Origin: Tribonema minus | Taxonomy: Eukaryota > Sar > Xanthophyceae > Tribonematales > Tribonemataceae | Assembly: GCA_017506865.1 (NCBI GenBank) | Contig: JAFCMP010000401.1 | Coordinates: 62,001-126,000 of the forward strand | Length of the DNA: 64,000 nt | Direction of reading: 5' to 3' | Shown here: in pieces, positions 1 to 64,000 of the stretch | Position numbering within the stretch: the first letter of the stretch is position 1 | How the letters are laid out: the number at the start of each line of letters is the position of its first letter | Program-made: the position numbers and the translations under genes | The notes under the pieces: model-generated | Told to the model about the DNA's origin: nothing | Database searches by the model: none | The model's input: the letters and a program-made list of their open reading frames with translations, nothing else

Positions 1-204
1 GCCCAGGTCAATAAGCCGCCGCATTATACCTAGCTGCAGTGGTGCCTTGCCAGCTGCAGCAGCGGCCAGGGCTGCTCTGAGAGAGTCCGGTGCAGTATAG
101 CATCCACCGGCAGTTGGCGCGATGCACGCAGCGCTGAGGGCAGCGTCACCCGTAGGCGTCAGTTCATCACCCATGTGTGCGGCAGCAATTTCGGAAGCGC
201 GCAT
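1..204 (-). CDS. Partial ORF, ankyrin-like, running off the window start
   Basis: An open frame starts at an ATG at 204 and stays open to base 1, giving 68 residues with the C-terminus outside the window. The last residues read KAPLQLGIMRRLIDLG, which resembles the helix-turn-helix of an ankyrin repeat ('PLhlA...LidlGA'). The middle is Ala-rich. A TTTTATATA box lies just upstream of the start on the minus strand (227-235). Only about one repeat is visible, so this may be the first exon of an ankyrin protein or a chance match. No function is assigned. Confidence 0.3.
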   Translation of the reverse strand, partial: MRASEIAAAHMGDELTPTGDAALSAACIAPTAGGCYTAPDSLRAALAAAAAGKAPLQLGIMRRLIDLG

Positions 205-1337
205 CGGTGGCTCCGGCAGCCGCTTTGTATATAAAATCAGGCATGATGCAAATCTGATGAATAGTGTGTTGAATGCCGTCTTTGCCGTGATGGTACTGGC
301 TCTCGTGTGAGCCGGGCCGTCATTGTCGATGCATCAGTAACTCTAAAGTTTACATCACATTCATGCACATTATGGCCACTCAGATCAGCACCAAGACCCG
401 CTACTTGCAGGTGGGGTGGCTGCAGCGATAGCACAGCACCAAACGGCAGCGTCGATGCACAGTTCAACTCTGCGTAACCTTGCTGATTAAGCAATGCGCA
501 AAGTCTCGTACGCTTGGTAACGTGCAAGCAGCACAGCAGAGTGGCAAATGACCCAGCAGCGACAGCGCAGCAGAGTGCAGCTGCTGCGGTGGTGTCAAAA
601 GCACGCAGGCAACCGATGCTCGGGGAAGACAACACGCGCACCAGGGAGGGGTTCACAGGTTCACAGCACTCAACATCACTTGACGGATCATGCATTGGCC
701 TCTGCGCTGGCAGGGAAAAGGTCAGTCATCTATCATGCATCGGCCGCGCGACACGCGCAGCAGGAGCCAACCTCCGCAGCTTCCATAGGGGGGCAGCAAC
801 CGGACAGGTGCTGTGCAGTGCGACGGGCCACAGGTAACACTGCTCAGACTGGCGCGAGGTTTACGCATGATGCAGGCGGGCAGAGTGAGCGCCCCTTGTA
901 GATTCAGCATACTTCTCTTAAGTATATTATTGCCATCATTAGTCCGGGCCTGTTGCCTCTGGTTGGGCGCAAGGGGACAGCGTGCGGATGCTCACGGCCG
1001 CAGACTTGGCGGCGACGAGCGCACACCCGCGCCGCCATTCATGCCTACGGCCGCCGCATGGCCCGAAGGTGCGGTGCTGTCGAGCTGTGCTCATCATCGT
1101 AAAAAGGCTGGCGGCGTCGAAGGTAGCCTCGCGCGCCACAGGCGTCGAATCCGCCCATGATGCGTGCGACGCTTGAAAGCATAAAAGGCAGGCAATTGCG
1201 TGACGCAAGGGAGGCATCTAAGGCAGCGAAGCTTGGCGGGGTGCGCAGCGCTGACGCGCTGCGCTGTGCGCGCGCAATGAGCACCTTGCTGTGATCGAGT
1301 GGAAACGCCTACGTCTGCATGGCTGAGGTGGCAGCGC
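205..1337. other. No gene recognised
   Basis: Several overlapping frames are open here because stop codons are rare in this GC-rich sequence. None shows a recognisable domain or convincing splice structure. It may be intergenic or intronic sequence of the flanking minus-strand genes. Confidence 0.3.
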
Positions 1338-1778
1338 TCACGTCGGCGACGACGGGTCGGGTGGCCTCCTACATTGTCTCGCCCCATCGCGCTCCTCTTC
1401 ACGCAAGCGCGGCAAGCCATCGCCCGAAGTGCTCTCATTCGCTGATGCCGCGGCGGCAGCGCCTGGCGCGCTCTGCGCTCTGCTTCCGCGCGCCCCCGCC
1501 CCCTCGTGCGGAGGCGCCTCCGCCGCCGCGGCGGAAGCGTCCCTCTCAGCGTGACTGCTGCTGCGCTCGCGCGGCCGCGCTGCCGCGGCAGCGGCGCCGC
1601 CGCCGCCGCCGCGCTCGCGCGCGCGCTCCAGCACGGTGTCGCGCCCAAAGAACTCTGCGGCGAACGCACGCGGGTCCGCGGGGCGCTGCTCCAGCACCGT
1701 CGTCATGAACAGGCGGATGAGCGCCATGACCTCCGGCTTGTCGCGCAGGTACGCCTCATTCTCCGCCTCGAGGTCGGT
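1338..1778 (-). CDS. RIIa-domain protein, terminal exon (RIIAD1-like)
   Basis: The exon begins after a splice acceptor (GCGCGCAG at the 1779 side) and ends in TGA at 1338. Its first ~45 residues contain ENEAYLRDKPEV, then LIRLFMTTVLEQRPADP and FAAEFFGRD. This matches the dimerisation/docking helices of RIIa-type domains ('ENEkYLr.hPEv..li..Fl..vL...P.D...FAAeyF') found in PKA regulatory subunits, radial-spoke proteins and RIIAD1. Such domains bind amphipathic helices of AKAP-type partners and are common in axonemes, which suggests a flagellated cell. The remainder is Gly/Ala/Arg/Ser-rich and probably disordered. Upstream exon(s) with the start codon were not located in 1779-3500. Confidence 0.55.
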   Translation of the reverse strand, partial: TDLEAENEAYLRDKPEVMALIRLFMTTVLEQRPADPRAFAAEFFGRDTVLERARERGGGGGAAAAAARPRERSSSHAERDASAAAAEAPPHEGAGARGSRAQSAPGAAAAASANESTSGDGLPRLREEERDGARQCRRPPDPSSPT

Positions 1779-3499
1779 CTGCGCGCGCAGGCGGCGGCGT
1801 GCGCGGCGCGCGGGTGAGCGTGTGGTGGAGTGTGTGCGCCGTTACAGATTTGAGCGAGCTTGTGCTCGATAGATGTATACTCTGGTGGTATGCGTTAGCA
1901 GGCCTGGGCGCTGAGGGCCTACCCAGGACCAGCAAGTCTGTGAGTCGACGATACTGTCATGGGGCCACAAGCAGCATGGTGCCCCGCCGCGACCGCAATA
2001 GGTGCACATGAGCTGCTACGTCCAGCTCGAAGTGCTCAGGTGAATGCCTATCACAAGCCGAACGGCCTCAGGCTACTACAATACTTAAAGCGTGCTACGC
2101 ATCGAGGACATTGCTATAGCAGCAGCAGCGGCGGTGGCGGCTGCACTGCCGTGACGTACAACGGCCCGCAGTGTCGGTAGCGATTGAGCAAACTACCTCT
2201 CGATGAATCGCGCTTGGGGCGCAGTCGCCAGACACTTGCCCTATGCAGTGCCGGTGCTGTTGGCGATGCTGGACTGCTTGTGCGCCGCGAGAGCCGACCG
2301 TGAGGCTGTGGCACGCTCAGTGCAAGGGAACCACGCAAGGCTCATGCTGGCATACAGAAGCAGTACGCCCTGCATTGCCATAGCTTACTGCTGGACCAAA
2401 AAGTGTATCGCATGCACACGCCCTCCAACCGTAGGTGCGTAGTTTAAAATCGCGATCAGACACATGCCTGCAGTCACTCGCAAGAACTTGGCCAGGTGAA
2501 GCGGCCCGACAGGCAACATTCTGGACCTCATGAATGCAGTCATATACTGTCAACATGTTCGGCAGCAGTGGATGAAAGAATGCTTCAGATGTGTGAAAGT
2601 GTGTGCGGATGCATTGCTCGTGCACTTCAGCATAGTCACTTTGCTTGAAAGCATTGAGGTTCTCCCAGGCACAAGCGGTGCATGAAACATTCCTGGTGGC
2701 ATTCTCAGGTAGTCACAAGCAAAGCGCAACACACTAGAAGCCACAGTTACAAAAACAGACAACAATCATAGGTGACGCCGGTCAGGCGAATTGCTTGCTG
2801 AGTGCCCTAGGAAGTGTGTGGCCGCTCGCTCATAGCACGAGCGCAATCACACGCACACACACACACACCGACACTGGGGCAGGTTCTGGAATATTCTGCA
2901 GTGGGTAATACGAGAGCCTGGCTGCCACGAACATCGCTGCCAATTTGCGATCAACCAACCTCTTGCAATTCCAGCCGCCGCCATGTTTCGACCGATGCAC
3001 GAACTTGCAGGCAGCATGAAGCAACAGACAACCTTGTGTCGACGTATGAGATCATCATGATGAGATCATCTTGCAAACATTGAGCGACACAGTGAATGAC
3101 TTGGTACTACGAAAAACCTCGCGCAGTGCATATATTTGTGTCTGTCACCTTGGTATCATCCGTAGAGCAACCTGGTTCTTCCGCTCCCGCACCAGACGCG
3201 TTGTCCTCACTGCCTGCGTCCACCGCCACAGGCTGTCCATCTGCCATAGCTCTACGGTTCTCGCAGCGGCTGCTGCATCAGAGCGTTGGTGAATTCACTC
3301 CGGCACCTCGGCGTCTGCTGGTACCACGATCCAACGCCGCTGCTGCTTTGATGTATGCAATGATGAACCAGTACGGCCGACGCCGATGGATATATAAGCC
3401 AGCAAGTGCACTCGTGAAGCACGTCGACACTTCAACTCTTGATATTGAAGTTGGTCGAGGTCACGAAATGTTGAGGCTGCAGCCGGGCTGAATTAATTT
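1779..3499. other. No gene recognised; (CA)n microsatellite at 2849-2868
   Basis: No supported coding region was found here. The 5' exon of the RIIa gene could lie here. A short CA repeat sits at 2849-2868, and a tatataag box at 3391 is not tied to any gene. The left flank of the LTR element ends at 3499. Confidence 0.35.
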
Positions 3500-3503
3500 A
3501 AAC
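3500..3503. repeat. Target-site duplication AAAC, left copy
   Basis: AAAC precedes the 5' LTR and recurs right after the 3' LTR (53297-53300). A shared 4-bp flank shows that both LTRs came from one integration event. Confidence 0.8.
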
Positions 3504-3926
3504 TGTGGGAATCTGCCCCTTTATCCGCCCCACAACTTCACCTTTCAACTTCCGTAACTGCCATCTACCGTTGGCCAGTTGCCCACCACGAGGCCCACTA
3601 CTTTGGCACCCTTGGTGTAGTGTAACTGCCACTTATGATTGGTTAGTTGTCTCCCAATCAGGCCCACCACTCTGGCCCTGGGTGTGCCCACACTGGCTCT
3701 CTAAGTTGCCAACTGCTTGCAGCAGCTCTCCTCTGCTCCCTTGCAATGCAATCACTCTTAACCTGCAACACGACAGTGTCAGACTTTGCAACCCTGCCCT
3801 GCCTTGCCAACCTGGAGTCAACAAGTGGCCTGCTGTTTTTCGCCTACAGCTAAGTGTGGGCTGACCTACAACTGGTCTGGCCATCACACACTCTGTGTTT
3901 TGGGGCTTAAAACAGCCTACCCCACA
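3504..3926 (+). repeat. 5' LTR (423 bp)
   Basis: It begins TGTGGG and ends CCCACA, a perfect 6-bp inverted repeat with canonical TG...CA ends. Its sequence matches the 3' LTR (52874-53296) without a difference that I can see. Both LTRs contain an incidental open frame of 119 codons, which is not a gene. CCAAT-like boxes (gattggttag, cccaatcagg) near 3640-3665 are candidate promoter elements. Confidence 0.95.
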
Positions 3927-3929
3927 TTC

Positions 3930-3945
3930 TGGAGGAGTCCATCCG
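3930..3945 (+). promoter_or_regulatory. Putative primer-binding site
   Basis: Three bases after the 5' LTR the sequence reads TGGAGGAGTCC, starting with the TGG complementary to a tRNA 3' CCA. I could not identify the tRNA. Confidence 0.4.
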
Positions 3946-4446
3946 GTTTCGGACCTCGCGCGCGGTACCTGGCGCTGCAGCAACAGCAGCAGCGACTCAC
4001 CAGCAACGCGCCTTCGCCAGCTACAAGCGCAGCTACTGTGAACGTCGGCCGACATCATCTCACAGCAGCAATTCTTCTGGCAACTTCGTCCATTCCTACC
4101 TTCCCAAGCGAGCAAGACCTCAACGCGTTCGCCATCTACCGAGTCTACAGCCTTCTGGACAGCATCAGCATCAACCAGTTTCGGCAACCCGGAAGCGACG
4201 GCTTCCCGCATCTCGGCACTACTTTCCATCCCTAGGTATCATCAAGGGGGGGAAGAAAGTACATCATCTACAGCAACAGGAACGTAAGCCTGAAGCTGAC
4301 TCCTTGCTTGTGGCTGCATTCTTAAGTGCGCTGCATTCTCAGCAAGTAGAGCTCTAAAGCTACTTTGCCTCGCGTGGCAGTAGCAATTCAGTCCGCAACC
4401 AGCCACAGCAGCACTTTCCTAGTCTGCTGATACCTAGCCTGGCAGC

Positions 4447-4769
4447 ATGTTTAATGCATTCGGACGCATGTTCGGAGGTGGAGCTGGGGCTACACCTGCC
4501 GAAGTCGCCGCGTCTCGAGCGGCCGCTCGAGCTGCAGCCGGGGGCCCGTCAAACCCGTTCGACGACCCAACCCTCGTCTACCGCGACCCCAACAACGAAG
4601 ACAGCAGCAGCGACGAAGAAGACACGTCAGGCCCGCCTGCCGCTTCGTCGCCGCGCCGCGCGGTGCCACCACGCCTCCTTGGCCCTGGCTTTCCGCCCAA
4701 TCTTTCTCCTTTTCCTGGCCCGCCGCCGCCGCCAGCCGCAGCAGCTTCCGGCCGCGCCGCCGCTGCCAT

Positions 4770-4800
<31 letters not shown>

Positions 4801-5832
4801 GGACCTCCAGCAGACGCCGCACCCTCCTTTGCGGGCGCGCCCTCTACACTGGACCCGACCGCGGCCGCCACCGCCGCTGAAGTCGCCGCCGCCGCCGCCG
4901 CCGCAGGCATCGACCTGCGCCCGCGGCGCCATCGCACCCCCGAGGAGCGCGCCGCCCGTGACCATGCCAAGCTGCTTGCCTCGTTGCGCAGCATCGGCAT
5001 CCCCCTCACAGGTCGTGGCGCAGTAGAAAAGACTCTCAAGCCAGACGCCGTCAAGAACCTCCCCGACTACCATGGCGCCAAGCTACTTCAAGGCGTACGT
5101 ACGGAACAAGACGTCACGGAATGGGTAGAACGCTTTGTCTCCTATATGGAGACGCAGAAAGTCACCGCGCCCCACGACATCTGCCACTATGCCTTCCTCA
5201 GTTTGAGAGGCGAGGCACATGCGCTTGCTACCTCTCTCCGCCAGGCCGGCACCTGGCCAACTTCCTTCACCGGCATCGCCCAGGTGCTGCTCGAGCACTT
5301 CGCCCCCCCGGCAGCGTTCGAGGACAGCTGCCGCGCCGTGGTCGACCTCAAGCAGGGGGCCAAGGAAACCAGCAAGGCCTACATTCTACGCGGCCGCCGC
5401 ACGCTTCAGCAACTGTCTACCCTATAAGGCCAGGTTCGCCGCACTCGCGCCGTCTCCGTTGACGGCAGCAGCGGCGCCTCCGCCGCCCCTCTACCTGAGC
5501 TTCAGGAGTGCCTGTTCCTCACCATCCTCGAGGGGGGCCTACTTCCGGGACTGCGCCAGCAGATGCGCCTGCAGACGCATTCTCGCTTCAACGAGGAGGA
5601 GATGGTGGCGTCTCTTCAGCGCATTGAACGCACCATCGTTTTGCGCAACAAAGAGAATTCCACCGCGACCAACGGCGCCAGCAGCGCCAACCTCATGCCA
5701 CCTCAGCATGGGTCGCCATCTCCCTTCAACAGCTCTCCCTCCGCCGACTACGTTGATGACGACACATCGCTCAACTACGGCAACAACAACCAGGGCAACG
5801 GCAACCGCAACGGCAGCGGGCGCCGTCCCTAA
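4447..5832 (+). CDS. gag: Retrotransposon gag, with an internal TAA
   Basis: The frame opens at ATG 4447 (gcagcATGTTT) about 520 bp after the 5' LTR. The N-terminal third is Ala/Pro-rich with an acidic SSSDEEDT patch. Residues ~170-320 carry a capsid-like region (WVERFVSYME, FLSLRGEAHALA, LLEHFAPP). A TAA at 5425-5427 interrupts it, but the same frame continues with LPELQECLFLTILEGGL and MVASLQRIER, typical gag capsid helices. It runs to a second TAA at 5830-5832 after an Asn/Gly/Arg-rich basic tail. No CCHC knuckle is visible. The second TAA could be a true gag stop ahead of in-frame pol. The first lies mid-capsid and is either disabling or recoded. Confidence 0.8.
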
Positions 5833-8800
5833 TGCGGCAACCGTCACGGCGACAATTCCCGTCCGCAGAGTGCTCCCACCCCCCAAGGTGGCAACTCTGC
5901 GCTGCGTTTTGCTCCCCCTGCAGGTGCCGCCTCCGCACTCACGCCTTCTCGAGACCGCAGCCAGCAGCGCCAGCAGGCGCCGCCGCCGCGTCCACCCACG
6001 CTCAACCCCAGCAGCGGAGAACGGCCCCAAGACGCACGCCGCCAGCTCCCTAGCCGCGGCCCCAACAACTCTGGCACGCCTGGCGCAGCACAGCAGCGCC
6101 CGCGGCCAGCTCATCACGGCTCTGTCAACCTGGGCGCCCCCGCATACCTACGCGCCACAGCATTCACAGACCCTTGCGTCATCCCTGTCGGCATGCCATC
6201 ACACTGGCGCACCGACAACTGGTACAAGATGTTCGGCTACGACGCCGGAGCAACTTTGGCCACCGTGAAGGTCAGCATCGGCAGCGGAGCCGACGCATTG
6301 GACCTTTCAGCCGCCGTCGTGGACACCGGCGCCGGCAACGTGTACATCCGCACGCGAGAGGCAGAGAGCTACTTCAGCCTACTCCCCGGCGCCGATCGTC
6401 CGCGCGTGTTCCTCATGCCAGAGGACATCACGCGCCAGCACCTGCCCATCTTCCACGCCGGCAGCGACGTCATGGACAACCGTCGCCATTTGATGCTCCC
6501 CATCACTTTCGAGGGGCGCGATGCTCACCTTGGTCTGCCGCGCGCCGCCAACGCACCCGCAGAGCCACTTCGTCAGGTCAGCTACCTAACGCATTGCATC
6601 ATGGTGGACGACCTGCCCGCATCGCTGGTACTGGGCAACTCCTTCTTCGTGCGCAACCGTATGAGCATTAACCCGTACACGGGTTATTTGCACACCGTAC
6701 GGCCCGTACTGGCCACGCCCGACGACCCCCGCCGCGAGTTCGCCATCTACGGAGTGGGCGAGAACCGCAGCCTACACCTCCACAGACGCCGCATGGAGTG
6801 GCGCCCGTTCGATGTCGAACTCAACGCCGTCGGCGGCCACCAGCCGTTCTCGGCAGTTCGGCACGGCTCTGGCGGCGTCACAGACGCCATACTGCCTTCC
6901 TACACGCCGGAGGAGCCCCACGTAGCCCGCACTGGCGCACTCACGCTCATGCACGCCGTCAAGATTGGGCGGGGCTCTCTACGCGGCGGCGTCATCCACC
7001 TCACCCTGCGCGCCGACGATCCCCCGCGCCAGCACAGCCGCGTCCTTGTGCTGCTGCAGCACCCATGCTTGGGCGGCGAACACCACGTCTCGCCACTGGC
7101 AAGTGGTTTTCAGCTACTCAACGCGCAGGAGCCCCACGACATGGACGAGGCTGGCTACGTGCAAGTTCAACTCCGGGCGTTGTCCAGCCAGCGTGAGCGC
7201 TTCGCTCTGCCCCCGGGGTACCTCGTGGCAGCCTTCAAGCTACTACGTGACGCCAGCGCCGACGAGCCCGGGGACTATGGGGGCATACCTCTACCCGCGC
7301 CTCGGCTTGGGCGCCCGTCGCGCGCACCTGCCGACTCCCGCCGTCCTATAGCCAGCGCCAACGTGATCACCGCCGGCAGCCCGCGCTACTTCGCAGACCC
7401 AGCTCAACACGGCGCCGACGACGTCGACATGCTGGACTTCAGCGACGCTCCACCTCGCCGCCGCGCGCACCACGCTCAGGCAGTTCAGGACTCTGGCGCG
7501 GGCCGCACACCGCGCCGCGGCTCACCGCCGCCGCCCGACCACGCGCGCCAGGCCTACGTCGCCCCAGCTCACGACAGCCCTCGCCGCAGCAGCGCTCGCG
7601 AGCGCAGCCGTGATCAGCCAGTTCGTCAGCACAACCGTCCCCGCAGCACTCACGAGCGCAGCCGCGATCAGCGAGCTCTTCGGCACGACCACCGCCGCAG
7701 CTCAGCGCGCCGCTCCCCGCAGCACCGCCGCAGCCCAGCGCGCCACTCCCCGCAGCACCGCTCGCCCCCTCCACAGCCTGCCGCTCAGCGTGGCCACCGC
7801 GCGCCGCACCCAGCGCGCGGGCAAGTGGAGCGCATCGGGCCACTGCCGTCACCACAGCGCAATCAGCCCGTCGCCATGGACATAGCGCCGCCCGCCAATG
7901 GAGCAGCAGCGCTCAACCAGCGCCACGGCCACCCCTTGGATCCTCGCACCGACCCCGACGTTCGGCGCACTTCCGCAGCTTACGCGGCCGCACAACTTGC
8001 CGCACGCCCCTTTCACCATGACGCAGACGCTGCCGGAGGGCCCCCTACTTCCGACCCACGCGCGCACCGGGAGGTTCAGCGCGCCGCCATTGCTGTCTTT
8101 GCCGCTCGCAACACAGCAGTGGCCCGGGCACGGGGGCTGCCACTTCCGCCGCCAGTCTACAGCCCCATATCACCGGTGTACAGCCCTCTTGGCTCACCCG
8201 TGGGCGACCACGTCGGCATGTTCCTGATGGCGCCCGGCTCACCAACTACGGACGCCCACGCCAACAGCAGCAGCAGCGACAGCTACGAGACCAACAGCGT
8301 CACCGGCGACCAGCTCACCGCCACCGACGCGCCTGACGACGACGACTCAGACACTACCGAGGACGTCGCACCCGTCATGGCCAGCCTACTCAGCGACGCC
8401 GATCTGCCAGTACATCCCCTGCTCGCAGATCCACTGGAGCCGTCGCGCCTATTTGGCCCCCCTGCTGAGCCTCGCGACATGACCGGCAAGCCGCCGGTGG
8501 ACTTCGCGTCGCTCATCCCAACCGACAGCCCATTCACGGCGGAGCAGCGCCAAGACTTCGTCACCCTGCTCCAACAGTTCGAGGACTGCTTCGGACAAGA
8601 AGACACGGACGTCGGCAACGTCTCTGCTTCCTTCGGCTACTTCCGGCCGGTCATGAAGGCTTCCTACAAGCCCTTTCGTGAACACACACGCCGCTTCAGC
8701 CCCGTGGCCCTTGCCATACTGCTCACTTGGGGCGAGCAGCAGCTTGCAGCTGGCCTTCACGAGCGCTGCGCGCGCACTGACCAGCTGAGCCAGCCCCTCG

Positions 8801-11800
8801 TCACCCCCAAGCCGCACACCAGCAAGTGGCGCATCTGCGGCGACTACCGCCGCATCAACAAGGACACCGCCGACGATCACGGCCCCGTTGTCCACATACC
8901 GCAGCTCATGGGCGACTTCCGCGGCAGCCGCATCTTTGGCAGCATGGACGCGCTTGGGGCGTTCAACAACTTGGTCATCGACCCCGAGTGCCGCCACCTG
9001 TACGCGCTGGAGATACCGCAGCTTGGCATCATTCAGCCTACACGCCTCGGCTTTGGCAGCAAGGTCGCTCCCACCGCCTTCAACCGCGTCGCCGACATGT
9101 GCTTTGGCGACCTGCGCCCCGCCGGCGCCACCAAGTACGTCGACGACATGAGCCCACACGCCGCCAACTACCAGCAGTACCGCGCACTCATTTATGCCAT
9201 CCTACTTCGCACCCGCTACTACGGCCTGGTGTGGAAGGTGAGCAAGTGCTCTTTTGGTACAACTTCAACCAAGTTTGTCGGGTTTGAAGTTTCTGCTTCA
9301 GGCGTCAAGCCGCTCACTCGCAATGTGGAGATCATCTCTGCAGTGCCCTCGCCGCGCACCGTCAAGGAGCTGCGCAGCTTCATCGGCATGGTCGCGTTCT
9401 ACAGCAAGCACATTGCCCGTCACGGAGAGCTCGTGGCACCGCTCAACCACCTCTTACGCAAGACGGCGGGACCTGATCCATTCCGCCAGTGGTGTGAGCG
9501 CCACGACCGTTGCATGGCTCAGCTGCGCGCCGCCCTGCTATCGGAGCCCGTCCTCACATACGCTGACCCTCAGATGGCATACCAGCTCTACACCGACGCG
9601 TCCGCCTACGCCGTAGGCGCAGTGCTCACACAGTGCCCGCCGGATGCAGAAGCTGGTCCCGATCGCGCCGGCGCCCTACAGCCCTACGAGCGCGTCATCT
9701 CTTTCTTCAGCAAGGTGCTATCCCCCGCGGAGGCCAACTACGGCGCCACCGTCAAGGAGCTCATGGCCATCGTCAAGGCCGTGGAGTTCTTCCGCGGTTA
9801 CTTACGCTACGAGTCGTTCACAGTGTGGACTGACTGCCAGCCTCTACTCTTCCTCAACCGCAACATGGCCAGCAGCGCAGTGCTCACGCGCTGGGCCTTA
9901 CAGCTTGAAGAGTACGACTACACCGTGCGCTACCTCAAGGGCGAGAATCAGCCTGCCGACGGTTTCAGCCGCATCATTGGCATGGATCAGCTACAGGAGC
10001 TGTACGACGTGCCCGCTGCCGCTTTACCGCTTCAACTGCCGCTGCGCCGGCCAGGCGCATCGCGCAGCATTATGCAGCCAGCCACCTTTGCCGACTTGGG
10101 CTGTGGCATCGGCGGCGCCACGGAGGGCGCCGCTGGCTACATGCGCCCCATCATCGCCGTGGAGCTCGACCAACGCACACTAGATGTGTACTCGCAGCGC
10201 TTCCCCACGGTGCCCACCATCTGCGCCGACCTTGCCTCGGAGGAGGTTTACCGTTTCCTACGCGTACGCTCTGTCTACGCCTTGGTACATGGCAGCAACT
10301 GCCAGCCCTACTCCGCCGCCGGCCCGCGCATCGAAGGACCACTCGCCATCTCCACACTCGACTACGGCCGCCTGCAGCTACGGTGCCGGCCCGTGCTCGG
10401 CATCTTGGAGAACGTGCCCCCTTTTCTCAGCAGTGCCACCTTCCGCGCGTACCGCGACATGCTTCTCAGCGGCGGCTACGACATCGGCATATACACGTTA
10501 GACGCAGCGGCTCTTGGCGCCGCCACTGTACGCCGCCGCGTCTACGTTGTGTCACTGCAACGCAGTGAGCGCTCTGGGTCGCGCCTCATGCTACTGGACC
10601 AGTGCATTCGCGATTGCCACCAGCAGCCGCGCCGCCTCACCGTCCACGACGTCCTGCCCAGCCAGCCGGACGCCTACGTCTACATGTCCCGCTACCCCGC
10701 CGGCGCTTGCATCTTGGATGCTCACGCGCCCGCGCCCACTCTTCTAGCGCGCATCGCTCAGCGCCTACCGGCCAACTACGTGCCGCGCGCCGGCGATGCC
10801 TGCGCACCTTCTGAGGCTCATACTTTGAGCTTCAGCGACATGCTGCGCATTCAGGGCATGGAGCCTATTTCGCCGCCACTGCCCCTCCCCCGCGCTTTGG
10901 AGGGACGCCTGGCCGCCAACGCCATCCTGCCCATTCACATGAAGACCCTCTCTAGCTGCCTGGCCATGGTAGGAGCGCTGGACTTACTGCCCGTCTCTAC
11001 GATCATCCCTGGCCGCCTCATTTGCGCGCCGACTCGCGCCAAGGCCCACATGGCGTCAGGAGCTGTTCAGTTTGACCGCGCAGCGCTCAACAGCGCCGCG
11101 CTTGTCATCGTTCCAAACCCTCTGGTGCCCAACACTAGGGTTCTTCGCAGCGCCGCCAAGCCCGCTGCCACCGCTACCACTTCCGCCGCGGCTGATGCAA
11201 CTGCCAGCGCCGCCACTTCTTCCGCCGCCGAACTCGCCAACTACCGTCTCAGTGACGATGGCGTATTATTCCGCGTGGACATGGAGCAGTCACCAGTGTA
11301 CAGCAACGACAGGGAGCGCGTTACTCTCTTTGTGCCTCAGGTTTTGGTCTCCACAGTGCTCACCGCCACCCACGACGACCACGTCTCCGGCGGCCACATG
11401 GGCGCGGAGGTCACGCTGCGCCGCGTTCGCGCCAAGTACTACTGGCCCACGCACCGCGCCGATGTATTGCGCTGGTGCGACACGTGCATTACGTGTCAGC
11501 GCACCAAGACCCCCCACCGCAAGGCGCAACTCCCCTCCGGCACGCTCAACACTACACTGGAGCCGCGCCAAGGCCTCCACATCGACCTTATGGGCCCCTT
11601 TCAGCCGTCCGCTGATGGCAGCCTATACGTGTGCGCACTGGTGGACCCCTGCACGCGCTTCCGCGTCAACACCGGCATACCAGGCAAGGCGCCCCGCCAC
11701 GTCGCTCAGCGCATCGTGGACTACTGGGTGGCCTACTTTGGCGTGCCGCGGTACCTGCACTCGGACCAAGGTACGGAGTTCGTCAATGACGTCATTCGCG

Positions 11801-11918
11801 AGCTTTGCGACCTGCTCGGCATCGACCAGACCACCACCACGCCGTACCGCCCCCAGGCCAACGCCATTGTGGAGCGCGGCAACGACGTACTCGGCAACAT
11901 GATGCGCGTACACGCACT
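5833..11918 (+). CDS. pol: Retrotransposon pol, left part (PR-RT-RNase H-DNMT-integrase core)
   Basis: The frame is the same as gag and is open from 5833. The first ATG is 6193, and residue numbers here count from it. The retropepsin motif VVDTGAG is at residue ~43. An Arg/Ser/Pro-rich linker covers ~440-560. RT has KWRICGDYRRIN and the catalytic YVDD at ~982. RNase H begins YTDASAYAVGAVL near 1133. A C5 methyltransferase spans ~1294-1600. Integrase follows with an HHCC zinc site (HDDHVSGGH...CDTCITC), catalytic Asp in GLHIDLMGPF, Asp in HSDQGTEF and Glu in AIVERG. The frame is severed at 11918, within the codon after VHA. Read on, it continues into the insertion and stops at 12090. The rest of the protein is at 51686-52514. 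Confidence 0.92.
10072..11000 (+). other. Cytosine-5 DNA methyltransferase domain inside pol
   Basis: The domain lies in frame between RNase H and integrase. The C5-MTase motifs appear in order: motif I FADLGCGIGG (SAM binding), motif IV GSNCQPYSAAG with the catalytic Cys, motif VI LENV, motif VIII VRRRVYVVSL, then LSFSDMLRIQG, and motif X AANAILPIHMKTL. The usual PCQ of motif IV is NCQ here, but the nucleophilic Cys is kept. The expected reaction is methylation of cytosine C5 in DNA. Retrotransposon-borne DNMTs have been reported, as I recall, in Klebsormidium and Symbiodinium elements. Whether this domain prefers CG sites cannot be read from sequence. Confidence 0.9.
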
Positions 11919-12021
11919 TCGGGCCGCTATCCCTAGTGAGAGCACTCCAAGGTGCAAAAACCCTTCAAGTGCCGGCACAACAAACGCGGTGACCCTGGCT
12001 CCACCACAACGGCGAGAGGTT

Positions 12022-12440
12022 GCGGGTAGTGGCATAGCTTCGCAGGAAACCAGCAACAATTCCATCACAACGCCGAGCGCCGGCACCTAGTGATACAGCT
12101 TCGCGTCGAGATCAGCAACAATTCCATCACAACGCCGAGCGCCAGCACCTAGTGGTAAAGCTTCGCGTCGAGATCAGCAACAACGCCATCACAACGCCGA
12201 CCGCCGGCACCTAGTGGTAAAGCTTCGCATCGATTCCAGCAACAGTGCCATCACAACGCCGACCGCCGGCACCTAGTGGTAAAGCTTCGCATCGAGTCCA
12301 GCAACAGTGCCATCACAACGCCGACCGCCGGCACCTAGTGGTAAAGCTTCGCATCGAGTCCAGCAACAGTGCCATCACAACGCCGACCGCCGGCACCTAG
12401 TGGTAAAGCTTCGCATCGAGTCCAGCAACAGCGTCCACAC
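12022..12440 (+). repeat. Left subterminal tandem array, 62-bp unit, ~7 copies
   Basis: CACCTAGTG recurs at 12084, 12146, 12208, 12270, 12332 and 12394, exactly 62 bp apart. A degenerate first copy starts near 12022. Each unit contains CTTCGCATCGA and CAGCAAC blocks. The right end of the insertion has a related array of period 62-63 in the same orientation. There are no unique spacers, so this is not a CRISPR array. Confidence 0.92.
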
Positions 12441-12683
12441 TACAGCAACAGGTGAGAGACAGTAAATACTTTTGACGCACTTGCACTACAGTAGTCCGAT
12501 CACTTGCTTCGTCGTCAATTAATAGTTTTGGAACTATGCGGCTAGCAAACATATAAGTCGCCCATCTACAAGCAGTCTTTCATGGCAAGCAGTGTCCACA
12601 CGACGGAGGGAAAACAGCAGCAGAGCATGCATGCACATCGAGGAACATGAGGAGATATATACGGGCACACCACAACATTTGCA

Positions 12684-13798
12684 TTACTTGACAAATCTGA
12701 CAAGTCCGTGAAGCTCGTAATCATCATGTTGGCAGACCGTAGGCAGAGCATCCTGAGTCGGGTAAAAGAGGTACACAAGATTGATCGGGTCCGAGAATAT
12801 GACATCACCGTCTACTATCGATGTCAAGTACTGTTTGAGGTACTCCAGTCGTTCCTCCTGAGATATTGTAAACTTGTTTCCATCCCTGGTCACCAGCCCG
12901 TCAGGGTTGAACCGAATGAAGACCACAGGGGCTGTAACGCCCCCTTTGCGCAGCGCGTCGTCGATTTGTAGCATACGCGTCTGCTCACATCTGACCTCAT
13001 AGAAACGGTGAGCTTTCTCATCAATCTCCAGGATCACTACATACGCTGTGATGTTGCAAACGAACAGGTCAATTCTTGCATACGCCTTATCGGCGTTGAC
13101 GACACATTCATTGTATCGGATGTGGACCTCATCGTCCAGGTTGAAACTGTTCACCTGAAGATATTTCATGACAGCAAACTCCATTTTCTTCTGTCGCATC
13201 TGATTCTCCTTGACGTGAAATGACCTCATATGTCTGTCTCTGGTACTTGTGGCTGTAAAGGTCTTGTCGCAGTCGTTGACCAAACAAGAGTAAGGCCGCG
13301 CCGCCGTATGTGTTCGCTCGTGATTTACCATAGTTGACTTCTCTGTGCTTCGATATTCACATAAGTCGAAGCCACATGCAAATGCCTTGATTTCAGTATG
13401 CGTCAGCATGTGGCGCGGAGACCACCACTGGTCACAGAGGCGAAGTCGCATCGTTCTTCGCCACATTTGAAATCTCTCTGACCCGTGTGTATATACTTGA
13501 TGTGGTTGTTCATAACCCATCGGTTAACAAATGACTTGTGACAGATATTGCAGACAGTGTCTTTAACTTTGACGTTTTTGACTTTGCAACAGTTCCCTCT
13601 TTCGATGTGCTGCTTCAAATGGCTCTTCGTTGTGAACTTTCTGGAACAATGGTCGCACTTTGGATGTGCATCTAGACGGTGTTTAAGTAACTGATACTTC
13701 AAAGTAGACGTGAACATGCAATCTTTCTCCATGCACACATAGTCGTTGCATGCAGTTACAGATTGCTGGATCGTTTGGGCCGCAGGAGCTGGTGTCAT
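12684..13798 (-). pseudogene. C2H2 zinc-finger protein with nuclease-like C-terminus, one frameshift
   Basis: The frame from ATG 13798 encodes several C2H2-type fingers (CMEKDCMFTS, CDHCSRKF, CNICHKSF...HIKYIH, CGEERCDF). It stops prematurely at ~13403 after one extra base in a GCGCC run near 13412. The next frame continues the same finger (HMLTHTE) with two more (CGFDLCEY...HERTH, CLVNDCDKTF...HMRSFH). A ~150-aa domain with ILEIDEKAH, CEQTRMLQI and VVFIRFNPDG follows, ending in TAA at 12684. The E-x-DE-x-x-H / IRFNPD pattern resembles PD-(D/E)xK-type nuclease folds that I recall from zinc-finger proteins of large DNA viruses and algae. It lies divergently from the recombinase-like gene, with a 614-bp gap. 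It could be a recent pseudogene or an assembly indel. Confidence 0.65.
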
Positions 13799-14412
13799 GC
13801 TTTGACTGTGGTAAAGAAAAAAAAACAGCGAGAGTAAACACGTTCAGAACACAAGATGTTTTGAGCATGTATTGCACATGCTAACAATGCGGGTGCCATG
13901 CACATCTGTCTCTGTACGCTCGCAGACAACCGGAGGATCCAAGGCTGAGGGCGCGTCCGGAGACTGCACGGCACTGCGCAGACGCAACTCAGGTGCGTCA
14001 ACATATAGCCGTACACTTCACTATTACACTAGCCCGTGCGCGCGCCAGAATATGAACCAGTCCAAACAGGCGCAGCTGGCGCTAGCATTTGAACACATAC
14101 ATTAGCAATCCCAGCTGGTAACAGTGCCATGACTAGCCACGTCTCGAACAGCGACGGCGCGGACACTACAGCATCGGTAGGCGTGCGCTCAAACGCAATA
14201 TTTGTATCACTTAGGCTCTCATACCCGAGCTGCAAGCTGCATCATGGACTCCATCAATGCGGAACTTACTTTGTACAGGCGGCGCTTGCGTGGTAACAGC
14301 ACCTCACTCGCGCCACTACATGTGTCCTAGTTCCTCTTATACACAGCCAGCTTCCTGCCTTGTGCATATACTGACATAAGTTCCTGTATATATCTTGTGC
14401 TACACAGGCAAC
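13799..14412. promoter_or_regulatory. Divergent intergenic region between zinc-finger gene and recombinase-like gene
   Basis: The 614 bp separate two start codons pointing away from each other, so the promoters of both genes should be here. A poly-A tract (aaagaaaaaaaaac) lies at ~13814. No defined box can be assigned. Confidence 0.35.
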
Positions 14413-17400
14413 ATGGTGCGGAAGGATAAGGCATGGGATGTGTTCGGCCCCTTAGCGAAGGGCATGCAAGCCAAGAAGATGAGCCTCATCAGTCGCAATG
14501 GAAGCGATCTTCTGCGGGCCAAGGCCCTGAAAGCCGAAGCAGAGGCCAAATGGGAGGAACTACAAGTGGACCGCGGTCCCCAGCGAGAAGTCAACCTGAC
14601 GATCCCCATGATTGAGGAGCTTCTCCAACAGAACGTGAGTATCTGTTCTCGTACTCATATGATGCAAGCAAGCATACACATGCCTACATACACGGACGCA
14701 GATTACGCCGTATGTGAGAAGGCCGTGTAAGCTTCCATGTACGCTCTGTTGAAATCACGCCTTAGAGTTTGCCAACACTGCCCGCGAGCTGCCTCTGTTC
14801 CAGAAGTTGGGTCAGCCGCTGTGAAAAGTAGTTCTGGCAGTGCCGGATTCAATATCACAAAATGTTAAAGTATAAAGTAAACTTCAAATTATACTAATTT
14901 CTAGATGCACTACTATTAGTACACCCTTTAGGGTGAGTAGCCATGTAGGAGAGGCTTGAACCTCCAATACCCATCACTCACCCTACTATCTCGGCATGCT
15001 ATGACACAGTGCCAGGACAGCAATTGTGCTATTACGCATTTCACCATTATAGCAGTCACAAGAAGGGCACATTCAAAGCTATATTACCAATTTTACCCCG
15101 ATCCTTACTGATACCGACCCGTTGCACGCACAGGTAACGCTGGAACAGACTGTGACGCACAGCGCGCTCTTCATGGACGGCGACACCCAGGATCCGCGCC
15201 CGCTGTACAGCAGCAGCGGCCCCAGCGGCAGACCGCAGACTCGCCTACTGGACATGTCCACATCCGTCGACCCCGCCGCGCAGGGCATCACGGTCGGCAT
15301 GCGCCTCAGGGGCGGCGAGGTCGTCGTCGACACCTCCGGACTGACCACGGTCAAGGTTGCTGCAGCGTCATCTGCAGCAGCGGCTGCTGCTCTGGCGCGC
15401 GCAAACGGCGGCAGCTCTCCAGCCTCTCACGCGTCCAACGCTACGCGGAAGGCCACTGCCAGCTCATCGCCGGCTCGTGAGGCAACCTCGCGCAAAGCGT
15501 CGCTGCCACCGACGACACCGACGCCCCCGCCTACACCTGCTGCGGGCGCGCCTCCTCGTCAACCCCATGCTGCTCCACTCAACCTCAACCGTTACATCGC
15601 AGACCTGGACGCCATCGCAGCCGTCCTTGCGGAGAAGCCTACAGGGCTCATTTTGGACTACTGCCGCAAGTTCGAAAAGCAATGGATCAGGGGGGAGATC
15701 AAAATCACCGGCGACGTGGAGCAAATCGGGGGAGGCCGGCTTAGAAACGCATCCAAGAAACAGTGCGCTGTGGAGTTCAGCCCGCTGTACAAGAAGGACA
15801 ACCACGGCACATTCCAGCCGCTGTCCGATGATGAAGATCGTCGCAAGATCACCATCACGCTGGACCTCCAGCAGTTCCTGAAGGATCCACCTACGGATGC
15901 ATCATCACAGCATAAGCAATGGCTACTCTACAGCCAAATCTCCTCCGTCACTGCCGCCAGCAGCAGCAGCAGCTCCACCGCCAGCAGCAGCAGCAGCTCC
16001 GCCACCAACGCTGCCACCAGCGCCACCACCGCTCCAACCCCCGCCGACTCGCCTCCGCCAACAGCGTCGACAGCGAGCAGCAGCAGCAGCGCCAGCGGTG
16101 ACTCGCCTTCATCACCAGCATCTACAGCGAGCAGCAGCGCCAGCGGCGACTCGCCTCCGTCACCAGCGTCGACAGCGAGCAGCAGCGGCGGCCTCAGAGG
16201 TGCCTCCAGCAGCGGCAGCTGCGGCAGAGGTACTATCAGTGGGGGAGCAAAGGGGAAAGGCAAGAAGGTGACAAGGCGCGGTCCTCGCCAGGATCCGATT
16301 GCCAAGCTTGCCTCCATGGTGGAGGACGATCACAGCTTCTACGGCACGGAGGCACGAGATGACGGGGAGGAGGTGAAGCTGGTGGGGTTGACTTACGTCC
16401 TGCGCAATGCACTGGACGAGGCGGACGGGGGGGCGAGGCTTACGAAGGCGTGGCAGCACCTCCTGTACAACGCCGTGGCGCTCTGGCACGAGGGCATGCA
16501 GGTCTTCCACATGTAAGTCATGACGGCATGCACTGCTAATGGTAAAATGCATTGACGATATTCAGCTGGCTTATTTAAGCTACTCTGAATGTGAGCGTTG
16601 CATCATTTAGTATCTTTAATCTTTATTGACGCTCAAGCACCATATGCATTGCATCGCTCACACTGCTGAAGGCCAATATTTGTTGCTGCTGCAAGGCGAA
16701 GCGCACACAACCAGCTTGACAAATTGTCACCTTGTTACACCACTCACCACCAAACTTTGGCTGCCTGTTAGCTTAGCATCACTCCCCCTGCTGAAGGCCA
16801 ATACGTGTTGCTGCTGCAAGATTAAGCGCACACGACCAGCTTGACAAATTGTCACCTTGTCACACCACTCACCTCCAAACTGTGGCTGCCTGTCAGCTTA
16901 GCATCACTCACACTGCTGAAGGCCAATACGTGGTACTGCTGCAAGGTGAAGCGCACACGACCAGCTGGAGAAATTGTCACCTGGTCAGACCACTGACCAC
17001 CAAAATGTGGCATGCCTGTTATCTTTTCAGGAAGCTCCACAATCCCGATGCAAATGTGAAGCGCGTAGACCTCAGAGACTTCGGGAACCACAGCAGTGCG
17101 GCGGGTCCAGACGTCATCAGCAAAAAGGTGCGCACTGGGGGGATTGCGCAAGCAGCTCTCCGCCGCCTCAAGTGCGGCGAGCTGCTGTGGGCAGGCATGC
17201 CCCATCTCTATAACAACGACATTGTTCAGACATCGTACCTGGAGGCCTGCTGGCCCAAGTTCAACTGGGACATCTTCAACAGCATGGAGGCAATGACAAA
17301 CCCCGACGCCGCACTTCAATCCAGCCACAATGCCTCCTCCGACACGGTCAAGATCCTCTTCACTGCCACCAGCATCAACCGCATCCCTCACTGCAGCGCG

Positions 17401-20400
17401 GTGTTCATCCCTCTCTACCGGAGCGAGTGGGACATGGTTCGGCCTCGGCTCAACAGCCGGATGGTGCTCCCTGCAGCTAATCTACCACTCGTCATGGCCA
17501 AGCAGCCTCCCAACAAGGCAAGTCATGCCAAGAGAGGATGCCGTTTTTGTGTAAACAAATCAATTGTATGGCTGGTAGAGTAGGCAAACCAGCATCCATG
17601 GCCTCCTACAAGTGACTGACTATAATGCTCTACACGATATCGTCGAGGTTCACAGCCCGGGGGTCCCAGAAGCAACCCCTTGACCGCTGCCTTCCGCGAC
17701 GAAGGCGGGTGTGTATAATGCACACGGACCACCCCAAAACCTATTAGCCCCCTTACATCTTACCTGCGGTGCCCTAGTGTACGTAGCGACCAATCTGTTC
17801 AAAATGTCCTCAAAAAGGTCAGAGTGTTGGTGATAGGTTTCATTGTAGTTGAGGAGTAATGGGTTTTGGGCGTCAAGGAGGGGGGTCCCCTGCATGAGGA
17901 GCTGGGACCCCGGGGTTCACAGCATCATCGACTTCTTGCTGCTGCTGACTGTGTGTGCTGCTGTGTGGGCTGCTGGCTGCTTTTCCCAAGTCACTTGTTG
18001 ACTGTTTGACCGCATTGCTCAAGTAGGCACTTCCGGTCACCGATTCTCACATGTAATGTGCGTGTCGTTTCAGGTCGCCGAGCACCTGCCGTCCGCGCTG
18101 AAAGACCTCCTACGAGGCCCTTTCACGGACTCCGTCGTGCTCGCACAACTGGAGCACCTAGTCAAGGCGACGCAAGTGGGGCGGACAGGAGACAAAGAGA
18201 CCAACGGCTACAGGGCCTCCACAGTCAGCAATATGAACAGCCATGCCTGCCACATGATGGACACCGTGACCTTCCACGTCAGCGACGGCGACCACAGGCC
18301 GGAACTGTACCTGGAGCGACTCCGCAAAAGCTTCACAGCCTACCAGCTCCGCATTCGCAGCATAGAGACGGAGGAGCAAGCGGAGGCGCAGGCGTTCGGC
18401 AAGATTCAGCAGGACGGCCGGTCTCCAGACGCTCTCAAGTCGGCCGCGCTGTTCAGGACGATGTGGATCAATGTGGAGGGGGGGACATGGGAGGTGTTGC
18501 GCGAGTCCCTAATCAAGCACCTTGCAGACCGGGGGGCCCGGTGGGAGAGCATGATGGAGGAGTTCTATACATTGCTGGGTGGGGTCAGGACAGCTAGGGC
18601 GCATGGCGTCGAACACCTCGTCACGGAGACGGGGGAGCAGCTTGCTGGCGATCTGATCGAAGAGGGCTACACGACACACGACGCTGCATCGCTCGAGATG
18701 TATTTCAACATGAAACTGGCCTCCATCGTGTCACGGCGTAACCAAGACTTTTTGCTCAACAAGGCATCTCGGGTGTACGCCAAGTTAACGGACGATGGTG
18801 TATGGGTGCTCTTCGTGGTGAGTGTTTGCGCTCGCAGTTGCATTTGTGCACTTCATCGAATATGCTTGATGACGTCCGCAATTCAGATTATGGTCCAACA
18901 CGCTGAAATTGTTGGTCTTACTGGTCCAACACCGTGACGCTGAAATTATTGGTCTTACTGGTCCAACACGCTGAATTTATTGGTCTTAGTATTTCTTAGT
19001 ATGTAACTATGTAAGGCACTTGTACTGGTGCTGTGGTGCAGAGACCTTGAGTATGTTCAGCTTAACTTCACCTACGTGGTGTGCGATGGACTTGTTGACT
19101 ACTAGTATGTATCATCTCACCACTAGTGCTCGCGACCATATCAGCCAAGGTGCTACACTTGTGCGTAAAGACGCTTGCATTTGCACAGATTGCCGTGACT
19201 TCAAGTCAACATGTAAGAACCTCTCACTCCCTACCAGCGTCTGTAGGGTCTGCAACAATATGTGCTACAAAATGAAATCTATACAGTACAGTCTAGCTAA
19301 TTTTCCGATTGTTTATCACGAAAAAGTCGTGCCCAAATGGATGAACTCAGGAGGTGTAATATCAAAAGAACCACAGAAACGAGCATTAAAAAACCGGAAA
19401 ATGAGAGAGACAGTACAGTACTGTAACAGGTCCCTTTTGAAGCAAATACATAATCATGGGTGTTTATCGTCACCCTCCTCACTGTCGCATCTTGTTGGCG
19501 AAAGTATTGTACATTGTAGTTACCTAGTGATGTGCGTCATACCACATAAACCTCACTTGAAGTCACAATACAGTAAGGCAACACATAATGAAACACATGT
19601 TGCAATCCATGATGGGCTGTTCGACAGTACTTAATGTTGTAACCCTAAGCGTCTTTGCCTACGCTGTGTCGGTCGCAGTATATGGATCGCCCCATGGCCA
19701 AGAAGACGTCCCACATACGCGGCAGGGGGGAGGCAGGCCCGCTTCAGATCGCCATCCCTGTGCCAAAAGCTCTAGCCGATGTGCTCGTCGTCATGCTGTT
19801 CATCCTGCGGCAGCTTCGAGCCGTACTGCACAAGGTAGAGCCAGACGATCGGGTCTTAGGGCTCTCGGGGGCCAACGGCAAGCAGGTGGGGAAGAAGACC
19901 TTTACGGACGCGGTTGCTGAGATCGGTGCTTACCACCTCGGCGTACCCAGTCTTGGTGTGTACGTGTTCCGGCACGAAACCATCACCACGATCATGGACT
20001 TGTCTAGGTATCTGCGGTCACAAAACGAACACAAAGCCGCGGACACAGTTGAGCAAGATGGTGCCAGGCAGCTAGGCACATTTGTTGCTGCAATGCGGTT
20101 GGCATATGATAACAATGCGGACGCTGTGACCATGGCGCACGACTTTCGTGCGATGAAAGACGCAGCTGTCATAAGCCCCAGCCCTCAGCCCGCAGTAGAG
20201 GCCACAGCCTCCCCCGCCCCTGCTGTAGGAGAGCCCGTCTTCACAGTGCCTTCTCCCCCCACCCCTGTTGTAGGACCCCCCTTCACAGTGCCTTCTCCCC
20301 CCACCCCTGCTGTCGGAGAGCCCCTAGCCTCTTTCACAGTGCCTCCGCCCCCTTCAGCTGACTATCAGCAGCTAGACTACGATGCACGCGCACGGCTTCA

Positions 20401-20953
20401 TCAGTTGAGGTACGAGGCAGAATGCAAGCGACTGCAGCGGGAAGATGATGCGCACGCCAGGAAGGTACGGCTTGAGACAGAGGCCCTCGCGCTGTCGCTC
20501 AAGCGCAAGCCAGATACACATGAGGCCGATGAGTTCCGCACCAAACGCCCTTCACCTACTGTAGACATGCCCATCATGCAGCCTCAGTACAAGGGCATGT
20601 GGTGGCCTCCCCAGCCCCCGCAGCAGCAGCGGGCGCAGTCTCCGCAGCAGCAGTGGGCGCAGTCTCCGCAGCAGCAGCGGGCGCAGTCTCCACAGCAGCA
20701 GCGGGCGATTCATGCACCAGAGTCCCAGTACACAGGCATGCAGCAGTGGCCTCAGTGGCCTGAGCATCAGCAGTGGCCTCAGTGGCCTGCGCAGCAGCAG
20801 GTGCAGCAGCAGTTTCCATACATGCCTGTCATGCAGCGCGCTGCGTACACGGACGCACCAGCTGTGGCGCAGCAGTACCCATGTGTGGATGCTCAGGCAC
20901 AGCACACAGGCGATGACCTCATCTGGCCCCCAATGACATTTGGGCAGCCATAG
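14413..20953 (+). CDS. Five-exon gene, C-terminal tyrosine-recombinase-like region (1,368 aa predicted)
   Basis: Exons: 14413-14634, 15134-16512, 17031-17517, 18074-18817 and 19679-20953. All phases agree (0, 2, 0, 0). Donors are GTGAGT, GTAAGT, GCAAGT (a GC-AG intron) and GTGAGT, and every acceptor is AG. The start sits in AACATGG. Exon 2 has long Ser/Ala/Pro low complexity after a globular part. Exons 4-5 look like a tyrosine-recombinase fold: an Arg-rich helix (SIVSRRNQDFLLNK), a beta segment ending at an exon junction, IPVPKALADVL, GVYVFRHETITT (Arg ~1042) and a candidate nucleophile in MRLAYDN (Tyr ~1087). The tail has four QQQRAQSP-type repeats and ends in TAG. The usual His before the second catalytic Arg is Val. 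If this is a recombinase it is the best candidate for integrating the 40-kb insert. The gene model is firm; the function is tentative. Confidence 0.6.
14800..14995 (+). repeat. Diverged single copy of the 236-bp satellite in intron 1
   Basis: Intron 1 contains gggtcagccgctgtgaaaag, ttctggcagtgccggatt, and then ccatgtagg...cttgaacctcc...caccctac. These are the same blocks, in the same order, as the satellite monomers at 41.4-44.0 kb. The GTAGG...CCTAC inverted repeat is retained with one mismatch. Confidence 0.8.
16655..17030 (+). repeat. Three ~124-bp tandem repeats in intron 2
   Basis: The phrase gctgaaggccaata recurs near 16664, 16791 and 16915, each followed by a gctgctgcaag block, gcgcacac and aaattgtcacc. 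The third copy merges into the splice acceptor of exon 3 at 17030, so repeat expansion built most of this intron. Confidence 0.85.
17656..17914. mobile_element. hAT-like MITE, 259 bp, in intron 3
   Basis: The 8-bp direct repeat GTTCACAG lies at 17648-17655 and 17915-17922. Inside it are terminal inverted repeats CCCGGGGGTCCCAG (left) and CTGGGACCCCGGG (right), which differ by one G. An 8-bp duplication with short inverted repeats and no coding capacity fits a non-autonomous hAT-type element. The short minus-strand ORF that spans it is incidental. Confidence 0.8.
18885..18995 (+). repeat. Minisatellite in intron 4, 3 copies
   Basis: ggtcttactggtccaacac with cgctgaaatt recurs three times at a spacing of about 33-39 bp just after the exon 4 donor. 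Confidence 0.8.
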
Positions 20954-21213
20954 GGTCTCGAGGGCGCATGCAGGGGGCTGGCAAGGGGCAATTAGGTGTT
21001 GTGTGTCAGTTGGTTTAATATACCCGAGGCTGAAGCCTAACTAGAATGCTGTGTGCAGGTCCACTCATAATACAGCGTTTGATTTTGCATTTGTCTTGCA
21101 ATGCTGCTGCTGAGCGTTGCCGATACATGTGTTGACCATGTATTCTGCGTTCTGTGTTAAATGCGGGCATTGTTTTTTGTTTTGAACTCAGTATTCAATG
21201 AACTTGTCAAGTC
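20954..21213. other. Short intergenic region, no feature seen
   Basis: 260 bp lie between the TAG of the recombinase-like gene and the next ATG. It probably carries the polyadenylation region. No motif is convincing. Confidence 0.3.
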
Positions 21214-22661
21214 ATGCATCATGAATGCGAAGTCAACGGATGCACCAAGCAGGCCGTGCGTCGCAGCGGCAGCACTGAGTTCTGTGTCATGCACGAGGGC
21301 GGCGATCGCTGCCAGCACGTCGACGAAGGAGGCAACTCTTGCAATGCATGTGCTAAAATCAGTAACAGCGGAAACGGTGTGGTTCATATGTGCATCAAGC
21401 ATGGCGGTGGCAACCGCTGCCAGCATGTAGACGAAGAAGGTAATTCTTGCAGGGCATCTGCTTTAACCAGCAGGACCGGATCCGGTGCCGTTGGTATGTG
21501 CATCAAGCATGGCGGTGGTGATCGCTGCCAGCACGTCGACGAAGGAGGCAATTCTTGCAGGGCATCTGCTGTGACCAGCAAGAGCGAATCTGGTGCCGTT
21601 GGTATGTGCTTCAAGCATGGCGGCGGCGATCGCTGCCAGCACACATTGACAATGGACACATCTCTTGCAAAGCATCCGTGCAGAGTAGCAAGAGTGGATC
21701 CGGTACCGCTGGTATGTGCATCAAGCATGGTGGCGGCGATCGCTGCCACCATACTGACGAAGGAGGCAACTCTTGCAGGTCATCTGCTGTTGCCAGTAAG
21801 ATGGGATCCGGCGCAATCGGCATGTGTGTGAAGCACGGCGGTGGCAACCGCTGCCAGCATGTTGATGAAGAAGACAACTCTTGCAGAGCGTCTGCTGTAA
21901 CCAGCAAGAGCGGATCCGGCTTGGTCGGTATGAGCAGAAAGCACGGTGGCGGCGATCGTTGCCAGCACGTCGACGAAGATGGCATTTATTGTGGGACATC
22001 TGCTGAACACAGCAAGACGGGTACTGGTGTCACTGGCATGTGCAGGACGCACGGTGGTGGCAATCGCTGCCAGATCCACGGATGCTGCAGAGGCGAAAGT
22101 GTTGAGGGGCATGTGCACGCACGCCATGCGGTGCCTCGTGCGCGACCAGACCGACGAGGACGCGAGAAAGGTGTTGATGCGCCGCTTCGGCTTCAAGAAG
22201 GATCTGGTCATGCGAGCGGAGCACGCCTTCTACCACAGGGTCACGCAGCTGGTGCCCGAGCTTCATCTGTTCGAGAGTGTGTACTATGACTCCGTCACGA
22301 CGAAAATTCTCGGCAAGCGGAAGAGCGCGTCCGACAAGGGGCCAGATGTCCTGCACATGCTGGCCACTCACATCGGGGGCGATGAGCGCATGTTCGCCAT
22401 TCACTGCGAGTACGACGAGACACCGCAGCACGAGGACTCTGATGATCGATGTGTCAACATCTACGACTACACCGGTTACTCGGGGGGAGCCGGGACGTGT
22501 ATCTGATCAGGACGCAGGGGCACCATTACACGGACAGAGCCGTTTGCATACGTCGCACGATCAATAAGCACTTCACGTACTACTTCATGACCGATGAGGG
22601 CGAGAGAGTCGCTCAGGAGACGGCGGGTGAGATCAGACGCGCCATCAACTTGTCACAGTGA
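21214..22661 (+). pseudogene. Cys/His-repeat protein with nuclease-like C-terminus, three frameshifts
   Basis: From ATG 21214 the protein begins CEVNGCTKQAV...FCVMH (C-x4-C...C-x2-H). It then repeats a ~33-residue unit, HGGGDRCQHVDEGGNSC...GMCIK, about eight times. This resembles the Cys/His repeats of EsV-1-7 and 'HGGG.RC' proteins in algae, oomycetes and their viruses, probably zinc-binding. The frame shifts by 2 nt at ~21643 (an extra CA in cagcacacatt), again near 22075-22085, and again at ~22485 in a run of six G. The C-terminal region reads FAIHCEYDETPQHEDSDDRC and then VYLIRTQGHHY. It echoes the E-x-DE...H / IR.N pattern of the zinc-finger protein at 12684-13798. It is either decayed or carries assembly indels at simple repeats. 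Confidence 0.6.
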
Positions 22662-22851
22662 GTCCGGGGAGGTACTTCACCAAGAAACCTTTGAAGGGGG
22701 ATAACGAACCCCTGTGCGCATTGATCAGCTGTTGTTTGCCATTGTCGCTATCGCTCAGCACCTCAGCAGAAGTGCCTTCACGTACTTGCGACGGCACTCC
22801 TTCTTGACCCCGGTCACTTTGATATGGCCAGCTTGTGCGCCTGCACAGCAA

Positions 22852-23370
22852 TCAAGACGTCACGCGCGCAAACACTGCATCAAATAGATCCCTATCCTTG
22901 GTGACGTCGTAGCACTTTACCTTGCGCACTTCACCGTTCACGTGCTTATCAGTTGTGAGCTGGTTGGTGTGGCCGTATTTTATTTTGTACTCAAGGTGCA
23001 TTGCCTTCCCAAAATTGGAAGTGAACGCCGTTTTCTGATAGGCCATGTCTGCCTTGTATCTCAAGAGCCATCCAGACACTGTGCAGTATTCGGGATCATT
23101 GACCTCCTGCACGGCCAGTGGCAGAGCCTCGGCGACAATCGGGCTCGTCAGTGAGTCAACAGCTGGTGAGGTGCTAGATGCTATGTTCTTGAGCTGATTA
23201 ATCATGGACATATGTAAATCTGGGTCGAGTATTTGCTGCTCCTTCAGTGAATTCATGAAGTAGGATGCGTTGTCAAACTGTCGCTTGTGCCAATCAGCCT
23301 CATCCATTGATGTCAACTTAAGCAAACAAACTGGCCTCATCGCCCCTTCGCGGGCTCTTCCAAGAAGCAT
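22852..23370 (-). CDS. Unknown ORF with virus-like DNA-binding tail, downstream of Fanzor
   Basis: A 172-aa frame runs from ATG 23370 to TGA 22852, starting only 33 bp after the Fanzor stop on the same strand. The C-terminal ~60 residues contain FGKAMHLEYKIKYGHTNQL, HVNGEVRKVKCY and KDRDLFDAVF. From memory this resembles a 'G-K-x-x-x-Y...YG..P...V.G..r.V..Y...DrdL' tail common on BRO/KilA-type proteins of large DNA viruses and mobile elements. The N-terminal half is unrecognised. Such tight spacing is unusual in a eukaryotic genome and suggests co-transcription or read-through in a compact element. It could also be an exon of a longer gene. Confidence 0.45.
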   Translation of the reverse strand: MLLGRAREGAMRPVCLLKLTSMDEADWHKRQFDNASYFMNSLKEQQILDPDLHMSMINQLKNIASSTSPAVDSLTSPIVAEALPLAVQEVNDPEYCTVSGWLLRYKADMAYQKTAFTSNFGKAMHLEYKIKYGHTNQLTTDKHVNGEVRKVKCYDVTKDRDLFDAVFARVTS

Positions 23371-23403
23371 TTTGACCCATCAGGAATGGTGTTGTGCATC
23401 TCA

Positions 23404-25698
23404 CTACTCATCGTCGGATGACTCGTCGTCTGTGTCGTCTGCCGCATCCCCTCCCCTCCTCCGCGTAAGCCTTGAAAAGCGAGCGAAGAAAGTCTTCATG
23501 ATACCAGATACCCCACCGTCATCTCGATCGAACGTAGTGAGGCTGCAAAGGGTATTTGAACAAACCCTTACACGTCTGCCGCTCTCATCTTGGTTCAGAT
23601 TTTTCAACTCCTCCCCACACTCCGGGCCAGGGCAGTATTTACTGGACCCCGCCTCATTTCCTATCACAACACTGCACTCACAGGCACATGCCCTGACAAT
23701 TTTCTTCCTCGGCACGCTGATGTGCCCCTTGGTTGCCTTGAAGGATCCGTTGCCGAATACTATGAGCCTCTTGCCCGCTCCCTGGAAACCGGCGAATATC
23801 TTCTTCTTGATGTGCTCCACCTGAGACTGTATGGCGCGAAAGCGCTGGAAAGCCTTTACCTTTCGCGTCTTCCGCAGCTTCTCCGCCCAGTAACCATCCT
23901 CCACACGCCTCCAGGCGATGCAGTAGCGCACCAGCTCGGAGACGTCTGAAGTCCTCTTGCGATATTTCCACGCGGTCCGGAGCGCGGCGGCGTACTTCGG
24001 CTGTTGCGAACGGGCCACCGCCTCCTGATGCGCTGTTTTCTTTCGCCCGGACAGCTTCTTGACCTCCTCCTCTGTGACGACCACGTAGGTGAAAGCAGGT
24101 GCATGTTGGACGGCAGCAATAAGATCCCAGTCGGCGCCGTACGCGAAGATGCCGTTGACTGGCTTGAAGATGCCGGGGTCTATACCTCCTAGGATGGTGT
24201 CGTCCAGGACCGCCCTGTCTTCGCCAAACACGACGCCATAGTCGTTATAGACCCCTACCCCCCGCTCCACGATGTCCATCAGCGGCTCGTTCTTAGTCCT
24301 TAGCTTGTATCCGGCTTCATGCAGATACCTCAGTCCCGGCGCTCCCGGGTTAGTTCCCTGTGAGGTCATGAGGCACAGCTTGATCTGATGTCCGTCTGTC
24401 TCGAATGTGGGCGCCACCATCCACGGGCATTTTGTAACGTCGGGGTTGCCGATAGCATCCATCATACTCCTTTCGCTGCTCCCTCTCGTTGAGCACCGAA
24501 GACACCTGATGTTCGCCTTTTTGTTGTAAGGAGACAGGAATGACCTGTACCCCCACGGTCCCATCTGGACGTCGAGCGAAGGGAAGAGGCGCTTCATCGT
24601 TGTCTTGTCTATGCGGATGAAAACGGCCCGTGGGTTTGCGTAAGGGAGGGGGGCGACTATCTTGGGAGGTGCCTTTCGCCCGAACTTGGTGTTGATGAAG
24701 AGGTTTCTGTCCTTCTTGCCCTCCTTCCCGGGATGCATAATGTTCGCCACCCTGATGACCATCTCGAATTCCCTCCGAGGCTTGTCGATATAATCCCGCT
24801 GTAGATTGAACCAGTGACGTATCTGCTCCGTGACTCCCTCGACCTCCCTGGCACTCTCGCAGAACGCGATGATGTCATGCCTGTAGGAAGTGTTGTCAAA
24901 TCCCAGCCCGATGAGGGTCGCCACCACGTCCGCAGCGGAAGAGAGTCCGTGCGCCATGAAAGCTATGAGCTTCTGTATCCTGCCCGAGAACACCTTGGCC
25001 GCCATGTCGCCGTGGTGAGGGAGAATCGCAGTCCTGAATACCCAGCTCGCGATGGCTTTGATGCGTTTCAGGTAGTGCTCTTTCATCCTAGTCATGGTAG
25101 CTGTCCACAGTTTCTTGGCCTGATCATTCTTGATCTCCTTGACGTGGAGGGGGGCCGGAAAAGAGCCAATGCCTGTTAGCGCTGTAAACTGGCTGAATTG
25201 CTCTGCGAGGGGGTTCGATGAGGCCGGGTAGCACAGGGCGTCGAAACAGCTCGTGAAGAAGGCAGCATTGATTGTGGGCACGACCTGTCCTGGCGCATTC
25301 AGGCTCTGGGTGATGACAAACTGGCTGAACAGAGAAGCGTGAACCCTCAGTCTGGAGAAGTAGGACGTCAGCTCCGACATTTTATCCAGTATGTCTGCAT
25401 AATCGGAGTCCCTGACGTCTACCAACACGGCTCTGAGGCCTATTGTCACCACTCTGTGGCGAACATCGAGCTCCTTGCCCCGCAGGCGTTCAAAGGCTCG
25501 CAGAAACAACTCCTCCTGGTCCTGTGATTCGCTGTATAGCTCTACATTGTCGTCCCCAGTGTCCTTCTGGACCACCCGCCTGCCGAAGGCGTGCAGTAGG
25601 CGGTTGCGACAGTTATCTACAGTGGTGTCATTCTTCTTCTGCTTACGCGCTGTTGCTTTCTCGTCCCTACTGAGAAGTTTGCGCTTTTCCTTTGGCAT
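23404..25698 (-). CDS. Fanzor (eukaryotic TnpB-like RNA-guided DNA nuclease)
   Basis: The frame is open from 25776. I prefer the ATG at 25698 because it opens with a Lys/Arg-rich stretch (MPKEKRKLLSRDEK, ARKQKK) that looks like a nuclear localisation signal; this gives 764 aa. RuvC-I Asp is in GGIDPGIF (~D507). RuvC-II is in GNEAGSSKYC (~E682), continuous with the [TS][TS]xx-C4 zinc finger (C-x4-C ... C-x4-C). RuvC-III Asp is in FDRDD (~D726). The D-to-SS spacing (~178) falls within the published Fanzor pattern D-X(125,275)-[TS][TS]-zinc-RD. All catalytic residues are present, so it is probably active. Fanzors use a guide RNA usually encoded next to the gene. Stops TAG-TGA are tandem, and an acidic DDTDDESSDDE tail precedes them. 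An IS4-type transposase lies just upstream. Confidence 0.9.
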   Translation of the reverse strand: MPKEKRKLLSRDEKATARKQKKNDTTVDNCRNRLLHAFGRRVVQKDTGDDNVELYSESQDQEELFLRAFERLRGKELDVRHRVVTIGLRAVLVDVRDSDYADILDKMSELTSYFSRLRVHASLFSQFVITQSLNAPGQVVPTINAAFFTSCFDALCYPASSNPLAEQFSQFTALTGIGSFPAPLHVKEIKNDQAKKLWTATMTRMKEHYLKRIKAIASWVFRTAILPHHGDMAAKVFSGRIQKLIAFMAHGLSSAADVVATLIGLGFDNTSYRHDIIAFCESAREVEGVTEQIRHWFNLQRDYIDKPRREFEMVIRVANIMHPGKEGKKDRNLFINTKFGRKAPPKIVAPLPYANPRAVFIRIDKTTMKRLFPSLDVQMGPWGYRSFLSPYNKKANIRCLRCSTRGSSERSMMDAIGNPDVTKCPWMVAPTFETDGHQIKLCLMTSQGTNPGAPGLRYLHEAGYKLRTKNEPLMDIVERGVGVYNDYGVVFGEDRAVLDDTILGGIDPGIFKPVNGIFAYGADWDLIAAVQHAPAFTYVVVTEEEVKKLSGRKKTAHQEAVARSQQPKYAAALRTAWKYRKRTSDVSELVRYCIAWRRVEDGYWAEKLRKTRKVKAFQRFRAIQSQVEHIKKKIFAGFQGAGKRLIVFGNGSFKATKGHISVPRKKIVRACACECSVVIGNEAGSSKYCPGPECGEELKNLNQDESGRRVRVCSNTLCSLTTFDRDDGGVSGIMKTFFARFSRLTRRRGGDAADDTDDESSDDE

Positions 25699-25790
25699 GC
25701 GCAGAGGTTGTGATGGTCGTGGTACTGCCCTTGTATCGATATAATAAACTGCGCACGCCAAAAAGATTCGGGTCATGAATCTCGATGAGG

Positions 25791-25915
25791 ATATATCACA
25801 TTCGGATATACCACATGCTTAATAAACCACCTGCGGATATACCACCTGCGGATATACCACATGCTAATATACCACCTGTGGATATACCACCTGAGGATAT
25901 ATCACCTGCGGGTTC
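25791..25915 (+). repeat. 15-16-bp tandem repeat upstream of the Fanzor start
   Basis: GGATATACCACCTGC and close variants recur about seven to eight times between the Fanzor start and the IS4 transposase stop. The array fills almost the whole 234-bp gap, where a Fanzor promoter would be expected. It could be a regulatory array or an internal boundary of the element. Confidence 0.8.
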
Positions 25916-25932
25916 CGCGCCAAGCTCATATC

Positions 25933-26973
25933 CTAAAATGTTGATCCTGAATTCAAGTGTGTACTCGACTCATGTATGGTAAAAACCCTTTTGAATCCTT
26001 TGAACTTCAACCCGACCTCTAAGCAAGGCGTCATCACCTCAACAACTTTTCTGACAGTATCGACTGAGGTCAGATAGCCCTGTCCTGGTTCAACGCAGTG
26101 ATTCATGCACACAGTGTCGAACAGAACCCTGGCTTCCATTTCCTGCACAAACGCCTGTGAACTTCTGGAGTGACTTTTCTCTAGGTTAAGGGTGCTCTTC
26201 AGGCGTTTGAAACTCAACTCAACTCTCCATCTCAACTTGTACAATATCTTTACTCTCTTTACTGTGGATTCAAAATTGGTGGCACAGACATATTTTACAC
26301 CGTCAATATGATACTTGTAGAGCCACATGGGAGTGATGACTCCATCTATGATGAGAGCCACTTTCCTGTACGTACATCCATGTCGGAAGAAGAATTTGAC
26401 TGATCTGCAAGCATTCTCCCTGACCCTAAAAACTGCTCTGAGCCCTTTATCATTCGCACTACGCAGCATCGCGTGAGAGAAATACCCTCTGTCAAACAAC
26501 ATTGTGTCACCTTTAGATAACCTTTCCATATGATCCATTGCGCATGCTCTTTCATTGAAGCTTTTGGAGGTGCACATATCAAAACAGGTACGAGATTGGA
26601 CATCTAACGCAGATGAGAGTAGCATAAGTCGACGAGCATCACATCTGTTCGAAGTTGTCTTGCAGCCATCGCGAGCAAAAGATGGGTGCACCCGAACTTT
26701 GGAGCCGTCAATGGCGACGATTCTAGAGCCTCCATTGCATCGCCGTTGCAGACTGTAGTTAAGCTGCTTAAAATATCCTTCAGGTACCTTGGCACGTGCT
26801 TTAGATAAAGCCTGGTGTGAGTACATTGCATGGTCTCTTGGCAGAATGTGCCTCAGACCTCTGTTGTCAATAGAGGCTGATATCAGATGAGAAAAGATGG
26901 ACCCTGTTGTGATTTTACGCGATCTCTGTTGCCAGCTAGCCTTTTCAAATTCTGAATACAGCGATTTGAACAT
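25933..26973 (-). CDS. IS4-type DDE transposase (IS4EU-like)
   Basis: A 346-aa frame runs from ATG 26973 to TAG 25933. DDE residues are the Asp in RIVAIDGSKVRV, the Asp in TMLFDRGYFS and the Glu in YKLRWRVELSFKRLK. The last fits the IS4-family Y-(2)-R-(3)-E-(6)-K signature exactly. It should cut and paste a DNA transposon by the RNase H-fold mechanism. IS4-like elements occur in eukaryotes and are one of the superfamilies reported to have captured Fanzor genes, and here a Fanzor follows 235 bp downstream on the same strand. I could not find convincing terminal inverted repeats around the pair. The reading frame is intact. Confidence 0.9.
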   Translation of the reverse strand: MFKSLYSEFEKASWQQRSRKITTGSIFSHLISASIDNRGLRHILPRDHAMYSHQALSKARAKVPEGYFKQLNYSLQRRCNGGSRIVAIDGSKVRVHPSFARDGCKTTSNRCDARRLMLLSSALDVQSRTCFDMCTSKSFNERACAMDHMERLSKGDTMLFDRGYFSHAMLRSANDKGLRAVFRVRENACRSVKFFFRHGCTYRKVALIIDGVITPMWLYKYHIDGVKYVCATNFESTVKRVKILYKLRWRVELSFKRLKSTLNLEKSHSRSSQAFVQEMEARVLFDTVCMNHCVEPGQGYLTSVDTVRKVVEVMTPCLEVGLKFKGFKRVFTIHESSTHLNSGSTF

Positions 26974-27002
26974 ATCGGTTTTGATAGGATGATCACAACA
27001 AA

Positions 27003-27299
27003 TTAAATTGACACACGCATTAAGTTGACATCAATGGCCTCATCATCGCGTTTACGCTTCGCTAGTTCACTTTGTACCATGACAAGTCCCATTTCCTCCT
27101 TAACGGCATCATTGAGGTATGCAAAACCGACAGGCATGAGCTCCAGCTGCTTATCGTGCACAGGTAGCAGCGGAGCTAAGGTGCTGGAAGTGTCCATTGG
27201 CACCATAAACCAGTGTCTAGTTTCTGGCATCAGCGCCACATCTACTGCCAGCATCCCTTTGCCGCATCCCTGTAGCGTGCTGGCGCATAGAGGCAACAA
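27003..27299 (-). CDS. Small ORF upstream of the IS4 transposase
   Basis: A 98-aa frame on the same strand ends 29 bp before the transposase start and contains a basic KRKRDDE patch. No family is recognised. It may be an accessory ORF or an N-terminal exon of the transposase, or it may be non-coding. Confidence 0.25.
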   Translation of the reverse strand: MLPLCASTLQGCGKGMLAVDVALMPETRHWFMVPMDTSSTLAPLLPVHDKQLELMPVGFAYLNDAVKEEMGLVMVQSELAKRKRDDEAIDVNLMRVSI

Positions 27300-28950
27300 C
27301 TGATTGGGACTTGCATTAAGCCCAAATTAGCATGTGTGTACACCTGGCTGATCTTACTTGCATACACTTGATTGAACGATGCTTCTTCACAGGTAGCTCA
27401 TATGGCGTTGAGGCGGTTGACTGAATATCGAGTTCCAAAGTCAGCCATGTCCCCTGGCCTGTTGCTTCACCCTCACTCTTATCGTAACCCTTGCCAAAGG
27501 CAGTAATCTAGTAGTGAGAGCTCACCATTTGTGTGGCCCTGATTGGCGGAGTGTTTCAGTGTGAGGAACTTGCTCAGCTCTTCACTTTTGAGGTTGGCAG
27601 CAGCCGAGGTTAGAACTTGTTGCATTACAAGTTTATCATAAGCATGTACCAGGTATGATGCACTTCTACAAGAATACATGAGTTATGGGGGTCAGGTCTT
27701 GGGTCAAGCTGCCCCACAGATCAGAGAACCACTGGCAGTTCTGCGTGCAATGCACGGACTCTGACACAGACATTGCAATCACAATGAACAACTTGACTTT
27801 GCAACACAGCAGTGCAACACAGCCAGAAATGTGCAACACCCGTAAAACATAAAATTCACGGGAAGCAGCACGGGACAGCTGAACAGTTATCTCTTTAACA
27901 AATCTGGTTGTCAGCGCTCCATCAAGCCACCAACTTCAAGTTCACTTGCTGCCGATGGAACCAAGCAATGACATGGCATGCAAATGCAAATGTAACGCAG
28001 ATCATATGCCCCTCGATGAAGCAATTCGGTGGTGTGATTGCCGCCATCAATGCATACACAGATCAGCAGAGATGACGCGCCAGTGATAGTGTTGCGCGAA
28101 GGCTAGTTGAGGTGATGATGGGTTGCACCCATGTGAATGCTGAAGAATCAGGAAGCTGCACATGTCTCAAATAATGACCGGCCAATGATGCTGGCTGCTT
28201 AGCGCCATTTGGTCTTGCATGTACTCAGTGCTGCGTACTACATGCCACTCACCTGCAATACAGCAAGTAAGACTGTTGGTACGCCCGCTGTGACAATGCG
28301 GTGATTGATTAAGCTTGTGAACGCTGCTGATACGAGCACAACAAGCAAACTACAAAAGCAGAATGTGTAGCAGCATATGCCGCACCCCATCATGAGGCGT
28401 GCGAGAAGCATTATTAGGCATGCGAGAAGTGTGTGCAGGCACCATTACATAGGCAGACTCCAAACGGGAACACTGAAGTGTCATCATGTATGTTTCATCA
28501 TGTAGGAATGTGTCTATTACTGTTCTAAAGCACTGTCGCAACCTATGCCGTGAATATGACTTTTGCATGTGCCTGCGACGGTTTGTCGTGCGCTCCACCG
28601 GGTCACATGCACGGCTAGCGTTTCCTCTTGATGATCCACTTCATTACCTTGACTGAACACCAGGCTGCAGCCAAGAAGCCGCTCACGATTATACTCCAGT
28701 AACCTTACTCAAGTCATACAGAAGTGAACATGGCGGAAGTGAAGTGCTGTACAGCGCCGCGTGTGCCTGCACCCGGACCAACACTGGGATGCAGTCAGGA
28801 ATGCATGGCCAGGAACAGAGGAGATTCTGAGGCTGACACTCGTCCATGCTTCCTCGTGCCGCATTCTTGTACTCCAGGAGACTCAGTGACACGTTTGCTA
28901 TGCATGCGTGTGTCAGGTGTGTTCTCACGAGACGCGGCTCTGTTTACAAG
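27300..28950. other. No gene recognised
   Basis: About 1.65 kb of mixed-composition sequence without a supported ORF or splice pattern. A hairpin, TTGGGaCTT / AAGcCCAA, lies at ~27304-27326 and could mark an element end. Confidence 0.3.
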
Positions 28951-30324
28951 TCAGTCCTCCTTGCGCGGCGGCGCCACGCCAGCTGCGGCGAGCACTGCCT
29001 TGCTTACACAGCAGCAGAGGGGGGCGTCATTGGTGCCCGCCTGCTGCAAGCTCCAGTTGTACATCCACGGCATGAGCGCGCACGTCACCGCAGAGTTGAA
29101 GGTCCAGAAGCAGAGCTCCCACAGCAGTACCACGGCCTGCAAAGCAGCGTGTCGACATCGGTTGCAGCAGAGGTTACTACTTGCGTGCATGGACGTACGT
29201 TGTGAAGGATGGCAATAGGAAGGCGTACGCGTGCTTTTGATGCAAGGCGGACCAGCAATCAGCAGATCATGCGGTGTGCAGCACGGAGCATTGTCATCGG
29301 CGACAGGGGATAGTAGTCGTTGTATGAGACGTCTGTGGTGGAAGATGGTGATGGAAGGACGTGCATGCGCTTGCGCTTGTGCTCACCTGCCTACAAGTAG
29401 TACTTGTACTGAAAAAAATGTGTGTCAAGAAAGTTTGTCTCAAGGAGCATGCAGATTCTGGTGACAAGTTGGACATCAGCTGGGCTTCTTCACGCCCTAA
29501 GCGAAGATAAACATACTCGTTTAAATTACATGCATACCTGCCAGCGCGCGGCCGCGCCACGCGGGCCACCGCTGCCCGCAAGTATCTCCAGCAGCCACAG
29601 CGAGCGCACAATCTGCCACAGGTGATGGGTCGCGAATGCCACGGGGACGACCGGGTGCACGATGCTGCGGTGCATCGGCAGCTCGAGCACGCACTGCACG
29701 GCAAACACGGCCATGTAGGGGGCAAATATGGCGAGTCCACTCCAACGGAGGGCAGGATTCACGAGGCTTGCCGTGAGCGCCAGCAAGGGGATGCTGATTG
29801 CGGCCACACCGGCGCATATGTGGTAGCAGACGAAGCCGCGCGGCCAGGCCCTCGGGGGATCCGCGTCGGGGGTCTTGCGAGTGTTACTGAGCAGGAATGA
29901 GCCGCGATAGGGTTCGAAGCCGTTCGGGTGGCGTTGGTGGCCATTGCAGAGGGCCAAACGTAGGGACAGCAGCGTGCACGCCACGAAGATAGCGTCGCAG
30001 CCCCAGATTACTGGCAGCAGCGGTAGATCAACCTGGAGAGGAGGAAGCGAGGTCGGTTCCTGTGAGAAATAGGGGTGCTGGCGGAGGCAGCTGAGCGGTA
30101 TGATTGCTACAGGGTGACAGTAATGAGCACTTGTGAGACTCAAGCCATGCCACACGCCAGCGACAAGCACGCAATCCAAACTCCCCAAAAATCCGCGCTG
30201 CATCTGCCATGATTGCGTGACGTCTCACCTGTTTCAAGAGAACCGCAGCCGTCAACAGAGCACCAGGGATTGAACCTATCAAACCGGCAACTGCCGATGC
30301 CAACCACAGCCAATCGCCAGCCAT
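28951..30324 (-). CDS. Multi-pass membrane protein, three exons, unknown function
   Basis: Exon 1 is 30229-30324 (start MAGDWLWLAS), exon 2 is 29538-30032 and exon 3 is 28951-29136. All junctions are phase 0, with donors CAG/GTGAGA and CAG/GTATGC and acceptors CCAG and GCAG. The 258-aa product has one hydrophobic helix in exon 1, about four in exon 2 (CDAIFVACTLLSL, ISIPLLALTASLV, FAPYMAVFAVQCVLEL, WQIVRSLWLLEIL) and one in exon 3. A short hydrophilic loop rich in Arg/Pro separates helices 2 and 3. I do not recognise the family. The layout is vaguely EXPERA-like but without its key residues. Intact splice sites and frame argue for a functional gene carried inside the insertion. Confidence 0.6.
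29470..29515 (+). repeat. LINE 3'-end relic in intron 2 of the membrane-protein gene
   Basis: gctgggcttcttcacgccct followed by aagcgaagataa matches the LINE 3' end at 55640-55677 (ctgggctttttcgcgccctg, agcgagaattaataaa) with several substitutions. It is an old, short copy. Confidence 0.5.
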
Positions 30325-30702
30325 ATCGTTCGGTAATGCAAGGTGTGTGTCACCGCGGCAAAAAAACACACCTACCTTCAGTTGACGTTGAAGTTGAAGG
30401 TTAGAAAACACTCCTGCCCCCCGAAGCCAGCTTTAGAGGTGCGTAGGCAGGCCTGATTGCTGAATCTGCTAGATCTCAGCGTTAGCTGCTGTGCTCTATC
30501 AGGATGAGTGACGAGCTAACAGAAGTACGCGTGAGGCCGCAAACGGGTTTGAAACTAGGGACATAGTTTGTGCCGCGCTTTTGGGCTGGCGATGCTGGCC
30601 TCTCCCTACTTCTGCTGATATATCAGTAGTCGTCGTCGTGACACGAACCTTCAGCCTAGTACGTGCGCTGGACACCTGGACGCAGCTTGCGCATGGGTAG
30701 AA

Positions 30703-31833
30703 ATGATCGCTAACATCCCACTCACCTTTGCTGGCACTGCAGGTATGTCCGCTGCAGCTGAGGCAGCACTTGATGAGGCGACACTCAGGGCCGATTCTGC
30801 GCCTGTTCAGCCACCAGCTACCGTGGCCGTTGCCGGCGCGACAGGGTGGCTCGGCGGGCACGTTGTGGCCGAGCTGCTGTCCCGTGGCTATTCGGTGCTC
30901 GTGCTGGCCCGTGCCTCTGCGGACGTTAATAGCCTTGTCGGCCCCCTCGTAAGCGTGGCTCGCTGCGACGTGACTCACGACGAGTCCCTGGCCACCGCGC
31001 TTGATGGCAGTGGCGCTGCAGCAGTCATCTCGTGCGTGGGCATGCGCGACTTGGCGGTACCAGATGCGGAAATCTTCCGCGTACTACGCAACGGCACGGC
31101 ACACCTCTACAAAGCTGCCCTCGCCTGCGGAGCAAGGCGTTTCATCATTGTCGCAGGGGGCATTCACCGTAATCCTGACGGCACGATCAACACAGAGATG
31201 GCGCACAATGCAGCACGTGAGACAGGGATTAGCCAAACGGATTCGCACACGCTGGCTGCCGAGCGTGCCACGGCAACAGTCCCTGCCATAGTGGCTGTGG
31301 ACCCCTCCGTCTTCTTCAAGGACGCCGAGACCATCTTCAACATGATCGCCGCATCCCGTAACACCAGCAAACCAGGTGAGGCATCGCTCACCCTCGTGTC
31401 CGGCTCGTGGGAAGTCCGCATCAACCCCATCTCCGGCCGAGACCTTGCCACGCGCCTCGCAGACTGTCTTATCAGCCCCATCCCCGCCAGTGGCCGCATC
31501 ACAGCCGGCGGGCCCGATACCTACACATTCGCAGAGTTTGTGGACCTTGCAGGACAGGCACTTGGTGTGAGGGTCCATCACCGCTCGCTGCCGCGCCCCC
31601 TGGCCCGAGCGCTGCTGCTGGTGGCACGGCTCGGCGGCGCGCTGGGGAGGCGCAAGGCGCTGGCGGCGCAGCGCCTGCTGTCGTTTCTCTGGGTTGTGGG
31701 GACGGATCGCTCGCCGGGGCGTCTGGTGGGAACCACTGGGGGACAGGACAGGGTGACGGAACTGTTTGTGAGGCTCGCAGCAGAGAAACGCCAGGGCGCT
31801 GCCGTTTCTGGCAGTGACAGGGGCGACCGCTGA
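30703..31833 (+). CDS. NAD(P)-binding atypical SDR (NmrA/epimerase-like)
   Basis: A 376-aa single-exon frame ends in TGA. The Rossmann dinucleotide motif VAGATGWLGG (GxxGxxG) is at residues ~44-53. Then come VLVLAR, an Asp-containing VARCDVTHDES at the second strand pair, AVISCVGM, GARRFIIVAGG, and C-terminal WEVRINPISGRDLA and ITAGGPDTYTFAEFVDLAG, as in NmrA/ycf39-type atypical SDRs that lack the YxxxK pair. It may be a reductase or a redox-sensing protein; the substrate is unknown. An internal ATG at 30745 is an alternative start, since the sequence before it looks like a splice acceptor (ggcactgcag). It lies divergently to the membrane-protein gene, 378 bp away, so a shared promoter is possible. 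Confidence 0.8.
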   Translation: MIANIPLTFAGTAGMSAAAEAALDEATLRADSAPVQPPATVAVAGATGWLGGHVVAELLSRGYSVLVLARASADVNSLVGPLVSVARCDVTHDESLATALDGSGAAAVISCVGMRDLAVPDAEIFRVLRNGTAHLYKAALACGARRFIIVAGGIHRNPDGTINTEMAHNAARETGISQTDSHTLAAERATATVPAIVAVDPSVFFKDAETIFNMIAASRNTSKPGEASLTLVSGSWEVRINPISGRDLATRLADCLISPIPASGRITAGGPDTYTFAEFVDLAGQALGVRVHHRSLPRPLARALLLVARLGGALGRRKALAAQRLLSFLWVVGTDRSPGRLVGTTGGQDRVTELFVRLAAEKRQGAAVSGSDRGDR

Positions 31834-33812
31834 GTGAAGTGCGCTCGGCAATCTGTTGAACAAAAGGCAGTGAGGCAGGGTGTATGGCGGCTGTAAATGC
31901 GGCGGGTAGCATGTATGAGTTGCGATTATGCTATGTGCATGTGAGGCGCCCGTTGTGACGCAGTGTCACGAGCATGGTCACGCACAATATTGTATACTCG
32001 AAGTAGAAGTATACAGTATCAGGGCACACTTGGGCCTGTAGCGGTCTTGTAGCACCTGTATTGGGACCTGCAATCAGCAATCAGCAATGCAGCTGCCCAG
32101 GCCACACGTTGGACGCAGTTGTAAGCACCTGCCAGTGCGTTAGGACCAGAAGTCAGCAATGCATGCCGCACACTATGGCATAAGACGCACTAGAACTAGA
32201 CGCAGTGATTCTCGTCAGCCCAGCATCATTTGCAAGGCCTACATGAGCTAGTGCCGGGGGCGGTTGTCGGATGTAGTCAGGGAGCAAGTTGGACTGAAGC
32301 ATGCTTCTGCCATAGTCACAAAGCGCACGTGCCGGTAGGCCTGCAGGCACATACATACACACACTATATATATTATAATCAGCACACACAAGTTTTTGCA
32401 AAGGCACGTCCTTGAATCGATGCACTTATTTGCAGAAGCTGTTGCGTGCGTAGAACAAGTGTTTGTGCCCGGATGTTGCTCTGTACTTATTGCCAGCTGG
32501 GCGCGAAAAAGCCCAGACGGCGATGTAAATCGTACTACCAGAAACGGCATGTATCTTGTGGCAGTGTGAGAGTGTCTCAATGCGCTTTGACGATCACGCT
32601 GTTGCCCTGCAAGTGTCCGACTGCATTGGGTCAAAATCTTTTGCGGCTGAGGTCATTATATTAGAATGGCAGCACGTACTGCGTGCTGGCTTAAGCAAAT
32701 TTGATGTGTCCTGAAGGCGCCGGCATCCACTTGGTGCGTAATGCTCTTCTGCATGGCGTATGATTGATGCCCGGTATGCTGGTCATCTTGAACAACATGG
32801 TTGCAACCTGAGCAATTGTATTTCGGTCAGCAAAAGCTTCTGCGATAAGATTTATGCGTGTGGCAATATACGAAAGCTTGGGCATTGTTGTTGATGTTAG
32901 GACATGGATATATGGGCCAACTACTGTAGTTGAAGCGCTGCCATGGAGAGTTTTTGAAAATCTTAGGCATGCTGTAAAGGTATAGTATTAAGGTACGTAC
33001 TTTGGGGTGTTGGGCGCATAGAGTGCAGTGTCTTCATTCTGCGGCTATGTGATTGACGCACACGATTCACTGCCGCCGGTGTTCACCACGGTGCTCAGAA
33101 CGCCGTCAAGTGCTGATTCCTTGATGCAATGATGCGAAACGAGCGCAAGTCACGCAAAGAGTGGTTTTGTCAAAAGCAGTGTTCAACTCAAAGAATTTGA
33201 ATGTGATCACATAGTCTGAAATCCCCATATTTGTATATGTTTCTGAGTCCCAAAGCGTGGGGTGCTCCACGAAAGCCATGCCTTGTGCCACCACCCATAC
33301 CTCACGACATGTGCCATGAAAGGGACTGCATGAGACCTCCATAGACCACTCCAGCAATACAGCTGTATAGAGATGACAGAATCGCATTGCTTGCGCCTGC
33401 ACTGTGAGTCATTGCTGAATACTACATATCTACAGGTTACGCTCATGACGCCGATGGGGTGTTCCAGAAGAAAGGGGCTCACCACGATGTCCGTGTGCGA
33501 TGTGTATGCCACGCGCCTGCAATGCAGTTGCAAGTAAATTATGCCCCCTCTCACGTGGAACGTGCAGCCCTCGTTTTTTTCAAACCCAAACTTCAAAGCC
33601 CGATTTATCGTGTGCTAAGCCCATGCGGTCCAGGACATAATATACAACTTCAAAGTTCGAGCTCAGCCTTGAGCGCCGAGAGGAGGGTGCACGAGGCGAT
33701 ACACAGCACCTTTTGGCGGGGCTTAGAAAGCAGCATGAGAGCTCAGAGCGGGGGCGGATTTGATTCATGCGCTTCCACGACAATGCCCTCACTCGATGAC
33801 AGATAACGTGCA
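31834..33812. other. No gene recognised
   Basis: About 2 kb without a supported gene. A small hairpin, GTATACT/AGTATAC, lies at ~31993-32016, and a diverged LINE 3'-end copy is listed separately. Confidence 0.35.
32481..32612 (-). repeat. Diverged LINE 3'-end copy
   Basis: tgtacttatt, then gggcgcgaaaaagcccaga, then a later cagtgtgagagtgtc block follow the same order as the reverse complement of the LINE 3' end at 55571-55677. The hairpin GGGC-loop-GCCC is intact. Confidence 0.55.
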
Positions 33813-34563
33813 ATGGTCCGGACAACGGGTCGGTTGGTGTTCGGGGGCTCTGGCCCGGCTACGGAGCAGCAAGACGATGATGATAAGCTGCAGCAGCTGA
33901 CGAAAGAAGAGGGAAACAGGAGCAAAGCCGTGGCGGAGCTGCTCAGCACGGAGAAAACCTTCGTGTCTGAGATGACGGTGAGGTCTTCGCCAGACGCGCA
34001 ACTGACAAAAGTTCATCATGGAGCAGTGTATCGTGCTCCAGCTAATGTGTGCAGTGACATGCTTCACAGCAATTAACGTCACCGCAATGCGTTCCTCACA
34101 CGTGCTTTTTTAAATGCTATACAGAAGGAGAGGACACTCGTTTCTTCACAACTTCTTTGGTGTAGTTTTCGTTTTCGCTGCCTTCCTCAGTAGAAAACGA
34201 AATCTCTGTTAGATTCAGCAGTGCAGGCAAATCATTCGTGCGATTACGTAATTGTTAATGACACTGCTGAGTGCTCCAGCGCACCACTTGTGCAGCGTAC
34301 CATAAGTAGAAATCAGTTGCACGCAGCGCATGATTGTCAAATGTTGCCTCAGCTAGCAAAGACTCACTGATTGAGGTTTCCATATTATGTGGCGACGTTG
34401 CACTTGTGCAAATGCCGTGCTTCGCTTTTGTGCATCAAACGGGCATATCAAACTTGGCCGCACATGCGAACAGAGTTTGCTCCGTGCCTGCCAGCTCCAG
34501 TTTCACATCAGACTTTCATAACGCCATGTCGAAGCCACCATGGTGCTGTCGTTGGCCGCCATG

Positions 34564-34725
34564 ACACGCAATGAAGACCTTGAAAGCTCCGTTCTCATAC
34601 AAACATTGCGCTGACATGACATGCAACGAAAACCTTTGCAGCCCAATTCTCAGGGAAACAGTACGCTGACATGATACGCAATACACCCCTAAAGTACGCA
34701 GGAAACGGTTACGCTGACGCATGGT
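34564..34725 (+). repeat. Degenerate ~60-bp tandem repeat, 3 copies
   Basis: gctgacatga / gctgacgcat blocks preceded by acgcaat-gaa and ccttt/ccgttctca segments recur three times in the intron of the RhoGEF remnant. Confidence 0.6.
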
Positions 34726-36527
34726 AACTGCCAATTTACACCCTCCAGTAGCCGGAGCTGCAAATGCGTATACCACACAGCTGTTGCGACATTGCATTCT
34801 TGCTGTTGCGTTACCTTTTCAGCTTGCTCCACGAGGCTTGCGGGATCAGCTTTGTGCATCACATGTTGCACCCCCCTACCGTCATCGTGTGAGGCCTGAG
34901 TCGTGTATATGGAAGCTATTGTACAGGGTGTGGGGGGTAATCGCCGCGCTGGTCAGATTTTCATGCGCGCTTGACGCAGCTTGCTGCGGTCACACGTGGT
35001 GCACCATGGGCGAGCCAGAGGAGGCTGCTGACTGCTGTTGCACATCAGAGCTGTAACATTGCAGTAGCACGCCAGAAGCAGACAGCTCCAAAGTCACTGC
35101 AGCTGCCGCTCTAGCGCGCCAGGCGGCGGTCCTGGTGCTGCAGCAGGTCCGTCTCCTGCCGCATCACCTGATCGCACTCGCAAGGAACCTGCATGCCAAA
35201 CTCAAGCTTCGCAGGCTATTGCAAGGTCGTTTAGACCCGCACATCACACTGCAGACGCGGTTTGCGCCCCTCATCTGCTGCTGCAGGGCCTGGTTCCATT
35301 TGCCGCTGCGCACACCCGCTTCCACGTGCAGAAACAACCTGCTCGCTGTGTTTCTTACAAAACGTGCCGCATGCGTGCACGCACATATGTACGTATCCAG
35401 TTTTACATGACAGTGCTCAACTTTGCGCCCCTCGTCACTGTCCTGCAGCTGCTCGTGGAGGTCTTCCTGGAGCCGCTGCGACGCTACGGCGCGGAGCTCG
35501 CAGCGGAGGCAGAGGCTGCAGCGGAGGACAGGGCCGATGCCGGCAAGGCACGCTTGGCTGTTACGCCGGAGGACTTGACTGTTATATTCAGCAACGTGGA
35601 GCAGTTGCTGGGCTTCAACAGGTGCGTGCGTGCATGCTGATCTGATTTGAAATTCATCTTGAAGTATGCAGCAATGTTCAGAGCTGCTCGGTTGCGACGG
35701 GTGTGCACGTGCGCGCCGCCTAGCGTTGCCAGCGCCCGGCACCTCAGCTTTGTGCTGTGGTAGGTAGGTATACTGCGTGTGCAACTTCAACAAACCGTGG
35801 AGCGTCACCGTTGATCAGTGCTCAGTGCAGCGCCTCACACGAGTGCGCTTGAACAGTGGCAACATGGGTATGTGGCGTGCAACTTCCACAAGAGCGGAGC
35901 GTCAGCGGCACAGCTGCGGCAGGTTCAATGTGATGCTCGGCGATGTGCACGTGTGGAAGTGTAACGGTGCCCTCGTTGCTGCATTGCGCGTGCAGCAAGA
36001 GGGGTCAGGCTAGCGTTGCGGTAGCAATAGGCCAGGGTTGTGCAGACAATGGTTCAGTTATGGTCGTGCACGCACCTCACTGGACTAGTGGCCACCAGCG
36101 CCCTTGCGCTTCCACAGCCAGCTGCTGTGAGCGGTGCGGGAGGCAATGCACATTCATGCTGAGCACTGGTGCAGCTGTTGCAGTAGCTTCAACGCGAGAA
36201 AGTTGCACCTCGATGACGTCGACCATACGTACTGAAGCATTTGCCACGACACCGCAGAGGCCGCTTGTAGGCTGCGTGACCGTACAACTATGGCTGATGC
36301 ACACGCGGCTTCTTGACGTCATTAGGCGATGTTGAAGATGAGTGTTGAAGATGAGTGTGTATGTGCCCTTGGCAGCGCTCAACATAAATGTATCCTCAAT
36401 CAATCTCAGGCTCATGTTTAGGGACTGTTGTCGAGGCGCAGAGAAGGGGGTGAGATGTCCTGTTGACGATCAGGGACACAGCATCGACTGTCAAGGCTGC
36501 TTGAGCATACCAAGACCCAACCAAGTA

Positions 36528-36900
36528 TGAGCGTCCAATGTGTAGTATCTGCCTGAATGGCTCAAAAAGCCATTCCGGCTCCACTTTGGAGAACCAGGAG
36601 TAAATAAGTGGGTCAGACTGTGTAGTACCTGCCTGAGTGGCTCAAAAGCCATTCAGGCCCCACTTTGGAGGACCAGGAGTAAACAAGTGGGTCTGACCGC
36701 CTTCGGCCGTCTCATCTATTGCACTTGTTTGCTGACGGCACAGATCGTTTCTGGCGTAACTGGGAGGCTGCCATGGCGGCTCGAGCATACCAAGTACCTT
36801 TGATCATCCAATGCTGACATGGTGTTGTACTCGGCAAGTACCTGCTCAAGTGGCTCAGGCCCCACTATGGAAAACCAGGGCCAAGGCGTAAATATGCGGG
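36528..36900 (+). repeat. ~80-bp tandem duplication plus a third diverged copy
   Basis: tgtagta-ctgcctgagtggctcaaaa, then gccattc-gg, cactttggagaaccaggagtaaa and aagtgggtc occur at 36538 and 36619. A diverged copy lies at 36828-36900. Confidence 0.75.
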
Positions 36901-36919
36901 CTTGTGCACCTTCAGCCGT

Positions 36920-37115
36920 TTCATTTATTGCACTGATATGCTGACGGCACACAGGTCGTTTCTGACGCATTGCACTTGTATGCTGACAGCACAGGTCATT
37001 TCTGGCGTCTTGCACTGCTATGCTGACAGCACAGATCATTTCTGGCGTCTTGCACTGCCATGCTGACAGCACAGGTCATTTCTGGTGTATCGCACTTGTA
37101 TTTTGACGGCAAACA
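36920..37115 (+). repeat. ~40-bp minisatellite, about 5 copies
   Basis: ttgcactgctatgctgacag followed by cacag-tcatttctggcgt recurs about five times. Confidence 0.8.
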
Positions 37116-37154
37116 GGTCTTTCCTAGCGGATCTGGAGGCTGCCATGGCGGCGG

Positions 37155-37500
37155 GGGGTCAGGGGGCGGTTGTTGAAGTTTTCCTCAAGGCCGCGCCGTT
37201 CATGCGAATGTTCAGCGTCTACGTCAACAACTTTGACAGGGCCCGATGAGTTTTTCACGATAATGAATCGTTGCGATAAATGATGAGTAAGTTCGCTTGA
37301 TTCAATGCCTGAACTAGTGCTCATGGGGGTGCATCATTAGGGGGCAGCAGGGTAGTTGTTGAGAGGAGCGTCACCACTGCCGTTCATGCGCATGTTCAGC
37401 GTCTACGTCAACAACTTTGACAGAGCCAGGTGAGCCATTCATGACCGTGACGAGTCATCACGATAAATGGTGAGTTCACTTGATTCAATGCCTGGCTCGA
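37155..37500 (+). repeat. Tandem duplication of a DH-domain exon (offset 184 bp)
   Basis: atgttcagcgtctacgtcaa occurs at 37208 and again at 37392, within longer matching flanks (ttgattcaatgcct after both). Each copy has one defect, as described under the RhoGEF gene. Confidence 0.8.
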
Positions 37501-37535
37501 AGTTATGGTTGGGGGGGGGGGTTTGGGGGGGGGCA
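37501..37535 (+). repeat. G-run (possible G-quadruplex)
   Basis: Two runs of ten and nine G separated by TTT lie just after the duplicated exon. On transcription this could fold into a quadruplex, or it may simply be a simple-sequence tract. Confidence 0.4.
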
Positions 37536-38010
37536 AAGCGCACTTGTTTTGGTGGTCGTGGAGGCCACATCCGTTGTACGCATCACCAGGATGTCTTTAT
37601 GTGAATGCACGCGACTGTCGTACAAGTGAAAGAATGCATCGCCTCTAACGCGCGCTTTGCACTCTGGAGAGGCAGTGGTTATGCAGAGAGCGATGGCCAA
37701 CATACACCAAGGTTCAACTGCGACTCTGGTGCTCACTCTAACCCTCAACCCAGCGCACCATGCGCAATGCAGCGCTGGCAGCGCTCCAGCCTCTGCCTTC
37801 GAGGCACAACTGTCATGCGGCCCAGGTGACAAGACAACATGAAACATCAAATGAATGTGGTATCGCCACCATGCCTCAGCGTCAACTGCACGCGATAGTC
37901 AGAACTATGGCATCATGGCATGGTGTTGCCTCATGCACTGTGTCTATTTGATGCATCAATACCTCCTTCAGCAACATCATGTTACAGACACACAGCATAA
38001 TTCGACTCAC

Positions 38011-39809
38011 CTGCAAGCATGTCGCCAGACCACAGGCGTGGCTTCCTGGCGGTGCGCACATGCACGTGCTCACCGCCGAAGCGCAGGCGCTGGTCGAAGT
38101 CCGGGCCCAAAGTGATGGCGCACAGCTTCTCGGGCAAGCGACCGCCAGACGATATCGACACGCCGTTGAGCGCAAGCGAGCGCAGTGTGGAGGGCAGCAT
38201 ACCGAGCCGCAGGCGCGGAAAGTCATACTCGACTCTGCTGCTGAAGACACCGCCGCCTTCAATGTTGCCAGTCACGATCCGACAGGAGTCTATCCAGGTC
38301 GCGAGGCGCGTCAGGCGCGGCGGCAACGCCGGCAGCTCGAAGCTGTCGTCTACCCCCCAGGAACCCACCAGCTCCAACACCTCGAGAGATGCGGGCAAGT
38401 ACGGGATGTTGAAGTGCCAATTGCACACCGTGAGTGACCTGAGCCGCGTCGGAAGAAGTGGCGGCAGCACGTGCGGGTACTCTGACGGCAGGGTGAGTTG
38501 TTCGAGGCCATCGGGCAGCATGGAGCACACATCCTGCTTGAATTCCTTGCTGAGAATGACGAGACGCTTTAACCCTTCTGGCAGTCCAGCGACAGTGCCG
38601 AAGAAGCCGTCTTCGTCCGTGAAAGAGAGGGAGACGAGTGAGTCTGGGAGCTCAAGTGGTACCAGCGTGTCTGCGTCATCGCGATCTTCACACATAAACC
38701 CCAGCTCCAGCGTTTTGAGGTGGGAGTCGCGCAGAGGTGGCAGCACACGGGTGCACTTGCTCTCGGGGTCCTCTACTGTCGTAAAATACATGAGTGACAG
38801 CGATGTGAGCGCGGAAGGGATAGGAGCGTGGCTCCAGGACACATAGCCGTTGAGCGCCAGCCGCTGGAGACTTGGCGGCAGCTGCAGATCGTCCATGTCA
38901 AGGTGGCCGCCATCATTGCCGTCATTAAAGTACTCGCTCATAGCGAGCTCTGTCACGGTTGTCGGGAGCGCTGCGATGACCGCGGGGAACAGCCGAAAGG
39001 GCGTGTCCAGCTCCACCCTGCGAAGCTGGCTGGCCGTCGCCATGAGATTGTTTAGGCACTCAATCCAAGCATCCTCCTGCTGTGCCGTATTCGGCTGGAG
39101 CGCTTCTATCTCATCATCGGAGTCATCATCGGAGACATTGTCGGGGTCAGGCTGCGCGCGCAGGTCAAGTTGGGGAACAGTCAGCCAACGCGGAATAACT
39201 CAGAATTTATGAAACGTGCATTGCACACAAAGGAGTGATTGAGGTGACGCTTGTATAACTCACCAGAGAGATGATGAAGCTGAGGTGCTGAAGGCCCTGT
39301 GGCAGGCCTGGCAGCAAGCCCTCGAAGCGTACCAGCTTCAGCTCAGAAACACTCTGAGGCAAGCGTAGCGTGAGGCCGGACCAGTTGCCACTCAGCTCCA
39401 TGCGTTGCACGTTCCTGGCTGTGCGGTTCAGCAAAACGTCCATCGCGAGCTGTACGCAGGCGTCAGCTACATTCCTGGTGTTGCTGGAATCGAGGTTCAG
39501 CACGCGCTGTATGTAGGCGTCAGCTATATCACTCCTGATGTTGCTGGCATCGAGGTTCACCTGCACCGGGACTGCGTGGACAGAAGGCACAAGTTTCTTG
39601 CAAAGAGCCCACCCCTCCTTAGGCAGCAGGCTGCGCTGAGCTAGCACTGCGAACACAGCGAACAAAGCATCTGGATCGCTGCGCTTTTCACACTTGGCGA
39701 AGGGCTGCTCCATCTGGTTGGACATGCACCGGCTTTGTGCTGTTGCCTCAAGTCGGCTAGCAACGAACGGATGTTGAAGGTGAAACGCGTCACCAGTGAT
39801 ACAACGCAT
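38011..39809 (-). CDS. FNIP/LRR-like repeat protein, at least two exons
   Basis: Exon 1 is 39264-39809 (MRCITGDAF... ending at donor CTG/GTGAGT). Exon 2 is 38011-39151 (acceptor GCGCGCAG, then an acidic DDDSDDE segment). Exon 2 ends at a donor GCAG/GTGAGT in phase 1, so at least one more exon is expected to the left; I did not find it, and unspliced reading stops at 37982. The protein carries a dozen or more irregular 'LP.sL..L.l' units (LPPSLQRLALNG, LPDSLVSLSF, LPEGLKRLVIL, LPASLEVLEL, LPSTLRSLAL). This is the pattern of FNIP/LRR repeats that form solenoids for protein binding. It starts 90 bp from a divergent gene at 39900. Confidence 0.65.
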
Positions 39810-39899
39810 CACCGGTGACTCTGTGAGCAAAATTCCGAAGGGGGTCTTGTTGGAAGGGGGCTGTGTCTCACAGTAGCTAACATCACAGACAGCGGAGCT
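39810..39899. promoter_or_regulatory. Short bidirectional promoter region
   Basis: Only 90 bp separate the chosen start codons of the FNIP gene (minus) and the gene at 39900 (plus). Transcripts probably overlap. An upstream ATG of the FNIP frame at 39947 would make the coding ends overlap as well. Confidence 0.35.
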
Positions 39900-40583
39900 A
39901 TGGATAGGGAGGACAGGAGCGCCAAAAAAGTCAAGGTCGAAGAGCATGGGGGCCCCGCTGCTGGTCCTGTTTTAGCAGCAGCACCTGCTGCGCCTGCTGC
40001 TGGAGACATGGCTGGAGAGGGTGCCGCAATCGATGAAGGTAAACAGCCCTGTAAACGTCGTCTATGGATGTCTTGTCTACGTTCATTGACTAAGCACTTG
40101 AGTACTATGATGCTTTGTACATTCAAACAACCGACAACAATCAGAGGTGGAGGCAAACCCCTAGCACTGCGGTATCTCGTCAACCTTCCAGGTGACCGGA
40201 GGCTCTATGACGCCTTCATAGACGACTCTCATAAGCCTGTGAAGGTAGCCCTCGCGCTGGAGGCGGTCATCAGCTGCTATGGCAAGGTGAAGACAGCAGC
40301 CACCGAATTCAAGACTGCTGTGAACCTCGGGGATTATGCATCAGCGAGGGCAAGGCACGGAGAAGTGTTGGGGCTCGCGACGGTGTTACGCCACCACGCG
40401 CAAGCTCTGCCTGATGTCTGGTCGGACCTGTTGATGGGGCTACAGAGAGCCTGTTTCAACAACTTGGACGGTGTCAATGAGCTTGTTGTCTGCATGACTG
40501 CTACGATCGTGGAAAGCATGTCTCAGTCACACGACGAGATGCGCATATGCGCCCGCGTCGCGAGGCAGCTCACAAAGATGTAG
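39900..40583 (+). CDS. Unknown protein with N-terminal NLS-like patch
   Basis: A 227-aa frame starts MDREDRSAKKVKVEEH (basic KKVKV) and an Ala-rich segment. Good splice signals (AAG/GTAAAC at 40039 and TTCCAG at 40191) define a possible 153-bp intron that is a multiple of three and open, so both the spliced 176-aa form and the unspliced form stay in frame. The C-terminal part is helical (VKVALALEAVISCYGKVKTA, LRHHAQALPDVWSDLL) with no family that I recognise. The stop is TAG. Confidence 0.5.
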   Translation: MDREDRSAKKVKVEEHGGPAAGPVLAAAPAAPAAGDMAGEGAAIDEGKQPCKRRLWMSCLRSLTKHLSTMMLCTFKQPTTIRGGGKPLALRYLVNLPGDRRLYDAFIDDSHKPVKVALALEAVISCYGKVKTAATEFKTAVNLGDYASARARHGEVLGLATVLRHHAQALPDVWSDLLMGLQRACFNNLDGVNELVVCMTATIVESMSQSHDEMRICARVARQLTKM

Positions 40584-40881
40584 ATGCCCGTGGACTTTCA
40601 ACGATCATGGAGACAAGGGGAGGGGCACATCGCAGACTGGGTACGGTGTTCAATATCGACCGAATACCATAGTCAGATTATCTCTGCTCATGCACTGCGT
40701 GTTGTATGCTGCAGCATGAACTGTTCACTAGTTCAGCCTCCTGATTCCTTGTGTGCCTGTGATGGTACTAGAGATACCATCTATGTCGTCGACTTGCAGC
40801 AGCGGCATCTCTACAGCAGCTACCACAGCAACCAGCACGTTACGCCCCAGCCCAGCATTCACAGAAGCTGAATAATGACAC

Positions 40882-41376
40882 TCAGTCTGTAAACTTTGCT
40901 ATGGTGGGGAAATGTTCAAAAATGGCTGCATCAGCCTTTGCGCTTGCCGCGCTGTGGGCGCAGTGGCTTCCGGAGAGAGTGTAATCGCGCTCCCCGCTCT
41001 CGTATTCTTGAAGATAAAGTCTTGAAATAAATGATGTGACAAGCTCTCTAGTGAGCGCCGCCCATCGACTGCATCTCGCTCTGCTCCTTGCAATGATGAA
41101 GTGAACAGCGAGTTTGAATCTTGAGTTGCGTCTGCATATCATGCGGTTCACCATCTGTACGTCGCTATCGCCTTTAAGCAGTTTGCGTGCGCAACGGATT
41201 TCGTAATCGCTACAGAACGTCATGTCGTATGATGTCATCATGCCAGCCTTGACCTGTCCGATACTGTTGCGCGCCTGTTTCATACCAGACAGTTTGACGT
41301 GTCGTATATAAACTTTTGACGGGAAGCATTGTATATACGCTGACACACGGCTAAAGATATTAGATTCCAAAATCAC
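40882..41376 (-). CDS. Hypothetical basic ORF beside the satellite array
   Basis: A 164-aa frame is rich in Arg/Lys/Ser and has Cys-containing stretches (CSDYEIRCARKLLKG, MICRRNSRFKLAVHFIIARS). No domain is recognised. Its start overlaps the edge of the satellite array. It may be a degraded exon. Confidence 0.25.
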   Translation of the reverse strand: MILESNIFSRVSAYIQCFPSKVYIRHVKLSGMKQARNSIGQVKAGMMTSYDMTFCSDYEIRCARKLLKGDSDVQMVNRMICRRNSRFKLAVHFIIARSRARCSRWAALTRELVTSFISRLYLQEYESGERDYTLSGSHCAHSAASAKADAAIFEHFPTIAKFTD

Positions 41377-44060
41377 AAACTGTTTAAGTGAATAGTAAAC
41401 TTAAAATACATTCACACAATTCATACCCTTTAGGGTGAGTAACCATGTAGGGGAGCCTTGAAGGTCCGATAGTCACCACTCACCCTACCGGTATATGATG
41501 CTACATAATATTTGCGTGATTTACGAAAATCTGCGTTGGGTCCGCCGCTCTGAAAGGTATCTCTGGCAGTACCGGATTACAAAGTCACAAACTTCAATAC
41601 GAAAATCTGCTAAGGGTCGTACCTGTCCGATTTTAGGTCAGCCGCTCTGAAAAGTATTTCTGGCAGTACCGGATTGCAAAGTACAGACTGTTGAAGTAAG
41701 AAGTAAACTTCAAATTATACTAACTTTCAAGATACATACCCTTCAGGGTCAGTAACCATGTAGGGGACCCTTAAACCTCCGATAGTCACCACTCGCCCTA
41801 CCGGTACATGATGCTACATAATATTTGCGTGATTTACGAAAATCTGCTAAGGGTCGTACCTGTCCGATTTTGGGTCAGCCGCTCTGAAAAGTATTTCTGG
41901 CAGTATCGGATTCCAAAGTACAGACTGTTGAAGTAAGAAGTAAACTTCAAATTATACTATTTTCAAGATACATACCCTTTAGGGTCAGTAACCATGTAGG
42001 GGAGCCTTGAACCTCCGATAGTCACCACTCACCCTACCGGTACATGATGCTACATAATATTTGCGTGATTTACGAAAATCTGCTAAGGGTCGTACCTGTC
42101 CGATTTTGGGTCAGCCGCTCTGAAAAGTATTTCTGGCAGTATCGGATTCCAAAGTACAGACTGTTGAAGTAAGAAGTAAACTTCAAATTATACTATTTTC
42201 AAGATACATACCCTTTAGGGTCAGTAACCATGTAGGGGAGCCTTGAACCTCCGATAGTCACCACTCACCCTACCGGTACATGATGCTACATAATATTTGC
42301 GTGATTTACGAAAATCTGCTAAGGGTCGTACCTGTCCGATTTTGGGTCAGCCGCTCTGAAAAGTATTTCTGGCAGTACCGGATTCCAAAGTACAGACTGT
42401 TGAAGTAAGAAGTAAACTTCAAATTATACTATTTTCAAGATACATACCCTTTAGGGTCAGTACCCATGTAGGGGACCCTTGAACCTCCGATACTCACCAC
42501 TCACCCTACCGGTACATGATGCTACATACTATTTGCGTGATTTACGAAAATCTGCTAAGGGTTGTACCTGTCCGATTTTTGGGTCAGCCGCTCTGAAAAG
42601 TATTTCTGGCAGTACCGGGTTGCAAAATACATACTGTTGAGGTAAGAAGTAAACTTCAAATTGTACTATTTTCAAGATACATACCCTTTAAGGTCAGTAA
42701 CCATGTAGGGGAGCCTTGAACGTCCGATAGTCACCACTCACCCTACCGGTACATGATGCTACATAATATTTGCGTGATTTACGAAAATCTGCTAAGGGTC
42801 GTACCTGTCCGATTTTGGGTCCGCCGCGCTGAAAAGATACATACCCTTTAGGGTCAGTAACCATGTAGGGGAGCCTTGAACCTCCGATAGTCACCACTCA
42901 CCCTACCGGTATATGATGCTACATAATATTTGCGTGATTTACGAAAATCTGCTAAGGGTCGTACCTGTCTGATTTTGGGTCAGCCGCTCTGAAAAGTATT
43001 TCTGGCAGTACCGGATTGCAAAGTACAGACTGTTGAAGTAAGAAGTAAACTTCAAATTATACTAACTTTCAAGATACATACCCTTCAGGGTCAGTAACCA
43101 TGTAGGGGACCCTTAAACCTCCGATAGTCACCACTCGCCCTACCGGTACATGATGCTACATAATATTTGCGTGATTTACGAAAATCTGCTAAGGGTCGTA
43201 CCTGTCCGATTTTGGGTCAGCCGCTCTGAAAAGTATTTCTGGCAGTAACGGATTGCAAAGTACAGACTGTTGGAAGTAAGTAGTAAACTTCAAATTATAC
43301 TAATTTTCAAGATACATACCCTTTAGGGTCAGTAACCATGTAGGGGACCCTTAAACCTCCGATAGTCACCACTCGCCCTACCGGTACATGATGCTACATA
43401 ATATTTGCGTGATTTACGAAAATCTGCTAAGGGTCGTACCTGTCCGATTTTGGGTCAGCCGCTCTGAAAAGTATTTCTGGCAGTACCGGATTGCAAAGTA
43501 CAGACTGTTGAAGTAAGAAGTAAACTTCAAATTATACTATTTTCAAGATACATACCCTTTAGGGTCAGTAACCATGTAGGGGCGCCTTGAACCTCCGATA
43601 GTCATCACTCACCCTACCGGTCTATGATGCTACATAATATTTGCGTGGTTTACGAAAATCTGCTAAGGGTCGTACCTGTCCGATTTTGGGTCCGCCGCGC
43701 TGAAAAGATACATACCCTTTAGGGTCAGTAACCATGTAGGGGAGCCTTGAACCTCCGATAGTCACCACTCACCCTACCGGTATATGATGCTACATAATAT
43801 TTGCGTGGTTTACGAAAATCTGCTAAGGGTCGTACCTGTCCGATTTTGGGTCAGCCGCTCAGAAAAGTATTTCTGGCAGTACCGGATTGCAAATCACAGA
43901 CTGTTGAAGTAAGAAGTAAACTTCAAATTGTACTATTTTCAAGATACATACCCTTTAGGGTCAGTAACCGTGTAGGGAGCCTTGAACCTCCGATAGTCAC
44001 CACTCACCCTATCGGTACATGATGCTACATAATATTACGAAAATCTGCTAGGGTCGTACT
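41366..44060 (+). repeat. Satellite array, 236-bp monomer, ~12 copies
   Basis: Using 'accatgtagggg' as anchor, copies lie at 41442, 41754, 41990, 42226, 42462, 42700, 42859, 43096, 43334, 43570 and 43730, plus a variant at 43966. Spacing is mostly 236-238 bp, with two intervals of 159-160 bp where the same 77-bp piece is missing (higher-order structure). Each monomer contains GTAGGG...CCCTAC around an inner GAG-GCTTGAAC-CTC hairpin, and an ACCCTTTAGGGT block. Some monomers are nearly identical (41.9-42.4 kb), showing recent expansion. Confidence 0.95.
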
Positions 44061-44617
44061 TTTTATTACTAGGGTCGTACTTATGATCTTGTATTTATAG
44101 CAGCCCCAAGGTGGGCTTGATGCGTTGGATAAGATTGCTAAAAACTAAAATCGGACGGGCCCTTAGAGCCCTGCGTTGCAGGCTTGTACTAGACTCATGG
44201 GGGGCAGACACAGCGGCACCCAGTCTGAGCCACACCTATCATAGCCGATGTCTCCATCTCTTGAGCGAAAACGCCGGAGGACCGCGGTTATGCCTCTAGT
44301 ATACATTTGGGCCAGAGGCGCCCGGTCCTCGATTCCTTGCCTAGCACGCCGCTGACGTGCCTGGCCGAGGTTCTCTTTCTTGCGTGTTCAAGCAAACGAT
44401 CTACAGTGTGCCCTGATGCTATCCGCATCCCCATGTTCCAATATCCCCTGCTGCTGCCCAAAGCCGTATCCTCACCACACGCGACTCCGCAGCTCCTGCT
44501 CACAGTCAGAGCCAGCATCTCCCATCCCCTTGCTGCTGCCTGATGCACCCTCGCCACCATCAGCGCCACCGCGAGCGCTGCCGCACCTCTTTTTTTCGGT
44601 GCTAACGAGCAAGTGTA
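44061..44617. other. No gene recognised
   Basis: Open frames on both strands (44288-44677 minus, 44380-44670 plus) overlap each other and run into the LINE fragment. No domain or splice structure supports either. Confidence 0.3.
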
Positions 44618-44628
44618 CAGGATTGTAC

Positions 44629-44743
44629 TTTTTATTAATTCTCGCTCAGGGCGCGAAAAAGCCCAGATGATTGGCATCTAGCTGTAAGGAATCTGCATGT
44701 CGTATGACAGTCTGAAAGTGTCGCAACGACAACGACTCAAACG
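44629..44743 (-). mobile_element. 115-bp 5'-truncated LINE copy with 11-bp target duplication
   Basis: The segment is almost identical to the reverse complement of the LINE end at 55567-55677, including the stop codon and 3' UTR. It is flanked by CAGGATTGTAC at 44618-44628 and 44744-44754. The target is a satellite-related sequence that continues as gggtcagccgctctgaaaag at 44768. This is the classic outcome of target-primed reverse transcription. Confidence 0.88.
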
Positions 44744-44754
44744 CAGGATTGTAC

Positions 44755-44805
44755 CTTCGGGATTTCGGGTCAGCCGCTCTGAAAAGTATTTCTGGCAGTG
44801 CCGGA
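44755..44805 (+). repeat. Satellite monomer fragment
   Basis: ttcgggtcagccgctctgaa through ttctggcagtgccgga matches the middle of the 236-bp satellite monomer. Confidence 0.8.
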
Positions 44806-45027
44806 GCCTAGCTCAAGCCCTTTGCCGTAGAAGGGACGAAGGTGCCTATGGGAGCATTTGCTCAAATCAGGCCAGCATGTTATCGAGGTGCACAGAGTCT
44901 TTATTGTGACTCAGTTAATGCAATCACGACGCAGAGGCACGGAACGAAGCGACACATGAGGGGGCGTGAGACAACGAGCATGGATGTTGAGCGAATGCAT
45001 TGAAAGATGACGAATACCGTCGAAGCC

Positions 45028-47184
45028 TCAAAACCGATCAGGAAATCCTAGCAACACTACATACGACGCTATCAATACCCCCAGCCACAACACTGCGGGC
45101 GTCACTACGATGTAGTACTGCCACTTATGATGCACAGACACCGACGTCATGCCCACGCAGAAGTACGCGGCCAATATGGCCACGATGGCGACGATGAGAA
45201 ACAGAGTCGCAGCGGCCAGCATGACACGCTTCCTATCGCCGCCGCCCCTCTTGATCATCCGGTACGCATTTGCATTGAGCAGGACTGAGGTGAGGCACCA
45301 CGCAATCGAAGTGATCGACCCGTAGAACGACACCTGCGACAGGATCAAGTAGGCTGCGAGCCACCGTTCCGGCGAGTCTCCGTGTGTTTGAAGCGTATCA
45401 GCGCCGACAACTTCAGAAACGTGGTGGACGGGGTCAGCAGGAGTGTTGCCGAGACTGTCGTCCCAGTCTGTGGGATTCGCCAGGGACGAGTACCCCAGCG
45501 TCGCCAGCAGAGCTGCGGTTACGAGGACTGCGTTCAACGTGGAGTCAACATTGCTCGCCAACGACTCGTCGATCCTGTCGAGGCCGTACATCTTTATTTC
45601 GACGTCCCTGTTCGCGCTCAAGCGGGGCACGACACCTAGTTTTCCGCAGTCCCGCAAGCGAAGTTTTGTGATCGGGCACTTGCGTAGGTCCGGCACTAGC
45701 TCAAGCTCCTCGCAGCCCGTCACATCAAGAACCCTAAGCATTCTCAACCTGCTGATGTACGCCGGCAGGCGAGTCAACTTGGCACAGCCGCTGACGTCAA
45801 GCACCATGAGACAGGTACACCCCTCGACTCTTAGGGTTGTCAAGGCTGGCGCATTGCCGGTGCTATCAACGTCAATCCACGACCCCTGGACCTTTTTTGA
45901 GGTCACGTACTCTAAAGTGCGACATCCTCGTAAATCAGCTGTCTTCAGCGACAGTAGGCCACCGAGCTCAAGGTGCGACAGTTTGCTACAGCCACACAGG
46001 CCGAGATCAGTTAACGCCGTCAGATTGCCGAAGGACTTGGGTAGGCTCTCGAGTGACTCGCAACTGGTCAAGACGAGTGAAGTCAACGCTGTCAGGTTGC
46101 CGAAGGACTCGGGCAGCCTCAAGAGTGACTCGCAGGAGCGCAAGTTGAGTGAAGTCAACGCTGTCAGGTTGCCGAATGACTCGGGCAGCCTTACGAGTGA
46201 CACGCAATAGTACAAGCCGAGTGAAGTCAACGCTGTCAGGTTGCCGAATAAGGGCGGCAGGCTGCTGAGCTCCCAGCAACCAGCGAGGCTCAGCGAAGTC
46301 AACGCTGTCAGGTTGCCGAATGACTCTGGCAAGCTGCTCAGCGCCATAGTGGCAAAGGGACGCCCCGACAGATCTAGAGAAGTCAACGCTGTCAGGTTGC
46401 TGAATGACTCTGGCAGACTCACGAGTGACATGCACCCCTGCAAGTCGAGTGAGGTCAACGCTGTCAGGTTGCCGAAGGACTCGGGCAGGCTTGCGAGTGA
46501 CTCGCACCCCCCACAGTTGAGTCTAATCAACGCTGTCAGGTTGCCGAAGGACGCGGGCAGGCTACCGAGTGACTCGCACTTGGACAAGTCGAGCGAAGTC
46601 AACGCTGTCAGGTTGCCGAAGGACTCGGGCAGGCTGCCGAGTGACTTGCACCAGGACAAGTCGAGTGAAGTCAACGCTGTCAGGTTGCCGAAGGACTCGG
46701 GTAGGCTCTCGAGTGACTCGCAATTGGACAAGCCGAGTGAAGTCAACGCTGTCAGGTTGCCGAATAAAGCCGGCAGGGTGGTGAGCTGCTCGCACTGATG
46801 CATCGTCAGCGTAGTCAACGCTTTGAGGTGCCCGAATGACTTGGGTAGGCTCTCGAGTGAACGGCACTGGGACAAGTCGAATGAAGTCAACGATGTCAGG
46901 TTAACCAAAGACTGCGGCAACTCAGTGAGCCTTGGGCATCTGCATTCCAGCTTCGTCAGCTTTGCCAGCTTTCCGATGCAGTCCGGCAGCATGGTGATCG
47001 CATCGCCGTTGACGGTGAGCTCAGTGCGAGCTTCCCATTCCCCACGCCCCTTCGCTTCGCATGTCAACGCGTTTAACGCGTTGACATTATCCTCCGTCAG
47101 GGGTGTGTCTGAGAGGACAGCGATAAGACGTGATATTATCACCTGTGCACACCACTGCGGAGAAGGTAACAACGCACGCAGCAC
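45028..47184 (-). CDS. LRR protein with C-terminal PGG-like membrane domain
   Basis: A 718-aa frame ends in TGA at 45028. After ~60 residues there are about 14 tandem 23-24-residue LRRs of the form LPESFGNLTALTSLDLS-C-SL (res. ~62-400), like those of plant TIR-NBS-LRR proteins, then ~5 degenerate LRRs. The last ~165 residues carry about four membrane helices. The first (AVLVTAALLATLGYSSLANP) resembles the PGG domain usually attached to plant ankyrin proteins. No NB-ARC or TIR is present. The DNA repeats are ~72 bp long and very alike, so copy number probably varies. An AG at 'gtgtgcacag' near codon 14 could be an acceptor, so an upstream exon is possible. It may be a membrane-anchored recognition protein. 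Confidence 0.8.
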   Translation of the reverse strand: MLRALLPSPQWCAQVIISRLIAVLSDTPLTEDNVNALNALTCEAKGRGEWEARTELTVNGDAITMLPDCIGKLAKLTKLECRCPRLTELPQSLVNLTSLTSFDLSQCRSLESLPKSFGHLKALTTLTMHQCEQLTTLPALFGNLTALTSLGLSNCESLESLPESFGNLTALTSLDLSWCKSLGSLPESFGNLTALTSLDLSKCESLGSLPASFGNLTALIRLNCGGCESLASLPESFGNLTALTSLDLQGCMSLVSLPESFSNLTALTSLDLSGRPFATMALSSLPESFGNLTALTSLSLAGCWELSSLPPLFGNLTALTSLGLYYCVSLVRLPESFGNLTALTSLNLRSCESLLRLPESFGNLTALTSLVLTSCESLESLPKSFGNLTALTDLGLCGCSKLSHLELGGLLSLKTADLRGCRTLEYVTSKKVQGSWIDVDSTGNAPALTTLRVEGCTCLMVLDVSGCAKLTRLPAYISRLRMLRVLDVTGCEELELVPDLRKCPITKLRLRDCGKLGVVPRLSANRDVEIKMYGLDRIDESLASNVDSTLNAVLVTAALLATLGYSSLANPTDWDDSLGNTPADPVHHVSEVVGADTLQTHGDSPERWLAAYLILSQVSFYGSITSIAWCLTSVLLNANAYRMIKRGGGDRKRVMLAAATLFLIVAIVAILAAYFCVGMTSVSVHHKWQYYIVVTPAVLWLGVLIASYVVLLGFPDRF

Positions 47185-47367
47185 TCATATTGCGCCGTGA
47201 GAGAACAGACAGCGCGCTGCACTGTATAACAAAGCACCGACGGCTGAATGCTGCTGTTACATGGAGTGGCGATGCTGCTAAATGAATTGATCTGTGAGAT
47301 TAGATTTGGACTGCGCTCTCTGCGTACCTGCAGCTGCAGCTGGCTGCAGAGCTGCCATGGGTGACCT

Positions 47368-47413
47368 TCTGCTGCGCTGCTGCTGCGCTGCTGCTGCGCT
47401 GCTGCTGCGCTGC
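47368..47413 (+). repeat. 12-bp microsatellite CTGCTGCTGCGC
   Basis: Nearly four copies of ctgctgctgcgc lie in tandem upstream of the LRR gene. Confidence 0.85.
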
Positions 47414-47654
47414 AAATTCCTGCCTCCGGAAATGCGGAATGTGCAGGAATGTCACTGCTGTCCCTCTGCACAGCTGTGCTGCACTGCTGCAGCTGCTTCT
47501 GACCTCCCGTTGTCTGCTGCTCGCACCGCTGCTCGCTGGCTGCTCCTGCTTGTGGGCACTGCCCACCTGCTCAGCCAGAGGGGGTGTTTGCCACCTGCGC
47601 CATTAGAGGTGGGGATGTGGTCACAATGTACAAACTTAAAAACTCCACTGTAAT

Positions 47655-48035
47655 GTTCAAATATGCTTATTTTCAAGATATATACCCCTTGGGGGTGAGT
47701 AACCATGTAGGGGAGACTTGGTCATCACCATTCACCCTACTGCTTCATGATGGTGGATGGTGTTTGCGTAATTTACAATTATCTGCTAAGCGTCATACCT
47801 GCCTGATTTTGGGTCAGCCGCTGTGAAAAATATTTCTGGCAGTACCGGATTCCAAAGTACAAACTTCAAACTTCCGATGAGCAAGTTCAAATATATACCC
47901 TTTAAGTTGAGTAACCATGTAGGGGAGGCTTGAACCTCCGATAGCCACCACTTATCCTACCAGTTTATCCTACTTGTGTAAACTACCGAGGGTCGTACCT
48001 GCCAGATTGAGTCAGCTGCTGTGATTCTGGCAGTG
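47655..48035 (+). repeat. Diverged satellite copies
   Basis: Two partial monomers are present: gtaaccatgtaggggagact...caccctac (47698-47740) and gtaaccatgtaggggaggct...tatcctac (47908-47959). Between them lies gggtcagccgctgtgaaaaa with ttctggcagtaccggatt. The first lacks the inner hairpin but keeps the outer GTAGGG/CCCTAC. In the second the closing arm is CCTAC, still pairing with GTAGG. Confidence 0.8.
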
Positions 48036-48174
48036 ACTGCTCTGAGTCCCCCAGCTCCCTCAGCAACTGTGCTGATGGACGTGAGCCGTGTAGCGCTGAG
48101 GTAGTGCCCTGCAAGGGGTTCAAGCACATACACGTGGCATCGAATAAGTATTTATGGTGAACAGACGACCAACC

Positions 48175-48720
48175 GGCACCTGAGTGAAGCAGCCAGTGCA
48201 CGAGCAAAATGGAAAGCGCCGGGTGCTGCTGTTGCGGAAGAGTGAGCCGTTTGCGGTCGGCGCTATGATGAAAAGCTTTGTGGCGTGAAACAGTTGTACG
48301 ATTTGATGGGCACACCTCATGACATCGCACAGCAGCAAGCAGTGCACGAGCTTGATGAGATGCGGCAGCGGGGTGAGCTGCTGACTGTCGACGACGTCAC
48401 GAGGCAACAGCGCGGGGACGCCGTGAATACAGCGGAAATTATGTGCGACGCCGGTGCGCTCGTCACTGCGGCAACTGCTGCCTGAGTGCGGGAGGAGCGT
48501 GAGGTGGCATTTAACATTTGTATGAGTTGATGAGACACCTCATGTCATCACACAGCAGCAAGCAGTGCACGAGCTCAATGAGATGCGGCAGAGGGTGAGC
48601 TGCTGACTGCAACAGCGCGGGGACGCCGCGAACACAGCGGAAATTGTGTGCGACGCCGGTGCGCTCGTCACTGCGGCAACTGCTGCCTGAGTGCGGGAGG
48701 AGCGTGAGGTGGCATATGTA
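48175..48720 (+). repeat. Duplicated ORF-containing segment
   Basis: A segment with cacagcagcaagcagtgcac, gatgcggcag, cagcgcggggacgccg and gtgcgacgccggtgcgctcg occurs at ~48320-48515 and again at ~48550-48715 (the second with a ~20-bp deletion). The first encodes a 66-aa frame (MKQLYDLMGTPHDIAQQQ..., stop TGA 48485). A third, diverged version lies inside the ORF at 48941-49654. Confidence 0.7.
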
Positions 48721-48940
48721 GCATAGAGGGAGTCAGCGAGGAAGAAACGTGCGAAAGGTTAGCACGCTGCAACGAAGACCCGCAATGTCTTCAAGTAGGG
48801 TGAATGAAAGCCTGCCACCCTTGCTCGCAATAGTGCCCACGAGGGGGGTACAAGGTAGCAGATCATGTGTTAATTTTGAGAGCAGTTGAAGCAAAATGTG
48901 GACCGTGCAACTCTGCTGTTAACTTTGTCAAACAGAGCAC

Positions 48941-49654
48941 GTGCTGCCCTGCCTGCAAGTGCAAGACGTTCAAGGACGTGACGTGGCGTTGAGAGAGAGA
49001 TTCAAAGATTCGGGTACATATTTGTTGACCTCAGAGGTCCCGTCAAAATATTATGTCAAGCATCCAAGGTTGTTGCACAGTCGCAACCACCCGCAGAACA
49101 CGTCATCCACAATAAGAGTGGATGGTAGGCGCTCTATAAAGTATAAAGCTTCAAATAACTGCGACCATACAAACACGGGCAGCGTCAGCATGAAGGGCCC
49201 CCAGAAGTCCACTCAAGGGGTTCCTCATAAGACTCAGATGCTCATACAGCCAAGGAAACCGGGCATGATACTGCCAAAGACCAAGCCTATGACTGTTGAC
49301 GCCATGCTACAACAGACTATAGCATGGAACAACTTAATTATGATTAACATCATGGCCCACATCAATAGCACCGGCACCGGAGTGACGCAGGCAGTGCAGG
49401 AGCAAAATGGGAAGAGCCGGGCGCTGTTGCTGCCAAGGCGTGAGCCACTTCTGGTGGACGCTGTGATGGCAGTTGCCGGCGAGGGGCAGAGTGCCAAAGA
49501 GGCGCGGAATATTTGTATGATGAGCACACCTCATGACGTCACACAACAGCAAACAGTGCACGAGCTCGGTGAGAAGCGTCAGCAGCCTCTGCTTGAACAG
49601 TCCACAAAGCACACAACGCTTCTACCGCCGGGTCCTAGTGACAGACTTCTTTGA
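48941..49654 (+). CDS. Hypothetical ORF, 237 aa
   Basis: A single open frame reads MLPCLQVQDVQGRD... and ends in TGA. The C-terminal third (VQEQNGKSRALLLPRREP, MSTPHDVTQQQTVHELGEK) is a paralogue of the duplicated segment at 48175-48720. No known domain is recognised. The repetition of the same peptide three times in 1.3 kb suggests it was once coding, but this copy could be a relic. Confidence 0.35.
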   Translation: MLPCLQVQDVQGRDVALRERFKDSGTYLLTSEVPSKYYVKHPRLLHSRNHPQNTSSTIRVDGRRSIKYKASNNCDHTNTGSVSMKGPQKSTQGVPHKTQMLIQPRKPGMILPKTKPMTVDAMLQQTIAWNNLIMINIMAHINSTGTGVTQAVQEQNGKSRALLLPRREPLLVDAVMAVAGEGQSAKEARNICMMSTPHDVTQQQTVHELGEKRQQPLLEQSTKHTTLLPPGPSDRLL

Positions 49655-49954
49655 GGGGACAGGCGGTGCTGCACAGCAGATAAATTGAGGTACAAGTACA
49701 CGATTTGTGTTTGTATCTTGCAAGTGTGCATTGTACTGCTCTTAATTCTTGCTGCTTGTGTGCAGCACACTTTGCATTGAATGACATGACTTGCATGACC
49801 AGTAACAGTTTGCCGTTCCATGCTCAGCATTTGGCACATGCACAGTGTTGAACACCCTAGTCAAATGCGATGTGTTTGTAAGTGGCACGCAAACTTCCGC
49901 CCTCATTTCTCAATTAGCAAACAACGTACGCCAAGGTGCATGACAATCTGCATA

Positions 49955-50125
49955 TACCTGCACATGTACCAGCATATACCTGCACACGTACCTGCATATA
50001 CCTGCACGCGTACCTGCGACAACCTGTAAGCGTACCTGCAAGGACATGTACACGTACCTGCGACAACCTGTAAGCGTACCTGCGACAACCTGTAAGCGTA
50101 CCTGCAAGGACATGTAAACGTACCT
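49955..50125 (+). repeat. ACCTGC-containing ~19-bp minisatellite
   Basis: ACCTGC recurs about every 18-20 bp on the plus strand, alternating with acctgcgacaacctgtaagc and acctgcaaggacatgta units. It lies at the inner edge of the right subterminal region. Confidence 0.85.
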
Positions 50126-50464
50126 GCGATCGCTCGGCTAGCCTGCCCTGATGATGGCCGAGTGCTGCTCCTATCGTGATATAATATACAGTCACAACGT
50201 TGCCTGTCATTAGCGTTTGAAGCATTTGAAGTAGTCTCACCTGCACGTGTTCACCGTGTCCTGCAACAGCGGTCACTGCCCTCGTAATCTCTCGCCCTGC
50301 AATCTACGCCAGCCTGCTCCTCCCAGTGAATTTTCGCCGTCGTCCTCTCTACCTGCAAGCAACGTACGCCAAGCTGCATGACAACCTGCACACGTACCTG
50401 CAAATACCTGCACCATACCTGCGGCAATCTGTATCTTACATGCGATAACTGCAGCAACCTGCAC

Positions 50465-51430
50465 ATCTCCCAGTGAAATGCCCTCGTTCAGAGAGCCTGC
50501 TCGCGTGCTGCAGCAACCTGCCCGCAAACTTGCGGCAACCTGCGCGCTCCTAGTGATGATTCGCCTCAATAACCGCGACCTGCATGCAACCTAGCAGCAG
50601 CCTGCGCGCTCCTAGTGAAGGTTTCGCCTCGATAACCGTAACTTGCCGACAAGCTTGCAGCAACCTGCGCGCTCCTAGTGAAGTTTTCGCCTCGATAACC
50701 GCGACCTGCAGGCAAGCTCGTATCAACCTGCGCGCTCCTCGTGAAGTTTTCGCCTCGATAACCGTAACTTGCCGACAAGCTTGCAGCAACTTGAGCGCTC
50801 CTAGTGAAGGTATCGCCTCGATAACCGTTACCTGCAGGCCAGCTCGCAGCGACTTGCGCGCTCCTAGTGAAGTTTTCGCCTCGATAACCGTAACTTGCCG
50901 ACAAGATTGCGCGCTCCTAGTGAAGTTTTCACCTCGATAACTGCAACCCGCCAGCAAGCGTGCGGCAACCTGCGCGCTCCTAGTGATTATTCGCCTCGAT
51001 AACCGCTACCTGCAGGCAAGCTTGCAGCAACCTGCGCGCTCCCAGTGAAGTTTTCGCCTCGATAACCGCAACCTACCGGCAACCTGCAGCAACCTGATTT
51101 GAAGTACCTCACATAGTAAGTCTCGCAAGTCTCACCTTCTTTAGCAGCGGTTGTCCTATCCTGCAACAGCGGTCGGCGCCCGTGATCTCTCGTCCTCCTC
51201 TAGCCAACCTCACCAACCCCACGTCGCTGACCTGCGCGCTCATTGTAAACTCGCCCTCGTCTGGCATAAGGAAAATATATAACCTGACACCGGGGGAATA
51301 TACATCACCGGGGAAATACCCCTGCAATGGTTGTTCGCCCAGTCAGCCCGTACCTGCAGTGTACCTGCGCCAGCCTGCGCCTCCCTAGTGAAATTTCACC
51401 CTGCTCAGCCTCTACCTGCTCACTACCTGC
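50465..51430 (+). repeat. Right subterminal tandem array, 62-63-bp unit, ~10 copies
   Basis: CTCCTAGTG (or a close variant) recurs at 50547, 50609, 50672, 50735, 50798, 50861, 50914, 50977 and 51039, mostly 62-63 bp apart, with outliers at ~50467 and ~51387. Each unit has TTTTCGCCTCGATAACCG and CAACCTGC. The CCTAGTG...TTCGC.TCGA...CAAC order and the period match the left array (12022-12440) in the same orientation. Confidence 0.9.
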
Positions 51431-51685
51431 AAGCAGTCATCGCAGGTAGCAACAGGTACGCCTACCTGCAGCTCACGTCGGTTGAAGTGCAGAAACTAGC
51501 CGGGGTATAATGACCTGCGTCAACATGTCCTAACAAGTACGGGCCAATCAGAAAGCGATTTTGCCACCCCCACCAATGAACGGTTCGTCTTTATTCGAGG
51601 GTCACCAATGACGTGCCTGCCTCTTCATCCCAACAGGTTGCCTGCACCTGCAGGGTGCCTGTAAAGGCCCCTAGTTATATGCCCT

Positions 51686-52514
51686 GCGTCACCCTCAGCA
51701 TTGGGACCGGCTACTGTTCGCGCACTCCCTCGCCGCCAACACCGCGTACCGCCGCTCGGTCTTTGAGTCGCCATTCTTCCTCCACATGGGCTTTCACCCG
51801 CGTCTTCCCATCGACATCATCTTGGGCGAGCCCGCGCCGCCTACTTCCAGCGACTACCGCCGCGAGCTTCAGTCAACACTTCAGGAGGCATACGAGCTGC
51901 TACGCCGCAACAGCAAGGCCCTACAATGCGGCCTTGACGCTGACGCCGCCGCGCTCGACATACCTACCTACTCAGTTGGCGACCGCGTCTGGGTGGCCGC
52001 CGTACCGGACCCCAAGATCGCCGTTGCACCCAAGCTTCAGTCGGACTGGGCAGGCCCTTTTGAGGTGCTACGCGTCATCAACCCCGTATGTGTTGAAGTA
52101 CGCATGTCTGCCAACGCTACCACCGGCACGCGCTTCCACATTGCGCACATCCGCCGCTACGTTGACGGCGAGCGCCCATCGCCGCTCACGGAGAGCGACT
52201 TTGTCTACATGGGCCGCCCCCTACTCACGGTTCACGCGCCACGCGCGCCTGGCCGCACCGACGGCGCCGACGCCGACGTCGCCCGTACGTTGGACCCGTC
52301 TGTCGCCGTCGAGGCCATCGTGGCGCGCAAACCTGGGCGTGGACGTGCCGCCGACGGCAACCAAGTCTACCAAGTCCGCTACTTCGGCGACCTCAGCGGC
52401 ACTGACTGGCTCAGCCGTCGTCACCTCATCAACCGTGGCCTTCACGACATGGTCACCGCGTTCGACACGCGTTTCGCGCTTCCCGAGCCCATCAACCTCG
52501 GCACCCGCGCCTGA
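51686..52514 (+). CDS. pol: Retrotransposon pol, right part (integrase C-terminus and chromodomain-like tail)
   Basis: In frame with the left part once the insertion is removed, the sequence reads RHPQHWDRLLFAHSLAAN, then SPFFLHMGFHPRLPID (the usual gypsy integrase SPF...GF.P block). A basic linker, YSVGDRVWVA and the GPF module (DWAGPFEVLRVI) follow, then IAHIRRYV. The last ~60 residues (VEAIVARKPG, YQVRYFGDLSGTDWLSRRHL) look like a chromodomain, which in chromoviruses steers integration to particular chromatin. The stop is TGA at 52512-52514. Standing alone it lacks a start and is not expressed as a separate protein. Confidence 0.88.
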
Positions 52515-52649
52515 GCCAAGAACTTCAAGAGGCGTTGGAGGGGGGCGTCGCCGCGCACGCGCTAAGTACATGCCGCACTCCGCCGCATGTCTGTTGTTTT
52601 GCACTCCATGTGCAATGTAGTGTGTCGCGCGCCGCGCGCGCGCGCGTTT

Positions 52650-52770
52650 CATACAGCTTGGCTGTTCAATGTTAGCAGCATCGCCGCCCTATTGGCCGCT
52701 TTGCGTACATGCAGCTTTTGCTGTTAGGTGTCAGCAGCATCGCCGCCCTATTGGCCGCTTTGCAATGTGG
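52650..52770 (+). repeat. 58-bp tandem duplication in retrotransposon 3' UTR
   Basis: gcagcatcgccgccctattg followed by gccgctttgc occurs twice, separated by a cagctt-gctgtt segment. Confidence 0.8.
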
Positions 52771-52861
52771 TGCTATTGTGACACCGTTTGAGTAACTATA
52801 AGGGAGGGGGGAGCATATTCTTGTGATGCACCACGTTCACACTAGTGTTATCACTGGTACA

Positions 52862-52873
52862 TCAAGGGGGGTA
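52862..52873 (+). promoter_or_regulatory. Polypurine tract
   Basis: tcaaggggggta immediately precedes the 3' LTR. This is the expected primer site for plus-strand DNA synthesis. Confidence 0.7.
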
Positions 52874-53296
52874 TGTGGGAATCTGCCCCTTTATCCGCCC
52901 CACAACTTCACCTTTCAACTTCCGTAACTGCCATCTACCGTTGGCCAGTTGCCCACCACGAGGCCCACTACTTTGGCACCCTTGGTGTAGTGTAACTGCC
53001 ACTTATGATTGGTTAGTTGTCTCCCAATCAGGCCCACCACTCTGGCCCTGGGTGTGCCCACACTGGCTCTCTAAGTTGCCAACTGCTTGCAGCAGCTCTC
53101 CTCTGCTCCCTTGCAATGCAATCACTCTTAACCTGCAACACGACAGTGTCAGACTTTGCAACCCTGCCCTGCCTTGCCAACCTGGAGTCAACAAGTGGCC
53201 TGCTGTTTTTCGCCTACAGCTAAGTGTGGGCTGACCTACAACTGGTCTGGCCATCACACACTCTGTGTTTTGGGGCTTAAAACAGCCTACCCCACA
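52874..53296 (+). repeat. 3' LTR (423 bp)
   Basis: It matches the 5' LTR in length and, by eye, in every base, and is followed by the AAAC duplication at 53297-53300. Confidence 0.95.
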
Positions 53297-53300
53297 AAAC

Positions 53301-54065
53301 TCATTTAAAAAAGCTTGCAACGGGCTTGCACACAAACACTATGCCGTTCAGCCGCCATCTGTGACTTGAGGACACCCTGCAGTGAAAGCCAATGCCAGCG
53401 AGCGCTTTGGCTCAAGCGCACATTTGAGGATTGAAGGTCGCGCGGAATCACAAATATCGGCCATGCCATGCCGTGGCGTTTTATGATATTGCAATTCCAG
53501 TCTTCGCACCACCACTGCTGTGGCAGCCAAAGTTGACGCACCATCTGCCACCATCGAAGCAAAGAAAACGTATCATCGCCCTCCAGCCGTGGTCTCAAGG
53601 CGCACATCAGCGAGATGAGTACCATCAGATCAGGGTCTGGGGGATTGCTGCAAGACATCAACAAGCTTCCACAAAAAGCATCAACCGCCAACTTGTAGGT
53701 GAACCTCAGAAATGTTCAATGTCACACATACATTCTGTGTGTGCAAGGGCTGGCGTGAGCGCTCTGTCCTACCCCACGCCCCAGAACTGCAGCTTGTGTG
53801 TCCACATGGGACTGTTGCAATGACTTGTGGCGCTCCACACCCATGCCAACAGTGACCGAGGTCTCAAAGAGAAATAGCGGGGGCAGACTGCTGCAGTGGC
53901 AGAGGAAGGCAGGTCGGCGGCTCATTGCTAGCAATCATGCATCATTTGTCCTTACTCCCAGCTGAAAGCATCAGGAACTCAATGACGGCGCATGCACAAG
54001 CATACAAGCTGCATGCGCGACATACATGGTCACTAGGTTCACACCCTTCCAGTGGAAGTACATCA
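53301..54065. other. Host flank, no gene recognised
   Basis: Frames on both strands are open for up to 130 codons, without domain or splice support. Confidence 0.3.
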
Positions 54066-54077
54066 AGTACATCACTA

Positions 54078-55570
54078 CTGCAGGCATAGGCAACACAGCT
54101 GCTACAGGCCCTACTAGCCTAAGGGCTGCTGCAGCACCTGCAACAGGAGCAGCGTCGGCAGGCGGTGCCGCAACCGTGCCGGCTGCGACAGCGGCAATGG
54201 CGGTGGCAGCGGCCAATGCGGCAGGTGCTGCACCAACACCTGCGGCAGCAGCAACACCACTGGCAGCAGCAGCAACGGCAGGCGGCGCAGCTGCAGCACC
54301 AGCGCACGCAGCAGCGGCAGCCGTCAATGCAGGCGCTGCGCGTTCCACACCAGCAATGCTACAAGGCGCAGCAGCAGCAGAGGTGGCGCGCCTGCCCCTC
54401 ATGCGGACGATCGCCACAGCTGCCACATCTCTACGTGCAGCAACAGGTGACAAGCTGGAACATATACTGCCACCAGCGCTAACGCCACTGCAGCAGCAAC
54501 CACCTACGCAGCAGCCGCCGCTGCGGCCGACAGCAGGTGGTGGCACTGGTGCGGATGCTGCTTGCGTACTTGACGCCAGTGCTCTGCTTTTGCAGTGTAG
54601 CCTGAAGCGCCCCAATCAGAGTGCGCTTGCAGATGCCGTCGCTACCGAGCTTGCAGATAAGGTGGAGGCGGACCTGCAACAGCTGCCGCAGGGCACGCAA
54701 CGCACGCAAGCACTTGCTCGATTCCGGTCGCAGCGGCACATGCACTCGATCGGCATGGCATTCCTCAACGAGCTCATGTACTCCACAACGGCTTCGTTCG
54801 ATGGCCTATCCTGGCAGCTGGCCGTCAAACGCGCCATCGGAGTAGAGGAGCAGACGGCAGGCTGCAAGCTGTGCGGGAAGTCGCCGGGCGGCACCCTGCA
54901 TGCACGGCTGTGTCAAGCGCCACGCGTCAAGGCGCACGACACCATCGTCCACAATAGCGTCAAGAGGGCCACGCAGCGCATCCTGCGGGAATACCTCAAA
55001 ACGGGACTGGTGGACGAGGACTACACGCCGTTTCTGGGGTCTGCCGGGCCGCCGGGGAGTCGCAGGATGGACATCGTGCTGCCTGCCGACGCCTTCCCGG
55101 TGACCGGCTACGACGACCCGACACGCCACCTACCGCTCATGGTGGACGTTACCTGCTTCGAGGCACAGGTGGCGTCGCGGGCGGCGAAGACTGCAGCAGA
55201 CCCCGAGCGATGCTGCCGCGACCAAGAGGCCGCCAAGACTACCCACTATTCTGGTCATTATGATCAGAATTGCTACAAACTTGCCACATTGGCAATAGGG
55301 TCATTTGGCAGCATCGGGGAGCAGGGGCGGAAGTTGCTGGAGGCTGTGGCGACGGAGTATGCCAGCAGGATGTCAGTGCCCGGAGGAGCGCGCCCTAAAG
55401 CTCTCAAGGGCATCGCCCTGGCGCGCTTACGCTCGGCACTGTCGGCAGCGCTCCACATGGCGTACTCTGGCCGTGTCATGACACACATGGCAGAATCCAG
55501 GGGAGGGGGGCACATGGAGGAGGACGTAGGGGAGGACCCCGAGATGCCATTTGGCGGCGGCGGCGTTTGA
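54078..55570 (+). CDS. LINE ORF, C-terminal part with restriction-like endonuclease domain
   Basis: The open frame begins at an ATG at 54026, but that start lies in flanking DNA; LINE coding starts after the target duplication at 54078. The first ~150 residues are extremely Ala-rich. Then come FLNELMYSTTASFDGLSW, a CCHC-type zinc motif (CKLCGKSPGGTLHARLC), and an endonuclease core (SRRMDIVLP...LPLMVDVTC) matching the R..D...D layout of PD-(D/E)xK endonucleases in R2/CRE/NeSL/Dualen-type LINEs. Such enzymes nick the target for reverse transcription. It ends in TGA. Without a reverse transcriptase it is not autonomous. Confidence 0.75.
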
Positions 55571-55677
55571 GTGGTTGTCGTTGCGACACTTTCAGACTGT
55601 CATACGACATGTAGATTCCTTACAGCTAGATGCCAATCATCTGGGCTTTTTCGCGCCCTGAGCGAGAATTAATAAAA
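54078..55677 (+). mobile_element. 5'-truncated LINE retrotransposon (1.6 kb) with 12-bp target duplication
   Basis: AGTACATCACTA occurs at 54066-54077 and 55678-55689, exactly bracketing the segment. The element ends in a short A-rich tail (ttaataaaa). A GGGC/GCCC hairpin in its 3' UTR is shared with copies at 29.5, 32.5 and 44.6 kb. The reverse transcriptase has been lost by 5' truncation. Confidence 0.88.
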
Positions 55678-55689
55678 AGTACATCACTA

Positions 55690-57525
55690 GTGCACGTGCA
55701 GTGACCTGCTACCATAAACGGTTGTGCCAACGCCGCTGCTGCAGCCACCACCGTAGCCGCCGCCGCTGTAGGGTGTGTGCAATGCAGCTGCATGCTTGTG
55801 CACAAACACTGTGCTGGCATGCTGCTTGCGAGTTCCTTGAGCTGTACGCATTTGGGTGCATTTGGCGGCACAACCCAGAGTTCTCGGATCATAAGTAAAT
55901 CTCTTGGGTCCTTTATAGATGTAGCGCTCGCATGAGCACATGCGCATGCTATGACTGGGCAAGAGAACCACTGGTGTCACTGGTTGAACACCGGCGCAGC
56001 AGGCGAAACGCTGGTCAGAACTCGCCGGATAGATCATCAGTATACGGGTACGGGTCGTTGCAGAGCACCAGTGAAACTTGTATGAGTACCCGCTGCTACT
56101 AGTAGTACTCAGTGATGAGTACTCGCACCGGTACTGGTTGACCTCCGTTTCTCACAGTTCAACAATGTCTGCAGGCCAGCTTTTAAGACCATGCTTTTGC
56201 AAGCTGTTGAGCTGAGGCACAACAAGATATACACGATCGTTGTTTCGACATGAAGGCTGAGGCATTGTCTGACGCACTGAAGAAAGGTCACCGCGCCTCT
56301 GACATTCATTCATCAACCAGGCAAGTGACACACACTTTAAGGAACAATCATTGCACAGGCATTCATCAGTGCATCGTAAATCAGATACAGGCGCACTGGC
56401 AGGCGCAAATTGAATGCCTTGCGCTGCGCCCTCCTGTACCCTTGCTTACAATGACTTGATATGTGTCTAGAAACATGAATGAGTGTGCTTTCAGCAAGAC
56501 AACGCATTACGACATGTACTTGTATGACGGTATGCGAAGAGAGGGATTCCCTGCTGCAAGAACCATTTTGCGGGTGCTGTCACAATGATCATTATACTCG
56601 TCGTTGATCAGCCATAGCAACTGTTGCAGCATCAGTCTTTTAAGCAGAGGCAGACCTGCTTAAACAAGCCACATATATGATGTTATGCCCCGTGAACATG
56701 TATTTTGAGCAGTCCAATTTGGTTGCACTAAGGCACTTTAAGCAGTCAAAAGCGCGCTGTACCAGCATGTCCATCAGATCCCAACGACAATGGCGCAGAC
56801 AATGGTGCTGCCATTGACAAACTTCAAAAGTCGCCTGCTGCTGCGCCTGGTCCAGTGTTGAGTACACCTCCTTCCGACTGCAAGGTGTGCATTTCATCTG
56901 TGTGCCTCGTGTCGTGCACACGTGGACCGGTTGCCGATTCAAATAAGTCCCCATACAACTCCAAGTCCCATTCGCGTTGAAAATTGATAAGGCGCTTAGG
57001 GGGCACACCTACATAGGGACAGGCTTAATGACATAAGTTAATGTACTCTTAACGTACTCTGACCTGAACTCATAAAGGGGCAGAGCTTAACTGGGTGCAG
57101 CGCACATGTGCAGCGCTCGCGCAATACAAGAGGGGGTCAGACTGCACCTGTAACTCTCATGTACTGTGTAGCTGGGCATGTCAACACAACTACTCAGACC
57201 TCAATGATCACTCCTCAGCGGCCGCGGTCTCATCACGAACAAACCGCCATGTGCGCCACAGCTCTCAGTGCAGCATTTGGACAGTGAAAGCGTGATGACA
57301 GCGAAAGCGTGATGTACTGTTGCTTGTCGACGACAAGAGGCGCAAAATGTGACCACCACGCGCAAAACCAACATGCACATGTTGCTGGTACTTCGAAGAG
57401 TACACGAGTTTATAACATGACTCTGACTTGTAACCAATTTGTGTGTGTGTACATGCTGTGGTGGACGCCGAGAGGGCGCGCGCTTGCCAGCTCTCCATAC
57501 GCGCGTGGGCCGCATCGGCGCGCCC
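55690..57525. other. No gene recognised
   Basis: About 1.8 kb with short conflicting frames only. Repeated 'agtact/gagtact' trinucleotide-like motifs lie around 56085-56135. The 3' UTR of the PPR-SMR gene (minus) should fall at its right edge. Confidence 0.35.
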
Positions 57526-57678
57526 TCAGCACGTGACCCTGAGGACGCCGTCGTTGTGCGGGAGCGGCGAGACCTCCATGCCGGCCTGCGCCAGGCGCGC
57601 CACAACGGCGGCCTTCACCCTGCCCTTGAGCTCGCCCCTCAGGTGGCCCTTCCCGGTGATGAGGTACAGCTCGTACGC

Positions 57679-57713
<35 letters not shown>

Positions 57714-59628
57714 TGCCGCTGCCCCGCCGCTGCGCCCGCATGTCGCGCAGCTGCAGCTCGAGCGCCGCGGCCGCGGTGCCGGCGCTGTGGTCGTGGAAGT
57801 CCATGATGGTCACGCGCGCGGCGTCTGCGCGCTCGTCGGCCTGCAGCGCCTTGGTCGGCGTCTCTGTCGTCCACCCGGGGCGCCCGGGCTCGACGCCCGG
57901 CCTGCGCAGCCTGTACGGGTTGAAGGCGCCGGCGGCGCGCGCCGCGGCGTACCACTCGCACGCCGTGCGCTTGTCGCCGACCCTCCACGCCGTGTCGACC
58001 GCCATGTCCCAGGCGTCCAGTGACAGCGGCGCGCCGCGCGCGCGCATGGCGTCCACGATGCCGCGCACGGCCGCCACGTCGCGCAGCTCGCGCGCGCAGT
58101 GCACGAGCACGGGCTGCACGACGAGCGAGGAGAGCCTGCCCGCCGCGGCGACGCCGTCGAGGATGCGCACGGCGGCGTGCAGCTGACCCGTCCTCACGAA
58201 CCCCTCCACGAGGCTGGAGTAGATCGCTTCGTACTCTTTGGCGGTCACGCGCTCCGCCTGGCTGAGCTCGCGCGTCAGCTTGCGGAACTGCGCCGCGTCG
58301 CCGGTCATGATGCACGCCAGCAGGGCCGACCTGTAGGTGCGCGTGGGCGGGACGACCCCCGCTCCCTTCATGTCCCGAAAGGAGCTCAGCACCTGCTTCA
58401 GCGGCGCCGGTGCGCAGTGCAACAATGACGGCAGATTGGAGGAGGAGCTTGACGCTTTGGATAGCGCAAGTGCTGACGCGCTTTCAACGCTGGTCAAAGC
58501 GGCGCCGCCATCAGAATGCCCTGATGACGCACAAGGTGGGCGTAAATTGAAATTGAAACGGGGTGTGTGAGAGATGTAACCAAGCTCAAAACGGTGCTAG
58601 CGCTTGAGCCCTGTCGCTGAACCTCTGTAGCTGAACCTCCGCAGCGCTGACTGTGTTACTGGTACCACACGTGCGCACAACAAGCATTGTCCAGTGGCGT
58701 GCACTATACACCCTCTGTCCGTCGATGGACGCCAGCCAACCGGCCATGTTCATTTTTTTCCTTTAGCGCATGCACTGCGCACAAGCAGTTACTGGCCTGG
58801 TGCACATGCTGCATGCAGATGCAACCTCTGTATGATGCAGCAATCACGTACCCGATCATATTCCCTGCTCGCACACAGAGTCTCCAGCAGCTTGGTCCAA
58901 GCCAGTGCGTCCGGTTTCAAGCCTCGCTGCTCCATCTCAGTAACCATGGTCAGCGCCGTGCGCCAGTCCGCACAGTGACGACAACCTCTCAGCAGGCAAT
59001 CGTAGATCCTGATGTTGGGCTCGACACCATCCTGGATCATCTGGCGGTACAGCGCCATGGCGGACTCCATTGAGCCTGAAGAAGCACACGCCCTCATGGC
59101 AATGCAGTAGATGTAGACGTTCAGTTGCACACCGCTGCCTCTGACAACAGACAGAACGCGCAGCGCCATTGACCCCTGCCGCTGCGTAGTAAACGCAAAG
59201 ATAATATAGTGCACAGTATGTTCATGCGGCTGAAATCCGGCTTTGATGTACTCACGACAGGCGTGCCAAGCGTCCTGCGCTCGATCAGCGCGTGCCAGCG
59301 CGCTGACGTAGAGGTTGCGATGAAAATCTGTTATCTCCCACCCCTGTTTGTGCATGTGTTCCATCGTGAGAGTTGCTTCGTCGGGATCCTTTTCCCACTT
59401 GGCTGCCTCAAGCACAAGGGTTGCCTGGCTCTTAGACAGATTATCGGCGCCGATCGCTTTTGCTTGAGCCAAGATCTGACTCCATGAGTTCTGCTTGGCG
59501 AGGTCAGACATGGTGCATTGCAACGCCTGCGGGCCCCTAGCAGTGGATCGTTGCTTTGGACACCACAAGGCAATAGCAAGCGTCCTGGCAGACTGCAGAC
59601 GGCCGTGACGCAGCACCACAGCCAGCAT
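57526..59628 (-). CDS. PPR-SMR protein (organelle RNA metabolism), two or more exons
   Basis: Exon 1 is 58852-59628, from an ATG that opens with a basic, amphipathic MLAVVLRHGRLQSARTLAI, a likely organelle transit peptide. It ends at donor CGG/GTACGT. It carries tandem ~35-aa pentatricopeptide repeats (WEITDFHRNLYVSAL, YIYCIAMRACASSG, IRIYDCLLRGCRH, DALAWTKLLETLC). The last exon (57526 to about 58520) continues with PPRs (VVPPTRTYRSALLACIMTG) and a C-terminal SMR domain (MDFHDHSAG...YLITGKGHLRG...GVLRV, TGA). The exact acceptor is unresolved: candidates near 58500-58530 do not match phase 0, so a small middle exon is possible. PPR-SMR proteins bind organellar RNA or DNA, and some SMR domains are nucleases. 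A poly-Gly run sits inside the SMR domain. Confidence 0.8.
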
Positions 59629-61073
59629 GGTTGCACGCGGCCGAGAAAAGCTTGTCCGGCTTACTTCAAAAGTCTGCAACCTCAAGTTCCTGAACTTCAA
59701 AGCCTTGAAGTGAAGTTACGAACTTCAATTTTGGCTTCCTTGCAGAGATGGGGTCCCGGATGATCAACAGAATTCTAGAACGAGCATCATCAGGCATGTG
59801 CATTTTCGCTAAGTTTGGCATCGCATGTTCACATGTCCTGACGCAATTCGAACCAATTAATAGAGAGACACTTTGCTAGGTAAATGAATGCTCTGTGGTT
59901 ACCACAGTGTGGTAGCAAGCTTGGCATTGATGACCAGTTGTATTGTCATTTTGCGCCGACATGGATGACAGTACTGACATGGGCAGCATCAACGACCCCA
60001 ATGCTGAGGCTCTCACTGGGGTCACATGTGATACCAAGTGGAGGTGACGAGGTGACAGCAGATGGCAAGATGCATGCGTGTTCGTATGCATGACTTCAAT
60101 GAACACACAGGGCCATCAAGAAGCAAGGCACCCAGACAAGAACAACGAGGGCTTCCATAATCGGCCGAAGTGTGAAATGAATCGTCCAACGACCACGACC
60201 GCGTACAGGAAGACCCTCTATACCCGATCGGGCGTGTCGCGCGCGCCTCTCTGTTCGACAGGTCGCGCGCTCCCCCCCCCCCCCCCCCCAACATACTGAA
60301 CTACGCACACCACCATACAACTCTCAGCACTTGTATGCACACTGCCACATCAGGCTACTCTGTTTAGCAGCGACCAGCGGGGGATCCGGGCGGCAGCGCG
60401 CCGACGCGGCAGCAGCAGCAGTGATCCACAGCGCCGCGCCGGCGCGCTGCACGCCCAACGTAAAGATAGAACCGAGAGACCCGCGCAGCGCCGCCGCCAC
60501 GCGGCGGTCGCGCGCGCGGGAAAAACCGGGGGTAGGATACCGTCAATGTGTGTGTCTGCTTCTGTGTGTGGGTACTAACGATAAGCACACACAAGTGCGC
60601 GTGAGGGCGCGCGGGCGCCTGCGCCGCCCCTCCCTTTGGCAGGCGACCCTCGCCTGCGCGGGGGAGGGGGGGGGGCGGAAAGCGCTCGCCCCTCTGAATC
60701 TTGACCTAACGTTGACCCTTCTTACCCGCCCCCCGCCGTCGCCAAAATCCCTCTTGTGGCTTCGGTGTCTCCTCTACCACCACCGCCGACGCCGCCGGCC
60801 CGGCACCAATCAAAACGCTGCCCGCCGCCGCCGCCTCCGCTGCCGCCGCAACCCCGCACACCTGCGTGTGCAAACGCACTAGCACGGACCAAAATTGGTT
60901 CCTCTAAAACCGTCCGTCGCGTGTGCACGCAACTGCGCGCCCCCCACGCCGCCCGCGAACCGCCACACAGGGTTCCGTCGGCGCGCGGGGGGAGGGTACC
61001 GCATGGCCTTGCCGTGGCCGCTGCCGCCGCTGCCGCCGCCGCAACCAGCGCCGTCAGCGCTGGGGCAACCGAT

Positions 61074-61105
<32 letters not shown>

Positions 61106-61107
61106 CT
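59629..61107. other. Intergenic: poly-C tract and CCG-rich repeats
   Basis: An 18-base C run lies at 60272-60289. Proline/alanine-type CCG repeats dominate 60770-61107, where both strands have long but compositionally biased frames. These are simple-sequence expansions and I call no gene. Confidence 0.5.
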
Positions 61108-62401
61108 CTACGCGTGCATGGCCCACAGCTGCGCGCACGCGACCTCGAGCTCCGCGGGCGTGATGTCGTTGACGCACACCGCGGCGCCGATGCCCGTGAG
61201 CAGCGGTATGCGCTGCGCGCCGTTGCGGTGCTGCACGGCGTCGGCGAGGCCCTGCGCGAGCGCGGCGGGCGTGACGGCGGGGTGCAGCGTCGGCAGGCCG
61301 ACGCCGCGCATCGCGGCGAAGACGCGGTCGCGCACGGCGGCGCTGATGAGCCCCCTATTGGCCGCGAGCACGACGCACAGCGCGCCGTCCACGTTGACCG
61401 CCTCGCCGTGCATGAGGTCCGCCCCCGGCTCCATCTCCAGGATCTTGGAGAAGGTGTGGCCGTAGTCCACGCAGCGCTCCAGCTTCTCCTCCCAGAGGTT
61501 GGGGCCGAGCTCTTCCAGCATGATCTGGGGGGGGGGGGAAACGGGGGGGAGGGGGAGAGTCAGCATCGCCTGCCTGCACGGCGCAAACCAAATGAGGTCT
61601 GGCAGCTATTCGCCTGCGCGTGGTGCTTGCCCTGTCCCCCTTGTCGCATCGCCTCTCAGAAGTTGAAGTACGGCACATGACGCTGCGCCGTGTCCAGTCA
61701 GCAGAAGCGCGCGCGCTGTGCTGCAGCGCTTGGCAACCCCATGACGCAGATCGCCGCGCCGTGTCTGGATGGACAGCTTGACGTCTCCATCAGCTCAAGG
61801 CCCTGGAAGCGCTCAACATGCACAGCAGCAGTTGACGCGCAGCGCAGCCGGCGGCGAAACGCAGCAGCACTTATCCCCAGCGACACACAACCGCGCTACC
61901 ACGTCGCGCGGCGCGCGCCGCACGCACCTGGATGGACAGCCCGCTGACCCTGTCGGCGCAAGGTCCTAGAAGCGCTCATGCACAACAATGCAATTGGCGG
62001 TGAAACGCACGAGCGCTCGCCCCCCCCAACGACACGCGTGCAACTACATGGCACGCACCTGGATGGACAGCTCAATGACCCTGTCGGCGACGGGGTCCGC
62101 GCCCTGGAAGCGCTCGCGCACGAGGCGCGCGCCGTGCGCCTCGAGCAGGCAGAAGAGCTCCGCGGAGCGCACGAGCGCGAGCTTCATGACCTCGCCGAGG
62201 CCGTTGACGACGTTGCGCGCGTCCTGCGTCGCGATGAACGTCTTGTCGAGCAGCGCCGCGGCGGGCGCGTAGAACGAGCCGACGCGGTTCTTCTGCGGCC
62301 CGCACGCGCACGAGCAGTAGTCGACGCCGTTCTTGACGCCCACGGACGCGTCCACGAGCGCGAGCAGCGTCGTCGGCACGCGGATGTAGGGGACGCCGCG
62401 C
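61108..62401 (-). CDS. Sugar-phosphate cyclase, EEVS/DDGS-like (3-dehydroquinate synthase superfamily), last two exons
   Basis: Exon A is 62059-62401 (acceptor GCGCAG, donor CAG/GTGCGT) and exon B is 61108-61524 (acceptor CCCCAG, TAG stop). Exon A reads YIRVPTTLLALVDASVGVKNG, KNRVGSFYAPAAALLDKTF and GLGEVMKLALVR; exon B reads LGPNLWEEKLERCVDYGHTFS and LMHGEAVNVDGAL. The metal/NAD+ residues of the dehydroquinate-synthase fold are kept (Glu in GEVMK, His in GHTF, His in MHGEA). VGVKNG and VDYGHTFS fit 2-epi-5-epi-valiolone / demethyl-4-deoxygadusol synthases better than true DHQS. These cyclise sedoheptulose 7-phosphate, and in algae lead to mycosporine-like sunscreens. The N-terminal NAD+-binding exons lie to the right, possibly near 63.1 kb, or outside the window. 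The acceptor of exon B follows a long C tract. Confidence 0.8.
61758..61985 (-). repeat. Two intronic micro-duplications of the exon A 3' end
   Basis: ctggatggacagc with a following (g)ccctggaagcgctc occurs at 61765-61813 and 61929-61978, as at 62059-62115 in the real exon. The copies are diverged and sit inside the intron between exons A and B, about 130-165 bp apart. Confidence 0.75.
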
Positions 62402-62479
62402 CTGCGCGTGTGCAAGAGGTGACGTGCCCGCGCGGTGAGCGTACGGGTGACTCATACTTCGAGTGATAGTGTAGGCGAG

Positions 62480-62760
<281 letters not shown>

Positions 62761-62881
62761 AGTCCAGGTGTCCATTTACCGCTGCTGCTGGCGACTCAAG
62801 GATAAGACATGTACCTATGCTGCAGTGCACGACCTCGCATTTGCTGACGTGCGACATGGCGCCACATTTGACATGGATGCG

Positions 62882-63118
62882 TCATGTACTCTCAAGATCT
62901 ACTCTCAAAATCTGCATGAGGTGGCACAGAATTGAAGGAGTCTCCATGTGCTCATTAAGCTGTCCAGTGATAGCTGACCATTGAAGCACCGTGATACTTT
63001 GAAGTACACATGTTTCAGAGTTCAGGGACACACGAGGGTTCCAGCACGTAATGCAGATATAGTCCTGCAGTGCCAAATGTATCAGAACGCCGCCGCTGCC
63101 AACAACGACGTGACGCAA
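62882..63118 (-). CDS. Possible upstream exon of the sugar-phosphate cyclase
   Basis: A minus-strand frame contains HVVVGSGGVLIHLAL, reminiscent of the NAD+-binding GGGV.lDiagf segment that precedes PTTLL in this superfamily. The conserved Asp is His, and a gcactgcag at 63070 looks like an acceptor rather than a donor. It may be a true exon, a decayed copy or chance. Confidence 0.2.
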   Translation of the reverse strand: MRHVVVGSGGVLIHLALQDYICITCWNPRVSLNSETCVLQSITVLQWSAITGQLNEHMETPSILCHLMQILRVDLEST

Positions 63119-64000
63119 CTGTCAAACACTAGCTGCTGCTTTTGATGCAATTGCTACGTGTTGGCGCTCCTGCAACTCTCATTGTGAAACTGCCACCACA
63201 CCCATGGTGCACCTGTACAGGTCAGCGGCGTGTTATGGCCAACGGCCGCCACTGCCGCTGCTGATGATGGGCCCGCGGCGCTGCAGTCGGATCCTAATCC
63301 GCAAGCCCACAATACCTACCTTTGCCCTGACGTCAGATGACCCCAGTCATGACAAATCACCCAAGGTCATTCCAAGACTGCGACTCCTCCGGATGGCGCG
63401 CCTCAACAAGTTGGCAGAGGGATTGTCCAGCACGACGCCGCTGCCAGTGCTGGTGATGACCAACTCTGATTCTCACAGGAGACAGCTGCAAGTCAAGATG
63501 GACGCCAGGTTCAAGTTCAAACCACCACTGCCAGTGACGCACCTGTTGAGGTTGGCGGTGAGGCCCGCTGTGTCCAGCAGGACGCGGCCACTGATGCCGA
63601 TGAGCTTGCGCAGCAGCAGCAGCAGCCAACTTCAACACTAACCGCAAGACCAGCCCTAGCTCAAAACACTGAAAAAAGGGACGCCAACTTCAAATTCAGT
63701 CCAAACCGCAAATGACATTGCGGCGTCGCATCTAGAGTTACATAACGAATCAAAAAACAACGCGTTGCTTCGTTAGTTATTGGGTTTTTGTTATACAACG
63801 AATAAATAACGACGCCCCTGAAGGCGATTCGTTGTTTTCGCATTTTTGAGAAATGCTTCCCTGCAGCTCGTTGTTGAGCTGGTTGCGCGGTGTAAACAGC
63901 GAAGCCTGCGCGCATGACGTTGCGCCGACGTGCCAGCAAGAGCAACACCAGCACAGCAGCACATCTCCATCACCAAACCGGGTTTGCGTTTGCCAGCCTG
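63119..64000. other. No gene supported; AT-rich inverted repeat near 63.75-63.84 kb
   Basis: A 145-codon frame (63204-63641, plus) is Arg/Leu/Ser-rich and built on degenerate 'ccactgccg/gatg' repeats, and I do not call it a gene. An AT-rich patch with acgaatcaaaaaacaacg at 63745 and its partial inverse gattcgttgttttcg at 63826 may be a small inverted-repeat element. Confidence 0.3.

Follow-up and report, generated by a model that had tools for sequence, protein, structure and literature searches.

A 39.8-kb mobile element with a putative tyrosine-recombinase-like gene inside a young Ty3/gypsy retrotransposon of the alga Tribonema minus

Insertion into a young retrotransposon

What is the 39.8-kb segment that interrupts the integrase gene of a retrotransposon in Tribonema minus, a xanthophyte (stramenopile) alga, and how did it get there? 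The locus lies on contig JAFCMP010000401.1 (C401), of which we analysed positions 62,001–126,000 of the forward strand (64,000 nt, the window; Table 1). The initial annotation had described a very young Ty3/gypsy element with matching LTRs and a shared AAAC target duplication, its pol frame broken at 11918 and resumed in phase at 51686, and had proposed that the segment arrived later still, in one event.

The host element is as described. The LTRs are identical over their whole length, AAAC flanks the element on either side, and the open pol frame runs from 5833 to the junction and continues in unchanged phase beyond the insert (51675–52511). Uninterrupted copies, for which a search had been suggested, are present in the same genome: six (L009–L014) were picked from its LTR pairs, and all six read through the empty site as ...GCGTACACGC|CCTGCG.... 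In L013 alone, one frame of 2,585 codons stays open through the site, the other five copies being open for 725–1,113 codons; 276 codons follow the site here and in five of the six, and 310 in the remaining copy. The insert indeed lies inside the integrase gene, but the exact junctions are 11914/11915 and 51682 rather than the breakpoints first given: GC at 11914–11915 is repeated at 51681–51682, and the empty site has one GC. The insertion point is about 20 codons past the integrase core domain (rve, residues 1790–1887 of the ORF that begins at 6193), close by on the C-terminal side of the catalytic core. These observations support a recent insertion of the gypsy element and, later, the arrival of the segment in a single event.

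Table 1. Features of the window (positions in the 64,000-nt stretch)
Feature	Position	Strand	Basis
Target duplication AAAC of the gypsy element	3500..3503 (left), 53297..53300 (right)	.	Direct comparison
5' LTR, host Ty3/gypsy	3504..3926	+	Same as 3' LTR in 423/423 bases
gypsy pol, left part: RT, RNase H, C5 DNA methylase domain, integrase H2C2, rve	6193..11913	+	Pfam
Inserted mobile element, GC at each end (one GC is the target's)	11914..51682	.	Empty site in 6/6 gypsy copies; recurring ends
Left arm ACTTCGGGCC, predicted recombinase core site	11916..11925	+	End comparison
Left subterminal array, 62-bp unit, motif CCTAGTG...TTCGCNTCGA	12027..12431	+	Repeat analysis
C2H2 zinc-finger gene, possible nuclease-like C-terminal part, two overlapping frames	12687..13843	-	PF00096, E 2.4e-8 in 13406–13843
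Tyrosine-recombinase-like gene, multi-exon	14404..20953	+	Exon-wise mapping of P0001; catalytic-type residue pattern
Frames with repeated cysteine/histidine units, then second frame	21202..22503	+	Homologous to C92
Nested IS4-type transposon, terminal inverted repeats, 8-bp duplication GCCTCATC on both sides	23305..27036	.	End comparison
Fanzor-like ORF, 790 aa	23404..25776	-	Motif and position only
IS4-type DDE transposase	25933..26973	-	PF01609, E 4.3e-20
Cargo stretch collinear with C101:81642–93348, in pieces, ~69–88% identity	27210..37480	.	Genome comparison
Cargo ORF, 93% aa identity to C101 over 160 residues	29526..30203	-	Genome comparison
NAD(P)-binding, NmrA/epimerase-like cargo gene	30703..31833	+	PF13460, E 2.7e-13
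FNIP-repeat frame	37982..39043	-	PF05725, E 4.6e-11
Array of ~236-bp repeats common to C401, C92, C21 and C514	41410..44000	+	Repeat and genome comparison
Dispersed genome repeat inside element	44100..44744	+	Among matches listed, 40 places cover the first 511 bases or more (at least 511), 94–98%
Leucine-rich-repeat ORF, 718 aa	45028..47184	-	PF23598, E 2.3e-41
Right subterminal array, 63-bp unit, motif and orientation as in left array	50513..51096	+	Repeat analysis
Right arm GGCCCCTAGT and 7-bp spacer TATATGC	51666..51682	+	End comparison
gypsy pol, right part, phase same as left	51683..52514	+	Frame check; uninterrupted copies
3' LTR, host Ty3/gypsy	52874..53296	+	Same as 5' LTR in 423/423 bases

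Ends, sister elements and the recombinase-like gene

The insert is a mobile unit: its ends recur at other places in the genome between different flanks, and related copies, which the initial annotation had suggested seeking, exist on C401 and C92. Counting the window copy, the left end occurs at four places (C401:481852, C92:218320 and C182:79143) and the right end at three (C401:363626 and C92:141916). These ends pair as apparent sister elements, C401:363626–481852 (118,227 bp) and C92:141916–218320 (76,405 bp). All three elements begin with GCAC and finish with ATGC (right ends ...TATATGC, ...TAGATGC and ...GATATGC), and their flanks are unrelated. Between the shared end modules the interiors differ, as seen in C92 and in the parts of the C401 sister that were read (outside C401:368–420 kb). 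When joined, the C92 flanks align through the junction at three other places on C92 (query 666–931 at 81%, 822–982 at 74% and 825–1164 at 69%), and each of the C401 flanks has a match on C5, the two blocks being separated by 163 bases in the query and 167 in the genome. Judged from alignment blocks rather than base by base, these matches look as uninterrupted related sites would.

The joined ends of the window element read GGCCCCTAGTTATATGCACTTCGGGCC. In all three elements, joining the ends brings inverted arms of about 10 bp around a 7-bp spacer that finishes in the shared GC, a layout predicted to be that of a tyrosine-recombinase core site. In one common geometry the arms match at 8, 9 and 8 of 10 positions. 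With this geometry fixed, 92 of 200,000 random 10-mer pairs from the element reach 8 matches; once the geometry is left free, so do 767 of 20,000 random junctions, and the arms of one element alone are therefore weak evidence. The best dyad of C92 under free geometry is a shifted one, which counts against the core-site reading. Retention of the spacer at one end only is an asymmetry expected from circle integration. The subterminal motif CCTAGTGN{4,7}TTCGCNTCGA, itself derived from the arrays, has 10 matches, all within the two arrays, with 0.00 expected; no CCTAGTG array was found at the C401 left end, and each C92 end has a single copy. There are no inverted repeats of at least 30 bases (exact seed 14) within 11700–52000, and no tRNA genes in the window.

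From its motifs, its position and the att-like ends, we infer that the gene at 14404–20953 encodes a tyrosine-recombinase-like protein that matched none of the families in the libraries searched. Supported exons run from 14404 onward and at ~15086–16513, ~17020–17517, 18074–18817 and 19679–20953. P0001, the 1,264-aa protein annotated for the C401 copy in T. minus, maps to them exon by exon, its annotation ending the third exon earlier than our model, and the splice sites are conserved between the two copies. The residue pattern R, K, H/Y-x-x-R, H/W, Y is there, with Thr at the H/W position; four copies share K, Y-x-x-R and the final Y without change. By itself the pattern is not rare, its loose form arising in 762 of 20,000 shuffles and its strict form, chosen afterwards, in 31 of 20,000. 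The gene occupies 2.5–9 kb from the left end in the window, 3–9 kb in C401 and 12–25 kb in C92, and here the opposite-strand zinc-finger gene sits outside it. Against C401, dN/dS is 0.45 (15053–16513), 0.23 (18074–18817) and 0.47 (19679–20950), significance not computed; the C92 copy has stops in its aligned frames. The recombinase-like domain has 52 genome matches, many of them partial or weak.

The recombinase-like gene claimed by the initial annotation thus stands as an exon set with recombinase-type residues, but no profile, solved structure or fold match bears it out. Phage_integrase, DUF3435 and DUF3504 gave no match in Pfam-A (exons at E up to 1, spliced domain at E up to 10), a library taken to include the DUF3435 model of Starship captains, and NCBIfam, PHROGs and PDB sequences gave none either. 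Protein searches found no relatives outside Tribonema, their sole match being P0001 (one search scored the 7,996 best word-sharing candidates); a scan of viral contigs with the domain alignment found no relative, and an AlphaFold model of the domain computed without relatives (pLDDT 39.4) was not used. A 689-aa ORF near the C182 left-end copy was considered as the element's recombinase and rejected, its HxxR box and retroelement look, by eye, marking a different gene; hhalign of the recombinase-like gene against the recombinase-like ORF of C182 gave nothing.

We consider it reasonably probable that a mobile element with recurring ends inserted at GC in the young gypsy pol, as a circle and through its own tyrosine-recombinase-like protein; that the element moves by such a self-encoded enzyme is likely. 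At the joined ends the protein would bind the two inverted arms (GGCCCNNAGT / ACTNNGGGCC) that enclose the spacer TATATGC, perhaps with the aid of the CCTAGTG arrays lying a little inside each end, and would excise the element as a circle. The GC of the spacer would then recombine with the target GC, the right end keeping the remaining five spacer bases. What lies between the end modules would be exchangeable cargo, part of it probably derived from a host locus and from giant-virus-associated DNA.

Cargo and alternative origins

Some genes of the insert were probably acquired from the alga and from giant viruses. The stretch at 27210–37480 was probably copied from a host locus, as its collinearity with C101 suggests. 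Cargo dN/dS is 0.19–0.30 overall, with 0.23 and 0.30 for the NmrA/epimerase-like gene against two C101 copies. No Pfam family exceeds the cut-off in the ORF at 29526–30203 or in the cysteine/histidine frames at 21202–22503, and the frame adjoining the FNIP repeats (39207–39947) has no Pfam match. The zinc-finger gene has a dN/dS of 0.17 against its C92 copy; PF13465 in 12687–13523 (E 3.9e-7) is below cut-off, and a nuclease-like part, read by eye, is possible. The nested transposon is intact, with the transposase, inverted repeats and 8-bp duplication of the IS4 family; NF033592 scores the transposase at E 2.8e-29 and 102 bits, below its cut-off of 115. The Fanzor part is putative: RuvC-type residues and a zinc finger were read by eye, and no library or PDB match rose above chance. 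Viral-contig scans with the zinc-finger ORF, the IS4 transposase and the Fanzor-like ORF found no relatives. L039, tried as a relative of a 627-aa frame of the C401 sister, is a weak match (24% identity) and was given no weight; an overlapping L039 frame is a phage virion protein in PHROGs.

Might the segment instead be a shortened or degenerate endogenous giant virus (a xanthovirus, from the sister group of phaeoviruses), placed at GC by a viral tyrosine recombinase and since deprived of the rest of its genome? We regard this as unlikely, although several likenesses speak for it. Phaeovirus insertions in Ectocarpus and FsV-158 have two-base junction identity (CC–CC and GC–GC, respectively), with inverted repeats where the ends are joined, a recombinase gene close to one end and an IS4 transposon with an 8-nt duplication that carries a Fanzor gene (PMC13236599). 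The nested transposon here has an exact 8-bp duplication and a Fanzor-like ORF. Its matches nearest to capsid genes are 42–64 kb away, on C90 and C179; others are on contigs for which no capsid match is listed. On C21, the 236-bp repeats are found from 99.9 to 301.9 kb and come as close as 4.8 kb to a capsid gene. The insert has FNIP repeats, and PAS-histidine kinase, RING and SET matches occur in its C401 sister. However, none of the 10 capsid (PF04451) matches in the genome is on C401, C92, C101 or C182, and viral core families are absent from the 21 insert frames and about 26 of the 49 listed frames of C401:420001–481852, with 1 of 56 listed C92 frames scanned. The capsid-bearing contig C21 is not among the genome matches of the recombinase-like domain. 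None of the 13 Phage_integrase matches in the whole genome reaches the cut-off, though phaeovirus-like recombinases are reported in Tribonema, Heterococcus and Chlorellidium, and endogenous phaeoviruses measure 288–407 kb and have AT-rich arms, whereas the insert has 40 kb and GC-rich arms (PMC13236599). The identity of the gypsy LTRs leaves little time for a loss of some 300 kb after integration, so that the unit probably had about 40 kb on arrival. As no capsid gene was found, the insert is not a complete giant virus; of the initial comparison with Starships or integrated viruses, the Starship-like style fits, with an alga as host.

A giant DDE transposon with a 2-bp target duplication, like the >30-kb KDZ or EnSpm elements of Ectocarpus, is improbable. 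The left end (G|CACTT or G|CACTA) and TAGT near the right junction have a faint likeness to a CACTA terminus, but in an EnSpm/CACTA element CACTA inverted repeats would occupy both exact ends, and the right ends here finish in ...ATGC. The right inverted arm lies 5–7 bp inside the junction in all three elements, and in the window copy, where the empty site is known, the extra right-end bases are not target sequence; the ends are therefore not symmetrical terminal repeats. The only DDE family in the scanned frames is that of the nested IS4 transposase, part of a transposon with separate ends and an 8-bp duplication of its own. Giant KDZ, EnSpm and Sola-1 elements do exist in Ectocarpus, a brown alga of a related lineage, and are likewise large, with accessory genes and nested transposons (PMC12477816); they have other ends, and no matching transposase was found in the insert. 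An assembly chimera or DNA-repair patch is highly improbable: the gypsy copies are long and alike (94–99% in long blocks), so that a misjoin is possible in principle as judged from the assembly alone, and LTR identity cannot by itself exclude one because the closest other LTR also rounds to 100% (the other full-length ones being mostly 96–99%, some lower), but the matching AAAC duplication with identical LTRs, and junctions agreeing to the base with termini at other loci, argue against it.

Relation to known systems

The insert is best read as a giant cargo element that resembles Starships, resides in an alga and is entangled with giant viruses; it is Starship-like in style, not a Starship by membership. 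Giant Starship transposons of fungi are thought to move by an encoded tyrosine recombinase. As PMC12506042 describes for those of Pezizomycotina, the insert belongs to the range of tens to hundreds of kb, with a recombinase-like gene towards one end, short identical junction bases, exchangeable cargo and nested passenger transposons. GC stands at both of its junctions and once in the empty site, and cargo varies among the related elements (C92 and the parts read of C401). Unlike Starships, it has a stramenopile rather than a Pezizomycotina host, no DUF3435 match, a GC target and dyad ends, and its gene begins about 2.5 kb inside the left end instead of at the very edge. Cryptons are far smaller than the algal element. 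They are also eukaryotic DNA elements moved by a tyrosine recombinase (PMC3212892); the insert, for its part, carries cargo and has no DUF3504 match.

Fungi are the known home of giant cargo elements moved by tyrosine recombinases; in the open-access literature, subscription papers being mostly outside it, we found none described in algae other than integrated viruses. For integrations in Xanthophyceae, boundaries and attachment sites are still to be defined, according to the authors of PMC13236599. A fresh precise insertion, an empty site, sisters with paired ends and a candidate core site make this a directly testable system, and the Starship-like reading, if true, provides a route for exchange of algal genes and giant-virus DNA. 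More tentatively, and short of thinking it probable, we suggest that yellow-green algae may have their own Starship-like class: recombinase-driven, 40 to >100 kb, inserting at GC, with two conserved end modules and a swapped interior, picking up host genes, trading DNA (IS4/Fanzor transposons, repeat arrays, FNIP genes) with endogenous giant viruses and perhaps riding in them between cells.

The captain of the Sanctuary Starship has the residues R260, A263, K308, Y424, R427 and Y458 (PMC12506042). The algal gene has the same residue kinds (R, A, K, YxxR and Y) at other spacings, R-to-K being 48 in the captain versus 24 here and R-to-Y 31 versus 45.

Interruption of a gypsy element and further copies of the insert

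The LTR identity and AAAC duplication described for the Ty3/gypsy element in the initial annotation are borne out: the two LTRs agree at every one of their 423 positions, with AAAC bordering the element on either side. Its pol (RT, RNase H, C5 DNA methylase, H2C2 and integrase core domains) was said to be broken by the 39.8-kb insert and to resume in phase, and frame comparison across both junctions agrees. Insert-free copies, which the initial annotation proposed to look for, occur in the same genome (158 Mb, 554 contigs; the window is C401:62001-126000, and the host is the xanthophyte alga Tribonema minus, protein record JKP88DRAFT_263974): all 6 gypsy copies fetched cross the site uninterrupted and none carries the insert. 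GC stands at the start and end of the insert, and a single GC in the empty site. The methylase domain lies between RNase H and integrase; C5 methylase captures of this kind are reported for dinoflagellates and charophytes (PMC5890265); the host here is a xanthophyte.

Features of the interrupted gypsy element and its insert (window coordinates)
Feature	Position	Basis or content
Ty3/gypsy element	3504-53296	
C5 cytosine DNA methylase domain	10084-10572	PF00145, E 9.6e-15
Insert	11914-51682	
Recombinase-like gene	14404-20950	P0001 exons
236-bp repeat family	14807-14987; 41410-44000	arrays in insert, sisters, C21, C514
IS4-type transposon, both ends complete	23305-27036	inverted repeats, 8-bp duplication GCCTCATC
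C101-like stretch	27210-37480	collinear with C101:81642-93348
Dispersed repeat, ~0.5-0.65 kb	44100-44744	

The proposed further copies with different flanks were also found. Three other genome places, C401:481852, C92:218320 and C182:79143, all on the minus strand, align with the leading 135 bases of the insert, and two, C401:363626 and C92:141916, with its last 123 bases; all matches stop at the same terminal base, and the flanking DNA is unrelated between places. Paired, these ends span 118,227 bp on C401, where the window copy is ~250 kb away, and 76,405 bp on C92, and we infer one element, a sister of the insert, on each. By DNA alignment, the left module is shared with the C401 sister over ~9 kb (mostly 87-93%) and with the C92 sister only in parts, the right module over ~3.7 kb in pieces and 0.45 kb, respectively, and the sisters' interiors, where read, are unlike that of the insert. 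When joined, the flanks of the C92 sister align over the junction at three other C92 places and those of the C401 sister are collinear on C5, which, at the level of alignment, supports related insert-free sites of 67-81% identity.

A second recombinase-like domain inside the C401 sister (C401:456917-457531; 52% identity to that of the insert) suggests nested or merged elements. Long frames of 1,851 and 1,204 aa within C92:154000-200000 are retrotransposon-like by eye, and the C92 sister may therefore be old and enlarged through later insertions.

Recombinase-like gene and predicted core site

The exons of P0001, the annotated protein of the C401 sister's gene, could be placed on the insert; the introns flanking 18074-18817 are GC-AG before and GT-AG after, with the same borders in C401, and the P0001 annotation stops earlier than the exon end taken here upstream of 18074. 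Read with the residue spacings of Cre, XerD and lambda integrase and a comparison with CTnDOT as guides, the domain shows an R (index 232) with A three and K 24 residues further along, then Y-x-x-R, and a T that precedes a Y by nine residues. K, Y, R and the final Y are unchanged across four copies with identity down to 46%. Against C401, dN/dS is 0.23-0.50 (point estimates, no significance test). The last exon shares 98.9% identity with C401 in its catalytic part, compared with 92.0% for the preceding intron. The domain matches 52 genome places, weak partial ones included. Profile libraries, solved structures and fold lend the assignment no backing and the residue pattern on its own is only moderately unusual compared with shuffles, so we grade the gene as no more than likely to encode a recombinase. 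Its spacings are unlike those of the Sanctuary Starship captain (PMC12506042); this difference and the uninterrupted sister sites pull the odds in opposite directions, leaving them unchanged overall.

The genome's best PF00589 match (E 0.0073, short of the cut-off) is a 689-aa ORF at C182:73599-75665 (L030:3599-5665), DIRS-type retroelement recombinase-like by eye, ~3.5 kb from the left-end copy.

Joining right end to left gives GGCCCCTAGT-TATATGC-ACTTCGGGCC for the insert, GGCCCTTAGT-TAGATGC-ACTATGGGCC for the C401 sister and GGCCCGTAGT-GATATGC-ACTTGGGGCC for the C92 sister, the predicted core site. The inverted arms match at 8/10, 9/10 and 8/10 positions, respectively, in a single fixed geometry, the three comparisons being non-independent because the elements are homologous. 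The last two spacer bases, GC, are common to element and target; the remaining five are retained at one end only, which would not be expected of a transposon with symmetrical terminal repeats. Subterminal arrays of 62-63-bp units lie near both insert ends, with CCTAGTG always in the same orientation: the first 600 bp hold 7 copies, the last 1,200 bp hold 8 and the intervening 38 kb hold 3, with 0 on the opposite strand. The C401 sister has 20 in its last 2,074 bp and 0 in its first 600, the C92 sister one per end.

Giant-virus traces, identity and cargo

Ten genome positions (on C21, C40, C90, C112, C144, C179, C223, C485 and C541) match the NCLDV major capsid protein, which indicates that the genome contains giant-virus DNA; the insert has no capsid match. 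The 236-bp array is common to the insert, C401, C92, C514 and C21, where a capsid gene at 306,666 lies 4.8 kb from the closest repeat among the matches listed. The longer ORF of the nested IS4-type transposon looks like Fanzor by eye. In Ectocarpus, an IS4 transposon with an 8-nt duplication and Fanzor is reported to be confined to integrated phaeoviruses (PMC13236599). T. minus matches to the nested transposon lie on C179 and C90, at closest 42-64 kb from capsid genes, and elsewhere.

The evidence best supports a giant cargo element driven by a recombinase, Starship- or integrating-phaeovirus-like in its working. Of the giant transposon in the style of Starships or integrated viruses first suggested, this likeness in working stands. 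The insert does not belong to the Starships, which have fungal hosts and DUF3435: its host is an alga and it has no DUF3435 match. A shortened giant virus is possible. Because the gypsy LTRs are undiverged, its reduction would probably have to predate arrival. A whole giant virus is excluded, as judged from the size of the insert and the absent capsid match.

Part of the cargo was probably copied from C101: the matches listed there include neither element ends nor a recombinase domain, so this stretch has the look of a host locus. Against C101, dN/dS is 0.23-0.30 for the NmrA-like cargo gene and 0.19 for the neighbouring ORF; FNIP and LRR frames follow downstream of the C101-like stretch. The dispersed repeat has at least 40 places in the genome with 94-98% identity.
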